Shown: positions 1 to 64,000 of the stretch, in pieces | Numbering within the stretch: the stretch's first letter is position 1 | Layout: each line of letters starts with the position of its first letter | NCBI GenBank assembly: GCA_018436095.1 | Contig: JAHDMJ010000018.1 | Coordinates: 1 to 64,000, forward strand | Reading direction: 5' to 3' | DNA from: Clostridia bacterium | GTDB taxonomy: Bacteria; Bacillota; Peptococcia; DRI-13; UBA5745 | DNA: 64,000 nucleotides | Notes under the pieces: model-generated | Seen by the model: only the letters and a program-made list of their open reading frames with translations | The model's database searches: none | What the model was told of the DNA's origin: nothing | Position numbers and translations under genes: made by a program

Positions 1-87
1 CAAAGGTGCATGGATGCCCTTCAAGCCATTAAACCGAAGCTCCTTAAAATTGCTCAGGAACAGATCAAGTTACTCAAAGCAGCTTAA
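1..87 (+). CDS. C-terminal end of an unidentified gene
   Basis: The first frame is open from the window edge and stops at TAA 85-87. It encodes a 28-residue lysine-rich, probably helical tail ending in LLKAA. There is too little sequence to name a family. It is followed at once by repeat-rich non-coding DNA of the type also found at 8.7-9.6 and 42.8-43.2 kb. Whether it is a genuine gene end or part of a mobile-element remnant cannot be decided here. Confidence 0.35.
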   Translation, partial: QRCMDALQAIKPKLLKIAQEQIKLLKAA

Positions 88-139
88 CCAACTCGAAAAA
101 ACTACAGCCGAACGAATTTACACACAAATTTGGACTTGA

Positions 140-246
140 CCTGCACTTTTGCACAGTTAGCTCAAGGAAACGGTAACAAACCTGCATTTTTGCTCAGTTA
201 GCTTAAGGAAACGGTAACAAACCTGCAATTTTGAGCGCAGTTGCCT
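140..246 (+). repeat. 41-bp tandem repeat, about 2.5 copies
   Basis: Units at 140-180 and 181-221 are nearly identical: CCTGCA(C/T)TTTTGC(A/T)CAG, then TTAGCT(C/T)AAGGAAACGG, then TAACAAA. A partial third unit starts at 222. The core (ACAAACCTGCA, an A/T run, TTTTGCACA) recurs at 8.8-9.6 kb and 42.85-43.1 kb in both orientations. The rest of the 88-370 gap shows no convincing gene. Confidence 0.85.
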
Positions 247-373
247 GAATTAACCGCCGCAAATACCCCTTACGCCATGTGCCACATGTGTCACTGACTG
301 CAATTGTATTCACTGCCACTACAGAAGGGGCCGCCATTATGCGGAGTAATAAACGTTTGGGAGCAGAATACCG

Positions 374-433
374 TTGACAAAGGCCGGGCCTGGTGATAAG
401 GTAAATTTGTCGTTATGATAAATATTCATAACG
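374..433 (+). promoter_or_regulatory. selD promoter with palindromic operator
   Basis: A TTGACA box (374-379) is followed after 17 bp by TAAGGT (397-402), a weak -10. Immediately downstream lies a perfect inverted repeat, CGTTATGA-N7-TCATAACG (411-433). It sits where transcription would start, about 35 bp before the selD start codon. The position fits a repressor operator or an RNA hairpin in the leader. The regulator is not identified. Confidence 0.55.
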
Positions 434-466
434 AATAAAGGGATATAACAGGTAAAGGGGAAAATC

Positions 467-1543
467 ATGGGATTTTTATCGGAATGCACCTCGGGAGGCT
501 GCGGTGCTAAAATAGGCCCCGGCGAATTGGCTGAACTGCTGAAGGGCGTGCCCGGCTTCGGGGACATGATAGACCCGAAGCTGCTGGTGGGTTTTGAATC
601 AGCCGACGATGCTGCGGTGTATCAAATTGCGCCGGATTTAGCCTTGGTATCTACTGTGGATTTTTTTTCGCCGATGATCGATGATCCTTACCAATTCGGG
701 CAGATTGCTGCCACCAATGCTCTAAGCGATATTTATGCTATGGGAGCTGAGCCGCTTTTTGCCTTAAATTTAGTATGCTTTCCTCAAAAAATGGACAAAG
801 GCGTACTGAAGGATATTCTGGCCGGAGGAGCGGCCAAGGCCAGAGAGGGAGGGGCGGTTATTGCCGGCGGTCACTCCATCTACGACCATGAACCAAAATA
901 TGGTTTAGCTGTCACCGGCCGGGTTCATCCTCAAAAGATTTTACGCAATGATGGCTGCCGGGAAGGGGATTGCCTGATTCTCACTAAACCATTAGGGGTA
1001 GGGCTGGTGACGTCAGCCGCCCGGGTGGGCTTGGCTGAGCCTGAGATATACGAGGCAGCTCTGGCATCCATGACCCGGCTGAACCGCTATGCGGCGGAAA
1101 AAATGCAAGACTTTCCCGTCAGTGCCTGTACCGATATTACGGGTTTCGGTTTGTTGGTGCACGGTATGGAAATGGCCGGCAAAAACCATACCCTGATTAT
1201 TGATACGGATTCTCTGCCCCTTTTGCCGGGAGCCTATGACTTTGCCGCCAATTATTATGCCACTGCTGCCGGCCAGCGTAATTTTAATTATTTTGGAGAC
1301 AAGTTTATTCTGGAGGATATTTCCCCGGCAATGAAAGAGATTCTTTTTGATCCCCAGACCTCCGGCGGTTTGCTGATCAGTGTGCCGGCCGGCAAGGCCC
1401 AAGCCCTTTGTGACGCCATTTGCCGGGATGATCCCCAGGCCAGGATTATCGGTCAGGTAGTGGCCAGGGAAGATTGGCCTGCGGCCTCAACCCGCTATCC
1501 AAAGAAAGCTAAGGGCGCGGGTGTTCCCGTGATTTTAGTTTAG
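467..1543 (+). CDS. selD: selenide, water dikinase
   Basis: SelD makes selenophosphate from selenide and ATP in the cytoplasm, the selenium donor for selenocysteine and for modified tRNA. The 358-residue length is normal for the family. The N-terminal motif GGCGAKIG places the catalytic Cys at residue 12 and the essential Lys at residue 15, with the same spacing as Cys17/Lys20 of the E. coli enzyme. The catalytic residue is Cys, not selenocysteine. A nucleotide-binding signature NALSDIYAMGA lies near residue 85. The ATG follows AAGGGGA at a normal distance. It heads a selenium gene set with yedF, yqeC and yqeB. No selA, selB or selC is visible in the window. Confidence 0.96.
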   Translation: MGFLSECTSGGCGAKIGPGELAELLKGVPGFGDMIDPKLLVGFESADDAAVYQIAPDLALVSTVDFFSPMIDDPYQFGQIAATNALSDIYAMGAEPLFALNLVCFPQKMDKGVLKDILAGGAAKAREGGAVIAGGHSIYDHEPKYGLAVTGRVHPQKILRNDGCREGDCLILTKPLGVGLVTSAARVGLAEPEIYEAALASMTRLNRYAAEKMQDFPVSACTDITGFGLLVHGMEMAGKNHTLIIDTDSLPLLPGAYDFAANYYATAAGQRNFNYFGDKFILEDISPAMKEILFDPQTSGGLLISVPAGKAQALCDAICRDDPQARIIGQVVAREDWPAASTRYPKKAKGAGVPVILV

Positions 1544-1547
1544 GGTT

Positions 1548-1696
1548 ATCCTTAGATACCAGGGCGTGATGTTCTGCTATCCGAAGATACTGGGGCGCAG
1601 ATGTTCTGCTATCCGAAGATACTGGGGCGCAGATGTTCTGCTATCCAAAGATACTGGGCGCAGATGTTCCGCTATCCGGAAATACTTAGAACGCAA
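1548..1696 (+). repeat. 32-bp tandem repeat between selD and yedF
   Basis: Four consecutive units start at 1568, 1600, 1632 and 1663, each beginning GATGTTCTGCTATCC and continuing (G/A)AAGATACTGGG. A partial unit precedes them at 1548-1567. Copies 1 and 2 are exact, copy 3 is one base short and copy 4 has diverged. The array fills almost the whole gap. It can be translated in frame upstream of yedF, but the ribosome-binding site at 1701 shows that it is not part of the protein. Confidence 0.9.
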
Positions 1697-1712
1697 ATGT
1701 GGAGGGAGATCA

Positions 1713-2432
1713 ATGATTAATGTAGTTGGCAAACCTTGCCCCATACCGGTAATTGAAGCAAAAAAGGCGCTGCGCCAGGCGGCTCCCGGAGAGCAGGTGC
1801 GGATTATCGTGGATAATGATGTGGCCCGGCAAAACCTTCAAAAAATGGCTGAAGGTATGGGCTGCGGTTTCAGCTATGGGCCGGCGGCAGGAGAGGGCCA
1901 GGATAATCAGGATAATATAGAAGTTGTTATCACTGCACCCGCCGGGCCGGCTGCTAAGGCGGCTGGCGGCGAAACTAAGGACTCTGCGGTGGCCGGTGCT
2001 ATCGGAGTCGGCAGTTCTGCCGGTGCCGATTGCTCCTGCGAAGGGACGGAGGCAATGCTGGAGGCAGCCCGGCGGCTGCTGGACGAAGAGGGCAAAGGCT
2101 TGGTGGTAGCCATCGGCAGCGACTGTATGGGCCGGGGTGAGGATGAATTAGGCCGCTCCCTGATGAAAGCATTCATCTATTCGCTGACGGAACTGGATGT
2201 ACCGCCGGAATATCTTTTGTTTTTCAACAGCGGCGTCAAACTGGCTGTGGAAGGAGCCGGTACCTTGGCGGATCTCCATACATTGGCGGATAAGGGCGTC
2301 AATATCAACAGTTGCGGCGCTTGCCTCAATTATTATAGCCTCACTGATAAATTGGCTATCGGTAATATCACCAATATGTATGCCATTACCACCACCATGG
2401 CTCAAGGCCGGCGGCTGATTAATTTAAGCTGA
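1713..2432 (+). CDS. yedF: selenium metabolism protein YedF
   Basis: This 239-residue protein opens with a TusA/SirA-like domain, MINVVGKPCPIPVIEAKKAL, whose Cys-Pro motif (residues 9-10) is the usual sulfur- or selenium-carrier site. It continues through an alanine-rich linker (about 75-110) into a DsrE-like domain containing the motif SCGACLNYY. That two-domain order is typical of YedF proteins that co-occur with selD. The ATG at 1713 is preferred because GGAGGG lies 6 bp upstream. An earlier in-frame ATG at 1566 would translate the tandem repeat. The exact biochemical role is unknown; trafficking of reactive selenium is the usual proposal. Confidence 0.9.
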   Translation: MINVVGKPCPIPVIEAKKALRQAAPGEQVRIIVDNDVARQNLQKMAEGMGCGFSYGPAAGEGQDNQDNIEVVITAPAGPAAKAAGGETKDSAVAGAIGVGSSAGADCSCEGTEAMLEAARRLLDEEGKGLVVAIGSDCMGRGEDELGRSLMKAFIYSLTELDVPPEYLLFFNSGVKLAVEGAGTLADLHTLADKGVNINSCGACLNYYSLTDKLAIGNITNMYAITTTMAQGRRLINLS

Positions 2433-2440
2433 ACTGACAA

Positions 2441-2592
2441 GCTGTGTTCTGCCAAAACTGTGGCCTGTCAAAGCTGTGTTCTGTCAAAGCCGTGTTTCTG
2501 TCAAAGCTGTGTTCTGTCAAAGCTGTGTTCTGCCGAAACTGTGTTCTGTCAAGCTGCAGCCTGCCAAAACTGTGGCCTGGCCAAACTGGTTT
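2441..2592 (+). repeat. 16-bp tandem repeat between yedF and yqeC
   Basis: About nine or ten units of roughly 16 bp fill this spacer, with consensus CTGTGTTCTGTCAAAG and variants such as CTGTGGCCTGCCAAAA. The sequence is unrelated to the repeat in front of yedF, yet it occupies the equivalent position between two genes of the same set. Open frames crossing it on either strand are low-complexity and not credible proteins. Confidence 0.88.
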
Positions 2593-2633
2593 TTTCAGTG
2601 GTCTAATAAGCATTTTGCAGGGGAGGGATTGCT

Positions 2634-3383
2634 ATGAGCCGACTTACGGATATTTTTCAATTCTCAAAAAGGGAAGTCGTCACTATCGTAGGCAGCGGCG
2701 GCAAGACCTCCCTGATGTGGCTTTTGGCGGAGGCCCATAGGGAAAGTAAGGTTTTTGTCACCACCACCACCAAGATCCGGCGACCTGCCCCTTGGATGTA
2801 TGAGGAGTTCCGCAATAATGAAGATCTGCTGCGGCGGCCTTTTGGCCCGGGGATCACCCTGGCCGCCGATGAAATCGACATAAATGAAGGAAAGCTTGGT
2901 ATTTTGCTGCCTGAGGTTTTCGAGGCTGCTCTGCCTCATTTTGATTATACCTTCATCGAAGGGGACGGCTCCCGCAATCTGCCGCTGAAAGGCTGGGCGA
3001 AGCAGGAGCCGGTGGTGCCGCAATCAACTACCTGCACCATTGGCGTTATCACCCTTTGGCCTTTGGGGCGTAAGATTAATGAAAAAATCATACACCGCTT
3101 GCCTTTGTTTTGCCAAATCAGCGGCTGCCATCCAGGGGATCCCCTGATACTGGAAGACATTGCCGCCGCTATTATGCATCCTTTGGGATTGCTGAAGGCC
3201 GCCAGAGGCCGTAAGATTCTTTATATCAATCAAGTGGAAAATTCGCTGAGTCAGAATCAAGCCCGAAGTCTTCTGGCTGCTTTAAGGCCGGATTTCTTAC
3301 AGGGGCTGTCACTGGTGGCAGCCGGCAGCGTTCAGCGTAATGAAGGTCATATTTTGTGGCAGAAGAAGGGGCAATTGCTGTAA
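2634..3383 (+). CDS. yqeC: selenium-dependent hydroxylase accessory protein YqeC
   Basis: The 249-residue protein has a P-loop-like glycine-rich segment, IVGSGGKTS (residues 18-26), then FVTTTTKI. Both are characteristic of the YqeC family, which co-occurs with selD and selenium-dependent molybdenum hydroxylases. A motif FIEGDGSRNLPLKG near residue 110 is also typical. The start follows GGGGAGGG at 2620-2627. YqeC is thought to act in maturation of the labile selenium-containing molybdenum cofactor, but its reaction is unproven. It sits between yedF and yqeB. No selenium-dependent hydroxylase structural gene lies in this window. Confidence 0.88.
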   Translation: MSRLTDIFQFSKREVVTIVGSGGKTSLMWLLAEAHRESKVFVTTTTKIRRPAPWMYEEFRNNEDLLRRPFGPGITLAADEIDINEGKLGILLPEVFEAALPHFDYTFIEGDGSRNLPLKGWAKQEPVVPQSTTCTIGVITLWPLGRKINEKIIHRLPLFCQISGCHPGDPLILEDIAAAIMHPLGLLKAARGRKILYINQVENSLSQNQARSLLAALRPDFLQGLSLVAAGSVQRNEGHILWQKKGQLL

Positions 3384-3440
3384 TTGACGACGGTTGATAT
3401 AAGCTGACAAAGGGTTAAATCGCTAAAAGGGAGAACTGCT

Positions 3441-4283
3441 ATGTGCGATAAATACAACAAAAAGATGACGGCAGTGCTGCGGGGAGGCGGCGATCTGGCC
3501 ACCGGTGTGGCCCAAAAATTATGGCGTAGCGGCTTCCAGTTAATTATTTTGGAGACGCCGTCGCCTACCACCATCCGGCGGACGGTAGCCCTCAGTACCG
3601 CTATAGCAGAAGGGGTTTATCAAGTTGAGGATATGACGGCCCGGCGGATCAAGTCCCCGGCGGAGCGGCACGCTCTGTGGCAAAAAGGCGAAATACCGAT
3701 ACTGGCAGACCCCAGAGCCAGCGCATTGGCGGAAATCAAGCCTGACGTGCTGATTGACGCCATTATTGCCAAAAAGAATTTAGGTACCTATCGTCATATG
3801 GCGCCCTTGACCATCGCTTTAGGTCCCGGCTTTTCCGCACCTAAAGATGTGGATGCAGTCATTGAAACTATGCGGGGCCACAGCCTGGGCCGCTTGATTA
3901 CCGAGGGAGAGCCTTTGGCCAATACGGGAATGCCGGGGGAACTGGGGGGCAAAACAGCGGAGCGGGTAGTACATACGCCGGCTGCCGGTATTGTCCGCCA
4001 TCTAAGCCAGATCGGCCGGCAAGTGGATAAAGGTGAGCCTCTGTTTTATTTGGAAGACCTGGCCTTTCCTGATGATCCCGATAAAAGAATCATCGTGACC
4101 TCGCCGCTAAAAGGTACGCTGCGGGGATTGATTGCCGAAGGCCTTCAAGTTCCCAAGGGACTGAAATGCGCCGACGTTGATCCCCGGCCGGCTCATGAAG
4201 TGGATTGTTACACCATTTCCGATAAAGCCCGCTGTCTGGGCGGAGCCGTGCTGGAGGCTTGCCTTTATTTGAAAAAAGATTAA
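3441..4283 (+). CDS. yqeB: selenium-dependent molybdenum hydroxylase accessory protein YqeB
   Basis: The protein (280 residues) starts with a Rossmann-like segment, VLRGGGDLATGVAQKL, followed by LETPSPTTIRRTV. This is the EF2563/YqeB family found with selenium-dependent molybdenum hydroxylases. A biotinyl-lipoyl-like segment with GIVRHLSQIGRQVDKGEPL lies around residues 185-205. The ATG at 3441 has AAAGGGAG upstream; a second ATG at 3465 would remove only eight residues. It is the last gene of the selenium set and probably assists insertion of selenium into a molybdenum centre. The exact function is not established. Confidence 0.88.
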   Translation: MCDKYNKKMTAVLRGGGDLATGVAQKLWRSGFQLIILETPSPTTIRRTVALSTAIAEGVYQVEDMTARRIKSPAERHALWQKGEIPILADPRASALAEIKPDVLIDAIIAKKNLGTYRHMAPLTIALGPGFSAPKDVDAVIETMRGHSLGRLITEGEPLANTGMPGELGGKTAERVVHTPAAGIVRHLSQIGRQVDKGEPLFYLEDLAFPDDPDKRIIVTSPLKGTLRGLIAEGLQVPKGLKCADVDPRPAHEVDCYTISDKARCLGGAVLEACLYLKKD

Positions 4284-4453
4284 AAAGGTTATAGACACCG
4301 TTAATATTCAACTGAGGCCACCCAAAAGGCAGACCGGCTATTTACTAAAATAGGCAGCCGCCTGCTTGACTTTGTCTGCATAAGGCTGTAATTGTGTATA
4401 TTCGTTGGAAATCAGCGAACACTAAAGCAAACAGCATTGAGGAGGCGAGAAAG

Positions 4454-4639
4454 TTGGAATACAACACGGAAGATTATTTGAAAAAGGCTCTGTTGGAAGC
4501 CCAGGAAAGAGTCAGGGATTATATGCTCTATTCGGATAAAATTGAGGATGAAGAGCTTAGCGCTTTTTTTGCCGATTATGCCGAAAACGAGGGCCATCAA
4601 GCCCGCAAACTCCAGGAATACCTGAAGGGTTTGCAGTGA
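4454..4639 (+). CDS. small ferritin-like (rubrerythrin-type) protein
   Basis: A 61-residue, highly charged, fully helical protein. Motifs such as LLEAQERVRDYMLYSDKIED and FFADYAENEGHQA recall the helix pairs of rubrerythrin and ferritin-like proteins. The TTG at 4454 is chosen because GGAGGCGAG ends a few bases before it; the longer frame from 4394 lacks a ribosome-binding site. At this length it could supply only half of a four-helix bundle and would have to dimerise. Metal binding is inferred from Glu/His spacing only. Confidence 0.6.
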   Translation: MEYNTEDYLKKALLEAQERVRDYMLYSDKIEDEELSAFFADYAENEGHQARKLQEYLKGLQ

Positions 4640-4730
4640 TTCCAGGCCGCTGCCGGCGGGATGGAGTATGAACAACGTTGTATTGTTTAATTTTATGAGA
4701 AGCTAGCTTGCAGGCTTAGACCGCATAAGA

Positions 4731-4772
4731 AAAGATCCCTCCAACGCCATAACGGCGAAGGAGGGATCTTTT
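4731..4772. terminator. bidirectional terminator
   Basis: AAAGATCCCTCC (4731-4742) pairs with GGAGGGATCTTT, with an internal short stem in the loop, followed by a T-run on plus and on minus. It separates the convergent small ferritin-like gene and the pyruvate:ferredoxin oxidoreductase gene. Confidence 0.88.
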
Positions 4773-4806
4773 TATGATGCGTTGCTTATGATCGGCAACC
4801 GATAAG

Positions 4807-8434
<3,628 letters not shown>

Positions 8435-8649
8435 CGGTCAGCTCTTAATGCATAAAATTATAATAATATTGTTATTCAATTCATCTATTCCTGATTTAGT
8501 GAGAATTGGCAGAAAAATTATAAATGAAAAAACAATAGAAAAATAGCGAAAAGGCTGCCCAGCCGGGCATGCCGGCGGAGGGAGGAAAGAAGGGGGCGCA
8601 GAGGACAAGACCATGAGCCAACCTACTCCACCGCCGGGGGGTGGTTGAC

Positions 8650-9110
8650 CTGTTGAGGGATAACTTTGCTCAAAATTGCAGCTTTGTTTAAGCTAGCGCC
8701 CTGTCAGAAGGGATTTTTAAGCAATTTTCCAATAAAATAGTGGGTTTTCTCCGGCTGTGACACTAAATACAGCTAAAAACCAGTGTCCGGCCTCATTAAA
8801 GAGCCCCGGGGGTCTCTACAAACCTGCAAAATTGCACATTTCCAAGCAAAAGGCGTAACAAACCTGCAAAATTGCACAGACCGAACAAAACCGGGGCTGC
8901 TGAAAAACAGGCAAAATTGCAAGTTTAAAGTGTCAGGAAGTGTCAGGCTACAACTTTCCGCCAGTACACAACTAATTCGCCGCTGTATTTAGTGTTCGAC
9001 TCGATATATTAACACTATCCTAAAGAGGCGACACATTTTAAACTTGCAATTTTGAATAAACAGCCAGGGCATGGCCGACTTTTTCAGTGACCTCCGACAA
9101 ATCTAGTTAC
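8650..9110. repeat. intergenic dispersed repeats, GCAAAATTGCAC family
   Basis: Two near-exact copies of ACAAACCTGCAAAATTGCAC start at about 8817 and 8859. Degenerate relatives occur at about 8665 (CAAAATTGCAG), 8910 (GCAAAATTGCAAG) and 9040 (AACTTGCAATTTTG). TACAAACCTGCA is shared with the arrays at 140-246 and 42.85-43.1 kb. Frames across this stretch are repeat translations without a ribosome-binding site. No gene is seen from 8460 to 9678. Confidence 0.75.
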
Positions 9111-9250
9111 AGCCGGGTGTACAAATTTTGAAGTATTGTGGGATCCGCTCTGTTAAAATAGGCGTTTCAGTCTGCCTTAGACACTAAATGCAGGAAAAAA
9201 CGGTGCACAGCGCGGCAAAACTGAGGGCACTGAAAAAGTCAACCGGCAAA

Positions 9251-9485
9251 GCAGGGGCTAACTGCACAAAAATCGAAGTTGTGTTGCAGCGGACATCGAA
9301 ATTAAGGTAAAAGCAGAGGCTAACTGCACAAAAATCGAAGTTGTGTTGCACTATCTCCTTCAAATTTTGCTCAAATTACGAAAAACTGTCCTCTAATCCT
9401 CACACAACCTCGATTTTTGTGCATCTGGAAGCGAAAAATAGGTAAAATCCCCTGCCTGCCGTCACACAACCTCGATTTTTGTGCA
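9251..9485. repeat. two direct plus two inverted copies at 62-bp spacing
   Basis: A 38-bp unit containing CTAACTGCACAAAAATCGAA followed by GTTGTGTTGCA occurs at 9251-9288 and 9313-9350 with one mismatch. Its reverse-complement core CACACAACCTCGATTTTTGT occurs at 9401 and 9463. Both pairs are offset by 62 bp, so the block is roughly symmetric about 9375 and could form a large hairpin or cruciform. Shorter decayed copies ending TTTTTGTGCACC follow at 9590-9650. There is no cas gene, and with two copies per orientation it is not a CRISPR array. Confidence 0.85.
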
Positions 9486-9678
9486 GTTGACCCAGCGAAT
9501 CCGATTTTAGCCGCTATACGGACCGCGACTTTGGTTGTGCCCTCGCAAAACTTGAAATTTTGAACAGTTAGCTTTGGCAAATACACATAAAACCTCATTT
9601 TTTGTGCACCCGATTTTTGTGCACCCGGTTTTGTGCACCCGGCTTGTCAGCCCCCGCCAAACGTAAATCAGCGTTCAC

Positions 9679-10647
9679 TCATGCCTTTGGCGCGGTTTGG
9701 CCGGCCTCCGGTGAAAAGGGCGGCGGTAATAGTTCTTCAAACATATTGGTGATGCATTTCAGTGCTACCTGTTCCTGGTGATGGAGGCTGGAAACTTTTT
9801 GGTGGATAAGACAAAGAACCATGTCGTTATCCGCAATAAGCCCCGGGAAAGAGACGGACCGCAGCCGCCGGTTGTCCACGCTGTGGTCATAGTGGAAAGC
9901 AAAGCCGCTAAGCACCGTGAGCATGCCGTGGTCGAAAACAGCCTGCTTCACCAACGGAACATTGGGAAAAATGGTGAAGTGGTTGCTGGCATCCAAAAGG
10001 TGGGAAAAGAAGATGGTGTTTTCGCCCAAATGAAAGTGGGGCAGGATGGCAAACTGCTGGTTTTGCAGTTCGGAAACGTTGATAGCCGGTTTGTTGGCCA
10101 GGGGGCAGTCTTCCCGCATGACCAGGTAAAGATGATCTTGAAATAATTGGGTGACTTGGATTTGATATTTTTGGGCCACGGCAATAAATTCACGTAACCC
10201 CTTTTTGCTGTAGTAGGTGAGGCCGATGTTGGAGTGGTTCTGCACAACGCTGGGGCCAACGTCAGAGCCTACCATTTCGTGAAAAATCAAGCTGCCCCGG
10301 GGCACTCTTTTTCGAAAGCACCGGATCAGATCCAGGGAAAGGGAGCAGGTTATGCTGGGGGAGCTGATGATGTTCACCGGCTGCGGCGAACAGTCTTCCC
10401 CGTTGAGGTTCATGGATATGGACCAGCGGGACCAGATATCCCAGGCTACGGCCAGGGCTTCCTTGCCCCTTGCGGTGGGGATTACACCTTCCCGGCTGCG
10501 CTGAAAAACAGCAAAGCCAAGCTCCTCTTCCAAGCGGCTGACAATGGAGCTGAGAGCTGTCTGGCTCAGATAGAGCTCTTTGGCCGCCGCAGAAATAGAG
10601 TGATGGGCGTCGATTACCAGCAGGTAATATAAGTGTTCCACTCTCAT
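9679..10647 (-). CDS. LysR-family transcriptional regulator
   Basis: A 322-residue protein with the LysR N-terminal winged helix-turn-helix (residues 1-60; ISAAAKELYLSQTALSSIVS, then EELGFAVFQR) and a C-terminal substrate-binding domain. Its ATG overlaps the stop of the upstream regulator gene in an ATGA, so the two LysR genes are co-transcribed. It belongs to the minus-strand arm of the catabolic island and probably controls the divergent 14.4-14.6 kb promoter region. The inducer is unknown; LysR proteins usually respond to a pathway substrate or intermediate. Confidence 0.9.
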   Translation of the reverse strand: MRVEHLYYLLVIDAHHSISAAAKELYLSQTALSSIVSRLEEELGFAVFQRSREGVIPTARGKEALAVAWDIWSRWSISMNLNGEDCSPQPVNIISSPSITCSLSLDLIRCFRKRVPRGSLIFHEMVGSDVGPSVVQNHSNIGLTYYSKKGLREFIAVAQKYQIQVTQLFQDHLYLVMREDCPLANKPAINVSELQNQQFAILPHFHLGENTIFFSHLLDASNHFTIFPNVPLVKQAVFDHGMLTVLSGFAFHYDHSVDNRRLRSVSFPGLIADNDMVLCLIHQKVSSLHHQEQVALKCITNMFEELLPPPFSPEAGQTAPKA

Positions 10648-11636
10648 AGGCTCGTCCTCTCATCTTGCAGGCTTTCAGCCGCCTGTCCGCCCGGAGGCTC
10701 CGGCAGGCAGAGTTCCTCAATATATTCTTTAATGCAGTCAACCAAGATGCGCTCTTGGTAACGAAGGTGCTGCATACCCCGGTGCAACAGGCAAAGGTTA
10801 AGCTCCGGAACGCCTTGGCTTTCACATAAGGGCAGGGCCACCTGATGGCCGGGATCGTAGACGCCGGAGCAATAAAGGGTGAACCAGGTGGCGAAGCCCA
10901 CCATGTTCTGCTCCATAATTAAACTGCGCATCAGGGAGTAATTGTTGATGGCAACCTGATGGTTTATATCCTGCAGCAGATCTTTAAACAATGGGCCCAA
11001 GCCGCTGGAGCTGCAGGTGGTGATGACGCAAAACTGGGCGTTTTGGAAATCTTCTTTTGTAACGGCCTGCCGCTGGGCCATGGGATTATCCTTATTGACC
11101 AGCAGGAAAAAGCGGGTTTTCAGAAGGGGAAGGGCAATAATGCCGGAGCGGTCGGAGGCCTGCTGGAGATTGCGGAGCTCTTTTTCGGTAAAAAAGGTCA
11201 GTCCCACATTGGCAGTATGCCGCACAAGCAGAGGGGGGATGTCCAGGCGGGGCCATTCCTCCATGGTGAGATCGGCGGGAAGAGCAAAGGCATTATACCG
11301 CCGGGCAATTTCAATGGATGAGGCCGCGCAGGCGCCGGGGGACATAAGGAGGCTGATGGGCTGGGTACGGGGCCGGGGGCGGTCTTGCCGGGAAAGGTTA
11401 AGCAGCTCTTCCGATCTGATATCGATGTCCCGGGCCAGGGAAAGAAATTGCTTCCCTTTGGTGGTGGGGACCATGCCGCTGGGCGTGCGGTAAAAGATAG
11501 AGAAGCCCAGCTCCCGCTCCACGGCGTTTATGATAGAGCTGAGCGTTGTTTGCGGCAAATGCAGGGCACGGGCCGCGGAAGAGATAGACTTGTGCCGGTC
11601 AATCTCCAGAAGGTAATGATAATTCTCTAAATGCAT
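10644..11636 (-). CDS. LysR-family transcriptional regulator, paralogue
   Basis: A LysR protein of 330 residues starting MHLENYHYLLEIDRH, with helix-turn-helix ISSAARALHLPQTTLSSIIN. It is clearly paralogous to the gene just downstream, sharing HYLLEID/YYLLVID and TTLSSI/TALSSI segments. The ATG at 11636 is preferred over 11657 because GGAGGGGG lies directly in front of it. Two adjacent, translationally coupled LysR paralogues may act as a pair or recognise two related ligands, matching the duplicated enzyme genes of the divergent operon. Confidence 0.88.
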   Translation of the reverse strand: MHLENYHYLLEIDRHKSISSAARALHLPQTTLSSIINAVERELGFSIFYRTPSGMVPTTKGKQFLSLARDIDIRSEELLNLSRQDRPRPRTQPISLLMSPGACAASSIEIARRYNAFALPADLTMEEWPRLDIPPLLVRHTANVGLTFFTEKELRNLQQASDRSGIIALPLLKTRFFLLVNKDNPMAQRQAVTKEDFQNAQFCVITTCSSSGLGPLFKDLLQDINHQVAINNYSLMRSLIMEQNMVGFATWFTLYCSGVYDPGHQVALPLCESQGVPELNLCLLHRGMQHLRYQERILVDCIKEYIEELCLPEPPGGQAAESLQDERTSL

Positions 11637-11675
11637 GCCATCCCCCTCCTGCTCCATATGTTCTTTGAATAGCCC

Positions 11676-11710
11676 AACAGGAGGGACCGAAAAAATCGGT
11701 TCCTCCTGTT
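11676..11710. terminator. strong hairpin between opine-type dehydrogenase and LysR genes
   Basis: AACAGGAGG-G-ACCGA pairs with TCGGT-T-CCTCCTGTT, a 14-bp stem around an A/T loop. It lacks a T-run after the stem, so it may be a weak terminator or an RNA-stabilising element that lowers regulator expression relative to the upstream genes. Confidence 0.6.
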
Positions 11711-11735
11711 AAGTGGACTATTCTTTTCCGAAAGG

Positions 11736-12803
11736 CTAGATTTGCTTGTAGATTTCCTCCAGGGTCATTTCTGCCGGGAAACCAAGGTTCTCCAGGGTGC
11801 GGCCATCGTTTATATAATCCCGGTCGTTGATGGCTCCGGCCACGCCCAGGAAAGCGGCCAGCACCGGCATTTCCAGACCCAGCCGCTTGGCTGCCGACAG
11901 GGCGAGGGCGCCGCCGCAACTGCAATCCTCGTGAAGATAACGGTGGTCCAGGGCATTAGGGCCGTCCATATACTTGTAGAAAACATGGACTTCCGGATGG
12001 GCCTCCAGGTTTTGAATCTTTTCGATCATACCCATAGGATTGCCGTGTTCGGGCAGGCCCATAGCCTGGAGCACAGCCAGGCGCTCGGCCCGGATTTTAC
12101 TTACGCATTTAATCACGTTGGGCGTAAAGGCGTATTTGAACAAGGAAAATTCGTCGCCTTTATGGTCGATCTCCGCTGCGGCCAGCACCGTGCTGGCAAT
12201 GTGATTAATGACATTGCCGGCGTTCATGACGCCTTCGAATACATTTTGGTTCCCGGAATATTCTACCACACCTTCCAAGTCCTTGAGAACCCGTTCCGTA
12301 TCGGCAGCGGGAAGGGAAGCCACTTTGCCCTTGAGATTCAGGGGCAGGCCTGCGGTTACTTCCCCTTTGGCGGAAAGGCGGCAGGGGCAGAAATTGCCTT
12401 CCTTTTCCGTTAGGGTGACCTGGGCGGTGACGCCCAGCTCCCGAAAAACCTTGCGGAAGATGAAGGAACCAAGATTGCCGGGGGTAATGAGGATATGCTG
12501 GCCATCCTCCAGATAAGGAGCGATGCGCCGGGCAATTTCTTCATGCCGGTCCGACATGACGTGGACGAAAACAGCCTGAGCGCCGGCCATGGCTTCCGCC
12601 GGGTCGGTGGTAAGCTTGGCGGGTTTGCCGGTTCCGTGCATCATGCCCCGCAGCGTAATACCGCCCAAATTTTCAATATCCGCAAAACGCTCCGCAAAGC
12701 GGGCGTCATCGTAAAATGTTACCTGAAAACCCCGCCGGGCCATGACGGCAGCTACGGCATGGCCGGTGGCGCCGGCGCCGATAACGGTGATCCTTTCAAT
12801 CAT
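11736..12803 (-). CDS. octopine/opine dehydrogenase-family NAD(P) oxidoreductase
   Basis: A 355-residue protein. The N-terminal Rossmann fold has GAGATGHAVAAVMARRG (residues 9-25), and the C-terminal helical domain has GNVINHIASTVL, placing a His at the position expected of the octopine dehydrogenase catalytic residue. This family oxidises or forms secondary amine (imino) bonds between an amino acid and a 2-oxo acid. It lies 47 bp downstream of the anion permease and is probably co-transcribed with it. AAGGAG precedes the start. The natural substrate cannot be read from sequence. Confidence 0.85.
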   Translation of the reverse strand: MIERITVIGAGATGHAVAAVMARRGFQVTFYDDARFAERFADIENLGGITLRGMMHGTGKPAKLTTDPAEAMAGAQAVFVHVMSDRHEEIARRIAPYLEDGQHILITPGNLGSFIFRKVFRELGVTAQVTLTEKEGNFCPCRLSAKGEVTAGLPLNLKGKVASLPAADTERVLKDLEGVVEYSGNQNVFEGVMNAGNVINHIASTVLAAAEIDHKGDEFSLFKYAFTPNVIKCVSKIRAERLAVLQAMGLPEHGNPMGMIEKIQNLEAHPEVHVFYKYMDGPNALDHRYLHEDCSCGGALALSAAKRLGLEMPVLAAFLGVAGAINDRDYINDGRTLENLGFPAEMTLEEIYKQI

Positions 12804-12850
12804 TTGTCGCGATCTCCTTTACAGTTGTAGGTTTTGTCACAGCTAAAACA

Positions 12851-14332
12851 TTAACCGAGGATGAGATAGCCCAGGGTAAACAGGGGCACAGCCACCAGCA
12901 AACAGGCTAGGCAGCCCACCAGCGTTACCTTGATACGCATACCGCCGTTTTGCAGGGAGGGCTGGGAGTGGAAGATAGAGGCGGGAGCGGAAGCGCCGGG
13001 CAGAACCATGCCGATGTTGATCATGTAAATCAGGGCGGCGCCGGCAAACTGAGGATTCATGCCGCTGGACATAACGAAGGGCGCGATGATGGGGATCATG
13101 GCGGCGCCGAAGGCGATGTTGGAGCCCAGATTGGTCAGGATCATGGACAGCATCATGGTGAAGACCAGGATGAAGGCGCCGCCCTTGCCGGCAAAGATGG
13201 GAGAGAACACGCCGGTAAGCCAGGGCAGGATGCCGGTAGCCTCGTTGGTGACAGCGGCGGCTATGGGCAGCGTAACGGCGCACATCAGGATGACTTCCCA
13301 GCTAATGGCCGTATCCTTGACTTTTCTGAATTCGATGGTAGGCTTGCCGTCGCCCTCGCCGCTGGGCAGCACCAGCAGGACGGCGGCGCAGACGCAATAC
13401 ATACCGGCCACGGTCATGGTGTTATTGATGAAATTGGCAAAAGCGGTGCCGATCAAGGTGTTGCCCAGGATGCAGAGAAAAACCGTAAGAACATAAAGAA
13501 CCAGAATACGCTTGGCCCGGGGGCGCAGCACCTTGCTTTCTTCTCCCATCTTGTTCACATCAAAGCGTTTCATGATGCTGTAGTCCACCTTGAAGATCCA
13601 CTTGCTGAGAAAAACATAGGCCGTCAGAATCAGCACGGTGGCGGGGAGGGTGAAGGCGGCCATGAGACCCATGTTTAACTGGACGGAGGTCACGTTACTC
13701 CAGGTGGTGGCCAGGCCCAGCATCCAGCTCTGGTAGGGAACCATGGCGCCTCCTAAGATGGTGCACAGCATAATGCCGGCAAAACCCACATAGCGGAAAG
13801 AGCAATCTTTTTCGTAGCCGCAGTTGTCGGCGATATCCTGCCAGATGCCATAGAGGATGAGAGAAAGGACGATCTGGTTAACAACGATGCAGGACAGGCC
13901 GAAAACCACAAAGAAGGACCAGACATAAAGCAGGGGCTTACCCTTGAAGATTTTTTTGGATAAAGACCAGCGTACAAACCACTTGCCGAAGCCGTAGTAG
14001 GACAGGGAACCGGCGGCAATGAAGCCCACGATGCTCTGGAATACTACGTTGTGGCCCATCATGGAGGTAATGGCGGCGCTCATGGAGGTAAAGCCGCTGA
14101 TACCAAAAGCGATAATGGCAAATAAGGAGGGCCAGATGATGTCGCAGGATGAGTAACCGTAAACAACGCCTAAGAAAACACCTAGCACCCTCATGCCCAC
14201 AGGGGTTAGGGTGCTGAAGGGAGGCAGGAAGCCAAAGCCGAACATGAGGAATAAAGTAATTGCAATATTGACGAGTTTAACAGGGCTGTATCCCTTATTA
14301 ATCGCCTTGATGGTGGTTGTTGTTGTCGCCAT
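12851..14332 (-). CDS. SLC13/DASS-type anion permease
   Basis: A membrane protein (493 residues) with about 12 hydrophobic segments and two internal similar halves. The conserved segments TNLGSNIAFGAAMIPI and PGASAPASIFHSQP near the C terminus fit the divalent anion:sodium symporter and related ion-transporter superfamily. The family carries di- and tricarboxylates or similar anions. The ATG at 14332 has AAGGGAG upstream; the longer frame to 14395 adds a leader with no ribosome-binding site. As first gene of the minus arm, it most likely imports the compound handled by the divergent enzymes. Confidence 0.82.
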   Translation of the reverse strand: MATTTTTIKAINKGYSPVKLVNIAITLFLMFGFGFLPPFSTLTPVGMRVLGVFLGVVYGYSSCDIIWPSLFAIIAFGISGFTSMSAAITSMMGHNVVFQSIVGFIAAGSLSYYGFGKWFVRWSLSKKIFKGKPLLYVWSFFVVFGLSCIVVNQIVLSLILYGIWQDIADNCGYEKDCSFRYVGFAGIMLCTILGGAMVPYQSWMLGLATTWSNVTSVQLNMGLMAAFTLPATVLILTAYVFLSKWIFKVDYSIMKRFDVNKMGEESKVLRPRAKRILVLYVLTVFLCILGNTLIGTAFANFINNTMTVAGMYCVCAAVLLVLPSGEGDGKPTIEFRKVKDTAISWEVILMCAVTLPIAAAVTNEATGILPWLTGVFSPIFAGKGGAFILVFTMMLSMILTNLGSNIAFGAAMIPIIAPFVMSSGMNPQFAGAALIYMINIGMVLPGASAPASIFHSQPSLQNGGMRIKVTLVGCLACLLVAVPLFTLGYLILG

Positions 14333-14395
14333 TGTGTGACTCCCTTTCTTAAAAAGATAAAGCGGCAGAGACGGATTAAGAGAGTTCCGGTTCAA

Positions 14396-14659
14396 CCTTT
14401 GTCTCCAATGGAAACACCATAATACACTTTACCATTTTTCTTATGACAAGTTCAAGGTAATAGACTATTGGGACTTTCGGCATGGGGTAACGCTTTTTGG
14501 CGTTTTCCTAACTTTTGGATTTGCGCTATTATGGTGTCAAAGAGAGTTCCCATTCAGCCAAGGCCGTGGAAAGGCCAGACAAAGAGCGGGCCCGGGAGAA
14601 TCAGGCCGGCCGCTGCGACGAAGAGTTAATGAAAAAGTACGTCAGAAAGGAAAAGTGAC
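14396..14659. promoter_or_regulatory. divergent regulatory region with mirrored motif
   Basis: This gap between the permease and the first racemase-family gene carries ACACCATAATA at 14414-14424 and its exact reverse complement TATTATGGTGT at 14527-14537. AAGAGAGTTCC is also repeated directly at 14378 and 14540. Mirrored elements about 110 bp apart in a divergent region next to two LysR genes are good LysR binding candidates. No coding sequence is seen. Confidence 0.6.
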
Positions 14660-15379
14660 ATGTACGGTTGGAGAGCGAAAATCGGGCTGATTACGCCCAT
14701 GAGTGAAAACGCGGAGCACGCATTTCACATCTACGCTCCGGAGGGAGTGTCTGTTTGCTCCTTAAAAATCAATTTTCCCGGTCCCACGCCGGAAGGGTTG
14801 ATCTATCTGACCGACCAGTTGGAAGACACCGCTGCCATGTATAAGGGGCGGAATCTGGATTTGGTCGTGTTTGGCTGCACCTCCGGCAGTTGCATAAAGG
14901 GCTACGGCTGGGATAAAGAATGTACAGAGCGCATTGAACGGGCCTGCGGCATCCCTGGTCTGACTACCAGCACGGCAGTGCTGGAAGGACTACGGGCCCT
15001 GGGAACCAAAAAGGTAGCGGTGCTTACGCCCTATCCGGAAGCGACTAACGTGGCGGAAAAGAAGTTCCTGGAAGACAATGGCTTTGAAGTCACCAATATC
15101 GTAGGCATGAATATGAGCCAGTTTACCGGCAAGGGAATGAGCTTTGAGGATGCGGATGAGCATTTTCTCTATCAGCATTCCCTCCATATGGATCTAAAAG
15201 GCGCGGACACCTTCTTTTTAAGCTGCATGGGCCTTACCACCATGGAGATTATTGACGCGCTGGAAACCGGGCTGGGCCTGCCGGTCATCACCAGCCATCA
15301 GGCCACCCTGTGGTCGGCCCTGCGTCATTGCCGCATCGGCGCAAAGCTGCCTAAGCTGGGCCGGTTGTTCACCCTGTAA
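14660..15379 (+). CDS. Asp/Glu racemase-superfamily enzyme (maleate isomerase/arylmalonate decarboxylase type), copy 1
   Basis: A 239-residue cytoplasmic enzyme. Two catalytic cysteines are expected in this superfamily and both are visible: FGCTSGSC near residue 74 and FFLSCMGL near residue 190. LTPYPEATNVAEKKFLEDNG in the middle is also typical of maleate isomerase and arylmalonate decarboxylase relatives. The start follows GAAAGGAA. It is the first gene of the plus-strand arm and close to its neighbour in sequence. Racemisation, cis-trans isomerisation or decarboxylation of a dicarboxylate are all possible. Confidence 0.85.
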   Translation: MYGWRAKIGLITPMSENAEHAFHIYAPEGVSVCSLKINFPGPTPEGLIYLTDQLEDTAAMYKGRNLDLVVFGCTSGSCIKGYGWDKECTERIERACGIPGLTTSTAVLEGLRALGTKKVAVLTPYPEATNVAEKKFLEDNGFEVTNIVGMNMSQFTGKGMSFEDADEHFLYQHSLHMDLKGADTFFLSCMGLTTMEIIDALETGLGLPVITSHQATLWSALRHCRIGAKLPKLGRLFTL

Positions 15380-15407
15380 ACTTGATATACGGAAAGGGCT
15401 GATTAAT

Positions 15408-16115
15408 ATGTATGCTTGGCGAGCCAGAATCGGCGTTATCGCCCCTCTTGACGATCAGGTGGAATACGCTTTCAATAAGTACGCACCGGAAGGCGTAGCC
15501 TTTAACAGTACCAGACTTTATTTCCCCGGCCCCACCCCGGAAGGCCTGATCTTCCTGTCCGACCAACTGGAAGAGACAGCGAAAATCTACCGCAAGCAGC
15601 ACCATGACGTGGTTCTTTTCGGCTGCACCTCCGGCAGTTGCATTAAAGGCTATGGCTTTGACAAAGAATGCATTGAGCGCATTGAACGGGCCTGCGGCTG
15701 GCCGGGGCTGACCACCAGCACCGCTGTGCTGGAAGCCTACCAAGCCCTGGGCCTTAAAAAGACCGTTGTGATGACCCCTTATCCGGAGGAGACCAACCAG
15801 GCGGAAAAGAAATTCCTGGAGGACAACGGCCTGGAGGTCACTTCCATCACCGGAATCGGCTTCAATAAGGAGGGGGATTACGGCTACGCCAGCAAATGGC
15901 ACCTGTACCGCAACGCCAAGAAGCTGAAAACCGAGGGAGCGGAAGTATTCTTCCTTAGCTGTATGGGCCTTGCAACCATGGAGCTTGTGCAAATCCTGGA
16001 AGAGGACCTGGGTATGCCGGTGATCACCAGCCATCAGGCCAGTCTCTGGGCCTGCCTGCGCCACACCGGCATCAATGACAAGCTTCCCGGCCTGGGCAAA
16101 CTGTTCACGCTGTAA
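15408..16115 (+). CDS. Asp/Glu racemase-superfamily enzyme, copy 2
   Basis: A tandem paralogue (235 residues) of the preceding gene. It shares FGCTSGSCIKGYG, ERIERACG, PGLTTSTAVLE, FFLSCMGL and the ending GKLFTL/GRLFTL. Both catalytic cysteines are kept. The ATG at 15408 is chosen because the encoded MYAWRARIG matches MYGWRAKIG of copy 1; a longer frame from 15252 overlaps copy 1 and is rejected. GGAAAGGG lies upstream. Retention of both active sites suggests a hetero-oligomer or two related substrates, not a decayed duplicate. Confidence 0.87.
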   Translation: MYAWRARIGVIAPLDDQVEYAFNKYAPEGVAFNSTRLYFPGPTPEGLIFLSDQLEETAKIYRKQHHDVVLFGCTSGSCIKGYGFDKECIERIERACGWPGLTTSTAVLEAYQALGLKKTVVMTPYPEETNQAEKKFLEDNGLEVTSITGIGFNKEGDYGYASKWHLYRNAKKLKTEGAEVFFLSCMGLATMELVQILEEDLGMPVITSHQASLWACLRHTGINDKLPGLGKLFTL

Positions 16116-16162
16116 TACTAATTTCAATGGGGAATTGCAATAGACCGTAAGGAGGATCTAAC

Positions 16163-17542
16163 ATGGGCTTCAATTATCACGGTATTACCACAGATATGAC
16201 GAAACAGTTGTGCCATTTTATTAAAAATTTGCAATATACGGACATCCCTCCCGCAGTAATCGAGCGGGCTAAGATGAACATCATGCAGACCGTAGGCGTT
16301 TGCCTGTGCAGCGCCGAACTCAAGCAGATTAAAGACGCTATTGAAATAGCCAAGGAGATGTCTCCCGGCGGGGAAGCGGTTGCCACCCTGTGGGCCGACG
16401 GCAAAAAGGTAAGCTGGGAATCCGCCGCTTTCCTGGCCGGCACTATGGGCGACTGCCTGGATTGGGAAGACTGTTCCGTAACCGGCCATCCCTCCGCCGG
16501 CGTCATCACCACCGCCATCGTGGCCGGTGAAGCGCTGAAAAAGAGCGGCAAGGAAGTGCTTACGGCCATCGTGGCCGGTTATGAAGTATATCAGCGCATT
16601 GCCCTGGCCGGCCGCAGCAACATCGTCAGTTATAACACCTTCGGCAACCTGACGGTGCTGATGAAGCTGCTGGATCTGTCCGAAGAGAAGATGAACCGGG
16701 CCTTCGGTATCGGCACGGCCTGCGCCATTATCGCCTGCAACGTTCATGAAGCTACGATGTCCGACTCCCTGAACTACCTCTATGGCTATAAAAACCAAAA
16801 TGCCGTTACCATGATAAAAACGGCCTTGCTGGGCATTGAAAACATGGAAGACGCCTTCGATGATCCCACCGCTTATCTGCGCCATTGCGGTTATCAGGAG
16901 CCGGAATGGCTCACCAAGGAACTAGGCGAGACCTGGATGATGATGAACATGATCCTCATCAAACATTGGCCGGCCAACGTCTTTGTGCAGACCTATGCGG
17001 AGCTGGCCAGCCGCCTCGTCACCAAGAATAAGTACAACCCGGAGGATGTGGAAGAGATCATCATCCGTCCCTCTGTGGCTTTCCGGCACTGGTATTCGGA
17101 TGACGGCTATGATTCCGTTACCCAGGCCCAATTCTCCATCCCCTATTGCACGGCCTGCGCCATGTACTATCCCGAGCCCGGCGCCGTCTGGTACCAGCCC
17201 GAAACCATGCGGGACCCCAGGATCGTTGCGCTGATGAACAAGGTCAAGGCCGATGGCTTCGTGGAGATGAAGGGCCTGAAGTTCATCAAGGACCTCATTG
17301 ACGGCCAGCATCCTGAAAAGTTCATGACCGTACGGATGAAAGATGGCACCGAGTATGTGGAAAGCGCATTCACCCACCCCGGCCACCCCAACTACATGCT
17401 CACCCGGGATGAGTTTAAGGACCGTTTCCGCTTGGAAACCAAAAATGTCCTCAGTCCGGAAAAGACCGAAGCCGCTATCGACTTCATCTGCCGTTTCGAA
17501 GCCTGCGAGGACGTCTCGGCGCTGCCCGCGCTCCTCTATTGA
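16163..17542 (+). CDS. MmgE/PrpD-family enzyme, copy 1
   Basis: A 459-residue MmgE/PrpD protein with an N-terminal all-helical domain containing LDWEDCSVTGHPSAG and a C-terminal domain with PYCTACAMYY and HPGHPNYM. The family includes 2-methylcitrate dehydratase, aconitate decarboxylase and iminodisuccinate epimerase, all acting on polycarboxylates. AAGGAGG precedes the ATG. It is 47 bp after the racemase-type genes and probably in the same operon. The substrate is unknown; no prpB, prpC or methylcitrate-cycle gene is nearby, which argues against a propionate role. Confidence 0.85.
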   Translation: MGFNYHGITTDMTKQLCHFIKNLQYTDIPPAVIERAKMNIMQTVGVCLCSAELKQIKDAIEIAKEMSPGGEAVATLWADGKKVSWESAAFLAGTMGDCLDWEDCSVTGHPSAGVITTAIVAGEALKKSGKEVLTAIVAGYEVYQRIALAGRSNIVSYNTFGNLTVLMKLLDLSEEKMNRAFGIGTACAIIACNVHEATMSDSLNYLYGYKNQNAVTMIKTALLGIENMEDAFDDPTAYLRHCGYQEPEWLTKELGETWMMMNMILIKHWPANVFVQTYAELASRLVTKNKYNPEDVEEIIIRPSVAFRHWYSDDGYDSVTQAQFSIPYCTACAMYYPEPGAVWYQPETMRDPRIVALMNKVKADGFVEMKGLKFIKDLIDGQHPEKFMTVRMKDGTEYVESAFTHPGHPNYMLTRDEFKDRFRLETKNVLSPEKTEAAIDFICRFEACEDVSALPALLY

Positions 17543-17635
17543 TAAGGCGCTTGCTAAGGCGCCGTTGGAAACCGGCCTTATAGGGCCGCATTGCAAAAAC
17601 AGGAAAATTTCCAAGATTATTTGGGGAGGTACAAA

Positions 17636-19108
17636 ATGCGCTATAATCGATTTCATAAAGACAATAATTTTCTGACACCTACTACCTATACCCAGGAACT
17701 TAGCGAATACACGGTTAATCTTAAGTATGAGGACATCCCCGCCCAGGTGATTGAGCGGGCCAAGATGATCATGCTTCAGACCATCGGCGTTACTTTGGCT
17801 GCCCTGCCTACCCAGATCGCCGACAAAGCGCGGCAGATGGGCCGTGAGGCCAATGGCGGTGAAGGCGGACCCACCACGGTCTGGGGCAGCGGCGAAAAGC
17901 TGGCGGCGGTGAACGCCGGGCTGGTAGTGGGCACTATGGCCGACGCCCTGGATTGGGAGGACTGCTCCTGGACCGGCCACCCCTCTGCGGGCATTATTCC
18001 CTGCGCCTGGCTGGCGGCGGAAGAAAAACACAAGAGCGGCAAGGATATGCTTACCGCCATCGTAGCCGGCTACGAAGTGTACCAGCGTATCGCTATGGCT
18101 GTGCAGCCCTCTGACGAACGCTGGAAGACCAAAGGCTGGGGCCTGACCAGCTGGCAGATCTTCGGGGCCATTATCCCTATTGCCAAGCTGTATGGCTTCG
18201 ACCCCCGCAAGGTAAACCAGGCTATCGGCATGGGCTGTGAATGCAGCACCATTCCCACGGCCTACCATGCCACCACTATGTCCGACTTCTATCATTATGA
18301 GCACGGCTACCGCAACCGGGATGGGTTCACCATTGCCAAGAGCGTGGAAAAGGGAATCTATAACCAGATGGATGCCCTGGATGAGCCCCGCTGCTATACC
18401 AGCGTAATCTGCGGCGATGATGCAAAAAGCGGTTCCACTGATCCCGCCGTTGATTCCGGCGAAGCGGATGTAGCCTGGCTGACCCGGGATTTGGGCAACC
18501 GCTACTTGATCATGAGTACCTTGATGAAGCACTGGCCCGCCAACATGTGGGTGCAAACCACGGCGGAGATCGTACACGATATGGCCAAGGAACATGGTTT
18601 TGGCCCTGAGGATGTGGAAGAGATCGTCGTAGATCCTCCCGTGCACCAGCGCATGTGGGCGCCGGAAGAGGGCTTCACCTCCGTAACCCATGCCCAGTTC
18701 TCCCTGCCCTTTGTTGTGGCTTCCCTGCTTTATGATCCCAATCCCGGCGCCCATTGGTATACCCCTGAGAAGATGAAGGATCCCAAGATCATTGCCCTGG
18801 CCAGGCGGGTACGGGGCGGCGATTCTCCTGCGGACTCCCCCCTCACCGGTTTTAAGGAATTCCGGGCCGGCACCTATCCCATGAAGACAGTTACCATCAC
18901 CCTAAAGGATGGAACGAAACATATAGGCAAGATGGATTGCCACCCCGGTCACCCCAACAATATGATGACCAGAGAGGAGTTTGTGGAGCGTTTCCGGATC
19001 CAGGCCTCTCCCGTTCTTCAGGGCGATAAGCTGGAGAAGGCAATAGAAGTGCTGTGCAATATCGAGAACTGTGAGGATATCGCCAGCCTGTCCGATCTGC
19101 TGGGCTGA
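17636..19108 (+). CDS. MmgE/PrpD-family enzyme, copy 2
   Basis: A paralogue (490 residues) of the upstream gene, sharing DIPxxVIERAKM, ALDWEDCSWTGHPSAG, SGKDMLTAIVAGYEVYQRIA and HPGHPNNM. Most of the extra length lies in the middle of the protein. The ATG at 17636 has GGGGAGG directly upstream; an in-frame start at 17591 lacks one. As with the two racemase-type genes, both copies look intact. They may form a heteromer or act on two stereoisomers. Confidence 0.85.
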   Translation: MRYNRFHKDNNFLTPTTYTQELSEYTVNLKYEDIPAQVIERAKMIMLQTIGVTLAALPTQIADKARQMGREANGGEGGPTTVWGSGEKLAAVNAGLVVGTMADALDWEDCSWTGHPSAGIIPCAWLAAEEKHKSGKDMLTAIVAGYEVYQRIAMAVQPSDERWKTKGWGLTSWQIFGAIIPIAKLYGFDPRKVNQAIGMGCECSTIPTAYHATTMSDFYHYEHGYRNRDGFTIAKSVEKGIYNQMDALDEPRCYTSVICGDDAKSGSTDPAVDSGEADVAWLTRDLGNRYLIMSTLMKHWPANMWVQTTAEIVHDMAKEHGFGPEDVEEIVVDPPVHQRMWAPEEGFTSVTHAQFSLPFVVASLLYDPNPGAHWYTPEKMKDPKIIALARRVRGGDSPADSPLTGFKEFRAGTYPMKTVTITLKDGTKHIGKMDCHPGHPNNMMTREEFVERFRIQASPVLQGDKLEKAIEVLCNIENCEDIASLSDLLG

Positions 19109-19201
19109 TTTTGGGCGCCGCTTCAGCCTTCCTGGTCTTAGTGCTCTGTGACAACTTTTAGGAGTCACAAAACGCTAGTCGCTTAGCAGGAATTTCCCAA
19201 A

Positions 19202-19240
19202 GGGGGATACGGTGCGGGAAGCGCCGTATCCCCCGCTTTT
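19202..19240 (+). terminator. terminator-like hairpin after the MmgE/PrpD genes
   Basis: GGGGGATACGG (19202-19212) pairs with CCGTATCCCCC (19224-19234), an 11-bp GC-rich stem followed by GCTTTTG. It probably partly separates the isomerase/PrpD transcript from the redox operon that starts at 19275. Confidence 0.75.
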
Positions 19241-19274
19241 GCAGGTGATACTAATCTGCCTACAGGAGGAGTAA

Positions 19275-20546
19275 ATGAATAAAATTGCTATTATAGGGTT
19301 TGGCGCCGCCGGCTACTGCGCGGCGGCGGAAGCCCGCAAATGGGACCCGGATGCCTTGATCGATGTTTATACGGACGCCGGCAGGGGGCCCTATAATCCC
19401 ATGCTGACCACCTATTATGTAAAAGGCGCCATTGATTATGAGGCCATGTTCCCCTTTGGCTCCCTGGATGAAATTGAGGAACGCCTGGGTCTTTGCATTC
19501 ACCGGAATACTGCGGTGACCGGCCTTGATGCAGAGACGAAAACAATTTGCCTCCCGGATGGGACAAAAGCAGCCTACGATAATATTCTCATCAGCACCGG
19601 CGCATCCGCTTTTGTACCGCCGATTCAAGGGGGAGACCTGCCCGGCGTTTTTAAAATGCGTACGGCAGAGGATGGGGTGTATCTGAAAAAGCTGCTGGAT
19701 GGCGGCAAAATCCGCTCCGGTCTGGTAGTGGGCGCCTCCTGGGTGGGCATCAAGGTGGTGGAGGATCTGGTAGAGCAGGGGGTTGACTGCACCCTGGTAG
19801 ATGGCGCGGACTGGGCTTTTTCCATTGCGGCTTTCCGGCAAACAGCCCAGCGGGTCCACCGGGATTTGGAGAAGAAAGGAATTAAGCTGGCCTTTGGCCA
19901 GATGCTTTCCCATATTGAACAGGAAGAGGACGGCCGGATTACTGCCGTAATGAAAAATGGCCGCCGCTTTACGGCGGATATCATTGCCATTTGCATCGGC
20001 GTCCGGCCTAATGTGGCCTTCTTAAAGGATAGCGGCATCGCCGTGAACCGGGGCGTATTGGTGGATGAGCGGATGGGCACCAACCTGCCGGGCATTTATG
20101 GGGCGGGGGATTGCTGCGAGGCCTATGAAATCCAATCCGGTGAGCGCAAAAACATCGGCCTTTGGTTTAACGCCAGAAAACAGGGGGAAGTGGCCGGCGC
20201 CAATATGGCCGGCAAAAGGAAAGCCTTTGGCGGCAACGCACTGCTCAACCTGGCCCATTACCTGGATTATGATTTCATCAGCATCGGCGATGTTGCTTCC
20301 TGCCGGGATGAAGACCAGGTTTATGAATACGAGGATGACCGGTATTACATCCGGGCTGTGCGGGGCGAAAAGCTCAAATGCATTAATATGATCGGCACGG
20401 GGGAGAGCAACGGTGTCGTTAAGAGCCTTTTTATCAAGTATTTTGAGAATAACCAGGCGGAAATGGATATGGCCTCCATCTGCCATTTGAAGGAGAATGG
20501 GTTTCCCGACAGCTTCATCGATTTTATAGGGAGGGATCAGCATTGA
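19275..20546 (+). CDS. FAD-dependent NAD(P)-disulfide-type oxidoreductase
   Basis: A 423-residue flavoprotein. An N-terminal FAD-binding GFGAAGYCAAAEA (residues 8-20), a second dinucleotide fold around residues 145-175 (GLVVGASWVGIKVVEDL) and the FAD-contacting GIYGAGDCCEA near residue 275 match the nitrite-reductase/NADH-oxidase-like class. AGGAGGAG lies just before the ATG. It overlaps the molybdopterin subunit gene by 4 bp, so it likely passes electrons between NAD(P)H and the molybdenum subunit through the ferredoxin subunit encoded next. Confidence 0.87.
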   Translation: MNKIAIIGFGAAGYCAAAEARKWDPDALIDVYTDAGRGPYNPMLTTYYVKGAIDYEAMFPFGSLDEIEERLGLCIHRNTAVTGLDAETKTICLPDGTKAAYDNILISTGASAFVPPIQGGDLPGVFKMRTAEDGVYLKKLLDGGKIRSGLVVGASWVGIKVVEDLVEQGVDCTLVDGADWAFSIAAFRQTAQRVHRDLEKKGIKLAFGQMLSHIEQEEDGRITAVMKNGRRFTADIIAICIGVRPNVAFLKDSGIAVNRGVLVDERMGTNLPGIYGAGDCCEAYEIQSGERKNIGLWFNARKQGEVAGANMAGKRKAFGGNALLNLAHYLDYDFISIGDVASCRDEDQVYEYEDDRYYIRAVRGEKLKCINMIGTGESNGVVKSLFIKYFENNQAEMDMASICHLKENGFPDSFIDFIGRDQH

Positions 20547-22681
20547 ATGAGCTGGAAAAGAAGATAAAAGCAAAAATTCCCGGGGAAGATACGGGGATTG
20601 AGATTAAGCGTTCCCTTTGTGCCATTTGCAGCCCCGGCTGCCATTGCGGCTTGGATTGCTATGTAAAAGACGGCCAGCTGCTCAAGGTAGAGGGAACCCT
20701 GGAGCATCCCTATAACCGGGGCAAGCTTTGCACCAAGGGGGCGGCCAACCGGAATTATATCTACCGGGAAGACCGCATCCGCACTCCCCTCAAGCGTGTG
20801 GGCCCCCGGGGAGAGGGTAAGTTTGAGCCCATTAGCTGGGATGAAGCCTACGGGATCATCGCGGAAAAGCTGGCTGCGGTGAAAGAAAAGTACTCGCCCC
20901 ATTCCGTGGCTTTCTTTAGCGGCTACTGTAAATGGTACCGCCCCATCCTGCACCGCTTCTGCTACACCTTTGGTTCCGTCAACTTTGGCACCGATGACAG
21001 CACCTGCTTTAAATCCATGGACATTGCCAACTCCCTGACCACCGGCGCCCCCGGCGGCCCCAATATCCCCAATACCAATACGTTCCTGGGCTGGAACTAT
21101 GGCGGCTATTACTCGAACCATTTAAGCGTAGGTCCTGTCCGGGCCCTGAAGGAACGGGGCGGCAAGGTCATTATCATTGATGTGCGCTACTCGCCGGCGG
21201 CCAAGAACTTTGCGGATATCTTTCTGCAAATCAGGCCCGGCACCGACGGCGCTCTGGCCCTGGGCATGGGCAAGCTGATTATCGATAACGGCTGGGCGGA
21301 TATGGATTATATCGAAAAGCACACCTATGGCTTCGATGAATATAAGGAACTGGTGCAGAATTATCCCTTGGATAAGGTTTGCGAGATTACGGGCTTAAAT
21401 CCCGATGATGTGTTTGAGGCCACCAAGCTCTATGCCACCAACGGTCCTGCCTGCACAAATTTCTCCGCTTCCGCCCTGACCCACCGGGTCAACGGCCTGC
21501 AGACTCATCGGGCCATCATTTGCCTTGGGGCCCTGACCGGCAATTTTGACCGCCCCGGCGGCAATGTGCCCAGCTTTGCCAGCTATATCCATAAGCGGGG
21601 CGGATTTACCACCCGGGAAATGGAATTCCGGGAGGAAAAGCGTCCCTTTGACCAGCTTCGCATCGGGGAAACCCGCTTCCCTACCTGGGACGAATATTGC
21701 GACGAATTTCAGGCTATGGATTTGCTGCGCCAGATTGAGGAGGGCAGGCCCTATCCCGTCAAGGCCATTGTGGGCTTTGGCATGAACGCCAAAATGTTCC
21801 CCGAAACGGATAAGCTGGTGAAAGCCTTTGATAAGCTGGACTTCTTTGTGGATGCGGATATGTTCATGACCTATACGGCAAAGTATGCGGATATCGTCCT
21901 GCCCTCTTGCTCCTCCCTGGAGCGGGGGGAAATGAAGGCCTATGAGGGCGGGTATCTTGCCTTTACCAAGCCCGCTATCCCGCCGCTGTATGAATCCAAG
22001 TCCGATGTGGATATGCTCTGTGAGCTGGCCCGGGTGATGGACCTTGATGACGATTTGCTCAAGGCCGGTTATGAAGCCTGCTGCGATTGGATGATTGAGG
22101 GGAATGGGGTGACGGTTGCGGATCTGAAAGCCTCCGATCTGCCCGTAAAAATCCAGACGGCAAAGCCGGTGGTTCCCGGCGCCTATCTGGAAAAAGGCTG
22201 CAGGACGCCTACAGGCAAAATTGAGTTTTATTCCAAGGCCATTGCGGCTTACGATCCCAAGTATGGCCTGAATCCCCTGCCGGATTATGTTGATCCGCTT
22301 TTTGATGAGAACGATCCGGAAACAAAGGAAAAGTATCCCTTCCATATGATTGCCGGTATCCGCATCCCCAATACGATTCACTCCCGGGTCCATGAAGTTC
22401 CCTGGCTGCGCAGCCTCCGGCCCGATCCCCTTTGTGAGATCAATCAGGATGACGCCAAGAACCTGGGCATCAATGACGGCGATCCTGTGGAAGTCAGCAG
22501 CCCCTATGGTACGGTCCGGCTCAAAGCTATGATTACAGCCAAGCTGCAGCCCGGCGTACTGGCCATGGCCCATGGGTATACGGAGGCAAATGCAAATGTG
22601 CTGGTAGGCCGCGATCATCTTGATCCTTACTCCGGTTATCCCGGATTCAAGAGTTTGCGCTGCTCCATTCGTAAGTATTAG
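20543..22681 (+). CDS. molybdopterin oxidoreductase, DMSO reductase family
   Basis: The catalytic subunit (712 residues) has an N-terminal 4Fe-4S motif, Cys26-x2-Cys29-x3-Cys33 with Cys63 in GKLCTKG, then the bis-MGD-binding domains and a C-terminal dinucleotide-binding domain (VEVSSPYGTVRLKA near residue 650). Cys155 in DDSTCFKSM is the likely metal ligand, as in Cys-ligated relatives; it is not selenocysteine. It starts with TTG overlapping the upstream stop, with GGAGGG 7 bp before. No Tat signal is present, so the enzyme is cytoplasmic. Substrate unknown. It may be a reductase or a non-redox hydratase-type member. Confidence 0.88.
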   Translation: MNELEKKIKAKIPGEDTGIEIKRSLCAICSPGCHCGLDCYVKDGQLLKVEGTLEHPYNRGKLCTKGAANRNYIYREDRIRTPLKRVGPRGEGKFEPISWDEAYGIIAEKLAAVKEKYSPHSVAFFSGYCKWYRPILHRFCYTFGSVNFGTDDSTCFKSMDIANSLTTGAPGGPNIPNTNTFLGWNYGGYYSNHLSVGPVRALKERGGKVIIIDVRYSPAAKNFADIFLQIRPGTDGALALGMGKLIIDNGWADMDYIEKHTYGFDEYKELVQNYPLDKVCEITGLNPDDVFEATKLYATNGPACTNFSASALTHRVNGLQTHRAIICLGALTGNFDRPGGNVPSFASYIHKRGGFTTREMEFREEKRPFDQLRIGETRFPTWDEYCDEFQAMDLLRQIEEGRPYPVKAIVGFGMNAKMFPETDKLVKAFDKLDFFVDADMFMTYTAKYADIVLPSCSSLERGEMKAYEGGYLAFTKPAIPPLYESKSDVDMLCELARVMDLDDDLLKAGYEACCDWMIEGNGVTVADLKASDLPVKIQTAKPVVPGAYLEKGCRTPTGKIEFYSKAIAAYDPKYGLNPLPDYVDPLFDENDPETKEKYPFHMIAGIRIPNTIHSRVHEVPWLRSLRPDPLCEINQDDAKNLGINDGDPVEVSSPYGTVRLKAMITAKLQPGVLAMAHGYTEANANVLVGRDHLDPYSGYPGFKSLRCSIRKY

Positions 22682-22692
22682 GAGGCGGAATA

Positions 22693-23238
22693 ATGAAACA
22701 TGTTTTTACCTTTGATCCGGACCGGTGCTGCGCCTGCTCGGCCTGCATGATTGCCTGCACGGACCAGAACGACATCAACCTGAAGGCCGGCGAAAAATGC
22801 TTCCGCAAAACCTACGACACGGAAGTGGCCTTTAAGGAAGGCGGGATTTACTGCGCCTATCTTTCCACCGCCTGCATGCACTGTGAGGATGCTCCCTGCA
22901 TCGCCGCCTGTCCGGTGGGATGCATCAGCAAGGATGCCGATACCGGATTTACCATCTATGACAATACGAATTGCGTAGGCTGCAAAAGCTGCGCTATGGC
23001 CTGTCCCTTTGGCGCCCCCCGCTATAATACTGAAGATGGCAAAATGGTCAAGTGCGATGGCTGCTACATACGCATAAAGAACGGCATGAAGCCGGCCTGC
23101 GTCCGGGCCTGCTCCTTTGGAGCCTTGGATTGCCTAACGGAGGAAGAGTACCGCAACAGCGGCAGCGATAAAGCCTGCAACGTGCTGATCGACCAGGCCA
23201 ACCTGCGCAAAAAGGAAGCCCTGGGCCGCTGGAGATAA
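22693..23238 (+). CDS. 4Fe-4S ferredoxin-type electron-transfer subunit
   Basis: A 181-residue protein with four cysteine clusters in the DmsB/HycB/NrfC pattern: CCACSACMIAC near the start, CMHCEDAPCIAACP, CVGCKSCAMACP and CDGCYIRI...CVRACSFGALD. Four 4Fe-4S clusters are expected. It lies 11 bp after the molybdopterin subunit gene with AGGAGG before the ATG. It should link the molybdenum subunit to the flavoprotein. No membrane anchor gene follows, which again suggests a soluble complex. Confidence 0.9.
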   Translation: MKHVFTFDPDRCCACSACMIACTDQNDINLKAGEKCFRKTYDTEVAFKEGGIYCAYLSTACMHCEDAPCIAACPVGCISKDADTGFTIYDNTNCVGCKSCAMACPFGAPRYNTEDGKMVKCDGCYIRIKNGMKPACVRACSFGALDCLTEEEYRNSGSDKACNVLIDQANLRKKEALGRWR

Positions 23239-23260
23239 AAACGAAAAGCCTGAAATGTCA

Positions 23261-23310
23261 TATGAAATATTATGAAATATTATGAAATATTATGAAATAT
23301 TATGAAATAT
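23261..23310 (+). repeat. five exact copies of TATGAAATAT
   Basis: Five head-to-tail copies of the decamer TATGAAATAT fill 23261-23310 with no mismatch, followed by a decayed relative ending TATATGAA at 23334. The array lies between the ferredoxin stop and the start of the cyclodeaminase-family gene. A period of ten with no divergence suggests recent slippage and possible length variation. Confidence 0.95.
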
Positions 23311-23343
23311 CGTGTAGAATGTTATATGAAGGGGGGCCTTGCT

Positions 23344-24327
23344 GTGGTTCATGAGAGCATACTGTTTTTAAGCGAGGACGACGTCCTGTCCATGCTCACA
23401 CCCCAGGACGCCATTGAGGCGGCGGAAAGCGTCTTTTACCATATTGGCACAGGTGCGGTGACCGTTGGGGAGATGGCCTTAATGTTTACCGATGAGAGTA
23501 AACGAAACAATTTCCACTCCATGCCGGCGATTCTTCACTACAAGAATGTTGCGGGAGTAAAATGGATAAGTACTTACGGCGCTCCCGCGCCGGGCTATCC
23601 CTTTTGTCATGGCACCATTGTGCTTCTGAGCGATACCCACACCGGCTCCCCCATCGCTGTCGTAGGCGGCACGAACATCACCGCCCTGCGTACGGCCGGG
23701 GGGCACGGCGTTGTACAGGCCAAGCATCTGGCAAACCCGGAACCCGGGGTTTTGACGGTGCTGGGCTGCGGCGCCCAGGCCCAAGCCGGCATTCGGGGCT
23801 TCCTTACGCAGTTTAGCTCAATCAAGGAGGTGCGTCTGTTCAGCCGCAGCCGTCCTCCCATGGAGAAGGTAAAGGAAACCTACAAGGACCGGGCCCAGGT
23901 GGTGATTTGCCAATCACCTCAAGAAGCCGCCCGGGGCAGCAACCTGATCCTGGTGGCTTCCGGCGCCTGCGAGCCCTTGCTGGGGGCGGATATGGTTCAA
24001 CCGGGGACGACTATTATTGGGATTGAAGGCTTCCGGGATATTGATCCGGCTTTGGGCAAAGGGGCTGACAAGTGGTACCTGGGTTACCGTGTGCCGGATC
24101 AGTACATTCTCGACAGCCCCAAGCTAAATCCAGGCAAGCTGCAAGTAACGGATGTATTTGGGGATATGACGGAGCTGCTCACCGGACGGGTTCCCGGCCG
24201 GGAGCGGGAGGATGAGATAATTATCTCCACCCATATGGGGATGGGGGCCCATGATGTATATTGTGCGGAATTGCTGTATCGCCGGGCCTTGGAGCGGGGG
24301 ATTGGACAGCGGCTATGCTTGGCATAA
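23344..24327 (+). CDS. ornithine cyclodeaminase/mu-crystallin-family protein
   Basis: A 327-residue NAD(P)-dependent enzyme: an N-terminal dimerisation segment (LFLSEDDVLSMLTPQDAIEA), the substrate/cofactor motif TNITALRTAGG near residue 110 and a Rossmann motif LTVLGCGAQAQAGIRGF near 130-150. Family members include ornithine cyclodeaminase, alanine dehydrogenase and ketimine reductase. The GTG at 23344 follows AAGGGGGG at proper spacing and gives the usual family N terminus; the frame from 23302 begins inside the decamer array. Imine reduction would fit the opine-type dehydrogenase of the same island. Confidence 0.82.
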   Translation: MVHESILFLSEDDVLSMLTPQDAIEAAESVFYHIGTGAVTVGEMALMFTDESKRNNFHSMPAILHYKNVAGVKWISTYGAPAPGYPFCHGTIVLLSDTHTGSPIAVVGGTNITALRTAGGHGVVQAKHLANPEPGVLTVLGCGAQAQAGIRGFLTQFSSIKEVRLFSRSRPPMEKVKETYKDRAQVVICQSPQEAARGSNLILVASGACEPLLGADMVQPGTTIIGIEGFRDIDPALGKGADKWYLGYRVPDQYILDSPKLNPGKLQVTDVFGDMTELLTGRVPGREREDEIIISTHMGMGAHDVYCAELLYRRALERGIGQRLCLA

Positions 24328-24368
24328 AAACCGCGGCCCAGGGCCTGCTGCCCGGGACAGGCGGTTTT
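24326..24368 (+). terminator. terminator after the cyclodeaminase-family gene
   Basis: AAAAACCGC (24326-24334) pairs with GCGGTTTT (24361-24368), with an inner CCCAGGGC/GCCCGGG stem. The 3' arm ends in TTTT. It begins at the stop codon and separates the redox genes from mobB. Confidence 0.7.
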
Positions 24369-24396
24369 CGCAAATAGGGGAGGGAAGGGAAGCCGT

Positions 24397-24906
24397 ATGA
24401 CCAGGATTCCGGTTTTTTCGGTAGTTGGCTATTCGGGTACGGGAAAGACCACATTTTTGGAAGGACTGATTGCGATCCTTAAGGCAAAAGGCCTGCGCAT
24501 AGCTGTTATCAAACATGACGCCCATGAATTTGAGATTGACAGGGAAGGCAAGGATAGCTGGCGCCTGACCCGGGCGGGGGCGGATGTAACGGCGCTGCTA
24601 TCGGATACCAAGGCTGTTCTGATGGAAAACCGGCCTATTCCCATCCAGCGCCTTATCGGCCAAATCCAGGATGTAGACTTGATCCTTACAGAGGGATATA
24701 AGCAGGGAGATTGGCCGAAAATTCTGTTGCACGCCAAGAGGACGGGGAAGCCGCTGCCCATTGATCCCGATACCTGCATAGCCCTGTGCACCGATGACGC
24801 CATCGAAACAAGGGCCCCCCGGTATTCTCTGGAGGATACGCAAGCCGTAGCGGAATTGATTTATGGGCGGCTCCCGGACAAGGAGCCTACCCCCTGGGAG
24901 GAATGA
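24397..24906 (+). CDS. mobB: molybdopterin-guanine dinucleotide biosynthesis protein MobB
   Basis: A 169-residue P-loop GTPase: VVGYSGTGKTTFLEGLI (residues 8-24) is the Walker A, and VIKHDAHEFEIDREGKDSW is the typical MobB segment. MobB assists MobA in attaching GMP to molybdopterin. It overlaps mobA by 4 bp (ATGA). Placement directly behind a molybdopterin oxidoreductase operon suggests dedicated cofactor supply. Confidence 0.93.
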   Translation: MTRIPVFSVVGYSGTGKTTFLEGLIAILKAKGLRIAVIKHDAHEFEIDREGKDSWRLTRAGADVTALLSDTKAVLMENRPIPIQRLIGQIQDVDLILTEGYKQGDWPKILLHAKRTGKPLPIDPDTCIALCTDDAIETRAPRYSLEDTQAVAELIYGRLPDKEPTPWEE

Positions 24907-25526
24907 ACACCGTGCTGAGCGTCATACTTACCGGCGGCAAGAGCAGCCGGATGGGACATGACAAGGCGTTGCTGGATATGGAGGGCGGCGCCATGTCTCT
25001 TGTGCTGGCCCAACGGTATGCCGGGCTGGGACCTGTTGCTTTTGCGGTGGACCGGCCCGGCCGCTTTGATTGCGGCGGATTTTTAGAGCTGGCGGATGAA
25101 TTCCCCGGCTGCGGGCCTTTTAACGGGATCTATTCCGCTTTTCTAAAAACCCAGGAAGATTATATTTTTCTTACCGCTACGGATATGCCCAACGGCGATC
25201 CGGCTTTAGTGAGGCGGCTCCGGGAAGAGATTGGGGATTGCAGCGCCTGCACCATCCTGCGCAAGAACGGCTTTATGGAGCCCTTATTTTCTATTTATCA
25301 CCGAAGCTGCTTCAATTTCGCACGGGAATGCATGGAAACGGGACGCAACTCCCTTTTAGAGGTTTTCCGGCGCCTGAACGTTCGGACTGTGCCTGAGGAA
25401 GAGCTGGCCCAATGGGATATGGAATACGTTTTATGCAATATTAATACGCCAAAAGCCTACCGGCAATATCGGACAAGTTGCCGGCCTGCGGCGTCAAACA
25501 GGAGACAGACTATTCATGATAATTAA
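24903..25526 (+). CDS. mobA: molybdenum cofactor guanylyltransferase
   Basis: MobA transfers GMP from GTP to molybdopterin, giving the guanine dinucleotide form used by DMSO-reductase-family enzymes. The 207-residue protein starts MNTVLSVILTGGKSSRMGHDKALL, the nucleotidyltransferase signature, with LTATDMPNGDP as the metal-binding Asp segment near residue 95. Both neighbours overlap it, by 4 bp upstream and 11 bp downstream, showing tight coupling. A short Cys-Arg-rich C terminus shows no recognisable motif. Confidence 0.93.
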   Translation: MNTVLSVILTGGKSSRMGHDKALLDMEGGAMSLVLAQRYAGLGPVAFAVDRPGRFDCGGFLELADEFPGCGPFNGIYSAFLKTQEDYIFLTATDMPNGDPALVRRLREEIGDCSACTILRKNGFMEPLFSIYHRSCFNFARECMETGRNSLLEVFRRLNVRTVPEEELAQWDMEYVLCNINTPKAYRQYRTSCRPAASNRRQTIHDN

Positions 25527-26730
25527 CCCTGATTATAAATCGGCCCGGGATTTGCTGCTTGCCCTGGCTCTGCCGGTGGATGTGGAAAGAATATCATTGC
25601 CGGAGGCTGCCGGGCGGGTTTTGGCCCGGGACTTGACGGCAGAGAAAAGCATACCGCCTTTTGACGCTTCTCCCTATGACGGCTACGCCTTTTGTGCTGC
25701 CGACGCACAGAAAGCTTCCCGGGAAATGCCGGTAAAGCTGCGCATTTTGGAAGAGATACCGGCGGGGGCTGTTCCCTCGGTTTCGCTTACCCGGGGAACA
25801 GCGGTAAAAATCCTTACCGGCGCACCTCTGCCGGCTGGGGCCGACGTGGTGGTGCCTTTTGAACGTACCGAATTTACGCAAGACATGGTAACGATTTTTC
25901 AGGCTGCAAAAAGCGGGGAAAATATTGTGCGGGCCGGAGAGGATGTGACCGCCGGACAAAAACTGGCGGAGGCCGGGAGCATTATCGATGCCGGCCTTGC
26001 CGGTTGCCTGGCTTCCCAGGGCCGGGCCAACATAGAAGTGTTCCGCCGGCCCGTTATCGGCATTATTTCCACGGGCAACGAGGTCGTTGAAGCCCATGAA
26101 CCTTTGGCGCCCGGCAAGATACGCAATTCAAACCGGTATACCCTGGAGACGGTCCTGCGGGGCGCCGGTTGTTTGCCGCGCTACCTGGGGCTGGCCGGCG
26201 ACCGGACAGAAGAGATTTGCCGCTATATTAAAGAGGGCCTTATCTCCTGCGACGCCGTATTAATAACCGGCGGCGTATCCGTAGGGGATTACGATATGAC
26301 TCTTGCGGCAATGGAAATGGCCCAAGCCCGGGTGGTGGTCAGCGGCGTGCAGCTAAAGCCGGGCATGGCCTGCGCCTATGGGGAGAAGGACGGCAAGCTG
26401 GTTTGCGGGCTTTCCGGCAACCCGGCCTCGGCTCTCACCAACCTTTATGCCGTCGTACTGCCCGCCATAAAAAAGCTGGCGGGACAGCGGCAGCCGGTTC
26501 CCGATGAATTTTCTGTCATTCTCGCTTCGGAATTCCCCAAAAAGAGCCCTGTTACGCGGCTGCTGCGGGGCCGGTTGAACCTATCCGAAGGCAGGGCCCT
26601 GTTTATCCTGCCCCAGGAGCAAGGCAACAGAATACTGAGCAGCACCATTGGCTGCAATGCAATGGCTATTATTCCCGCCGGCAGTGGCCCCATGGCGGCG
26701 GGCACGCTGCTGTCCGGGTTTTTGCTATAA
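25516..26730 (+). CDS. moeA: molybdopterin molybdenumtransferase
   Basis: MoeA inserts molybdate into adenylylated molybdopterin. The 404-residue protein shows PPFDASPYDGYAFCA (residues 40-54), the IVRAGEDVTAGQKL segment, IISTGNEV near 180 and ITGGVSVGDYD near 255, and ends with the small MoeA C-terminal domain. AGGAG lies about 10 bp upstream of the ATG, which is inside the mobA end. It is the last gene of the plus-strand operon. No modABC or moaA lies in the window. Confidence 0.94.
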   Translation: MIINPDYKSARDLLLALALPVDVERISLPEAAGRVLARDLTAEKSIPPFDASPYDGYAFCAADAQKASREMPVKLRILEEIPAGAVPSVSLTRGTAVKILTGAPLPAGADVVVPFERTEFTQDMVTIFQAAKSGENIVRAGEDVTAGQKLAEAGSIIDAGLAGCLASQGRANIEVFRRPVIGIISTGNEVVEAHEPLAPGKIRNSNRYTLETVLRGAGCLPRYLGLAGDRTEEICRYIKEGLISCDAVLITGGVSVGDYDMTLAAMEMAQARVVVSGVQLKPGMACAYGEKDGKLVCGLSGNPASALTNLYAVVLPAIKKLAGQRQPVPDEFSVILASEFPKKSPVTRLLRGRLNLSEGRALFILPQEQGNRILSSTIGCNAMAIIPAGSGPMAAGTLLSGFLL

Positions 26731-26749
26731 GCGCCAGGTCCAAAAAATG

Positions 26750-26773
26750 TGCCGGCCCCCGAGGGAGCCGGCA
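26750..26773 (+). terminator. hairpin after moeA
   Basis: TGCCGGC pairs with GCCGGCA around CCCC-GA-GGGA. It is 20 bp after the moeA stop and lacks a clear T-run, so termination is likely but may be weak. Confidence 0.55.
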
Positions 26774-26824
26774 AAGTAGATGAGAGGCAGGGCGGGAATT
26801 GAACCAAGATGAGAGAGTAATTTA

Positions 26825-26884
26825 GTTCTGATTGAGCCCTGACAGTGCTTGACTGTGTCTTGATTATGTTCTGATTGAGCCCTG
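26825..26884. repeat. short direct repeat downstream of moeA
   Basis: GTTCTGATTGAGCCCTG occurs at 26825-26841 and again at 26868-26884, 43 bp apart, in the convergent gap between moeA and the aldehyde dehydrogenase gene. Nothing coding is seen in the 190-bp gap. Confidence 0.8.
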
Positions 26885-26920
26885 GCTGTTAATCCGGCGG
26901 CCGGCGGGGTTAGCGGCCGG

Positions 26921-28549
26921 TTAAGCCTCGCTCATGTAAGGGTAGGCGATATCTTTTGTGGGAGCCAAGGTTTCCTTTACGGTCTGGACACTGAGCCAGC
27001 GGTAAAGATTGAGGGCGCTGCCGGCTTTATCGTTGGTGCCGGAAGCCCGGGCGCCGCCAAAGGGCTGCTGGCCTACCACGGCGCCGGTGGGTTTGTCATT
27101 GATGTAGAGGTTGCCGGCAGTATGGCGAAGGGCGGCGGACATTTCCGCAATAGCCAGCCGGTCGTTGGCATATATGGCGCCGGTGAGGGCGTAAGGCGAG
27201 GCCTCGTCACAAGCCTGGAGGGTTTTGGCCAGCTCCTGGTCGGGATAGACGTAGACGGTAAGAACGGGGCCGAAAATTTCTTTAACCATGGTTTCCGTGT
27301 AAGGGGTCTGAGCCTGGATCACCGTGGGCTGCACAAAATAGCCTTTGGTATCGTCGCAACCGCCGCAGAGAACTTCAGCCTCCGCAGACTCCCGGGCCCG
27401 CTGGATAAAGCCGGCAATATTGTCGAAAGAGCTTTTGTCAATGACGGCGCCCATAAAGCTGGTGAAGTCGCGGACGTCGCCGACTTTAAGGCTCTGGATT
27501 TCCAGCATCAGTTTTGGGCGAACCAGGGGCCAGAGGCTTTCCGGTATAAAGGCCCGGGAAGCGGCGGAGCATTTCTGGCCTTGGTATTCGAAGGCGCCGC
27601 GAACCATGCCGGCCACCAGGGCATCCACATCGGCAGTGGGATGGGCGAAGATGAAGTCTTTGCCGCCGGTTTCCCCCACTAAACGGGGATATGAGGTATA
27701 GTTGGAAATGTTGCTGCCTACTTGCTGCCACATGGTCTGGAATACCTCTGTGGAGCCGGTAAAGTGTATGCCTGCCATTTTGGGATGGCTGAGTACGCGG
27801 CTGCTGAAATCCTTGCCCCGGCAAGGCAGGAAGTTGATAACGCCGGCGGGCAGACCTGCCTCCATAAGTATTTGCATGAAATAATAGTTGGACAACACTG
27901 CGGTGGTGGCCGGCTTCCAGATCACCGTATTGCCCAAAAGGGCGGGAGCGGCGCCCAGATTGCCGCCGATAGCAGTGAAATTGAAGGGAGTAACAACGGC
28001 TACAAAGCCTTCCAGGGCCCGGTAGATCAGGCGGTTCCATACGCCCTTTGCATTGCCGGGCTGCTGGCTGAAAATCTGGGCGGCATAATAAGCATTAAAC
28101 CGCAGAAAATCAATGAGCTCACAGGCTGAGTCGATTTCGGCCTGATAAACGGTTTTGCTTTGGCCCAGCATGGTGGCGGCATTCATTTTATAGCGGTAAG
28201 GACCGGAGATCAACTCCGCCGCTTTGAGGAATATGCTGGCCCTATGCTCCCAGGACAGGGCCTCCCAAATGGTGCGGGCTTCCAAAGCTGCTTTTATGGC
28301 CAACTGAAAATGCTCTTCTTCGGCTGCCGCACATTTGGCTAAGATATGGCTATGGTCGTGGGGCATTACCACCCTATTGGTCTTTTCGGTATAATATTCT
28401 TTGCCGCCGATGATTAAAGGTATATTAAGGAGTTGTTCTGACTGGCGGTTTAATTCTTCCTTCAGCTCTTTGCGCTCGCTGCTGCCAGGGAGATAAGACC
28501 GCACCGGTTCATTCGCCGGGACAGGAACGGTAAAATATGCGTTTTCCAT
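26921..28549 (-). CDS. pruA: L-glutamate gamma-semialdehyde (P5C) dehydrogenase
   Basis: A 542-residue aldehyde dehydrogenase of the single-domain P5C dehydrogenase type, which oxidises glutamate semialdehyde to glutamate with NAD in proline or arginine catabolism. TPFNFTAIGGN (about residue 190), the catalytic Glu in ELVGETGGKDF-like LVGETGGKDF (about 290) and the nucleophilic Cys in YQGQKCSAASR (about 325) are all present. AGGAGG lies in front of the ATG. It is transcribed divergently from an AraC-type regulator, its probable controller. No proline dehydrogenase gene is adjacent. Confidence 0.9.
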   Translation of the reverse strand: MENAYFTVPVPANEPVRSYLPGSSERKELKEELNRQSEQLLNIPLIIGGKEYYTEKTNRVVMPHDHSHILAKCAAAEEEHFQLAIKAALEARTIWEALSWEHRASIFLKAAELISGPYRYKMNAATMLGQSKTVYQAEIDSACELIDFLRFNAYYAAQIFSQQPGNAKGVWNRLIYRALEGFVAVVTPFNFTAIGGNLGAAPALLGNTVIWKPATTAVLSNYYFMQILMEAGLPAGVINFLPCRGKDFSSRVLSHPKMAGIHFTGSTEVFQTMWQQVGSNISNYTSYPRLVGETGGKDFIFAHPTADVDALVAGMVRGAFEYQGQKCSAASRAFIPESLWPLVRPKLMLEIQSLKVGDVRDFTSFMGAVIDKSSFDNIAGFIQRARESAEAEVLCGGCDDTKGYFVQPTVIQAQTPYTETMVKEIFGPVLTVYVYPDQELAKTLQACDEASPYALTGAIYANDRLAIAEMSAALRHTAGNLYINDKPTGAVVGQQPFGGARASGTNDKAGSALNLYRWLSVQTVKETLAPTKDIAYPYMSEA

Positions 28550-28687
28550 GGAAAGCCGCCTCCTTTTATTATATAATTAAAGTATAACAAAGAGTTTTGG
28601 AGGTTTTTTGCCAAGAAACGCCTTTTGCTTGACCCGATCTCAGATTTGAGCATAGGAGCATCAGAAAAGCGGGGGAGGGAATCAAAA

Positions 28688-29431
28688 ATGGCCAAGCTGG
28701 ATTGTCATGTATTAGGTATTCCTCAGACCAGAGAAGGGCACCGGCATGATCATGCCCACATATTGCTGCCTTTGACCCACTCCCTGGTAGTGCGGCTGGA
28801 TGGGGAGGAGCATATCATTACCTCCAGCCATTTAGGTTTTATTGCTCCCGGCCGTTTTCATCATTGCATGAGCCAGGAACAGGTGATTATTATTAATATT
28901 CCGGCTTCTATGATTAAGGCTAAGGACTTGGAGGTATTGGAAAGCCAGGTTTGTTTGGCTTTGACCGGAGCTTTTGTGCCTTTGACGGATTTGATCAAAG
29001 GGGAAGTCCAGCGCAACCCCGACAGCGATAGCGTCAGATATTTATTTTATTACCTTTATGACAAGCTGGTGGAGCAAAACGGCATCAAATCCCTGCGTTA
29101 TATCCGGGAAAACTTTGGCGAAAAAATCACGGTATCCCAGCTGGCTAAGCTGGAAAATTACAATTTATCTTATTTTACGGATTGGTTTAAGAAACAAACG
29201 GGATTTTCACCTTCCCAATATATCCGGCAGATTCGTATCGAGAAGGCCAAGGAGCTTTTGACCAATACCCACTACCGGCTGGTGGATGTGGCGGCCCAGG
29301 TGGGGTATGACAGCGGCGCTTCCTTTACCCGGGCTTTTAAGGAGGCGGAGGGCATGGCGCCTTTGGATTACCGGCGGCAAAGGCCGGGGACGGCAAAAAA
29401 AAGCAAAGCCCGCGATGGGGCTGCAGAGTAA
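28688..29431 (+). CDS. AraC-family transcriptional regulator
   Basis: A 247-residue protein with an N-terminal cupin-like sensing domain (HRHDHAHILLPL and GFIAPGRFHHC recall the AraC arm) and a C-terminal double helix-turn-helix (ISQLAKLENYNLSYFTDWFK-like segment with VSQLAKLENYNLSYF, and RLVDVAAQVGYDSGASFTRA). The ATG at 28688 has GGGGGAGGG upstream; the frame from 28625 has none. It diverges from the P5C-dehydrogenase gene and probably regulates it in response to an amino acid or aldehyde. Confidence 0.85.
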   Translation: MAKLDCHVLGIPQTREGHRHDHAHILLPLTHSLVVRLDGEEHIITSSHLGFIAPGRFHHCMSQEQVIIINIPASMIKAKDLEVLESQVCLALTGAFVPLTDLIKGEVQRNPDSDSVRYLFYYLYDKLVEQNGIKSLRYIRENFGEKITVSQLAKLENYNLSYFTDWFKKQTGFSPSQYIRQIRIEKAKELLTNTHYRLVDVAAQVGYDSGASFTRAFKEAEGMAPLDYRRQRPGTAKKSKARDGAAE

Positions 29432-29576
29432 ATATGATAACTCCAGAGATGTCAAAGGCTTGACTTTGGATCTTCCGATTGAGGATGTTGGCCTGGCCAG
29501 GGTCATATTGCTTGCCATAAAAGACGCGCTTACAGCAGGTCTGGATTAAACGGTGCCAAATGCGATAGAAGAAGAT

Positions 29577-29620
29577 AAAAAGACAGACGGTGCATTTATT
29601 TATCACCGTCTGTCTTTTTG
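29577..29620. terminator. bidirectional terminator
   Basis: AAAAAGACAGACGGTG pairs with CACCGTCTGTCTTTTT around a 10-nt A/T loop. A 16-bp stem with T-runs on both strands gives a strong terminator after the AraC-type gene. Confidence 0.92.
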
Positions 29621-29745
29621 ATGTGCCGGCTTGCGAATCCTATAGTTATTCGGTTTTCCCCGCACCGTTTTCTTCCGCCTTGTAGCCGAACATTCGGTTC
29701 TTTGGGATAATTCTACAACCCATAGAAAAATAAATCAAAACACTA

Positions 29746-29795
29746 TTGACACATATACCTACACAATGTAGAATATTATTGTCTACAAGATGTAG
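29746..29795 (+). promoter_or_regulatory. promoter with two BlaI/MecI-type operators
   Basis: TTGACA (29746-29751), 17 bp, TAGAAT (29769-29774) forms a strong promoter. Two dyads, CTACACAATGTAG (29759-29771) and CTACAAGATGTAG (29783-29795), carry the TACA/TGTA half-sites of BlaI/MecI operators. The first overlaps the -10 and the second the transcription start, 24 bp centre to centre. The adjacent repressor very probably binds here and autoregulates. Confidence 0.85.
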
Positions 29796-29817
29796 TATAA
29801 TGAATGGGGTGGCTTTT

Positions 29818-30204
29818 ATGGGTAAACTTCAAAAGATGTCGGAGGCTGAACGAGAAGTCATGCAGTTTGTATGGGCGGCTGGCCGCTCGGTTTCCTCTGC
29901 AAAATTACTGGACGACTTAAAAACGATTAACAGGGAGTGGAAGCCAAACACGGTTTTAACATTTCTCGCCCGATTGATCGAAAAAGGTATTTTAACCTCT
30001 GTCCGGCATGGGCGGTCAAACGAGTACATACCACTGATTACCGAGAGCGAATATAAACAGTTTGAAACACGAACTTTTCTTAACTCTGTACATGACGGTT
30101 CTGTAAAGAGTTTTATCACAGCTTTATACGAAGGCAACGACTTGACCGCCGAGGAAATAGCCGAACTAAAACAGTGGTTTTCACAAAAGGAGGCAAAAGA
30201 ATGA
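29818..30204 (+). CDS. BlaI/MecI-family transcriptional repressor
   Basis: A 128-residue winged-helix repressor, MGKLQKMSEAEREVMQFVWA at the start and NTVLTFLARLIEKGILTS in the recognition helix/wing, followed by a dimerisation helix (LTAEEIAELKQWF). Family members are inactivated by proteolysis triggered by a BlaR1/MecR1 sensor. The ATG at 29818 follows GGGGTGG; the earlier frame to 29746 would translate the promoter. It overlaps the sensor gene in an ATGA. No beta-lactamase gene is adjacent. Confidence 0.92.
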   Translation: MGKLQKMSEAEREVMQFVWAAGRSVSSAKLLDDLKTINREWKPNTVLTFLARLIEKGILTSVRHGRSNEYIPLITESEYKQFETRTFLNSVHDGSVKSFITALYEGNDLTAEEIAELKQWFSQKEAKE

Positions 30205-31835
30205 ACACAGCGTTTATCACCGTGCTTTTGATGTCGGCAACGGGTATCTTGCTTGTTTTGTGCTTGGCGCTTTTGCGTCCTTTGACAACAAAAACGCTAA
30301 CCGCAACATGGCATTATCGTATGTATATATTAGTGGTATTGTTTCTGCTTGTTCCTGTTGGAATTGTGGGCGGTAATCTTTTTTCAAATATACCAAGCAC
30401 GGCGAATCAGGGGCTTCCAAATGTGCCTGCCATCCTTAATGATATGATAACCGAGCAAGAAACGGATATATTACCACCACAAACCTGGCTGGAGTTACCG
30501 CAGACAGACCCTGCTGCCGTAACGCCCGACGGGCCTGTAACGGCTGTCTTTATACTAAAAACAGTTTTATCATTTTTGCCGCTTATATGGCTTGTTGGGG
30601 TTTTCCTGTTCATTATTTTGTATGGTATTCAGTTTGTCCGGTTTAGTCGGAAAATCATGGGGACAAGTTTGCAAATTGATGATACGGGAACACTTCTGGC
30701 ACTAAAAAACTCGATGACTGAAATGGATATAAAGGGGGATCTCCGGCTATTATCAAACAATATCATTAAAACGCCCATGCTTGCCGGCCTGTTCAAAACA
30801 TTTTTAATACTGCCCGAAGTGGAAATGAGTGAAAGGGAGTTTAAGGTTATTCTCAAACATGAGCTTACTCATTTCAAGCGGCGTGATTTATGGGTGAAAT
30901 CTCTGACGCTTTTGGCAAACGCAATCCATTGGTTTAATCCGGCCGCCTACCGGCTGACGAAAAACATTGACACTTTCTGCGAGCTTTCATGTGACGAGCA
31001 GGTGGTATCTGATATGAACATGGAAGAGCGGCAATTTTATGGCGAAACGATCCTCAATGTCCTGTCCAGGGTTGTAAATCAACATTCGGGTATGTACGCT
31101 ACACTTGCGGAATCAAAAAAAGGAATTGAAAGAAGGCTGACACATATGATGAACGTAAAAAATACCTCAAAACGAATTGTTATTATTTCATTTGCTATCA
31201 CTGCTGCATTATGCTTTACAGGCTTTGCGATGGCATCAGCCATGAATGTAACAGGAGAGGATGCCGATTTGAATGATAAACCCGGCGAATATTCTATAAA
31301 CGGCATTAACGAACCTAACCGGGAGGATACTATCCGGGATTCGGATGTCATGCAGGAATCAACCGCCAACCCCCAGGACGAAGAACCGTCTGTTTCGGGA
31401 TCAAATACGCCAAAGGATAGCAATACCGGCGGGAAATATCTCTGGCCTTTAACGGGTTATAATGTTATTAGCGCTACATATGGTACTCGTATGCACCCGG
31501 TTGAAAAGACGACGGTATTCCATGATGGTATTGACATACCCGCGCCAAGTGAAACTCCCATATTAGCGGCTAACACGGGCACTATTATTGAAATGGATAA
31601 AAATGAAACGGACGGGTATTATGTCATTTTAGATCACGGCAACGGTCAAAAAACTTTCTATTCCCATTTGTCAGGATATGCAGAAAGCCTTGCGAATGAT
31701 GATACGGTACAACAAGGTGATATAATTGGCTATGTCGGTGCAACCGGCGATGCAACAGGTAATCATCTACACTTTGGCTTGATTATTGACGGTGAGTACA
31801 TTGATCCAATGAGCGTTTTTACGCAAGAGAATTAA
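30201..31835 (+). CDS. M56 (BlaR1/MecR1-type) sensor fused to M23 peptidase
   Basis: A 544-residue membrane protein. The N-terminal half has transmembrane helices at about 3-25, 40-60 and 120-145, then a cytoplasmic zinc-metalloprotease with HELTH at about 220-224 and a last helix near 325-350. Outside the membrane, a low-complexity linker leads to an M23 lysostaphin-type domain from about 410 (SATYGTRMHP, HDGIDI, HLHFGL with the zinc-binding His/Asp). BlaR1 normally has a penicillin-binding domain here, so the sensor may bind or cut peptidoglycan. GGAGG precedes the ATG. Confidence 0.88.
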   Translation: MNTAFITVLLMSATGILLVLCLALLRPLTTKTLTATWHYRMYILVVLFLLVPVGIVGGNLFSNIPSTANQGLPNVPAILNDMITEQETDILPPQTWLELPQTDPAAVTPDGPVTAVFILKTVLSFLPLIWLVGVFLFIILYGIQFVRFSRKIMGTSLQIDDTGTLLALKNSMTEMDIKGDLRLLSNNIIKTPMLAGLFKTFLILPEVEMSEREFKVILKHELTHFKRRDLWVKSLTLLANAIHWFNPAAYRLTKNIDTFCELSCDEQVVSDMNMEERQFYGETILNVLSRVVNQHSGMYATLAESKKGIERRLTHMMNVKNTSKRIVIISFAITAALCFTGFAMASAMNVTGEDADLNDKPGEYSINGINEPNREDTIRDSDVMQESTANPQDEEPSVSGSNTPKDSNTGGKYLWPLTGYNVISATYGTRMHPVEKTTVFHDGIDIPAPSETPILAANTGTIIEMDKNETDGYYVILDHGNGQKTFYSHLSGYAESLANDDTVQQGDIIGYVGATGDATGNHLHFGLIIDGEYIDPMSVFTQEN

Positions 31836-31907
31836 GTTTTAATCCAGGTATTGCAAAATCAAGCTATGGATTGAAATATCTAGATATCCATTCCAATGAA
31901 AAGCTTC

Positions 31908-32210
31908 TTATGTATCAGAGCCCTGATTATCATAGCGATCCTTAGCATAAAACCAATAAGAAATACATTCACCCTCCCCAATTCTTTTGTAACTGTGGGA
32001 GGTGTTTCTTTCGACAAAAATACTGTCGCCTTCGTTTAGCTCATGCCAAGCGCCGTTCATAAAAAACGCCATAGAGCCTTTAGCGACAATGCCCAGCTCG
32101 TCACGGGTGCTATGACCGGTAGAAACGATTTCGTCGGAGCAATTCTCATTGATGGTGATGCAGATACCGGTGATATTATGGTTTACTCTGCCCTTTTTCC
32201 TGATTGACAA
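31908..32210 (-). CDS. cupin-domain protein with doubtful start
   Basis: A 100-residue cupin_2-type barrel: HSTRDELGIVAKGSMAFF supplies the first metal-site motif and GDSIFVERNTSHSY the second. No ATG or GTG is available upstream; the frame opens at TTG 32210 without a ribosome-binding site, and an in-frame stop lies about 45 bp further upstream. The start region overlaps the -35 box of the nitrogenase-like operon. It is either an inefficiently started gene or one that lost its start. As a ligand-binding cupin it could serve the divergent operon, but this is only context. Confidence 0.6.
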   Translation of the reverse strand: MSIRKKGRVNHNITGICITINENCSDEIVSTGHSTRDELGIVAKGSMAFFMNGAWHELNEGDSIFVERNTSHSYKRIGEGECISYWFYAKDRYDNQGSDT

Positions 32211-32291
32211 GTCAAAATAAGAGTGATAAAATAAGCCAAAGTTAGCTAAAGCTAACTAATATTTATGCCATATGGTTAGCAATAACTAACC
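32204..32291 (+). promoter_or_regulatory. promoter and twin palindromes of the nitrogenase-like operon
   Basis: TTGACA (32204-32209), 17 bp, TAAAAT (32227-32232). Two 18-bp dyads follow: AGTTAG-N6-CTAACT at 32240-32257 and GGTTAG-N6-CTAACC at 32274-32291, 34 bp centre to centre. The first lies at the expected transcription start, the second just before the ribosome-binding site AAGGAG. The shared form GTTAG-N6-CTAAC suggests two sites for one repressor, perhaps a metal or cofactor sensor. No regulator gene is adjacent. Confidence 0.75.
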
Positions 32292-32305
32292 GAAAAGGAG
32301 CCACA

Positions 32306-33061
32306 GTGAAAAAGATTGCAATTTATGGGAAAGGCGGCATCGGCAAATCCACCACCACCTCCAATTTATCGGCGGCCTTGGCGGCCCGGGGGCTAAAGGT
32401 AATGCAGATCGGCTGCGATCCTAAGGCTGACTCCACAAAAAACCTGATGCAGGGCCGGATAATTCCCACGGTGCTGGATCAGATCCGGCAGCGGGATAAC
32501 CAGGTAGAGCTGGATCACATTGCCTTTGAAGGTTTTGGCGGTGTGGTCTGCGTGGAGGCGGGAGGACCTACCCCCGGTATCGGCTGTGCCGGCCGGGGCA
32601 TTATTACGGCATTTCAAAAGCTGGAGGAGTTAAAGGCCTATGAACGTTACCAACCGGATATCGTGTTTTACGATGTGCTGGGGGATGTGGTTTGCGGCGG
32701 TTTTGCCATGCCTATTCGAGGAGGTTATGCCGACAATGTATTTATCGTTACCTCCGGGGAGATGATGGCTCTTTATGCCGCCACCAATATTGCCCATGCC
32801 ATTGAGAATTTCGGCAAGCGGGGCTATGCCAAATATTCCGGCCTTATTCAAAATTCGAGAAATGTGGAAAATGAGGACGCCCTGGTTCAGCAGGTGGCCC
32901 GGGAAAGCGGCACCCAAGTGATCAAGATTATCCCCCGCCATAAGCTGGTGCAGCAGGCGGAAAACCAGGGCATGACGGTGGTGGAGGCTTTTCCCGGCAG
33001 TGAAATGGCCCGGGAATACAACTGCCTTGCCGATAAAGTGATGAAGGAGGTGGGGCTGTGA
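32306..33061 (+). CDS. nitrogenase iron-protein-like (NifH-like) ATPase
   Basis: A 251-residue homologue of NifH, BchL and CfbC, a homodimeric ATP-dependent electron donor with one shared 4Fe-4S cluster. The P-loop GKGGIGKST is at 8-16. Both cluster cysteines are present: Cys94 in GIGCAGRG and Cys130 in [22 protein letters not shown] follows the switch region. Length is slightly below NifH. AAGGAG precedes the ATG and the gene overlaps the next by 4 bp. The partners are not NifD/NifK and nifB/E/N are absent, so nitrogen fixation is unlikely. Confidence 0.93.
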
Positions 33062-34314
33062 GCTGCTGCTTTGAAAATACCCTGCACTATTCTTCGCCGG
33101 CCCACGGTGATTGGGGCGTGGTGCGAATCGGTATGCTGGCGCCGGAAAGCGTGCAGCTTTTCGTTTGCCCTTTCGCTTGCGGCAGGCACGGCGCCATTGG
33201 GGCCATGCGCCAGGGTTTTAAAAACCGGCTTTTCTACCTGTATATCAGTCAAAGCGATATTATCAACGGCTATGATGATCTGATTCCGGAGGCGGTGGAA
33301 GAGGTTTTTGCCGCCCTGCCGAAAATGCCCCGGGTGTTTTTTATCTTTGTCAGCTGCCTGGACGATTTGATCGGCACCGATCATGAAGCCTTGCTTGCAG
33401 TGCTGGGAGCAGAGCACCCCGATGTGGCTTTTCGCGTCTGCCACATGAATCCTATTTCTCTGGGCTCCCTTACGCCGCCGCCTATTTCCATTCAAAACAA
33501 TCTTTACAGCCTGCTGGAACCCGCCGAAAACCGGGACCAAGGCGTCAATAGCCTCGGCAATCTGGTGGCCCTTTCACCGGACAGCGAGCTTCATGATTTT
33601 CTGGAGGCCGCAGGCTGCGATGGGCTCCGCCACATTTCCCAATACGAAACCTATGATGCTTATCAGGAGATGGCCCGCAGCCGGGCCAACCTGGTGCTGG
33701 CTCCCGCCGGCAGGTATGCCGCTCAGCAAATGCAGGAAAAACACGGCTTGTCCTTTCTTTTTCTGCCGGTGAGCTACCGGCTGGAGGAAATTGAGGAAAG
33801 CTACCGGCGGCTGCAGGAGTTTCTTTTGCCGGGACAGCCCCTTGCCTTTGATTTCTCAAGGCAAAAGGCGGCAGCTTTGCAGCAAGTGGAGCGGGCCCGG
33901 ACCTTGGTAGGCTCAACGCCCGTCATTGTGGACGGCTCCGCTGTTGTCCGGCCCTTTGGCCTGGCCCGGGCCTTGCTGGAATACGGCTTCTCGGTTTGCC
34001 GCATTGAAGCTCAGGAATGCAGCGCTATCGACCGCAGCGACATGGAGTGGCTGAGGGCGAAGCATCCGGAGATAGAAATTTTTCAGCCCCAGCATCATAA
34101 GGCGGTGCTTTTTCAGCGGCGGCTGCCGGGCAGCATTGCCATCGGGGTGGACGGCGCTTATCTGGCGGGCTCCCGCTATGTGGTAGATTTGTTCAACGAT
34201 CAGGGAATGTTCGGCTATTATGCTGTGAAAAAGCTTATGGAGCTGATTGAGGAAGCGGCCAAAGCCCCAGTGGATCTGGAAGGGCTGATCAACGAATACG
34301 GATTGGTGGTGTGA
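33058..34314 (+). CDS. nitrogenase component 1-like subunit (NifD/BchN-like), first
   Basis: A 418-residue protein of the nitrogenase component 1 superfamily, starting with GTG in a GTGA overlap with the NifH-like gene. Possible cluster ligands are Cys37 and Cys41 ([10 protein letters not shown]), Cys100 ([10 protein letters not shown]) and Cys128. Rossmann-like segments and the closing pattern [33 protein letters not shown] match the superfamily's third domain. The His and Cys ligands of FeMo-cofactor are not evident. It probably pairs with the next product to form an alpha/beta reductase fed by the NifH-like protein. Confidence 0.87.
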
Positions 34315-35558
34315 CTATGGCGGTTTTATCCCTTTTTTTGCCGCCTTTTTCTCCGGATTATTCCGGTGTCTCTGCGGTATTGTTCGATTTAAAAACGGTG
34401 ACGGCTATGCACGACGCCTCCGGCTGCACCGGCAATTATACCGGCTACGACGAGCCCCGCTGGTATGGCTCAAAATCTCCGGTTTACTGCTCCGGCCTCC
34501 GGGAGATTGATGCGGTTTTGGGGGACGATGAGAAGCTGATTCAGAAGATGATCGACGCCGCCCGGGATATTCAGCCGGATTTGATGGCCCTGGTGGGCAG
34601 CCCGGTGCCTATGGTTATCGGCAGCGATCTGGCCGGGGTGGCGGCGGAGCTGGAGGCCCGCACCGGCATACCTAGCTTTGGCTTTGACACCACGGGTACG
34701 ACTTATTATGACAAAGGGGCGGCCGCCACCATCCTTGCGCTTTTGGAACGGTTTACGGAGCCTTTGGCCACAATGCCGGGCAGTGTAAATATCCTGGGGG
34801 CGACGCCCATGGATTTTGGCAAAGGAGAAAATCTCCGGGACCTCAAAAAGCTGCTGCAAGACCGGGGCCTTTTCCTGACGGCTTGCCTGGCTATGGATTA
34901 TAATCTGGCAGCTTTACGGCAGTCTGCCGCCGCCGAAGTTAATTTGGCGGTATCCCGTACCGGCCTTTTGGTGGCTGCCGAGATGGAAAAGCGTTACGGC
35001 ATTCCTTACCTTTGCGGGCTGCCCTACGGGGAAAAGGCCTCGGAAGAATACTTCGCTGCCTTAGAGGAGGTTCGTCAAAGCCGGCAATCCCGGATATTCA
35101 ATGCTTCTTCCAGGGATTTCTGTGACTGTTGTAAGCTTAGCGCCGCCGGCGGCGCCTGTGGCGTCGGCAGAGCCAATGATTCTCGCACTGCGCCGGAAAT
35201 CCTCATTGTAGGGGAGCAGGTTCAAGCTAATGCCATTCGCCTGGCTTTACAACGGGATTATGGGGAAAGCTCTGTGGCCGTGGGTTGCCTTTTTGGCCTG
35301 GAGCCCGGTCTGGCCCTGCCTCAGGATAAGGATTTAAAAAGCGAGCAGTTGATTGGTCAAGAGCTTAACCGGGACAATTACCGCTTGATTATAGCCGATC
35401 CTTTTTTAAAAGTATTATTGCAGAATAATCAAAAAGAATTTTGGCCCAATGCCCAATATGCGGTTTCCAGCAAGCTGGCTGCGGATCAAATAGCCCGCCT
35501 CACCGGTTCGCATTTTAACCGCTGGGTAAACCTCCGGATAGAGAAAACCAAGGTCTGA
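34311..35558 (+). CDS. nitrogenase component 1-like subunit (NifK/BchB-like), second
   Basis: A 415-residue component-1-like protein overlapping the first subunit gene in a GTGA; an ATG at 34317 is an alternative start. Cys39 (DASGCTGNYTGY) and Cys60 (SPVYCSGLREIDAVLGDDEKL-like: VYCSGLREID) match the first two cluster cysteines of the family. The third position reads LVGSPVPMVIGSDL, with no Cys. An unusual cysteine-rich stretch, CDCCKLSAAGGACG (271-284), lies further on. Cluster ligation may therefore be asymmetric, as in dark protochlorophyllide reductase, where an Asp replaces one Cys. Confidence 0.86.
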   Translation: MTMAVLSLFLPPFSPDYSGVSAVLFDLKTVTAMHDASGCTGNYTGYDEPRWYGSKSPVYCSGLREIDAVLGDDEKLIQKMIDAARDIQPDLMALVGSPVPMVIGSDLAGVAAELEARTGIPSFGFDTTGTTYYDKGAAATILALLERFTEPLATMPGSVNILGATPMDFGKGENLRDLKKLLQDRGLFLTACLAMDYNLAALRQSAAAEVNLAVSRTGLLVAAEMEKRYGIPYLCGLPYGEKASEEYFAALEEVRQSRQSRIFNASSRDFCDCCKLSAAGGACGVGRANDSRTAPEILIVGEQVQANAIRLALQRDYGESSVAVGCLFGLEPGLALPQDKDLKSEQLIGQELNRDNYRLIIADPFLKVLLQNNQKEFWPNAQYAVSSKLAADQIARLTGSHFNRWVNLRIEKTKV

Positions 35559-35587
35559 ATTTAAATCAACAGAAAGAAGGATGTTAA

Positions 35588-36769
35588 ATGAATCGTATTA
35601 AACGCATTACCGGTAGCCTTCTTGTACTTTGCCTTATCCTTGTCTCTTTTGCCGGCTGCGGCGCCAGCGCAGAAGCTCCGACGCCCCCGCCTACGGAAGC
35701 CACAGAGCCGGTCACCGAGGCCGCTGCCGGTGCCGGGGGCCAAGATGGCCAAGGCGCCACCCGCACCGTAGTGGATCATACCGGAAAAGAAATCACTATT
35801 CCCGCAGAAATCAACAAGATCGTTATTTCCTCTTTGCTGCCCTTGCCTTCCGTCTACAGCTTGTTTGAGGGCTCCACCGACAAGCTGGTGGGTATCCATC
35901 CTTCTTCCATGGCGGCGGCCAAGAATTCCATTCTGCCGAAAGTGGTGCCGGATATTGTCAACGTCACCACCGACTTCATGAAGGGCGACGAGATGAATAT
36001 CGAAGAGCTGCTCAAGCTCAAGCCCGACGTGGTTTTTTATAGCGCCAACAACACCGCCGAGTATGACAAGCTGACGGCGGCAGGTATTCCGGCTGTTGGT
36101 TTTTCCACCTCCAATTGGAACTTTAACTGCGTGGAAACCTTTGAAAATTGGGTTAAGCTCTTAGGCGAGGTTCTCCAGCAGCAAGACAAGGCCGCCGGTA
36201 TTGCGGAATACGGCCATCAGATCTACGATGAGGTTCAGGCTGTTTTTGAGCAGGCCGGCCAGATTGAAAAGCCCCGGGTTTTGATCCTCTTCAATTACGC
36301 CGGCGGCGTAATCAAGACTTCCGGCAGCAACTTTTTCGGCCAGTACTGGATTGAATCCACCGGCGGTATCAATGTGGCGGCGGATCTCAAAGGAACCCCG
36401 GAAATCAACATGGAACAGATATATGAATGGGATCCCGATATTATTTACATCACCAATTTCAGCCCCTATCTGCCGGAAGACCTCTACAATAATGCCATTG
36501 ACGGCGACGATTGGAGCAATGTGAAGGCAGTGCGGGAAGGCAAGGTCTATAAATTCCCCTTGGGCATGTACCGCTGGTTCCCCCCTGCATCCGACACTCC
36601 CCTGGTCCTCAAATGGCTGGCTCAGAAAAACCAGCCGGAGCTCTTTGCCGATATCGATATGGAAGCCGAAGTTAAAGCCTACTACCAGCGTTTCTATAAC
36701 GTTACCTTGAGCGATGAGGACATTCACCAGATTTTCAATCCTGCCCGTGAGGCTGCAGGCGTAAAGTAA
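35588..36769 (+). CDS. ABC importer substrate-binding lipoprotein (FepB/BtuF type)
   Basis: A 393-residue exported lipoprotein. The signal peptide is followed by the lipobox FAGC with Cys24, then an acidic/proline linker (to about 55) and a type III periplasmic-binding fold: DHTGKEITIPAEINKIVI at the start and EELLKLKPDVVFYS near 140. The family binds ferric siderophores, heme, cobalamin or molybdate. The ATG has AAGAAGG upstream and lies 29 bp after the second component-1 gene, so it is surely in the same operon. No outer-membrane receptor gene is in the window. Confidence 0.9.
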   Translation: MNRIKRITGSLLVLCLILVSFAGCGASAEAPTPPPTEATEPVTEAAAGAGGQDGQGATRTVVDHTGKEITIPAEINKIVISSLLPLPSVYSLFEGSTDKLVGIHPSSMAAAKNSILPKVVPDIVNVTTDFMKGDEMNIEELLKLKPDVVFYSANNTAEYDKLTAAGIPAVGFSTSNWNFNCVETFENWVKLLGEVLQQQDKAAGIAEYGHQIYDEVQAVFEQAGQIEKPRVLILFNYAGGVIKTSGSNFFGQYWIESTGGINVAADLKGTPEINMEQIYEWDPDIIYITNFSPYLPEDLYNNAIDGDDWSNVKAVREGKVYKFPLGMYRWFPPASDTPLVLKWLAQKNQPELFADIDMEAEVKAYYQRFYNVTLSDEDIHQIFNPAREAAGVK

Positions 36770-36772
36770 ACC

Positions 36773-37780
36773 ATGAAACGTTCTCTTGCCATACCCCTGA
36801 CCATTTTGATTATCCTGGCGCCTTTTGTAACGGCTCTCCTTTGCCTGGGCATCGGCCGCTACCATCTTAGCCCGGCGGAGACTCTGCAGGTGCTGTTTTC
36901 CCCCTTTACCGGCTATATGGCGGAGCCTACAGCCATTTCGGTAATCTTTAACGTCCGGCTGCCCCGGATCTTGCTGGCCCTTTTTGTGGGGGCGGGCTTG
37001 TCGGTGGCCGGCGCTTCCTTCCAATCTCTTTTCGGCAATCCTCTGGCTACCCCCGATACCTTGGGGGTGGCCACCGGCGCCTCCTTTGGCGCCGTAATGG
37101 CTTTGCTTCATACCCACAATATGCTGCTGGTTCAGGCCGCTGCTTTGGCTATGGGTCTGCTGGCTCTGCTGTTTACCTGCAGCATCAGCCGCTTGCGGGG
37201 CAAGACCAGCATCATTATGGTGGTGCTGTCCGGCATAGTGGTTTCCTCCCTGTTTCAAGCCATGGTTTCCCTGGTGAAATATGTGGCGGATCAGGAGGAG
37301 CAGTTGCCCACCATTACCTATTGGCTGATGGGCAGCATGTCCCGGTCCAGCATGAGCAACATTATTCTCGGCTTGCCGATTATCCTTATCGGCATTATTA
37401 TATTGATTTTGATGCGCTGGCGGCTTAACATCCTTTCGCTGCAGGAAGACGAGGCTCAGTCCCTGGGCATCAATGTAAAACGGCTGCGGCTGGCGGTAAT
37501 GGTGGCTTCCACGATGATCACCGCTTCTTGTGTTTCCATGTGCGGCCAGGTGGGCTGGGTAGGTCTGTTGATCCCCCATGCCGCCCGGATGCTCTACGGC
37601 AGCGACAACCGGCGGATCATTCCCGTAAGCGTCGGTCTTGGTTCCTCCTTTATGGTAGTTATCGATACTGCCGCCCGGGCCGCCACCGCCGCCGAGATTC
37701 CCGTTTCCATACTGACGGCCTTAATCGGCGCTCCCTTTTTCATTTTGCTGCTGCGTAAAACAGGAGGTGCAAAGCTATGA
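36773..37780 (+). CDS. FecCD-family ABC permease
   Basis: A 335-residue integral membrane protein with about ten helices. Family signatures are RLPRILLALFVGAGLSVAG (residues 63-81), FGNPLATPDTLGVATGASFGA and the coupling region LIPHAARMLYGSDNRRIIP. It starts three bases after the binding-protein stop with a weak ribosome-binding site, suggesting translational coupling, and overlaps the ATPase gene by 4 bp. It forms the homodimeric channel for a siderophore-, heme- or cobalamin-like ligand. Confidence 0.93.
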   Translation: MKRSLAIPLTILIILAPFVTALLCLGIGRYHLSPAETLQVLFSPFTGYMAEPTAISVIFNVRLPRILLALFVGAGLSVAGASFQSLFGNPLATPDTLGVATGASFGAVMALLHTHNMLLVQAAALAMGLLALLFTCSISRLRGKTSIIMVVLSGIVVSSLFQAMVSLVKYVADQEEQLPTITYWLMGSMSRSSMSNIILGLPIILIGIIILILMRWRLNILSLQEDEAQSLGINVKRLRLAVMVASTMITASCVSMCGQVGWVGLLIPHAARMLYGSDNRRIIPVSVGLGSSFMVVIDTAARAATAAEIPVSILTALIGAPFFILLLRKTGGAKL

Positions 37781-38565
37781 ATTTCTCGGTCAGAAAGGGC
37801 TCCTTTAGTTATGGCAATACCCCTATCCTGCGTGATGTTTCCTTTTCTGTGGACCGCCGGGAAGTGCTGTCGGTTCTTGGACCCAACGGCGTGGGCAAAA
37901 CCACTTTGCTCCGCTGCATGATGGGCCTGCTGCGCTGGAAAAGCGGCGAAACCCTCATCGACGGTACCGCCATCAGCCGAATGACCCATGCCGAACTCTG
38001 GCGGCGGATTGCTTATGTTCCCCAGTCAAAGGGCACAGCCCTTTCCTATTCGGCCGCCGAAATGGTGCTGATGGGCCGCTCCGCCCGGCTGGGGCTTTTT
38101 GCCCAGCCTGCGGCAGAGGACCGCAGGGTTGCCGCCGAGGCTATGGAGCAGGTTGGCATCCGGCATCTCGGCAATAAGAAGTGCAGCGAGATGAGCGGCG
38201 GCGAATTGCAGATGGTGCTGATTGCCCGGGCCCTGGCGGCCAAGCCTCAGCTTTTGGTGCTGGATGAGCCGGAATCCAATCTGGATTTCAAAAACCAGTT
38301 GATCATCCTGGACACCATCCGCCGGCTTTCCCGGGAACAGGGTATCGCCGCCATCGTCAACACCCATTATCCGGCCCATGCCCTGAAAATCGCCGATAAG
38401 GCCCTGATCCTCAACCGGGAGGGCCAAAGCCTCTACGGCCCCGCTGCCCAGGTCATCAACGAGGAGAATATGGGCCGGGCCTTCAGCGTGCAAGTCAAAA
38501 TCCAGGACTTTCTTTATGAGCAGCAGTGCTTTAAGAGCGTGATTCCCATTGCCGTGATTTCCTGA
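37777..38565 (+). CDS. ABC importer ATPase (FecE/BtuD type)
   Basis: A 262-residue ATPase with Walker A GPNGVGKTT (residues 32-40), signature MSGGELQMV near 140, Walker B LLVLDEPESNLD near 165 and a switch His in NTHYPAHAL. It is the last gene of the nitrogenase-like/importer operon, followed by a terminator at 38.6 kb. The continuous overlaps from the NifH-like gene to here, with only small gaps around the lipoprotein gene, make a six-gene transcription unit very likely. Confidence 0.94.
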   Translation: MNFSVRKGSFSYGNTPILRDVSFSVDRREVLSVLGPNGVGKTTLLRCMMGLLRWKSGETLIDGTAISRMTHAELWRRIAYVPQSKGTALSYSAAEMVLMGRSARLGLFAQPAAEDRRVAAEAMEQVGIRHLGNKKCSEMSGGELQMVLIARALAAKPQLLVLDEPESNLDFKNQLIILDTIRRLSREQGIAAIVNTHYPAHALKIADKALILNREGQSLYGPAAQVINEENMGRAFSVQVKIQDFLYEQQCFKSVIPIAVIS

Positions 38566-38595
38566 GCCAGCTCTTTTTCATGATGGCGATATAAT

Positions 38596-38657
38596 AGGAC
38601 TAAATTAGAAAAGCTCTAGTACAACAAGGGTTTCGCTGATTTAGTCCTGTTTTTTTT
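38596..38657 (+). terminator. terminator of the nitrogenase-like operon
   Basis: AGGACTAAAT (38596-38605) pairs with ATTTAGTCCT (38639-38648), followed by G and eight T. The 33-nt loop is long for a simple terminator. The 3' half makes it credible. Confidence 0.75.
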
Positions 38658-38733
38658 GTCTAGCAATGAGATAGAGCCCTGTCTTCTTCTACTGGACTTA
38701 AACTTTACTATATTAATAATTTTCAATATATAC

Positions 38734-38764
38734 TTGACAAATAACCAAAAAATGATATTATAAT
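38734..38764 (+). promoter_or_regulatory. promoter of the KilA-N module
   Basis: TTGACA (38734-38739) with TATTAT 16 bp or TATAAT 19 bp downstream, in very AT-rich DNA. It would give a transcript starting near 38770, ahead of the small frames at 38797 and 38844. Confidence 0.6.
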
Positions 38765-38796
38765 TTACAAAAATTTCAATAAAAAATGGAGAGCGA

Positions 38797-38847
38797 ATGA
38801 GCCATTTGATAATGAATGGCCATTACAACAACCAGTATTATTTATGA
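38797..38847 (+). CDS. possible 16-residue leader peptide
   Basis: An ATG with GGAGAG just upstream opens a 16-codon frame (MSHLIMNGHYNNQYYL). Its TGA overlaps the ATG of the next gene in an ATGA. The arrangement suggests translational coupling or a leader peptide, but the frame is too short for coding statistics to help. Confidence 0.3.
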   Translation: MSHLIMNGHYNNQYYL

Positions 38848-39044
38848 AATCACTGGATCTATTAAAGCAGCATGGTATTATAACAAATCGTCAGTTTGTG
38901 GATAAATTATCTTCAAGTGGATTGAGTTTATATGCTAGTGAAATTGAGGAATTATTGGCATTGAAGCAAGGATATTTAGATGAACCCCAAATAAGCATAA
39001 ACGAAGCTGAGCCGAAACTAAAATCGAAAATATGTAAGATATAA
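38844..39044 (+). CDS. small protein preceding the KilA-N gene
   Basis: A 66-residue AT-rich frame, MKSLDLLKQHGIITNRQFVD, with a helical N-terminal half that looks like a small helix-turn-helix or antitoxin-like fold, and a Lys-rich tail. It is coupled by ATGA to the short upstream frame. The frame also continues open upstream to 38745 without a normal start. I do not recognise the family. Its position 25 bp before the KilA-N gene suggests a joint function. Confidence 0.5.
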   Translation: MKSLDLLKQHGIITNRQFVDKLSSSGLSLYASEIEELLALKQGYLDEPQISINEAEPKLKSKICKI

Positions 39045-39069
39045 CTCCACTAATCAGGAGGAATGCTAA

Positions 39070-39894
39070 ATGGTAAAAAAAATAGATGTTGTTGGAACAG
39101 AAATAAAAGTAATGACAATTAATGATAACGATTTTATTTCCATTACTGATATGCTTAAAGCAAAAGATGGGGATTTTTTTATTTCTGACTGGTTGCGAAA
39201 TAGGAATACAGTTGAATTTTTAGGAATATGGGAACAAATCTATAATCCAAATTTTAATTATGGCGAATTCGCCATAATTAAAAGCCAAGCTGGGTTAAAT
39301 AGTTATAAAGTGAGTGTTAAGGAATGGGTGAAAAAGACCAACGCAATAGGGTTAAAAGCAACCGCTGGGAGATATGGTGGAACTTATGCGCATAAAGATA
39401 TTGCCTTTGAATTTGGTATGTGGATAAGCCCGGAATTCAAAATATACTTGATTAAAGAATTTCAGAGGCTCAAAGATGAAGAATTAAGACAGTCAGGTTG
39501 GGATATAAAACGAAACCTAACAAAAATTAATTATCGAATACATACAGATGCAATCAAAGAAAATCTAATACCACCAACTTTAACGAAGCAACAAATGAAC
39601 CAAATATACGCCAACGAAGCAGATGTTTTGAATCTTGCTCTTTTTGGAATAACAGCAAAGACATGGAGGGATAAAAATCCTAATTTGAAAGGGAGTGTTC
39701 GTGATTATGCCAATGTTTCTCAACTGGTATGTCTTGCAAATTTAGAGAATCTTAATGCCCTTTTCATAAATGAAGGCATAGCTCAAAAGCAAAGATTAAA
39801 AAAACTTAATGAGATTGCAATTAGCCAAATGAAAATTTTGGTGCAAGATCATCAAATATTGGCTTTTGATGGGAGAGCATCTAAAGAAGATTAA
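39070..39894 (+). CDS. KilA-N domain-containing protein
   Basis: A 274-residue protein with a KilA-N DNA-binding domain: DFISITDMLKAKDGDFFISDWLRNRNT-like start, later TAGRYGGTYAHKDIAFEFGMWISPEFK (residues about 96-123), which is diagnostic. A C-terminal helical region (ALFGITAKTWRDKNPNLKGS) follows. KilA-N proteins are common in phages and mobile islands, and this gene is markedly more AT-rich than its neighbours. AGGAGG precedes the start. Role here unknown; repressor, addiction or defence accessory functions are possible. Confidence 0.85.
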   Translation: MVKKIDVVGTEIKVMTINDNDFISITDMLKAKDGDFFISDWLRNRNTVEFLGIWEQIYNPNFNYGEFAIIKSQAGLNSYKVSVKEWVKKTNAIGLKATAGRYGGTYAHKDIAFEFGMWISPEFKIYLIKEFQRLKDEELRQSGWDIKRNLTKINYRIHTDAIKENLIPPTLTKQQMNQIYANEADVLNLALFGITAKTWRDKNPNLKGSVRDYANVSQLVCLANLENLNALFINEGIAQKQRLKKLNEIAISQMKILVQDHQILAFDGRASKED

Positions 39895-39930
39895 AATCGG
39901 ATACATACTAGTCGGCGAAACGAGGAAAAC

Positions 39931-40152
39931 ATGGGCTTCAATATATTCGGCATGAACCGGAATTTCAGAAATCCAATTTATTGCGGCCTTTTTTATTTCC
40001 TTGTACTAATGGCCTTGGCCATGGCATTGGTTCATCCAATCATAACATTCTTTCCCGCCATCTTTATGGCGGTTACTGCTTTTGCATTTGCCGCTCCGGA
40101 AGGCAAGCGGGGCTACGTGGCCCTGGCTCTGTCGGTGCGCAAAAACGAATAA
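39931..40152 (+). CDS. small membrane protein before secA2
   Basis: A 73-residue protein with two hydrophobic helices (about 18-37 and 38-54), a basic N terminus and a Lys/Arg-containing tail ending SVRKNE. Its base composition matches the secA2 side, not the KilA-N side. The start has GAGGAAAAC upstream. I do not recognise the family. Its stop lies in the 5' arm of the hairpin that contains the secA2 ribosome-binding site. Confidence 0.5.
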   Translation: MGFNIFGMNRNFRNPIYCGLFYFLVLMALAMALVHPIITFFPAIFMAVTAFAFAAPEGKRGYVALALSVRKNE

Positions 40153-40213
40153 ACACTCCTTCATCATCAAGGCTGAATGAACAAGCATGATTTATGGATG
40201 AAGGAGTGTTTTT
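40151..40213 (+). promoter_or_regulatory. terminator-like hairpin enclosing the secA2 ribosome-binding site
   Basis: AAACACTCCTTCATC (40151-40165) pairs perfectly with GATGAAGGAGTGTTT (40197-40211) over a 31-nt loop. The 3' arm contains AAGGAG, the secA2 Shine-Dalgarno, and ends in a T-run directly before the ATG at 40214. The same structure can stop transcription from the upstream gene and hide the ribosome-binding site. Confidence 0.8.
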
Positions 40214-42559
40214 ATGAATATGAGAAAAAAGTCAGGCTCTCAGCGGGAGCTTAATTTGCCCTATGCCGATTTTTGCCGCCGGGTAAATAGTTATCAATGG
40301 CAGGATTGGGCGGAAGAAAAATTAGTTGCCTTGCTGCGGCAATCTGTTCAATTTCCATGTAATGAAGAAAACGCTGAAGCATATAGCATTTTAAAGGAAA
40401 TCATAAGGAGAAAGGTGGGCCTTTCTTTATTTGACAGCCAAATAGCGGCCGCCTATTCCATGCAGCAGGGCCGCATTGCCGAGGTTCCTACCGGCGAGGG
40501 CAAGACTCTGGCTGCCGTAGTTACGGCGGCTATTTTTGCTTTGCAGAAAAAACCGGTCCATATTTTAGTGTTCAACGATTATCTGGCCCGCCGGGACTAT
40601 GGGGCCAATCTTGCGGTTTATAAAGCTTGCGGCTTAACCTGCGGATATATAGACGAGGCCTCGGATTTCAACTGGAGAAAGGCTGCCTACGGCTGTGATG
40701 TTCTGTATGTAGCGGCCAAGGAAGCTGCCTTTGATTATCTGCGGGATTTTCTTGCTATGGCAAAAGAAAAGTTACTCTTTCCTGATTTTCCGACTGCTTT
40801 GGTGGATGAGGCGGATTCCATTTTAATTGACGAAGCCCGGATTCCTTTGGTTTTGGCAGGCAATCCCGATAGGCAGCCGGAGATGGCGGCCAAGATTGCC
40901 GAGGCTGTGGGGGAATTGCCGGCAGCCGGTGTAGGCGTTAATAGGGCGGATAATCAAGTATGGCTGACGGAAACAGGCATTGCCTTCATGGAAGCCAGGC
41001 TGGGGCTGGCCAACCTTTATCTTAGTGAGAACGGAGCTGTGCTGGCTATGGTGAGCGCAGCTTTAGAAGCAAGATTTCTGTTGAAGAGGGATAAGGATTA
41101 TATCGTCAAGAACGGTTCTATCTGGGTGGTTGACGAAGCCACCGGGCGCACCGCGGAAAACAGACGCTTCCCCGACTTGCTGCACCAAGCGGTGGAAATT
41201 CAGGAATTGGGGATGCAGGGGGCCCCGGCCATTATCTATAACACCATAAGCATGCAGGCCTTCTTATTGCAATATAAAATGCTTTGCGGCATGACGGGAA
41301 CGGCGGCATCCTCTGCGGCGGAACTGAAAAAAACTTATGCTGTGGAGGTAGACGTAATCCCGCCCCATAAGCCTTGTATCCGCGTTGACCATCCTGACTC
41401 AATATTCTTAGAAAAGGCGGAACAGGAGGACGCTATTTTAGCCTGCCTGCAATCCTGCCATGCCAAGGGACAGCCCCTTCTCATCGGCAGCCAAAGTGTA
41501 GAGGAATCGGAGTACTTTTCCGCCTTATTGAGGGAGCGGAATATCAAGCATCAGGTTCTCAATGCCAGAAACGATGAAGAGGAAGCAGCGGTTATTGCGG
41601 AAGCCGGCCGTCCCTATCAGGTTACGATTTCTACCAATATGGCGGGACGGGGCGTGGATATCCGCCTTGGGGACGGCGATGAAAAAGAGGCGAAATTCGC
41701 CGGGGCCGCCGGCGGGTTATATGTGGTGAGCACGGGTATCAACCGCAGCCTGCGCATTGACAATCAATTGCGGGGCAGGGCCGGCAGGCAGGGGGATCCC
41801 GGGGAGAGCAAGTTCTTTGTTTGCCTGAGGGACTTGACTTTGGAAACCTTTTTTGACATTGGGTTTTATCATTATAAAAAATATCCGAAGCTGCTGCGCC
41901 GGGCCCAAAGAATCCAGGAAAGCAAGGACGGAGAAGCCCGTTATATGCTGGAACGGTATTCGGAAATCCTTGAAAAGCAAAGGAAGCTGGTGACCGGCTG
42001 CCGCAGCTGGATTTTGCTGGAGCTTGAGGCGCCGGAAATCATGAAAAGGGAAGCGCCTGCCGCCTATCGAGAGCTGCTTGACCGTGTAGGCGAAAAGGGA
42101 GTGAGGCTGGCTGAAAGGCAGTTGACCCTTTATTTTATCAATATGAATTGGGCTTCTTATTTAGCGGCCATGGAGGATAAACGCAAGGGCATTCATCTCA
42201 TGGTCATCGGAGGACGCAATCCTCTGGAGGCCTATCACGCTTTTGCCCTTGCCGCCTTTGCCGAAATGACGGCGGATATTAAAAATGATGTGACGGAGCA
42301 TATGCAGAAATGCAAAATTACCGAAAAGGGCATCGATATGGCGGCGGCGGGTCTTTTGGGAGCTACCACCACATGGACGTATATGATCGACGAAAGCGCC
42401 AGCCAATTCAGCCGGATTCCCCATTTAGTCAAGTCTATGGCCGGCACTATACAAGGGACGTTGTTTACCTTTCGGGATATCTGTGGCAAGCTAAGAAAAT
42501 GCTTTGGCGGCAAAAGGGGGGCAGGAAGTCATAAAAGTCATAAAGGAGATTGCCAATAA
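40214..42559 (+). CDS. secA2: accessory preprotein translocase ATPase SecA2
   Basis: A 781-residue SecA-type motor. Walker A EVPTGEGKTL (about residue 93), the DEAD-box-like VDEADSILIDEARIPL (about 197), LCGMTGTAASS, STNMAGRGVDIRLG and RGRAGRQGDPGESKF are all canonical. Length is below housekeeping SecA, and the C-terminal zinc-binding SecB site is absent, the tail being Lys/Gly-rich. These features fit SecA2. No secY2 or accessory Sec substrate is adjacent, so it would use the normal SecYEG channel. Confidence 0.88.
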   Translation: MNMRKKSGSQRELNLPYADFCRRVNSYQWQDWAEEKLVALLRQSVQFPCNEENAEAYSILKEIIRRKVGLSLFDSQIAAAYSMQQGRIAEVPTGEGKTLAAVVTAAIFALQKKPVHILVFNDYLARRDYGANLAVYKACGLTCGYIDEASDFNWRKAAYGCDVLYVAAKEAAFDYLRDFLAMAKEKLLFPDFPTALVDEADSILIDEARIPLVLAGNPDRQPEMAAKIAEAVGELPAAGVGVNRADNQVWLTETGIAFMEARLGLANLYLSENGAVLAMVSAALEARFLLKRDKDYIVKNGSIWVVDEATGRTAENRRFPDLLHQAVEIQELGMQGAPAIIYNTISMQAFLLQYKMLCGMTGTAASSAAELKKTYAVEVDVIPPHKPCIRVDHPDSIFLEKAEQEDAILACLQSCHAKGQPLLIGSQSVEESEYFSALLRERNIKHQVLNARNDEEEAAVIAEAGRPYQVTISTNMAGRGVDIRLGDGDEKEAKFAGAAGGLYVVSTGINRSLRIDNQLRGRAGRQGDPGESKFFVCLRDLTLETFFDIGFYHYKKYPKLLRRAQRIQESKDGEARYMLERYSEILEKQRKLVTGCRSWILLELEAPEIMKREAPAAYRELLDRVGEKGVRLAERQLTLYFINMNWASYLAAMEDKRKGIHLMVIGGRNPLEAYHAFALAAFAEMTADIKNDVTEHMQKCKITEKGIDMAAAGLLGATTTWTYMIDESASQFSRIPHLVKSMAGTIQGTLFTFRDICGKLRKCFGGKRGAGSHKSHKGDCQ

Positions 42560-42580
42560 AAGTCATAAAGGAGATTGCCA
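42531..42580 (+). repeat. 25-bp tandem duplication at the secA2 end
   Basis: A 25-bp unit containing AAAAGTCATAAAGGAGATTG occurs exactly at 42531-42555 and 42556-42580. It duplicates the secA2 stop-codon region and a ribosome-binding site, so the next short frame has two AAGGAG sites upstream. Confidence 0.92.
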
Positions 42581-42800
42581 TGAGTAAAATATTGATTCTT
42601 CGCATCACCGCCGGCTTTGGAGGTGTGTAACAAACTATCCACCCCGTACTGCTGCAAGATGAGGATGCTTTGGTGCTGGTGATTGCGGTTTTGTAGGCAG
42701 CTTGCCGATGCTTGAGGCCGCCATTGGGGATGAAGGGATCATATCGGGGCAGCCGCCGCATTTAAAGCTGCCTGCCCCAGGTGAGCAATTCCCGATATAG
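42580..42800 (+). pseudogene. degenerate small gene downstream of secA2
   Basis: A well-placed AAGGAG and ATG at 42580 start a frame that stops after 16 codons (MSKILILRITAGFGGV). A second frame, open from 42663 to the TAG at 42798, reads as protein-like sequence (GAGDCGFVGSLPMLEAAIGD). They are out of phase, so a frameshifted remnant is the simplest reading. I do not recognise the family. Confidence 0.35.
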
Positions 42801-42839
42801 AGCTAAGGCGGGCAGTGGACGCTAGGTATGGCAATAGCG

Positions 42840-43195
42840 GTGGCAGTGACAGTGACCACGTTGCTCAAAAATGCAAATCTGTTGCTGTTCGCTCAAGCTA
42901 ACTGTTCAAAAATGCAGGTTTGTCGTCTATTTCCTTTGAAAATGAGCAAAATCTCAAGTTTAAAGTGTTCTAAGACGGCTTTTCTGCCGTATTTAGGGTC
43001 AGGGGCAGAAGAACCCCCTATTTTAAAGGAGGAACAGGCTACAAACTTGAAATTTTGCACAAAATACGTGGCTGACCGCTACAAACCTGCAATTTTGCAC
43101 ATTTCCTTTAACGGCCTGCAAATTGGGGATACTGGAAAAGTTGTCCAAGTCACAGGCTTGTGCAAAACCTTAAATTTTGTACATTTCAACTCTGA
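42840..43195. repeat. third cluster of the dispersed intergenic repeat
   Basis: AACTGTTCAAAAATGCAGGT (about 42900) is the reverse complement of the motif in the array at 140-246. ACAAACTTGAAATTTTGCAC (about 43039) and ACAAACCTGCAATTTTGCAC (about 43081) are direct copies, and weaker copies flank them. No gene is seen; frames crossing the stretch are repeat translations. Confidence 0.75.
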
Positions 43196-43203
43196 CAAGG
43201 TCC

Positions 43204-44724
43204 TTAACCTGCAGAGTTTGCGGTGGAATAATCATACAAGCGGACACGGTTGCGGCCGCTGTTTTTGGCTTTGTACAGCGCCGAATCTGCCTGGGCCAGC
43301 ATATCTTCCAACTCATGACCGCTGCCGGCAGGCAAATGGGCCAACCCGATGCTGACGGTGACTTTGATTTCTTTTTCCTGATAGGAAGTGACTGTATTTT
43401 CAATAGATTTTCGTAAATTTTCCGATATGGTAAAGGCCTGGCCGGCAGAAATATCCTCCAGCAATACGGCAATTTCCTCGCCGCCGTAGCGGCCCACAAT
43501 ATCGTTTTTCCGGAAATGGCTTTTGGTCAGAGCGGCAACAGTCTGCAGCACAGCGTCGCCGCAGGAGTGGCCGTAAGTATCGTTCACCATCTTGAAATGA
43601 TCAAGATCAATCATCAGCAGAGCATAGGACTGATTTTTTGCCTCTTTGCCGGTCAGTCTGAAATTGGCAATATCAAAAAAAGTAGCCCGGTTATAAATGT
43701 TCATCAAAGGATCGAAGGTGGCTTTAGCATAGAGCTTTTGCAACTGATTTTCCTTATCGGTAATATCATGGATGACAATACAAATACCGTTGTTTCTTTT
43801 ATCTTGCTGGATGGGGGTGCGGGTTATCTTATAAAACCGCATTTCGCCGCCTATTTGGAGGGAAAGCTCATTCTCTCTTTCAAATTGCTTTACCTGCAAG
43901 GTAGTTTCTCCGGGATGTAGACTATCCAGTTCCGGAAATAGCTGTTTTGCCGCCTTATTGGCATCCAAAAAACTGAAATCCTTATCGCAGACAATAAAGG
44001 CGTCGCTCATGGATTCAATGACCTGGTCCCGGGCCATTGGTACCACATCAAAGAGCTTCTGGAGCTTGACGGCATAGATAAGCGGTATCAGAGAAAGGGA
44101 AATGGCAAAGGGATTTAAATCGACCAGAAGATGATTCGCAAAAAGGGTATGATAAATATTGACGGATAGCGGAAGCAAAATAGCAGCCAGCAAGCAAAAG
44201 CTCTGAGGCCGCTGCAGTTTGTTGCCGCTTCTTAAGTGCCTTAGAATACGCCGGATACTCAAAAAAACCAGCAGAAAATTGTATAGAGTAGCCAAATAGC
44301 TTATGGGTCCGGGAAAACCATGGCAGTTGGAGAAATAGCCATTGAAGAAAAATTCGATATCTGTATAGTGCAGCCGCACCAGGGGAAAAGCCTGGGCCGT
44401 ATAGGTATTGAAGACAGGCAATGCAAAGAGCAGAATATACTTATAAATGTTCAGCCTTTTTTCACCATAAATGTCTCGGATGAAAAGGTAGTTGAAAACC
44501 ACAAGAAAGGGCGTGCCCATTTTTTGTACCCGGACGCCGGCAAAGGCGGCCTCCAGGGTAGGGGCAGTGATTTCCAGGAGATAGCCGACGACGTACAAAA
44601 AAGTGCAGATGGAAGAAAAGATCAAGAAAAGGGAGCGCTCGGAACGATGATTGAGTATGGCATAAACCAGCAATATGATGGAGCCTATCGTTGCAATCAA
44701 CATGAACCAAACAAATATATTCAT
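43204..44724 (-). CDS. membrane-bound diguanylate cyclase (7TM-PAS-GGDEF)
   Basis: A 506-residue protein with seven hydrophobic helices in residues 1-225, typical of the histidine-kinase N-terminal 7TM sensor domain, then a PAS-like segment (SDAFIVCDKDFSFLDANKAA) and a GGDEF domain. The active-site loop is GRYGGEEIAVLL, an active GGEE(I/F)-type variant, with FKMVNDTYGHSCGD before it. It should make cyclic di-GMP in response to a membrane signal. It lies 33 bp after the flavoprotein gene on the same strand, so co-transcription is likely. An HD-GYP hydrolase is encoded at 54.8 kb. Confidence 0.88.
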   Translation of the reverse strand: MNIFVWFMLIATIGSIILLVYAILNHRSERSLFLIFSSICTFLYVVGYLLEITAPTLEAAFAGVRVQKMGTPFLVVFNYLFIRDIYGEKRLNIYKYILLFALPVFNTYTAQAFPLVRLHYTDIEFFFNGYFSNCHGFPGPISYLATLYNFLLVFLSIRRILRHLRSGNKLQRPQSFCLLAAILLPLSVNIYHTLFANHLLVDLNPFAISLSLIPLIYAVKLQKLFDVVPMARDQVIESMSDAFIVCDKDFSFLDANKAAKQLFPELDSLHPGETTLQVKQFERENELSLQIGGEMRFYKITRTPIQQDKRNNGICIVIHDITDKENQLQKLYAKATFDPLMNIYNRATFFDIANFRLTGKEAKNQSYALLMIDLDHFKMVNDTYGHSCGDAVLQTVAALTKSHFRKNDIVGRYGGEEIAVLLEDISAGQAFTISENLRKSIENTVTSYQEKEIKVTVSIGLAHLPAGSGHELEDMLAQADSALYKAKNSGRNRVRLYDYSTANSAG

Positions 44725-44757
44725 CGTTAATCCAGGCCCCCTTCACAATAGACTCAT

Positions 44758-46962
44758 TTATCGGCTGGCCATTAGCCCGTTATATAAATTGGCCAGCAGC
44801 ATGATCACTTCGGCAGCTTCAGGGACCTTGGCAGCATCGGCAAAATAAGGCAGCAGCTTTGGCGTCAGCAGGCCGCTATCGGCTAAAAACGCCGTGTTTT
44901 GCTGGAAATCGCCGCTAGGGGCTATGGTGGCCGGTGCAGCCGCTGACGCTGCAGCTGTAACTGTAGCCGGCGCCGTCTCCGCCGCAGCGGTAGCTGTTGC
45001 GGCTGTCCGGCCGGCGGCATAAGCCCCGGCCACTGTATTGATTACCTCATCACAAGGGGGAGCGTCGCCCACCTCAATGTAGCCCAGGTCAAAGCCGGCT
45101 TTTTTGACGACGCCATTAAGCAAGTATTGGTAACGCCATTTATCCATGGCTGCTTCCAAACGGTAATCGTTTTGATAACCGCCGTCCATCAGCCCCAGCC
45201 GCCGCAAAACGGCCAGGCCCTCGTAAGCCCAGTGGTCCATTACCGGTTCCCTGATGGAGAAATCCTCCAGGTAGGCCCCTTGAGCTTTTAATGCGGCTTG
45301 CAGCCTGCCGATGGCCTGCCGGTCCCGGCTCATCTCCCTGAAAGCTATTTCCTCATTGATGGATTGGGCGGCGGCAGCGCCGGCAGCCTGTCCGCAAGCC
45401 ATGCCCAAAGGCAGCACTCTGGCGCTGGAGGCAGCCAGGGAAGTATAGGAGGCACTGCGGCCCACAATCAGCAAATTTTCCGCTTCCAGAGGTACCAGAC
45501 AGCGAAAAGGCACGGCGTAGCGGTCGGGATTGCCGATAACTGTGCCAAAGGGCTGGTCCATGGAAGGTTGGACGTCGGCGGGATAGCTGCCGATGGCGAT
45601 TTTATCCCACTGGTCCCGGTTTTCCAGAACGTCGTCTATTGTGAGCTGATATTCGCCGATAAAATGGCGGGTCTCCCGGACATAAAGCTGGCTGGCGGTG
45701 GCGGTTAGCTCCGCTTTCTCAAAGCCGGCGAAATTTTGCCGGACATAGGGCAAAAGATGAACCAATTCTGTTTTGGCCCGGTCGATGGCCTCTCCATAGC
45801 TGCGGGCATTCAGAGGGTCAACCCCGAAAATCAGCAAAGCATTGATCAGGACGTTGTTGTTGCGCTGACGGGCGACGTTGAAGCCCCGCAGACGCATGAG
45901 GGGATCCCGGGGGACATAGGAAAAGCCCTCGTTTTCGTAGCCCCAGGCGGACTTGCTGGTGGCCCCCATGCCAGTGGAGCCTCCGCTGAGCATTCCTTTT
46001 AGCCGCTGGCCGTTGAGGTGGAGAAATACCCGGGGCCAGCTTACATCGGACAACTCAAAAACCAGAGTAACCCCCATCTGGCGGTTTCTTTCGCCGATAT
46101 CTTCACCGCCGTAAGTATAGGGAGCCCCGGTTAAAGCCGCCAGGTCGCCGTCGGCGGTGGCGTCAATGATCCGTTTAGCGGTATAGGTGACTTCATTGCC
46201 GTTCTCCCAGACCTTGACGCCGGTAAGGGTCTTGTCTTCCATGACGGGAGCCAGCAAAACCGCGTTAGTCCGCAGCGTAAGCAAGGGTTCGCCGGTAACC
46301 AGCTCGATGAAATAGTTTTTGGCCTCTGTAATATCGAAGGCGGTGCCGCCTACCCCATCGTAAAATTCTTCAAAAATTCCTTGGGTAAGCAAGGTGCCGT
46401 CCCGCCCGTGACACATGTCCAGAAAATTCAGCTGCCCTAAAGTCATCAGGCCGCCTAAAGCTGAGGATTTTTCCAGCAGCAAGGTATTCATGCCGTTTCG
46501 GGCAGCAGAAACAGCGGCAGCAATACCTTCCGGCTCGGCTCCCACCACAATCACATCATAATCTGCAGCCACGTTTTCCTGGTTGACCCAAATCACTTCT
46601 TCCACCGGCTGCCAAATCAGGTGGGGCATCAGGTAAAGGGTGCAAGCCAGAATGGCGAAGGCTAAGAGCAGGGCAACCAAAGCCTTGTTTTTGCGGGGGA
46701 CGGGTTTGCCTTTTGTCAGAGAATCGGCAAGCCGCCTGTCTTTGCCGGAGCGGCGCTCCGGGCCGGTCCAGCCGCCCTGGCCGGTACGGCGGTCCTTGCC
46801 TGAACGCCGGTCTTTTCCCGAATAGGGGGTTTGGCCGGTACTGGCGTTAGTGTGATCGCTATGTTCAGCTTTTTTTGGCTGGGCACTTTCCATATAACCT
46901 TTATACATTTCCTCCATGGCCAAGTCTGCCTTTTCCAGGGAGTCAAAACGTTCGTCTGTCAT
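44758..46962 (-). CDS. membrane-anchored FAD-dependent oxidoreductase with SLH-like tail
   Basis: A 734-residue protein. A cytoplasmic N terminus holds Arg/Lys repeats (GKDRRSGKDRRTG, GKDRRLADS, residues about 50-82), then one membrane helix (about 95-115), then an FAD-dependent oxidoreductase domain starting DYDVIVVGAEPEGIAAA and LLLEKSSALGGLMTLGQLN. Near 590-620, DHWAYEGLAVLRRLGLMDGG resembles an S-layer-homology motif, followed by an Ala/Thr-rich linker. The flavin domain is predicted outside the cytoplasm, which is unusual. Substrate unknown. Confidence 0.78.
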   Translation of the reverse strand: MTDERFDSLEKADLAMEEMYKGYMESAQPKKAEHSDHTNASTGQTPYSGKDRRSGKDRRTGQGGWTGPERRSGKDRRLADSLTKGKPVPRKNKALVALLLAFAILACTLYLMPHLIWQPVEEVIWVNQENVAADYDVIVVGAEPEGIAAAVSAARNGMNTLLLEKSSALGGLMTLGQLNFLDMCHGRDGTLLTQGIFEEFYDGVGGTAFDITEAKNYFIELVTGEPLLTLRTNAVLLAPVMEDKTLTGVKVWENGNEVTYTAKRIIDATADGDLAALTGAPYTYGGEDIGERNRQMGVTLVFELSDVSWPRVFLHLNGQRLKGMLSGGSTGMGATSKSAWGYENEGFSYVPRDPLMRLRGFNVARQRNNNVLINALLIFGVDPLNARSYGEAIDRAKTELVHLLPYVRQNFAGFEKAELTATASQLYVRETRHFIGEYQLTIDDVLENRDQWDKIAIGSYPADVQPSMDQPFGTVIGNPDRYAVPFRCLVPLEAENLLIVGRSASYTSLAASSARVLPLGMACGQAAGAAAAQSINEEIAFREMSRDRQAIGRLQAALKAQGAYLEDFSIREPVMDHWAYEGLAVLRRLGLMDGGYQNDYRLEAAMDKWRYQYLLNGVVKKAGFDLGYIEVGDAPPCDEVINTVAGAYAAGRTAATATAAAETAPATVTAAASAAAPATIAPSGDFQQNTAFLADSGLLTPKLLPYFADAAKVPEAAEVIMLLANLYNGLMASR

Positions 46963-47090
46963 GATAACCGCCTTATTATATAGTTAATAATAAGTATATC
47001 TGATTCCTATTAGCCTGTAAACCGTTGCTATTGAGATATCTGGCCGGACGTGATAAAATAGATTTATTTCCGGATGAGGGGAGGATTACT

Positions 47091-47501
47091 ATGGCATTGC
47101 AGAAATCCGGTGAAGATTATTTGGAAGCCATTTTGATGATCGAGGAGAAAAATGGGTTTGTCCGCTCTGTGGATGTGGCGGCGGAGCTGGGTTTTACAAA
47201 GCCCAGTGTCAGCCGGGCTATGTCTATCCTGAGAGAGTCGGGCTATATCCTTATGGATAAGGAGCAGGGAATTCAGCTTACGGAATCGGGAAGGGCCAAG
47301 GCTACCGAGGTCTACCGCCGGCACCGGCTTTTGACGAGATATTTTGCAGAAGTATTGGGTGTATCCCAGGCTACCGCTGAGGAGGATGCCTGCCGCATTG
47401 AGCATGTGATCAGCAAGGAGAGTATGGAGAAGATTCTTCGCCATATGGAGCAAATTGCCGAATGCGAAGGCTGCAAAAAAGTTCCCTGCAGAAAAAACTA
47501 G
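47091..47501 (+). CDS. DtxR/MntR-family metal-dependent regulator
   Basis: A 136-residue winged-helix repressor with SVDVAAELGFTKPSVSRAMSILRESGYI (residues about 24-51) and the metal-binding/dimerisation half including RHRLLTRYF, EEDACRIEHVIS and the tail CEGCKKVPC. Length fits MntR-like proteins without an SH3 domain. GGGGAGG precedes the ATG at 47091; the longer frame to 47025 lacks one. The nearby Mn/Zn importer genes (49.3-53.0 kb) are possible targets. Confidence 0.88.
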   Translation: MALQKSGEDYLEAILMIEEKNGFVRSVDVAAELGFTKPSVSRAMSILRESGYILMDKEQGIQLTESGRAKATEVYRRHRLLTRYFAEVLGVSQATAEEDACRIEHVISKESMEKILRHMEQIAECEGCKKVPCRKN

Positions 47502-47516
47502 ATTTTAAAATAGCTG

Positions 47517-47835
47517 TTGACAAGGGTCTTTCGTCCGGCGTATGATATGTTCATAAAGAAATACGGCATAAACCGATGAGTGAGAGTAGTAACCAAGGAT
47601 TGAACTCCACAGAGAGCCGCCGGCGGTGGGAGTGCGGTGAGGGATACTTTGGCCAATGGACTCACGAGGGTGGCCCGAAAGCTTCTTTGCAGGCAAGTAG
47701 GCGTCAACGGGAACCTTACCCGTTATCCTAAGGCACATATGATAGTATGTGAGATGAGCGGGCTTTCGAGCCAATCAGGGTGGTACCGCAGAAGTTTCAG
47801 ACTTTTGTCCCTACAGGGATAAGAGTCTTTTTTTT
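47517..47835 (+). promoter_or_regulatory. T-box leader, tryptophan specifier, upstream of trpB2
   Basis: A promoter TTGACA (47517) - 18 bp - TATGAT (47541) precedes a classical T-box RNA. Stem I starts near 47575 (GAGTGAGAGTAGTAAC). The specifier bulge reads AATGGACTCAC, with UGG at 47657-47659, the Trp codon. The T-box sequence AGGGTGGTACCGC lies at 47777. The terminator AGACTTTTGTCCC/GGGATAAGAGTCT with eight T ends at 47835. Uncharged tRNA-Trp should promote readthrough into the downstream gene. Confidence 0.93.
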
Positions 47836-47929
47836 GTGGCCCGCCCCTGACAAACTCCGGTGCCTTGTGACTCCTGCAACGGGTGCTGTTGTATTTCATC
47901 AAAATTAAGAAAGCGAAAGGATGACCGAC

Positions 47930-49312
47930 ATGACCAACAAGAACCAGGCAATCCCTTACAAAATCTTTCTAACAGAAGATGAGCTGCCGAAGCATTGGTT
48001 TGACCTGCGGCCGGATATGAAAAATAAGCCGGCTCCCATGCTGCATCCCGGCACCCATCAGCCTTGTACGGCCCAGGACCTGCAGCCGGTTTTCTGTGAC
48101 GGCGTAATCAGTCAGGAGTTGAACACCACCGAAAGCTTTATCGAGATTCCTGAGGAAGTACGGAATTTCTATAAAATGTACCGGCCTTCTCCTTTAGTCA
48201 GGGCCTATTGCCTGGAAAAAGCCCTGGGCACGCCGGCTAAGATCTATTATAAATTTGAGGGCACCAATACCTCCGGTTCTCATAAGCTGAATTCCGCCAT
48301 TGCCCAGGTTTACTATGCCAAGGAGCAAGGCATTACCAGCCTGACCACGGAGACGGGAGCGGGCCAGTGGGGCACTGCCCTGTCCATGGCTTGCGCTTAT
48401 TTGGGCGTGGATCTCAAAGTCTACATGGTGAAGGTGTCCAGCCAGCAGAAGCCTTACCGTAAAGCGGTGATGGAGACCTACGGCGCTCAGGTGATTCCTT
48501 CCCCCTCCGATACCACTGCCGTAGGCCGCAAGATTCTGGAGGCCATGCCGGACACCGGCGGCTCCCTGGGTTGCGCTATTTCCGAGGCTATTGAAGTGGC
48601 CACCACTACCCCCAATTGCCGCTATGTATTGGGCAGCGTGTTGAATCACGTGCTGCTGCACCAGTCGGTAATCGGTTTGGAGACAGAGGCGGCCATGGCC
48701 AAATACGATATTCATCCTGATGTGATCATCGGCTGCGCCGGCGGCGGCTCCAACCTGGGGGGCCTGATTGCTCCTTTCATGGCTAAGAAGCTGAGAGGGG
48801 AAGAGAATATCCGCTTCATCGCCGTGGAGCCGGCCAGTTGCCCCTCCTTCAGCCGGGGACGTTTTGCTTACGACTTTGGCGATACGGGCCAGACCACGCC
48901 CTTAATCAAAATGTATACCCTGGGCAGCGGCTTTATCCCCGCTCCCAACCATGCCGGCGGCCTGCGTTTTCACGGCATGAACAGCGTGCTTTCCCAGCTT
49001 TACCATGACGGCTTCCTGGAAGCCAAGGCCTATCCCCAAAATGAGATTTTTGAAGCCGCCCGGCAATTTGCCCGCTGCGAAGGGATTTTACCGGCGCCGG
49101 AATCCTCCCACGCCATTAAAGCCGCCATCGACGAAGCCATGGCCTGTAAAGAAAGGGGCGAAGAAAAAACCATTCTCTTTGGCCTGACAGGCACCGGCTA
49201 TTTTGATATGGCAGCTTATATGGCCTTCAATGACGGTACCCTCAGCGATTATATTCCCACTGACGAGGAGCTGGCTAAAGGCTTTGCCACCCTGCCTCCC
49301 GTCAAGGAATAG
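47930..49312 (+). CDS. trpB: tryptophan synthase beta-like enzyme, TrpB2 type
   Basis: A pyridoxal-phosphate enzyme (460 residues) of the TrpB2 branch, which condenses indole with serine. The PLP lysine is in GSHKLNSAIAQ (about residue 107), the catalytic Glu region in TETGAGQWG, the phosphate-binding loop in GCAGGGSNLGG and a C-terminal ESSHAIKA. The second ATG (47930) is preferred because GAAAGG sits directly against the first at 47921. No trpA or other trp gene is adjacent; indole salvage under Trp limitation is likely. Confidence 0.9.
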   Translation: MTNKNQAIPYKIFLTEDELPKHWFDLRPDMKNKPAPMLHPGTHQPCTAQDLQPVFCDGVISQELNTTESFIEIPEEVRNFYKMYRPSPLVRAYCLEKALGTPAKIYYKFEGTNTSGSHKLNSAIAQVYYAKEQGITSLTTETGAGQWGTALSMACAYLGVDLKVYMVKVSSQQKPYRKAVMETYGAQVIPSPSDTTAVGRKILEAMPDTGGSLGCAISEAIEVATTTPNCRYVLGSVLNHVLLHQSVIGLETEAAMAKYDIHPDVIIGCAGGGSNLGGLIAPFMAKKLRGEENIRFIAVEPASCPSFSRGRFAYDFGDTGQTTPLIKMYTLGSGFIPAPNHAGGLRFHGMNSVLSQLYHDGFLEAKAYPQNEIFEAARQFARCEGILPAPESSHAIKAAIDEAMACKERGEEKTILFGLTGTGYFDMAAYMAFNDGTLSDYIPTDEELAKGFATLPPVKE

Positions 49313-49326
49313 AGGATAGCTGACAG

Positions 49327-50445
49327 CTACTGCATAAACAGCTCTTCATAAGCCTGCAGGCTGGCCTGCCGCCCTTGATTTGTCAGCTTAACGATTTTGT
49401 TTTCTATCCGTATGCCGCCGTCTTTTTGCAGGCGCCATAAAATATTTTTTGTAAATCTTTCATGCCAATGAAGGTGCAGCAGGATGGTATCAATTGCCAC
49501 TCCCTCCTGCACCTTTACCTTTTCTTCATGGTTGTAAAGATGAAAGAGCAGCAGGGTTTTGCCGAATTCGATTTTCTGCCGGCTGCGTCTGCGCAAAACG
49601 CTGACCAGTCCCCGGCGGGGAGCGAAAATAAAGACCAGCAGGAAAAGGATGCCCGTCATGACAGCCATGCTGCCGGCTATTGACACATCCAATACAACTG
49701 CCGCCCGGTAACCGGCTATGCCGTTGAAGGCGCCGGCAAGGCTGCTTAAAATCAGCATATGCTTCAAATCATCGGTCAGCAAATAGGCCGTAACCGGCGG
49801 CCCGATCATAAAGGCCACTACCAATATGGAGCCAACGGCCTGGAAGGCGCCTACGGCAGTGAGAGATACCATGGTCATCAAGCCGTAATGGACCAGACCC
49901 GGCAGGAAGCCTAAAATTGCAGCCAGCATAGGATCAAAGGTTGAAATTTTCAGTTCTTTGAAAAAAAATAGGATAGCGGCCAGATTGATCAGCAGCAGAA
50001 TTCCCGTAGTGTAGATAGCTTTGGCCCCTATGTCCCGGCCGGCGATGATCATCCGGTCAAAAGGCGCAAAGGCCAACTCCCCCAGAAGCACCGAATCGGT
50101 ATCCAAGTGCACCGATCCGGCATAACGGGTAATCAGGATAATCGCCAGGGAAAAAAGCAGGGGAAAGACGATGCCGATGGCGGCATCTTCTTTAAGAAGG
50201 CCTGTGCGGTAAAGGGTTTCGGTAAGCCAGACCGTGGCCACACCCATCAGGGCCGCACCGAGTAGTAAAAGAGGCGAGGACAGGTCATGGGTGATGAAAA
50301 AGGCCAGCACGATGCCTAATAAAATTGTGTGGGTAATGGAGTCGGACATCATGGACATCTGGCGCAGCACCAGAAATACGCCGGGAAGGGCACAGGCCAC
50401 CGCTACGGTCACTGCGATAAGCTGTATTTCAAATTGAGGAGACAT
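49327..50445 (-). CDS. metal ABC permease with C-terminal winged-helix extension
   Basis: A 372-residue protein of the ZnuB/MntB family with eight or nine membrane helices in residues 1-280 (MSDSITHTILLGIVLAFF and GSILVVAFMIGPPVTAYLL). An extra C-terminal cytoplasmic domain of about 90 residues (HEERFTKNILWRLQKDGGI-like: ERFTKNILWRLQKDGGIRI) resembles the DNA-binding half of DtxR regulators. Such permease-regulator-like fusions occur in Firmicute Mn/Zn importers. Its start overlaps the end of the other permease gene by 17 bp. It is the last gene of the importer operon. Confidence 0.85.
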   Translation of the reverse strand: MSPQFEIQLIAVTVAVACALPGVFLVLRQMSMMSDSITHTILLGIVLAFFITHDLSSPLLLLGAALMGVATVWLTETLYRTGLLKEDAAIGIVFPLLFSLAIILITRYAGSVHLDTDSVLLGELAFAPFDRMIIAGRDIGAKAIYTTGILLLINLAAILFFFKELKISTFDPMLAAILGFLPGLVHYGLMTMVSLTAVGAFQAVGSILVVAFMIGPPVTAYLLTDDLKHMLILSSLAGAFNGIAGYRAAVVLDVSIAGSMAVMTGILFLLVFIFAPRRGLVSVLRRRSRQKIEFGKTLLLFHLYNHEEKVKVQEGVAIDTILLHLHWHERFTKNILWRLQKDGGIRIENKIVKLTNQGRQASLQAYEELFMQ

Positions 50446-51352
50446 TGCCGGCAGCTCCTTCCGTTTTTAACAATCGCCTGTTTTTTTCCTGGCGGTATAG
50501 TTTGTGCAAAATACCCCGGCCCGGGGCGAATAAAAGGCTGATCAGCACAAGCAGGCTAACGCACAGGACAATGGCGGGGCCGGTGGGGAGCTTGGGGACT
50601 AAAGAGCTGGCTGCGGTTCCTGCCAGACCGGAAATTCCTCCGAAAAAGGCGGAGAGTATAGCCATTACCCAAAGCCTGTTCGTCCATTGGCGGGCAGCCA
50701 CCGCCGGCGCGATCAGCATAGCGCTCATCAGAATTACCCCCACTGTCTGCAAGCCGATGATAATCGCCAGCACAATCATGGCAGACAGGAGAAGGTTCAG
50801 TGTTTTAGGAGAAAAGCCCAGGCTGTGGGCAAAATCGCTGTCAAAGGTAAAAAGCTTCAATTCCTTCCAGAACAGCATAACCAGCAGCAGCAATAGCAAA
50901 CCGCAGGCGGCCATTAGATGAACGTCTCTTTGCAGCAAAGCGGAAGCTTGCCCGAAGATAAAACGTTTCAGACCTGCCTGATTGGAATTGGGGATTTTTT
51001 GGACATAGGTCAGGAGAACGAGGCCAAGGCCAAAAAACACCGACATGACAAGAGCCAGGGCGCTGTCGAATTTTATTCGGGTATGGCGGGTGATGGCGAT
51101 AATGAAGAGGGTTGCCGCCAGACCGGAGACCAGGGCTCCCAACAGCAGGATTTCCGTGTTTTTGCTGCCAAGAAGGATAAAGGCCATGACAACTCCGGGC
51201 AGGGCGGCATGAGAAACGCCGTCACCCAGCAGGCTTTGCTTCCGCAGTACGGCAAAGCTGCCCAGAACGCCGCTGATTATCCCTAAAAGCATAGAGCCAA
51301 GAGCCACGGTTTGGAAGGTGTAGTCGCCTAATAAAGCAAAAAAACTGTTCAT
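50429..51352 (-). CDS. metal ABC permease, first subunit
   Basis: A 307-residue ZnuB/MntB-type permease with about nine helices; LRKQSLLGDGVSHAALPGVV and SAMLIAPAVAARQWTNRL are family signatures. The ATG at 51352 overlaps the ATPase stop in an ATGA; a frame continuing upstream to 51475 lies inside the ATPase gene and is rejected. Together with the second permease it forms a heterodimeric channel for Mn2+, Zn2+ or Fe2+. Confidence 0.9.
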   Translation of the reverse strand: MNSFFALLGDYTFQTVALGSMLLGIISGVLGSFAVLRKQSLLGDGVSHAALPGVVMAFILLGSKNTEILLLGALVSGLAATLFIIAITRHTRIKFDSALALVMSVFFGLGLVLLTYVQKIPNSNQAGLKRFIFGQASALLQRDVHLMAACGLLLLLLVMLFWKELKLFTFDSDFAHSLGFSPKTLNLLLSAMIVLAIIIGLQTVGVILMSAMLIAPAVAARQWTNRLWVMAILSAFFGGISGLAGTAASSLVPKLPTGPAIVLCVSLLVLISLLFAPGRGILHKLYRQEKNRRLLKTEGAAGNVSSI

Positions 51353-52104
51353 ACTGCCATCCCGCTCCTTAAAAGCGTATCGGTGCTCCGGTAGGCTTTT
51401 TTCAGGTTTTCCTCGTGGAATATTTCGCTTACCGGACCGCTGGCCACCACTTGCAGATTGATCAGCGTTACCCAATCAAAATAATCAGCAACCGTTTGGA
51501 GGTCGTGATGGACCACCACCACGGTTTTTCCTTGTTCCTTCAGCTCTTTTAAAAGCAGCACAATTGCTTTTTCCGTCTGTGCATCTACGCCTTTAAAAGG
51601 TTCATCCATAAAGTAAATATCCGCTTGCTGCATCAAGGCCCGGGCCAGAAATACCCGCTGCTGCTGGCCGCCGGAAAGCTGGCTGATTTGCCGGCCGGCG
51701 TATTCCGCCATGCCCACTTTTTTTAATGTCTGCCGGGCCAATTCCCCATCTGCCTTGCCGGGCCGCCTGATCCAGCCCAGCCGGCCATAGCAGCCCATTA
51801 ATACCACATCCAAAGCCGTGGCGGGAAAGTCCCAGTCTACGCTGCCGCTTTGGGGAACGTAGCCTATATGCTTTTTCCCGATGGCGGCTTTGCCCCAGCA
51901 AAAACGAATTACGCCTGACACAGAAGGGATCAGCCCCAGCATGGCCTTGATCAGCGTGGTTTTGCCGGCCCCGTTGGGCCCTACCACCGCCAGCAGCTTG
52001 CCTTGGGGGATTTTAAGGTCAATATCCCATAAAACGGGTTTGGCATCATAGGCAACGGTCAGGTCTTCCACTTCCACCGCATAGTTTTGCAAGCTTGCTT
52101 CCAT
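51349..52104 (-). CDS. metal ABC importer ATPase
   Basis: A 251-residue ATPase: Walker A GPNGAGKTT near residue 40, signature LSGGQQQRVFLARAL near 145, Walker B IYFMDEPFKGVD and switch His in VVHHDLQTV. GSVDWDFPATALDVVLMG near 92 is typical of MntB/ZnuC-type ATPases. GGAGGG precedes the ATG. It lies 14 bp after the binding-protein gene and overlaps the first permease gene. Confidence 0.94.
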   Translation of the reverse strand: MEASLQNYAVEVEDLTVAYDAKPVLWDIDLKIPQGKLLAVVGPNGAGKTTLIKAMLGLIPSVSGVIRFCWGKAAIGKKHIGYVPQSGSVDWDFPATALDVVLMGCYGRLGWIRRPGKADGELARQTLKKVGMAEYAGRQISQLSGGQQQRVFLARALMQQADIYFMDEPFKGVDAQTEKAIVLLLKELKEQGKTVVVVHHDLQTVADYFDWVTLINLQVVASGPVSEIFHEENLKKAYRSTDTLLRSGMAV

Positions 52105-52118
52105 ATTAATCCCTCCGG

Positions 52119-53051
52119 TTACTGTAAGGCTTCCACAATAGTATCGATGTTGGCTTTAAATGTGAGAATGTATGTTGCGGTGCCCGCAGCTTCATCCCCC
52201 AGGGAGTCGGAGTACAATTCTCCGCCGATGGTTACGTCAAAGTTTTTGGCTTTGACAGCCGCCTGCAAAGCCTGGATGGCTTTTCGGGGTACCGAGGATT
52301 CAATAAAGATTGCTTTGATTTGCCGTTCCACAATAAAGTCTGCCAGGGAGCTTACATCGGCGGTGCCGGCCTCGGCGTCGGTGCTGATCCCTTGCAGGCC
52401 CCGGACTTCAAAGCCGTAAGCATTGCCGAAATAATTGAAAGCATCATGGGCGGTGACCAGTACCCGCTGTGCCTCGGGAACCTCGGCGGCTCTTTGGTGT
52501 ATATAGGCGTCCAGTTCATCAAGCTCCTTTATATACTGTTCCAGATTAGCTTCATAATCTTCTTTATTATTGGGGTCGGCTTCGGCAAAGCCTTTGGCTA
52601 CCGTTGCCGCTGCGCTCTTCCAAAGGGATACGTCAAACCAGATGTGGGGATCAAAGATAGCGGGGTCATCCTCTGAGGCAAGAAGTTTTGATGTATCCAG
52701 CCCTTCTTCAATGCAGACCACTGTACCCCCCTGGCCGGAAAGGGAGCCAAAAATTTCTCCCATCTTGCCTTCCAGGTGCAGTCCGTTATATACCACAACC
52801 GCCGCCTTTTGCAGCAGTTGCACATCGCCTGCGCTGGCCTGATACAGGTGAGGGTCGATGCCCGGCCCCATTAAACCGCTTACGCTCACATGTTCGCCGC
52901 CAATGATCCCGGATAAGTCCGCCAGCATAGTGGTGGTTGCCACAACATTCAGCTTGCCCCCGGCATCCGTATTTGGAGACGGGCTGCAGCCCGAAAAAAT
53001 AAGGATTACGCTTAGCATTAATATCAATATTCGACCTGCCTTCGTTGTCAT
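52119..53051 (-). CDS. Mn/Zn-binding ABC lipoprotein (cluster A-I, MntA/ZnuA type)
   Basis: A 310-residue exported lipoprotein with lipobox FSGC (Cys22). Metal ligands expected in this family are visible: His in DPHLYQ (about 68), His in DPHIWFD (about 134), Glu in FIESSVP (about 252) and Asp in YSDSLG (about 282). The absence of a His-rich loop argues mildly for manganese or iron over zinc. GGAGG precedes the ATG. It is the first gene of the importer operon and faces a DtxR-type regulator. Confidence 0.9.
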   Translation of the reverse strand: MTTKAGRILILMLSVILIFSGCSPSPNTDAGGKLNVVATTTMLADLSGIIGGEHVSVSGLMGPGIDPHLYQASAGDVQLLQKAAVVVYNGLHLEGKMGEIFGSLSGQGGTVVCIEEGLDTSKLLASEDDPAIFDPHIWFDVSLWKSAAATVAKGFAEADPNNKEDYEANLEQYIKELDELDAYIHQRAAEVPEAQRVLVTAHDAFNYFGNAYGFEVRGLQGISTDAEAGTADVSSLADFIVERQIKAIFIESSVPRKAIQALQAAVKAKNFDVTIGGELYSDSLGDEAAGTATYILTFKANIDTIVEALQ

Positions 53052-53134
53052 GATTAAAGCCTCCTATTCCAATTAACTTCTTTATTGACGGTATACTGTT
53101 TCCTTTTGCTATGCCTTGCGGAATGTTAGTCGCG

Positions 53135-53149
53135 GGAAACAGTGTTTCC
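53135..53149. promoter_or_regulatory. palindrome in the importer/regulator intergenic region
   Basis: GGAAACA-G-TGTTTCC is a perfect dyad between the divergent binding-protein and DtxR-type regulator genes. A half-site ACTGTTTCC recurs at about 53093. It resembles MntR-type operators, so the adjacent regulator is the likely ligand. Confidence 0.6.
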
Positions 53150-53222
53150 TGCAGCTACTATATGATTGTTAAACTGCAAAGGTTACGAATATACTCTGGT
53201 AAATAATAAAAAAGGATCTGAT

Positions 53223-53753
53223 ATGATGAAAAACCATAAAGATGATAAATTCCGGACGGTAAGGGGCTACCAGCTCATCAACCGGCAAGAGAATCAGCTT
53301 ACCTCGGCTATGGAGGATTATCTGGAAATGGCCTGCCGCCTTTGTATCCAGGAGGGATATACCCGTATCGGCAAGCTGTCAGAAAGCTTGCACGTCCGGC
53401 CCTCATCAGCCTCCAAGATGGTGGCCAGACTGGTTAACCAGGGATTTTTGTCCTATGACCACTACGAAAGTATCCGTTTGACAGACCAGGGAAAAAGGAT
53501 GGGGGAGTATTTGATTGAGCGCCATAATGCCGTAGAGCAATTTTTAAAGCTGATCGGCAATGATAACCCGTTGGAAGAAACGGAACTGATTGAGCATTCG
53601 CTGAATCCGGATACCGTATATAGGCTGAAAACCTTGCTGGAATTTTTTCAATGGGATAAAATGGCCCTGAAACATTTTCAAAACTTCCAAGAGATGCGGG
53701 GCGCAGGTGAAGCGGAACCGGCCTCATATCCTTCTGCCCTGGGCGGAATATAA
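53223..53753 (+). CDS. DtxR/MntR-family metal-dependent regulator, second
   Basis: A 176-residue winged-helix repressor with LTSAMEDYLEMACRLCIQEG (a variant of the MntR metal-binding EDYLE helix), IGKLSESLHVRPSSASKMVARL and a C-terminal dimerisation domain including EETELIEHSLNPDTVYRL. An N-terminal extension of about 25 polar residues is unusual. AAGGATC precedes ATG 53223. It is divergent from the metal importer and separated from it by a palindrome, the standard arrangement for an autoregulated importer repressor. Confidence 0.88.
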   Translation: MMKNHKDDKFRTVRGYQLINRQENQLTSAMEDYLEMACRLCIQEGYTRIGKLSESLHVRPSSASKMVARLVNQGFLSYDHYESIRLTDQGKRMGEYLIERHNAVEQFLKLIGNDNPLEETELIEHSLNPDTVYRLKTLLEFFQWDKMALKHFQNFQEMRGAGEAEPASYPSALGGI

Positions 53754-53756
53754 AAA

Positions 53757-53800
53757 ATACACCTCTAAAGCAGATGTTATCTGACCTTGAGGTGCATTCC
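53757..53800 (+). terminator. hairpin after the second DtxR-type gene
   Basis: CACCTC (53760-53765) pairs with GAGGTG (53789-53794), with an inner CAGAT-GTT-ATCTG stem. A weak pyrimidine tract follows, and upstream A's could serve the convergent hemerythrin gene. Confidence 0.6.
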
Positions 53801-53826
53801 TTTATGGTAGAAAATTTGTTTAAGCC

Positions 53827-54225
53827 TTAACGGTTTTGTTTGGCAAATTCGCCGATTTTTTTGTCCATATTGGAGATGTGTTTCGTCAGCCACTCAACCA
53901 CCATCTGGTTGGCATTGATAATGACGGAGATATTGCCGCCGGAGTTCTTGTAGTCGTTGCGCAGCTTATCTAATTGGGCGATGAAAGCCGTATGGGCTTT
54001 TTTCTGCTCGTCATATCCCGGGTAACGGATACTGAGCATATACTTTTCTTCATCGGCAAAATGCTTTCTTGTATAATCGTCCAGGAAATTGAGTAATTCT
54101 CCGATGTATTCTTTGGCCTGGTTTTTCTTTCCCGCCTCGAAAAGCTTTTCTGCTTTATCAAACCATGTCTTATGCTGCTCGTCAATCATATTGACGCCCA
54201 CGGATAAAGATGGCGTCCATGGCAT
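53827..54225 (-). CDS. bacteriohemerythrin
   Basis: A 132-residue four-helix di-iron oxygen-binding protein. Ligand motifs are in order: DEQHKTWF (first His), RKHFADEEKYM (His and Glu), QKKAHTAFI (His) and WLTKHISNMDKKIG (His and Asp). Length is typical. AGGGGGG precedes the ATG. In an anaerobe it probably buffers or delivers oxygen. It lies among other oxygen/nitrosative stress genes. Confidence 0.93.
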   Translation of the reverse strand: MPWTPSLSVGVNMIDEQHKTWFDKAEKLFEAGKKNQAKEYIGELLNFLDDYTRKHFADEEKYMLSIRYPGYDEQKKAHTAFIAQLDKLRNDYKNSGGNISVIINANQMVVEWLTKHISNMDKKIGEFAKQNR

Positions 54226-54358
54226 AATGATCCCCCCTATTAATAAAAATAATTCTTACCTGCTTACATATTAACCTATAGTTATTGGATATTCAAGCCA
54301 AACATGTTATAATATTGCAATAACAAAAAGTCATGGTTCAACAGATCATAGGAAAGGG

Positions 54359-54730
54359 ATGGCCACAGTGGATAAGGCGCCTTCAGAGCGGGAGTATTTC
54401 GTCAATGTGGGGGAAGCTCTCGCCAGAGTTCGAGATAATAAAAATCTTTATCAAAAAATGTTGGATATGTTTTTAGAAAGCGGAGATTTTGCTTCCCTGG
54501 AAGAAAGCCTTTTACAAAAGAACTACGGTAAAGCGGCGGATATAGCACACGCCATCAAAGGCATGACAGGCAACCTGTCCTTGACCAGACTATACCAAGT
54601 CAGCAGCAGGCTGACGGAAGAACTGCGCCAGGAGTTGGCCGCTGATGAGACTTTGGCGGATTTTTGGGCCGCCTACAGCAAAACCCGAATCTATGTGGAG
54701 GCTATCGTTAAAGAAATGGCGGCCGAATAA
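54359..54730 (+). CDS. Hpt (histidine phosphotransfer) domain protein
   Basis: A 123-residue helical protein with the phosphorylatable His in IAHAIKGMTGNLSL (about residue 63), the core Hpt motif. It has no other domain, so it would be a free phosphorelay intermediate. The start may be ATG 54359, where GGAAAGGG abuts the codon, or GTG 54368 at better spacing. It is convergent with a response-regulator gene 41 bp away. No hybrid kinase is in the window. Confidence 0.85.
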   Translation: MATVDKAPSEREYFVNVGEALARVRDNKNLYQKMLDMFLESGDFASLEESLLQKNYGKAADIAHAIKGMTGNLSLTRLYQVSSRLTEELRQELAADETLADFWAAYSKTRIYVEAIVKEMAAE

Positions 54731-54771
54731 AAGCAGTCGGGATAATCCGCACTGAAGCCATCGCAACCGGC

Positions 54772-55854
54772 TCAGCTACTGGCCAGCCGAATTTTTTCCG
54801 GCAGAGTGCTTTCCAGGCGGCTGAAACAAGCCAGCAGCTTAGGATTAAAAACGCCGCATTCTCCCCGCATAATCATTGCCACGGCCCGTTGATGGGAAAA
54901 GGCCGGCTTATACACCCTGACGCTGGTCAGGGCATCGTAGGCGTCGGCCAGAGCGGTGGCCTGAGCCCAAATCGAGATATCATCGCCTTTGAGGCCGTCG
55001 GGATAGCCGCTGCCATCCCAGCGTTCGTGATGGTGGCGGCAGATCTCATAACAATATTTACAATATTCTTCATCCCGGGCGAAATTTAAGCTGATGAGAA
55101 TCTCGCAGCCCCTGATGGTATGGGTTTTCATAATCTCAAACTCCTGGGAATCCAAGGGCCCCGGCTTGAGCAAAATAGAATCGGGGATGGCGATTTTGCC
55201 GATGTCGTGCATAGCCGACGCACTGGAGATCATGTCGATTTCCTCGGGGGTCAAGGGATAGTCTTCCGGGTAGGCGTCTTTGATGGCCTCCAGAAAAACC
55301 TTAGTCAGACCCCGAATGCGTTTGATATGCTCGCCGGACTCGCAACTGCGAAATTCCACGGCAGTGCTGAGGGCGTCGATGACGAATTGATTGGATTGGC
55401 GCAGGCGCTGGGCTTGCTTCTCCAACATAGCTTTCTGCTCTTTGAGCTTCGTTTCCAGGTTTTCCTTATGAGCGTAAAGATTGATGACATTGAGGACCCG
55501 GCGGTAGACAATCCGGGGATTAAAAGGCTTGGTTAGCAGATCGGAGACGCCCAGCTCGTAGCCCTTTAAAGTTTTCTCGTCGTCGTTTTCGCCGGTGATA
55601 AGAATAACGGGGATTTTTTGGATCAGCCCGGTTGCCTGCATATTTTGCAGCACCTCAAAGCCGTTCATTACCGGCATGATCAGATCCAGCAATACGATGG
55701 CGATTTCGCTGGGATAACGCTGAAGATAATCCAGGGCTTTGCAGCCATTCTCTGCCTGCAGCACTTCAAATTCTTCGCTAAAAAGCTCTTTTAGAATGAT
55801 ACGATTGATTTCCACATCATCTACAACCAGCAGTTTCTTCTTTCCGCAAAGCAA
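54772..55854 (-). CDS. response regulator with HD-GYP phosphodiesterase domain
   Basis: A protein of about 360 residues: an N-terminal receiver (LLVVDDVEINR, phospho-acceptor Asp in VLLDLIMPVMNG, then ITGENDDE and LTKPF), a coiled-coil linker (KEQKAMLEKQAQRLRQ) and an HD-GYP domain with HDIGKIAIPD and HHERWDGSGYPDGL. It should hydrolyse cyclic di-GMP, counteracting the GGDEF protein at 43.2 kb. TTG 55854 is the preferred start, with GGTGGGG five bases upstream; TTG 55875 is possible but lacks a site. Confidence 0.88.
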   Translation of the reverse strand: MLCGKKKLLVVDDVEINRIILKELFSEEFEVLQAENGCKALDYLQRYPSEIAIVLLDLIMPVMNGFEVLQNMQATGLIQKIPVILITGENDDEKTLKGYELGVSDLLTKPFNPRIVYRRVLNVINLYAHKENLETKLKEQKAMLEKQAQRLRQSNQFVIDALSTAVEFRSCESGEHIKRIRGLTKVFLEAIKDAYPEDYPLTPEEIDMISSASAMHDIGKIAIPDSILLKPGPLDSQEFEIMKTHTIRGCEILISLNFARDEEYCKYCYEICRHHHERWDGSGYPDGLKGDDISIWAQATALADAYDALTSVRVYKPAFSHQRAVAMIMRGECGVFNPKLLACFSRLESTLPEKIRLASS

Positions 55855-55892
55855 ATAAATCCCCACCTTTCCCAAGGATTAATTATACTGCA

Positions 55893-55942
55893 AAAAACAG
55901 CAGATTCATAGGGCGTCTGCCCTATAGACCTGCTGTTTTTTT
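55893..55942. terminator. terminator downstream of hcp
   Basis: AACAGCAG pairs with CTGCTGTT, enclosing ATAGGGC-GTCT-GCCCTAT. T/A runs on both sides make it bidirectional. It ends the hcp transcript. Confidence 0.88.
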
Positions 55943-55990
55943 ATTGGTTTTATTGAGTTTTATCCCAGAATAAGCAGTTAATGCAAGAGA

Positions 55991-57559
55991 TTAGCCCAGG
56001 ATTTTTTTCAGATCAGCCTCGGGAGTGCTGATAGGAGCGATATTGAAGTTTTCCACCAGGTAGGCCAGAATGTTGGGAGAAACGAAGGCCGGCAAGCTGG
56101 GACCAAGCAGAATGTTCTTAATACCCAGGTGCAGGAGCGTCAATAAGATGCAAACGGCCTTTTGTTCGTACCAGGAAAGCACCATGGATAAAGGCAGCTC
56201 GTTGACGCCGCAGCTAAAGGCTTCTGCCAGGGCTACCGCTACCTTGATGGCGGAATAAGCGTCGTTGCATTGCCCCATGTCCATAATTCTGGGGAAGCCG
56301 CCGATTTCGCCGGCATCCAGGTCGTTGAAGCGGTATTTGCCGCAAGCCAGAGTCAAGACAATGGTATCCTTGGGGGTCTGTTTGACAAATTCCGTGTAGT
56401 AATTGCGGCCGGGCTTGGCGCCGTCGCAGCCGCCTACCAGGAAGAAGTGCTTGATGGCGCCGGCTTTAACCGCTTCCACAATGGTGCCGGCAGCGGCCAG
56501 CACTGCACCGTGACCAAAACCAGTGGTAACCTGGCTGCCACCGTTGATGCCGGTCATGGGACGGTCTTCCTTATAACCGCCTAAAGCCAAAGCTTTTTCG
56601 ATCACCGGCGTGAAATCCTTATCCTCGCCGATGTGGATCATGCCGGGATAAGCCACTACTTCCGTGGTGAAAACCCGGTCTTTATAGCTGTCCTTAGGAG
56701 GCATCAAACAGTTGGTCGTGAAGAGAACTGCGCCCGGGATATCCGCAAATTCCTTCTGCTGGCTCTGCCAGGCGGTGCCGAAGTTGCCCTTCAAGTGACC
56801 GTATTCCTTCAGCTTGGGATAAGCGTGGGCCGGCAGCATTTCGCCATGGGTATAGATGTTGATGCCTTTGTCCTTCGTCTGCTCCAGCAATTGCTTCAGA
56901 TCATAGAGATCATGGCCGCTGACCACGATGAAGGGGCCTTTTTCCAGGTCAAGGGGTACGGTAGTGGGCTGGGGAGTGCCATAGCTTTCGGTATTGGCTT
57001 TATCTAAAAGAGCCATACAGGACAAGTTGACTTTGCCTGTTTCCATAACTACGGGCAGCAGGGTCTCCAGGCTGCCTTCCTCACCTAAAGCAGCCAGGGC
57101 TTTGATGAAAAAGCTGTTGACCTCTTGATCCTGATAGCCCAGGACGTAAGCATGATAACCATAGGCGGCTACACCCCGGATGCCGAAGAGGATAAGGGAT
57201 TTCAGGGAGCGGATGTCCTCATGGCCTTCCCAGATCTTTGTCATATCGTAATCCTGGCTGACGCCGAACTTGGCGGTAAGCCGGTGGGTTTTGTCAATCT
57301 GCTTCTGAATGGCTTCATCATCGAAGCTCACATTCGTAATGGTGGTGAATAAACCCTCCATGACCGTAAGGCTTAACTCATCGTCGGCCTTATTTTCCAA
57401 ACCTTTTGCCTGGACGGCTTGAGCCAGGCCGATCAGGGCGCCGGTAAGCTTATCCTGGAGGTTGGCGGTGTGGTCCTGCTTGCCGCAGACACCGGCTTTA
57501 CCGGTGCAGGCTGTGCAGCCGGCGGTTTGCTCGCATTGAAAACAAAACATGTTTGACAT
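55991..57559 (-). CDS. hcp: hydroxylamine reductase (hybrid-cluster protein)
   Basis: A 522-residue Hcp. The N-terminal cysteine cluster CFQCEQTAGCTACTGKAGVC binds the cubane 4Fe-4S centre. Ligands of the 4Fe-2S-2O hybrid cluster are visible: His in GHDLYDLK with Glu in THGEMLPAH, Cys in TTNCLMPP, Cys in GGCDG, Cys in LTLACGKYRF and Cys/Glu towards the end. Hcp reduces NO or hydroxylamine under nitrosative stress. GGGAGG precedes the ATG. It follows the iron-sulfur protein gene on the same strand, its probable redox partner. Confidence 0.95.
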   Translation of the reverse strand: MSNMFCFQCEQTAGCTACTGKAGVCGKQDHTANLQDKLTGALIGLAQAVQAKGLENKADDELSLTVMEGLFTTITNVSFDDEAIQKQIDKTHRLTAKFGVSQDYDMTKIWEGHEDIRSLKSLILFGIRGVAAYGYHAYVLGYQDQEVNSFFIKALAALGEEGSLETLLPVVMETGKVNLSCMALLDKANTESYGTPQPTTVPLDLEKGPFIVVSGHDLYDLKQLLEQTKDKGINIYTHGEMLPAHAYPKLKEYGHLKGNFGTAWQSQQKEFADIPGAVLFTTNCLMPPKDSYKDRVFTTEVVAYPGMIHIGEDKDFTPVIEKALALGGYKEDRPMTGINGGSQVTTGFGHGAVLAAAGTIVEAVKAGAIKHFFLVGGCDGAKPGRNYYTEFVKQTPKDTIVLTLACGKYRFNDLDAGEIGGFPRIMDMGQCNDAYSAIKVAVALAEAFSCGVNELPLSMVLSWYEQKAVCILLTLLHLGIKNILLGPSLPAFVSPNILAYLVENFNIAPISTPEADLKKILG

Positions 57560-57598
57560 TAGTATTCCTCCCTTTTGTTTCTGTTTCTTTGGTTCGTC

Positions 57599-57637
57599 CT
57601 AGTGGTCTGTAAGCTTTTAAGCGTTACAGTCCACTAG
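57599..57637. repeat. long hairpin between the iron-sulfur protein gene and hcp
   Basis: CTAGTGG-T-CTGTAA pairs with TTACAG-T-CCACTAG around an inner AGC-TTTTAA-GC segment. There is no T-run on the minus strand, so it may be an operator or a processing site in a shared transcript. Confidence 0.7.
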
Positions 57638-57647
57638 TTTACTGCTG

Positions 57648-58442
57648 TTAGTTTTCGATTATCTGACCGTCGGTGGTGATGGTGACGATTTGCCAGGGAA
57701 TCATTTTACCGCATTCCTTCAAGGCTTTGATGGCCGCATTGGCCAAGCCGCCGCAGCAGGGAACTTCCATCCGGGTCAGGGTAACGCTTTTGATGTCGTT
57801 TTGCTGCAGAATAGCTGTCAGCTTTTCGCTGTAATCACCTTCATCCAATTTGGGGCAGCCGATGATGGTCACCCGGTTTTTCATAAAACGGTTATGAAAA
57901 TCACCGTAGGAGTAGGCTGTGCAATCGGCGGCAATCAGCAGATGGGCCTGATTAAAATACGGGGCGTTCACCGGCACCAGCTTGATTTGGACGGGCCACT
58001 GCCTTAGCTGGCTTTCCATTTCATGGGCAGGCCCCGGGGCTGCCGGGCTTGATTCTTCATTAGCGGCAGCGGAACGCTTAATGGCGTGGGCATTGCTGCC
58101 GGGACAGCCCCCTGCCGGCGGGCGGTTGATGGTATGAGCGTTGCTGCCGGGGCAGCCGCCGGCAAAATGAGGCTTGGCCTGACCGGCTTTTGCTTCCGCA
58201 GCTTTTTTGGCCATATTGATGGCCACGGCCTCTTCGTCGTAAGCTAAGGCCTCCCGTTCTTCAAAAGAAATAGCGCCGGTAGGGCAGCAAGGCAGGCAAT
58301 CGCCCAGGCCGTCGCAATAGTCGTCCCGGATCAGTTTAGCCTTTCCCTCCACCATGGCGATGGCTCCTTCATGGCAAGCTTCGGCACACAGGCCGCAGCC
58401 GTTACATTTACTTTCATCTATTTTGATAATTTTGCGAATCAT
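57648..58442 (-). CDS. dicluster 4Fe-4S protein, probable Hcp partner
   Basis: A 264-residue protein with two N-terminal ferredoxin motifs, CNGCGLCAEACHEGAI and YCDGLGDCLPCCPTGAI. An Ala-rich linker carries two copies of GGCPGSNAH(T/A)I (about residues 95-122). A C-terminal domain has further conserved Cys (AADCTAYSYGDF, IIGCPKL, EVPCCGG). AAGGAGG lies in front of the ATG. Placement upstream of hcp and divergent from a Crp/Fnr regulator suggests electron delivery to Hcp. The C-terminal domain's function is unknown. Confidence 0.83.
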   Translation of the reverse strand: MIRKIIKIDESKCNGCGLCAEACHEGAIAMVEGKAKLIRDDYCDGLGDCLPCCPTGAISFEEREALAYDEEAVAINMAKKAAEAKAGQAKPHFAGGCPGSNAHTINRPPAGGCPGSNAHAIKRSAAANEESSPAAPGPAHEMESQLRQWPVQIKLVPVNAPYFNQAHLLIAADCTAYSYGDFHNRFMKNRVTIIGCPKLDEGDYSEKLTAILQQNDIKSVTLTRMEVPCCGGLANAAIKALKECGKMIPWQIVTITTDGQIIEN

Positions 58443-58477
58443 TTCAATTCCTCCTTCGCTCTAATCCTTTATCTTGC

Positions 58478-58536
58478 TTGACTTACTGAAGTTAGTTTAC
58501 TATACTGTTCACAAGAGGTATGTTGTATTTACAACA
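58478..58536 (+). promoter_or_regulatory. promoter and dyads of the Crp/Fnr regulator
   Basis: TTGACT (58478-58483), 17 bp, TATACT (58501-58506). An imperfect dyad, ACTTACTGAAGTTAGT, lies between the boxes. TGTTGT-ATTT-ACAACA (58521-58536) is a perfect dyad just after the start point. Either may be the operator for the Crp/Fnr protein and the divergent iron-sulfur protein gene. Confidence 0.7.
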
Positions 58537-58549
58537 AAAGAGAGGGAAA

Positions 58550-59218
58550 ATGAAAAATTTTTATCCGCTATTAAAAAAAATGCCATTGTTCAACGGCATC
58601 AACGAAAATGAGCTTTCCGGCTTGTTGCAATGTCTTTCTGCTAAAACAAAAAAGTTTGACAAAATGGCAACGGTTTTTATGGTAGGAGATGTATCTTCCT
58701 TTGTAGGGGTGGTTCTCTCCGGCGCCGTTCAGGTGGTCAAAGAAGACTTTCTGGGCAACCGTACTATCCTGGCCAAGCTGGAGGCGGGAGAGCTCTTCGG
58801 GGAAGCCTTTGCCTGCGGCAAAAATCATATTTTGCCCGTAAATGTCTATACGGTGGAAAAAAGCGAGATATTGATGATCAATTACCGCAAAATGATCACC
58901 ACCTGCACTTCTTCCTGTGTTTTTCACAATAAGCTCATTGAAAATATGCTGGGTATCCTGGCCGATAAGAATCAAATGCTCAATCAGAAGATAGAAATCC
59001 TCTCCCGCCGCAGCACCCGGGAGAAGTTAATCGCTTATCTGACGGCCCAGGCTCAGAAAGCCGGCAGCTCAAGCTTTATAATTCCTTTCAACCGGCAGGA
59101 GCTGGCGGATTACCTTTGTGTTGACCGCAGCGCCATGACTAATGAAATCAGGAAGCTGCGGGAAGAAGGGATTTTGCAGGTCGAGCGCAACCATTTTGAA
59201 TTGCTCCAGCACAATTAA
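58550..59218 (+). CDS. Crp/Fnr-family transcriptional regulator
   Basis: A 222-residue regulator with an N-terminal cyclic-nucleotide-binding-type barrel (FNGINENELSGLLQCLSAKT, LEAGELFGEAFACG) and a C-terminal helix-turn-helix (NRQELADYLCVDRSAMTNEIRKL). The N-terminal Fnr cysteine set is missing, so it is not a classical oxygen-sensing Fnr; Cys residues in the barrel could still bind heme or iron. GAGAGGG precedes ATG 58550. It is divergent from the Hcp-partner gene and probably controls it in response to NO or oxidative stress. Confidence 0.9.
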   Translation: MKNFYPLLKKMPLFNGINENELSGLLQCLSAKTKKFDKMATVFMVGDVSSFVGVVLSGAVQVVKEDFLGNRTILAKLEAGELFGEAFACGKNHILPVNVYTVEKSEILMINYRKMITTCTSSCVFHNKLIENMLGILADKNQMLNQKIEILSRRSTREKLIAYLTAQAQKAGSSSFIIPFNRQELADYLCVDRSAMTNEIRKLREEGILQVERNHFELLQHN

Positions 59219-59309
59219 TGATAAATATTATCAATAATATATCCTGAATGCCTTGAATTAGAAGGAATGTTGAGTTATAATTTAATTAATAAAGCAAGGA
59301 GGGATGTCT

Positions 59310-59825
59310 GTGTTAAGTGAAAACGTGGTAAAATTATTAAATGGGCAAATCTGCAAGGAACTCTATTCTGCTTACCTTTATCTGGATATGGCTAATTACT
59401 ATAGCGATGAAGGCCTGACAGGCTTTGAAAACTGGTTTGTGATTCAAGCCCAGGAGGAGAGGGATCATGGCCTTTTGTTCCGGCAGTATCTGTTGAACAA
59501 CGGGTACAAAGTAAAGCTCTTGCCTATCGACGCGCCGCCTTATGAATATGCTTCTTTCGCAGCGGTTTTGGATCAGGTACTGGAGCATGAGCAGCTGGTC
59601 ACCGCTTCCATCAACAATATTTACGCCGCTGCTTACGCCGACAAGGATTTCCGGACCATGGAGTTCCTGAATTGGTTTGTAAAGGAGCAGCTGGAGGAAG
59701 AGAAGAATGCCAGCGATCTGATCAAGAAGTTTGAGCTTTTCGGCAAGACGCCCCAAGGCCTTTACCAGTTGGATCAGGAGTTGGGGGCCAGGGTATATGC
59801 TCCGCCTTCTTTGGTTTTGGATTAG
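59310..59825 (+). CDS. ftn: ferritin
   Basis: A bacterial non-heme ferritin of 171 residues. The ferroxidase residues are in the normal places: Glu in NGQICKELYSAYLYL, Glu and His in QAQEERDHGLLF, Glu in LEHEQLVTASI and the NWFVKEQLEEEKNASDLI helix. It stores iron in the cytoplasm. The GTG at 59310 is chosen because AAGGAGGG abuts the ATG at 59304 but is 6 bp from the GTG, and the product then begins MLSENVVKLLN as ferritins do. Confidence 0.93.
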   Translation: MLSENVVKLLNGQICKELYSAYLYLDMANYYSDEGLTGFENWFVIQAQEERDHGLLFRQYLLNNGYKVKLLPIDAPPYEYASFAAVLDQVLEHEQLVTASINNIYAAAYADKDFRTMEFLNWFVKEQLEEEKNASDLIKKFELFGKTPQGLYQLDQELGARVYAPPSLVLD

Positions 59826-59855
59826 GATAGATAGAATGTCTTAAGGAAAAACTTT

Positions 59856-59905
59856 AAAAAAGAGCTCTCTTGATGCAGCTTAAGGCTGGGGCAGGAGGGC
59901 TTTTC
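59856..59905 (+). terminator. probable terminator after ferritin
   Basis: AGAGCTCTCTTG pairs imperfectly with CAGGAGGGCTTTT, with an inner CAGC-TTAA-GGCTG stem, and the 3' side ends in TTTTC. Confidence 0.5.
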
Positions 59906-60060
59906 TTGTGGGGTGAATTTAAAAAGAGGCCAGTTTGAGGCCCGCAGGGATGGTTCGGTGTTCAAAAAACAAGTGGGGTTAATTTTTACAATCCGCTCTT
60001 TTATTCGACCAACTTTTTAATGGTTATATGCTATAATGAAAAATGAATGGAGGGGAAAAC

Positions 60061-61161
60061 ATGAGCTTGTCCGCTGATCAGCTTAGTAGAATAGATATTT
60101 CCGGATACAGATCAATAAAGAAATGCAGCATAGAGTTAGGAAAAATAAATGTTTTGATTGGAAGCAACGGTGCCGGTAAATCAAATTTTATTTCCGCATT
60201 TGCTTTGCTACAAAATATATTGGCTAAGAATCTGCAGGTGACAGTAGGACAAAGCGGAGTCAATTCCTTTTTTTATAACGGCAGAAAAGTTACTGAGGAA
60301 ATAGCCTTTGAAGTATTCTTTGGGCGAAATTCCTATGGCTTCAATTTAATACCTACTGATGATAATCGAATTATTTTTGGCAAAGAGTATTTTGGTTATC
60401 ATGGCTCATGGGAAAATGAAAGCCATGTGGCATCCGGGCATGATGAGTCGAAATGGGATATAGGTGTAAGTAACAGAATAAATGATTATGTCAGACCTAT
60501 TTTGACAAAACAAAATTGGCGGGTATATCATTTTCATGACACGGGAAGAAGCGCCAAAGTCAAGCAGGAACACAATATCTCTAATAATAAGATGTTGATG
60601 AACGACGCCGGTAATTTGGCAGCATTTCTTTATCGCTTGAAACTAAACTTCTCCAAAGAATATAACAATATTGTAAATACAATACAGTTGATAGCTCCTT
60701 ATTTCAAAGACTTCGTATTAGAGCCTCAGGAAGGCAACACTGAACAGATTATCTTAAAGTGGCAGCAAAAGGGTTGCGAAGATATTTTTAATGCCTCGCA
60801 GTTTTCCGATGGAACGCTCAGGTTTATTTGCCTTGCTGCCCTTTTATTACAGCCTCATGAGCTCCAGCCGGCAACGATTATTGTGGACGAGCCTGAGCTG
60901 GGGTTGCATCCCTATGCAATTGTCATCTTTTCTGAAATGGTCAGACAGCTTTCCGATGAAAAACAGATCATCGTTTCAACGCAATCCGTAGAGCTTTTAA
61001 ATGAGTTTGACGTTGAGGAGGTTATTGTTGTTGATCGCAGCGGCGAAGGTTCTGTTTTCAAAAGGCTGGATGCCCAAGAACTGGAAGCCTGGCTGGAGAG
61101 CGATTACTCTCTTGGTGACCTATGGAAAAAGAATGTTTTGGGAGGTAGGCTCTCAAAATGA
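60061..61161 (+). CDS. AAA ATPase (AAA_21/OLD-like), candidate defence gene
   Basis: A 366-residue ABC-type ATPase of the AAA_21 class. Walker A GSNGAGKS is at 34-41 after the family start IDISGYRSIKKCSIELGKIN. An ABC-like signature FSDGTLRF lies near 250, Walker B IIVDEPELGLHP near 273 and STQSVELL follows. GGAGGGG precedes the ATG at 60061. It overlaps the DUF4276 gene by 4 bp. Such pairs are usual in anti-phage and abortive-infection systems, where the ATPase controls a partner effector. The DNA is more AT-rich than its neighbours. Confidence 0.85.
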   Translation: MSLSADQLSRIDISGYRSIKKCSIELGKINVLIGSNGAGKSNFISAFALLQNILAKNLQVTVGQSGVNSFFYNGRKVTEEIAFEVFFGRNSYGFNLIPTDDNRIIFGKEYFGYHGSWENESHVASGHDESKWDIGVSNRINDYVRPILTKQNWRVYHFHDTGRSAKVKQEHNISNNKMLMNDAGNLAAFLYRLKLNFSKEYNNIVNTIQLIAPYFKDFVLEPQEGNTEQIILKWQQKGCEDIFNASQFSDGTLRFICLAALLLQPHELQPATIIVDEPELGLHPYAIVIFSEMVRQLSDEKQIIVSTQSVELLNEFDVEEVIVVDRSGEGSVFKRLDAQELEAWLESDYSLGDLWKKNVLGGRLSK

Positions 61162-61805
61162 AAAATATATATATCTATTGCGAAGGCCAAACGGAGGAAT
61201 CATTTATCAATAAAGTACTTGCGCCATACTTTGCGAATATGATGATATACGTTAAGCCTATCATACATACGACGAAACGAACGGCCAGGGCAAAATACAA
61301 AGGTGGTGTCATCAACTACAATAAAATCAGAAGAGAGCTGCAAGCTTTATGTAAACAGCATCCTAATGAGTTTGTAACTACAATGTTTGATTATTATAGG
61401 ATGCCTGGCAATACACCAATGATTGATTGCAAAGAAGCAAATATATATAAGCGGATGGAATTTATTGAAGAGGCTATTAATCATGATATTGGTCAAATAA
61501 ATTGCTTCTTCAACTTAATGCTGCATGAATTCGAAGGCGTTTTATTTTCTTCACCGTCATCTTTTAATTTAATCACGGATGTGGATAAAGTTGCTGAGAT
61601 TCAGCGTATACGTAATGATGCGGAATCTCCGGAGCATATCAACAATTCTCCTGAAACGGCACCCTCAAAAAGACTAGAAAAATTGATTCCGAATTATGCA
61701 AAAGTTATCAGTGCTGCATTGCTTTCTGAGAACATGGGTATTGATATAATACTTAAGGAGTGCAAGCATTTTGCAGCCTGGATGGAAAAAATAAAAAGCG
61801 TGTAA
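61158..61805 (+). CDS. DUF4276-type TOPRIM-like partner, candidate defence effector
   Basis: A 215-residue protein starting MKNIYIYCEGQTEESFINKV, the DUF4276 N-terminal signature with an acidic residue (Glu9) placed as in TOPRIM folds. Further conserved acidic patches are LMLHEFEGVLFSSP and NNSPETAPSKRLEKLIP. It is coupled by ATGA to the ATPase gene. DUF4276 proteins are predicted nucleases related to those of OLD, RloB or AbiL-type systems; activity is not proven here. A hairpin follows at 61842. Confidence 0.8.
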   Translation: MKNIYIYCEGQTEESFINKVLAPYFANMMIYVKPIIHTTKRTARAKYKGGVINYNKIRRELQALCKQHPNEFVTTMFDYYRMPGNTPMIDCKEANIYKRMEFIEEAINHDIGQINCFFNLMLHEFEGVLFSSPSSFNLITDVDKVAEIQRIRNDAESPEHINNSPETAPSKRLEKLIPNYAKVISAALLSENMGIDIILKECKHFAAWMEKIKSV

Positions 61806-61841
61806 ACACCAATTAAACCGAATTTGATCTGAAAATTCATT

Positions 61842-61881
61842 GAGCAGCCGAAACACTGATCGTGTTATATTTCGGGTGCTC
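61842..61881 (+). terminator. hairpin after the ATPase/DUF4276 pair
   Basis: GAGCA-G-CCGAAA pairs with TTTCGG-G-TGCTC around a 16-nt loop, followed by TAGTTTGTTTCTTT. A reasonable terminator for the defence pair. Confidence 0.65.
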
Positions 61882-61978
61882 TAGTTTGTTTCTTTACCTG
61901 CTTTTTACGCAAACATCGCAAAACACAAATATTGTTGTGTTATGTTTTGGGTAAAGAACAGATAAAGGGGAATGCGGC

Positions 61979-64000
61979 ATGAAAGCCTCAATTCAATCCA
62001 GGGTTCAAAAAGCTATCATATATAATGTTGTGGTTGCCGGCGTAGTAATTACGGCAATCACCTGTTTTCTGATCGGCCGCTATTCTCTGCAAAACCATAA
62101 AATACTGGCTCAAAGCCTGGCTTCTTCTTATGCTATGACGGTCAGCGAAGCGGTGGCTTCCGTAAAGAATCAAATACAGAACATTGCCGCCGACGAACAG
62201 GTCTGTAACCCGGTTTTTGATGCTGAGGAACGGAGAAGCTATCTGAAGGGCCGGGCCCGGGGCACTGTGTTTACCGCTTTTTCCGTCAGCGACAGATATG
62301 GAATTACCTACGAAGGAGAAAACATTGCCGGCAGCGATTTTTTTGAAAGGGCGATAGAGGGCGTCAGCTTTTTGGCGGCGCCTGTCCTGCTTCCGGACCA
62401 AGAGGAGCCTGTGATTTTAGCCGGTGCTCAGGTTACGGCCATGGGGCCTACCGGCGTCGTTGCCGGCAGACTGCCCGGCGATTATTTCGGCCCCTATATC
62501 CGCCGGATTTCTCTGGGTGAAACCGGCTACGGTTTTATTATCGATCCCGCCGGCAATACCGTGGCCCACGAAGACCCGGCACTACTGGGGGTCAACCTGC
62601 TGCAAGCCGCCCGGGATGCCGGGCAAGAGCAATGGGCGGAGCTGCTGGAGGCTATGGCTGCCGGAGAGTCCGGCACAGAGATTATAGAGATAGAGGGTAC
62701 AAAAAAGCTGCTGGCTTACTCGCCTATTGAAGCGGTGGAAGGATGGTCCCTGGCCGTATGCCAGGACTACGACGAAATACTGGCCATGAGCCGCCAGCCT
62801 GTCTGGATTGCCCTGGTTGTCCTGATAGTTGCCGTGGCTTGTTCCTGGGCTTTGGCTACCTTGATTGCCGGTTCTCTGGCTAAACCGATTGCCGCCGCCG
62901 TTAGCCGCTTACAGCAGCTTGCCCAAGGAGATTTGGAATCACCGGTTCCCTCTGCCGCCTCTGTTAAAGAAGCCGAGGCCTTGTTGCAGGCTTTGGAACA
63001 TACTACCGCTTCGCTGCGGGGATATGTATCGGAAATTTCCAGGGTGCTTTCGGAGATCGCCGGGGGTGACCTCACCGCTGACCGGCAGGCCGAATACCTG
63101 GGAGATTTTGCTCCCATTGGCACTTCTTTGGAGTGTATTCTTCTCTCGCTCAACGGCATGTTTGCCGAAATCGGCGGGGCAGCCGATACAATCCGGCAGG
63201 GCATGGAGCAGGTTTCCTGCGATTCCGAACAAATTTTTCAGCGCACCTGTGCCGAAGCCCAAGGAATGGCCCGCTTGGATGACAGAATCGGCGCTGTCAC
63301 CGATAGCATCAGAGCCAATACGGAAAGCCTTCAGAAGGCAGGCAGCTTATCTGAACAGATGCAGCAACGCTCCCTTCGGGCAGAGGCCAGCATGCAGGAT
63401 ATGCTGGGAGCCATCGGAGCCATGGAGCAGAATACGGAGCAAATCACCGCAATTATCGGCGTTATTGAGGATATTGCCTTTCAGACAAACATATTGGCAT
63501 TGAACGCAGCAATTGAGGCCGCCCGGGCCGGTAGTGCCGGCAAAGGATTCTCCGTGGTGGCGGGGGAGGTGCGGCAGCTTGCCCAAAAAAGCAGGCAGGC
63601 CGCCGAGGATACCCAGGTTCTCCTGAGCCAATCCATAGGATCGGTGCAAGCCGGACGCAGCCATGGGCAGAAAACCCTGCAAGCTTTAGAAGATATGGCG
63701 GAAATGGTGACGCAGGTTACAGCAACCCTGCAGCAGATCTCCGGTATGTCTGTCAGGCAGAAGCAAGCTGCTGTGGAAATGCAGGCTAATACGAAGGATA
63801 TTGTGGCTTCCATCGCTTCCAACAGCGCTTTTTCTAAGCAGTGTGCCGCCACAAGCCGGAGCTTGCTGGAAGAAGCGGCTCTTTTAGCCCAAAGAATGCA
63901 GCAATTTCGCCTGTTGGACAGGGCTGTTGCAGAGCCTTTGCCTGAGCCGATGAATACTACAGACAAACTACAGATTGATATGCTACCTTTTTCATGGAGG
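61979..64000 (+). CDS. methyl-accepting chemotaxis protein, 3' end cut by window
   Basis: An ATG at 61979 opens 674 codons without a stop up to the window end. Helix 1 (about 14-33) and helix 2 (about 265-290) bracket an extracytoplasmic dCache-type sensor ([20 protein letters not shown], the usual membrane-distal signature). A HAMP-like segment and a methylated signalling domain follow, with the hairpin tip [20 protein letters not shown] and [20 protein letters not shown]. The ligand is unknown. GATAAAGGGG lies upstream. The real end is probably only a few codons beyond the window. Confidence 0.93.

Follow-up and report, generated by a model that had tools for sequence, protein, structure and literature searches.

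A conserved, apparently horizontally transferred gene cluster that probably serves anaerobic growth on a small acidic compound

A divergent cluster of some twelve genes for import, redox reactions, and isomerization, together with two LysR-family regulator genes, is complete at positions 9679–26730 of the window, the 64,000-nucleotide stretch of Clostridia bacterium DNA analyzed here. Judged from gene content and comparison with other genomes, these genes form one conserved functional unit, which is probably catabolic and anaerobic. The cluster very likely serves growth on a small acidic, perhaps amine-containing compound. The window contains every enzyme family named in the original prediction, including an opine-type dehydrogenase, an ornithine-cyclodeaminase-family protein, two racemase-superfamily enzymes, two MmgE/PrpD enzymes, a permease, a molybdenum oxidoreductase, and paired LysR regulators, all at the coordinates given below. 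P5C dehydrogenase and AraC genes (26924–29428) were considered as cluster members and dropped, as their recurrence is confined to the same genus.

A total of 80 public loci were retrieved via the molybdoenzyme (Moly) of the window and split at 54% Moly identity. Genes encoding MmgE/PrpD and opine-dehydrogenase-family (OpDH) proteins are present in 23 of the 26 loci with at least 54% identity and in none of the 54 loci below this value. On the Moly tree, the number of label changes is 5, compared with 20.8 in shuffles, and no shuffle among 500 gave a number as low. The whole ten-gene core with conserved gene order was found in ten other genomes, which places the grouping far beyond chance. The reverse search from MmgE found Moly, the FAD protein, the ferredoxin (Fdx) and OpDH together in 7 of 9 loci, and all of six further MmgE loci contain the same four genes. 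The original prediction proposed looking for co-conservation in other genomes, and these counts bear it out; none of the enzymes was found to fall in a clade with an unrelated known role. The core of almost every complete cluster comprises MmgE, OpDH, FAD, Moly, Fdx, and a transporter. The molybdoenzyme is nearly always accompanied by the FAD protein and ferredoxin, and this redox module is the most widely shared portion. The ornithine-cyclodeaminase-family gene (OCD) is present in 12 cluster rows, the window included, and lacking in roughly half the clusters. The OpDH proteins of different clusters are 31–78% alike.

The cluster shares higher identity with distantly related gut bacteria than RpoB does, which indicates that it moves horizontally. 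Many of the hosts originate from guts, rumens, and termites on plant-based diets, and cultured gut bearers include Anaerotruncus colihominis DSM 17241, Flavonifractor sp. An92, Oscillibacter sp. PC13, and Clostridiales 1_7_47_FAA. Some bearers carry two or three cluster variants per genome. A plasmid search with Mmg2 as the query returned no matches. No description of the cluster, and no assay of any of its members, was found in the open-access literature on the gene combination, glycation products, gut molybdenum enzymes, and S-oxides.

The redox module is encoded on the plus strand by a FAD/NAD(P) pyridine-nucleotide oxidoreductase subunit (19275–20543; PF07992, 162 bits), the catalytic subunit of a molybdopterin (Mo or W) oxidoreductase (Moly, 20543–22678; PF00384, PF01568, and PF04879), and a DmsB-type 4Fe-4S ferredoxin subunit (22693–23235; TIGR02951, 128 bits, under the cut-off of 214). 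That these three proteins constitute one module was overlooked by the original prediction. The FAD protein has a PadH-like match of 198 bits, under the cut-off, and presumably takes the NADH input. Moly retains the cluster ligands C26/C29/C35/C63 and the metal ligand C155. It belongs to the same Mo/W bis-MGD family as acetylene hydratase and the formate dehydrogenases, with an aligned Cys metal ligand (Cys141 in acetylene hydratase). However, Asp13 of acetylene hydratase is replaced by Ser30 (Ser, Ala, Cys, or Thr in the clade), and the catalytic His that follows Cys/Sec in formate dehydrogenases is replaced by Phe156 (C155-F156, with position 156 variable in the clade); both identities were rejected on these grounds. 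The reductive uric acid pathway was also dropped, as the paper on it refers to Mo for xanthine dehydrogenase only. Genes for molybdenum cofactor synthesis follow on the plus strand, encoding MobB (24397–24903; TIGR00176, 135 bits, above the cut-off), MobA (24903–25523), and MoeA (25516–26727). Locus L200 carries MobB in the equivalent position and also MobA and MoeA.

The cluster might be mainly electron-accepting. In this reading, an NADH-driven molybdoenzyme would reduce an amino-diacid at an S-oxide, N-oxide, N-hydroxy or nitro group, and the remaining enzymes would do no more than process the reduced product. The wide sharing of FAD-Moly-Fdx is consistent with such a role. In sister clusters, this module lies beside an amino acid permease, a MalY/PatB-looking class I/II aminotransferase-fold gene, and an EamA exporter, as expected if an amino acid derivative is being reduced. 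However, the cluster gives no pointer to an S- or N-oxide substrate and contains neither a membrane anchor nor a quinone link, and Moly has a Cys metal ligand whereas that of DMSO/TMAO reductases is Ser. We regard this explanation as unlikely.

The OpDH gene (11739–12803, minus strand; PF02317, 71 bits) encodes an NAD(P) enzyme of the Octopine_DH family, with a Rossmann domain and a PF02317 domain. Its nearest solved relative is CENDH (1bg6, 127 bits). The catalytic His/Asp pair (H201 and D293) is conserved across the cluster family, and both this pair and the domain make-up are like those of N-(1-D-carboxyethyl)-L-norvaline dehydrogenase (1bg6) and octopine dehydrogenase. Unlike these enzymes, OpDH sits within an anaerobic cluster beside a molybdenum enzyme. 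The tentative reading of the substrate as opine-like comes from the intact His/Asp pair, although C-O bonds, and not C-N bonds, may be the target of OpDH. The OCD protein (23302–24324, plus strand) belongs to the ornithine-cyclodeaminase/mu-crystallin family of dehydrogenases, and its nearest relatives are archaeal AlaDH and SbnB. Its scores lie below the NCBIfam equivalog cut-offs (134.7 bits versus 409 for AlaDH and 122.6 bits versus 327 for SbnB), placing its resemblance to ornithine cyclodeaminase, AlaDH, and SbnB at the family level only. The OpDH and OCD/SbnB families both take part in opine metallophore synthesis. Their presence here, and the OCD score to SbnB, would fit a biosynthetic direction, with an opine-type metallophore or a comparable secreted amine as the product of the cluster. 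This direction is nevertheless highly improbable, as a nicotianamine-synthase-like enzyme and a siderophore exporter or receptor are absent from the cluster, which instead has DASS/TRAP transporters of the importer type and LysR/CdaR regulators of the inducer type.

Two paralogous proteins of the Asp/Glu racemase superfamily (EutA/AMDase branch), Amd1 (14660–15376; PF17645, 110 bits) and Amd2 (15402–16112; PF17645, 115 bits), are encoded on the plus strand and share 62% identity. They have the Pfam family and superfamily in common with arylmalonate decarboxylase, EutA, and maleate isomerase, but score far below the NCBIfam cut-offs for EutA and AMDase. AMDase is marked by Gly74 in place of the second Cys (PMC4996985). 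The Amd proteins retain C73 and C189 as two active-site cysteines, as racemases do, with Cys at the Gly74 position in 28 of 29 rows. These residues exclude arylmalonate decarboxylase and identify the Amd proteins, at the level of sequence, as two-cysteine isomerases or racemases. Ectoine/hydroxyectoine utilization clusters, in which EutA occurs with DoeA/DoeB, also have an EutA-like isomerase, but lack MmgE, OpDH or a molybdenum enzyme of the window's type. The host genome has an ectoine-type cluster elsewhere (L086).

The two MmgE/PrpD-fold enzymes with divergent active sites, Mmg1 (16163–17539) and Mmg2 (17591–19105), are also encoded on the plus strand. Both the N and C domains (PF03972 and PF19305) and, by Foldseek, the fold of MmgE/PrpD were identified. 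The closest fold neighbors are IDS epimerase and aconitate decarboxylase. For the AF2 model of Mmg2, IDS epimerase 2hp3 is the nearest structure by both TM (TMt 0.87) and rmsd (3.2). Like IDS epimerase, cis-aconitate decarboxylase, 2-methylcitrate dehydratase, and methylsuccinate isomerase, the cluster proteins retain D100, the catalytic His H109 (CAD H103; 36 of 37 cluster sequences), and K267 (CAD K272; 37 of 37). Unlike them, they lack the second His of the GWH motif (CAD H159) and the dicarboxylate Lys (CAD K207), which occur at those positions in none of the aligned cluster sequences but in most outgroup sequences. In five cluster sequences, a His lies two positions further along. The residue of Mmg2 equivalent to H109 of Mmg1 is H130. 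An S-D insertion is new and fixed in the cluster proteins, which share about 18–21% identity with the solved members. In characterized MmgE/PrpD members, the lost His and Lys contribute to holding the 1,4-dicarboxylate (PMC12290011), and their loss weakens the family-based argument for a dicarboxylate.

The permease (12854–14395, minus strand) matched no Pfam model. Its AF2 model (pLDDT 83.7) adopts a predicted DASS/SLC13 anion symporter fold, with NaDC3 (8uve) as the best Foldseek match (TM 0.77, E 5.7e-14), and the original term "anion permease" is therefore correct at the level of fold. One SN pair of the SNT motifs is retained (S425 N426), and the first motif has no clear counterpart. With the SNT signature apparently only partly retained and two binding residues lost from the MmgE/PrpD clade, the earlier statement that all these families meet on substituted dicarboxylates is not supported in that form. 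Other clusters use TRAP (L104, L108, L109, and L114) or SSS (L101) transporters. LysR-family regulators 1 (9682–10647) and 2 (10647–11657) are encoded on the minus strand (both PF00126 and PF03466), and a LysR gene occupies the position of regulator 1 in L091, L093, L099, L106, L200, and L201. Regions homologous to the divergent promoter region (14396–14659) have a LysR-operator-like dyad in common (GGRTARCAAA-N8-TTTGNCA). The window's copy is degenerate, and a LysR operator in its own promoter is not significant taken alone. Four variants (L097, L102, L103, and L105) have Diacid_rec regulators and a few clusters adjoin M20 amidohydrolases, both of which fit an acidic, amino-acid-like substrate.

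Alternatively, the substrate could be a nitrogen-free polycarboxylate, either hydroxylated or derived from a sugar, such as an aldarate, an aconitate-like acid or another plant acid. OpDH would then be a hydroxy-acid dehydrogenase, the Amd proteins cis-trans isomerases, MmgE a hydro-lyase or epimerase, and the molybdenum enzyme a reductive dehydroxylase or enoate reductase. An MR/MLE (sugar-acid-type) enzyme near variant L104 fits this proposal, as do the DASS and TRAP transporters, the Diacid_rec regulators, the fold neighbors of MmgE, and the plant diets of many hosts. The intact His/Asp pair of OpDH with CENDH as its nearest relative, the occurrence of OCD, another enzyme of the amine/imine type, in half the clusters, and the two dicarboxylate-binding residues gone from MmgE argue against it, and we consider a nitrogen-free acid possible but doubtful. 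The OpDH pair and the DASS-fold importer favor an anionic, opine-like substrate. Of the uncharacterized anaerobic pathway for an opine-like or dicarboxylic compound originally proposed, the co-conserved and probably catabolic, anaerobic unit stands, the opine-like part comes down to the OpDH His/Asp pair, and the dicarboxylate argument is weakened.

For the opine-like reading, we tentatively propose a model of import, stereochemical adjustment, NAD-linked C-N oxidation, and NADH re-oxidation. The imported substrate would be an anionic N-substituted amino acid of the opine-like type, with a secondary amine and at least two carboxylates. Its stereo-configuration would be set by the Amd and MmgE/PrpD-fold proteins to the one required. 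OpDH would then oxidize the C-N bond with NAD+, yielding an oxo acid along with an amino acid, and the OCD protein would deal with an imine by-product. The FAD-ferredoxin-molybdoenzyme chain would consume the NADH by reducing the substrate or an oxidized pathway intermediate, so that the pathway would be redox-balanced without an external acceptor.

With roughly even confidence, we suggest that the cluster represents an undescribed anaerobic pathway, spread horizontally among gut, rumen, and termite bacteria, in which a new subfamily of MmgE/PrpD proteins, its active site rebuilt, works jointly with a new molybdoenzyme linked to NADH. Its substrates are possibly N-carboxyalkyl amino acids, a class without known gut degradation genes. 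The presence of the cluster in cultured gut organisms makes this proposal directly testable. If the model is true, the cluster would provide a genetic basis for how opine-like or glycation-type amino acids are converted in the gut, and would add a new reaction to the DMSO-reductase superfamily. Even with another acid as the substrate, a fixed unit this large with no assigned role marks a clear gap in gut metabolism.

The cluster (window positions 9682–26727) contains 15 genes in a divergent arrangement. The minus strand carries two LysR regulator genes, an opine-dehydrogenase-family gene (OpDH) and a DASS-fold permease gene. The plus strand carries genes for two Asp/Glu-racemase-superfamily paralogues (Amd1 and Amd2), two MmgE/PrpD proteins (Mmg1 and Mmg2), a FAD/NAD(P) oxidoreductase (FAD), a molybdopterin oxidoreductase (Moly), a DmsB-type ferredoxin (Fdx), an ornithine-cyclodeaminase-family protein (OCD), MobB, MobA and MoeA. 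A divergent promoter region of 264 bases separates the two sets. The host genome assembly is 3.7 Mb, and MmgE genes were found in one of four other genomes of the host genus, the remaining three being 80–85% complete. A TIGR01236-type L-glutamate gamma-semialdehyde dehydrogenase (26924–28549; 783 bits, over the cut-off) and an adjoining AraC gene were rejected as cluster members, being kept in the same genus only.

A Moly alignment, used to scan 84,980 species genomes, retrieved 80 loci, onto which each window protein was mapped; ORFs in these and other relatives were predicted from codon usage with a simple picker, and identities are those of the best tblastn or blastp segments. MmgE and OpDH homologues accompany Moly in 23 of the 26 loci L090–L115 (54–96% Moly identity) and in none of the 54 loci L116–L169. 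Among the exceptions, L092 begins within the Moly gene, and unrelated genes flank Moly and Fdx in L094 and L107; the L107 genome holds the full set at another locus, L179. On the maximum-likelihood tree, the MmgE and OpDH label requires 5 changes, all within a single clade of 28 rows; shuffled labels need 20.8, and none of 500 shuffles reached so low a count. In the reverse direction, Mmg2 matched 9 of 250 genomes from the family of Oscillibacter sp. PC13 (E ≤ 1e-60), and Moly, FAD, Fdx and OpDH were present in 7 of the 9 fetched loci, four of these seven probably being contigs of the Moly scan reached from a different gene. The other two, L206 and L208, lack this set and exemplify MmgE genes in clusters without Moly, which the Moly scan would miss. 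Additional MmgE loci from known cluster-bearing genomes have the set in all six cases. The original prediction of an uncharacterised anaerobic pathway for an opine-like or dicarboxylic compound had proposed looking for the same genes elsewhere, and the complete ten-gene core (OpDH, permease, Amd1, Amd2, Mmg1, Mmg2, FAD, Moly, Fdx and OCD) indeed recurs at 10 other loci (L090, L091, L093, L095, L099, L100, L106, L179, L200 and L201), with L200 additionally containing MobB, MobA and MoeA in the gene order of the window. The cluster is very probably one functional unit.

MmgE (one or two copies), OpDH, FAD-Moly-Fdx and a transporter are nearly universal in complete clusters; Amd is found in most, and OCD in 11 Moly-scan loci. 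The transporter is a DASS-fold permease, a TRAP system (L104, L108, L109 and L114) or an SSS symporter (L101), and the regulator is LysR or a CdaR-like protein with a Diacid_rec domain (L097, L102, L103 and L105). Single genomes may hold two or more variants, including Clostridiales 1_7_47_FAA (L093, L102 and L174) and Anaerotruncus colihominis (L105 and L175).

The cluster does not track the species tree, which points to horizontal spread. Host RpoB shares 59–75% identity in aligned fragments with Oscillospiraceae and Lachnospiraceae bearers and 89% over 178 residues with G005, a genome of the host's own family, a fragment-based comparison that is indicative only. Window Amd2, however, shares 93% identity with that of G649 and 78–86% with those of the other bearers, and Amd2 is absent from G005, whose own cluster shares 55% (Moly), 48% (OpDH) and 38% (MmgE) identity with the window.

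Eleven divergent intergenic regions (window, same-genus L027 and nine others) were aligned. Seven regions match the consensus GGRTARCAAA-N8-TTTGNCA with no more than two mismatches (equalled by 0 or 1 of 300 shuffles), two match it weakly, and the window and L027 match it only at chance level. As it was derived from the scored regions themselves, this putative motif is a lead rather than a test.

OpDH retains the His and Asp aligned with the catalytic pair of N-(1-D-carboxyethyl)-L-norvaline dehydrogenase (1bg6). Moly retains the Cys metal ligand and lacks the active-site His of formate dehydrogenase and the active-site Asp of acetylene hydratase. In the Amd proteins, both catalytic positions are Cys; Gly74 is a hallmark of decarboxylases (PMC4996985).

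In an alignment of 37 cluster MmgE sequences with 10 others (E. coli PrpD and paralogues), D100, E102, D103, H109 and K267 (Mmg1 numbering) are retained or almost so, and an S-D insertion is fixed. The G-W/F-H motif His (H159 of cis-aconitate decarboxylase, CAD) is lost, and the position of CAD K207 is occupied by Tyr or Leu (one Ser). The five sequences from L110–L113 and L115, the shortest gene sets, have a His two positions past the missing His that may replace it. The modelled fold of Mmg2 comes nearest to those of iminodisuccinate epimerase (TM 0.87 normalised to target length; 3.2 Å rmsd) and cis-aconitate decarboxylase. The cluster sequences differ, however, from all characterised MmgE/PrpD members, in which the residues holding the 1,4-dicarboxylate, including CAD H159 and K207, are conserved (PMC12290011).

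Other gene sets were also observed. Sister Moly genes (L121, L125, L127–L131, L135 and L148) lie in a different recurring set with a MalY/PatB-like class I/II aminotransferase-fold gene, an amino acid permease, FAD-Moly-Fdx, an EamA exporter and a GntR regulator, found in many gut bacteria including Faecalibacterium; as a guess, cysteine S-oxide or some other amino acid derivative could be reduced by this Moly ahead of lyase cleavage. A further relative in Moorella sulfitireducens (L147/L077) adjoins genes that read as a TAXI-TRAP transporter, a UbiD-like decarboxylase and FAD reductase-like proteins, hinting at aromatic or unsaturated acids. On host contig C17, L034:5667–14306 (two ordinary MmgE/PrpD genes, aconitase-type, PrpF-like, CoA-transferase and lyase genes, and a TRAP transporter) is a separate, more usual tricarboxylate-type cluster. 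On contig C25, L086:9919–16317 (EutA-like isomerase, TRAP transporter, M24-type and M20-type peptidase genes, and a FAD protein) is reminiscent of ectoine utilisation, here in an anaerobe, with comparable sets at L084 and L089. Window 32306–38565 resembles a nitrogenase-like system with a binding-protein ABC transporter after it: in same-genus L028, the counterparts of these genes have starts similar to those of a NifH-type ATPase and of two nitrogenase-like subunits. Positions 29746–31835 read as a BlaI-like repressor, then a BlaR1-like membrane protein whose C-terminal domain is of the M23 peptidase type.

The substrate of the cluster would be an anion, because of the transporter fold and regulator type; that it is opine-like is a tentative suggestion, somewhat doubtful at present. 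OpDH would oxidise a C-N bond, yielding NADH, and the FAD-Fdx-Moly chain would use up NADH. The two processes would offset each other, which fits a fermenting organism.
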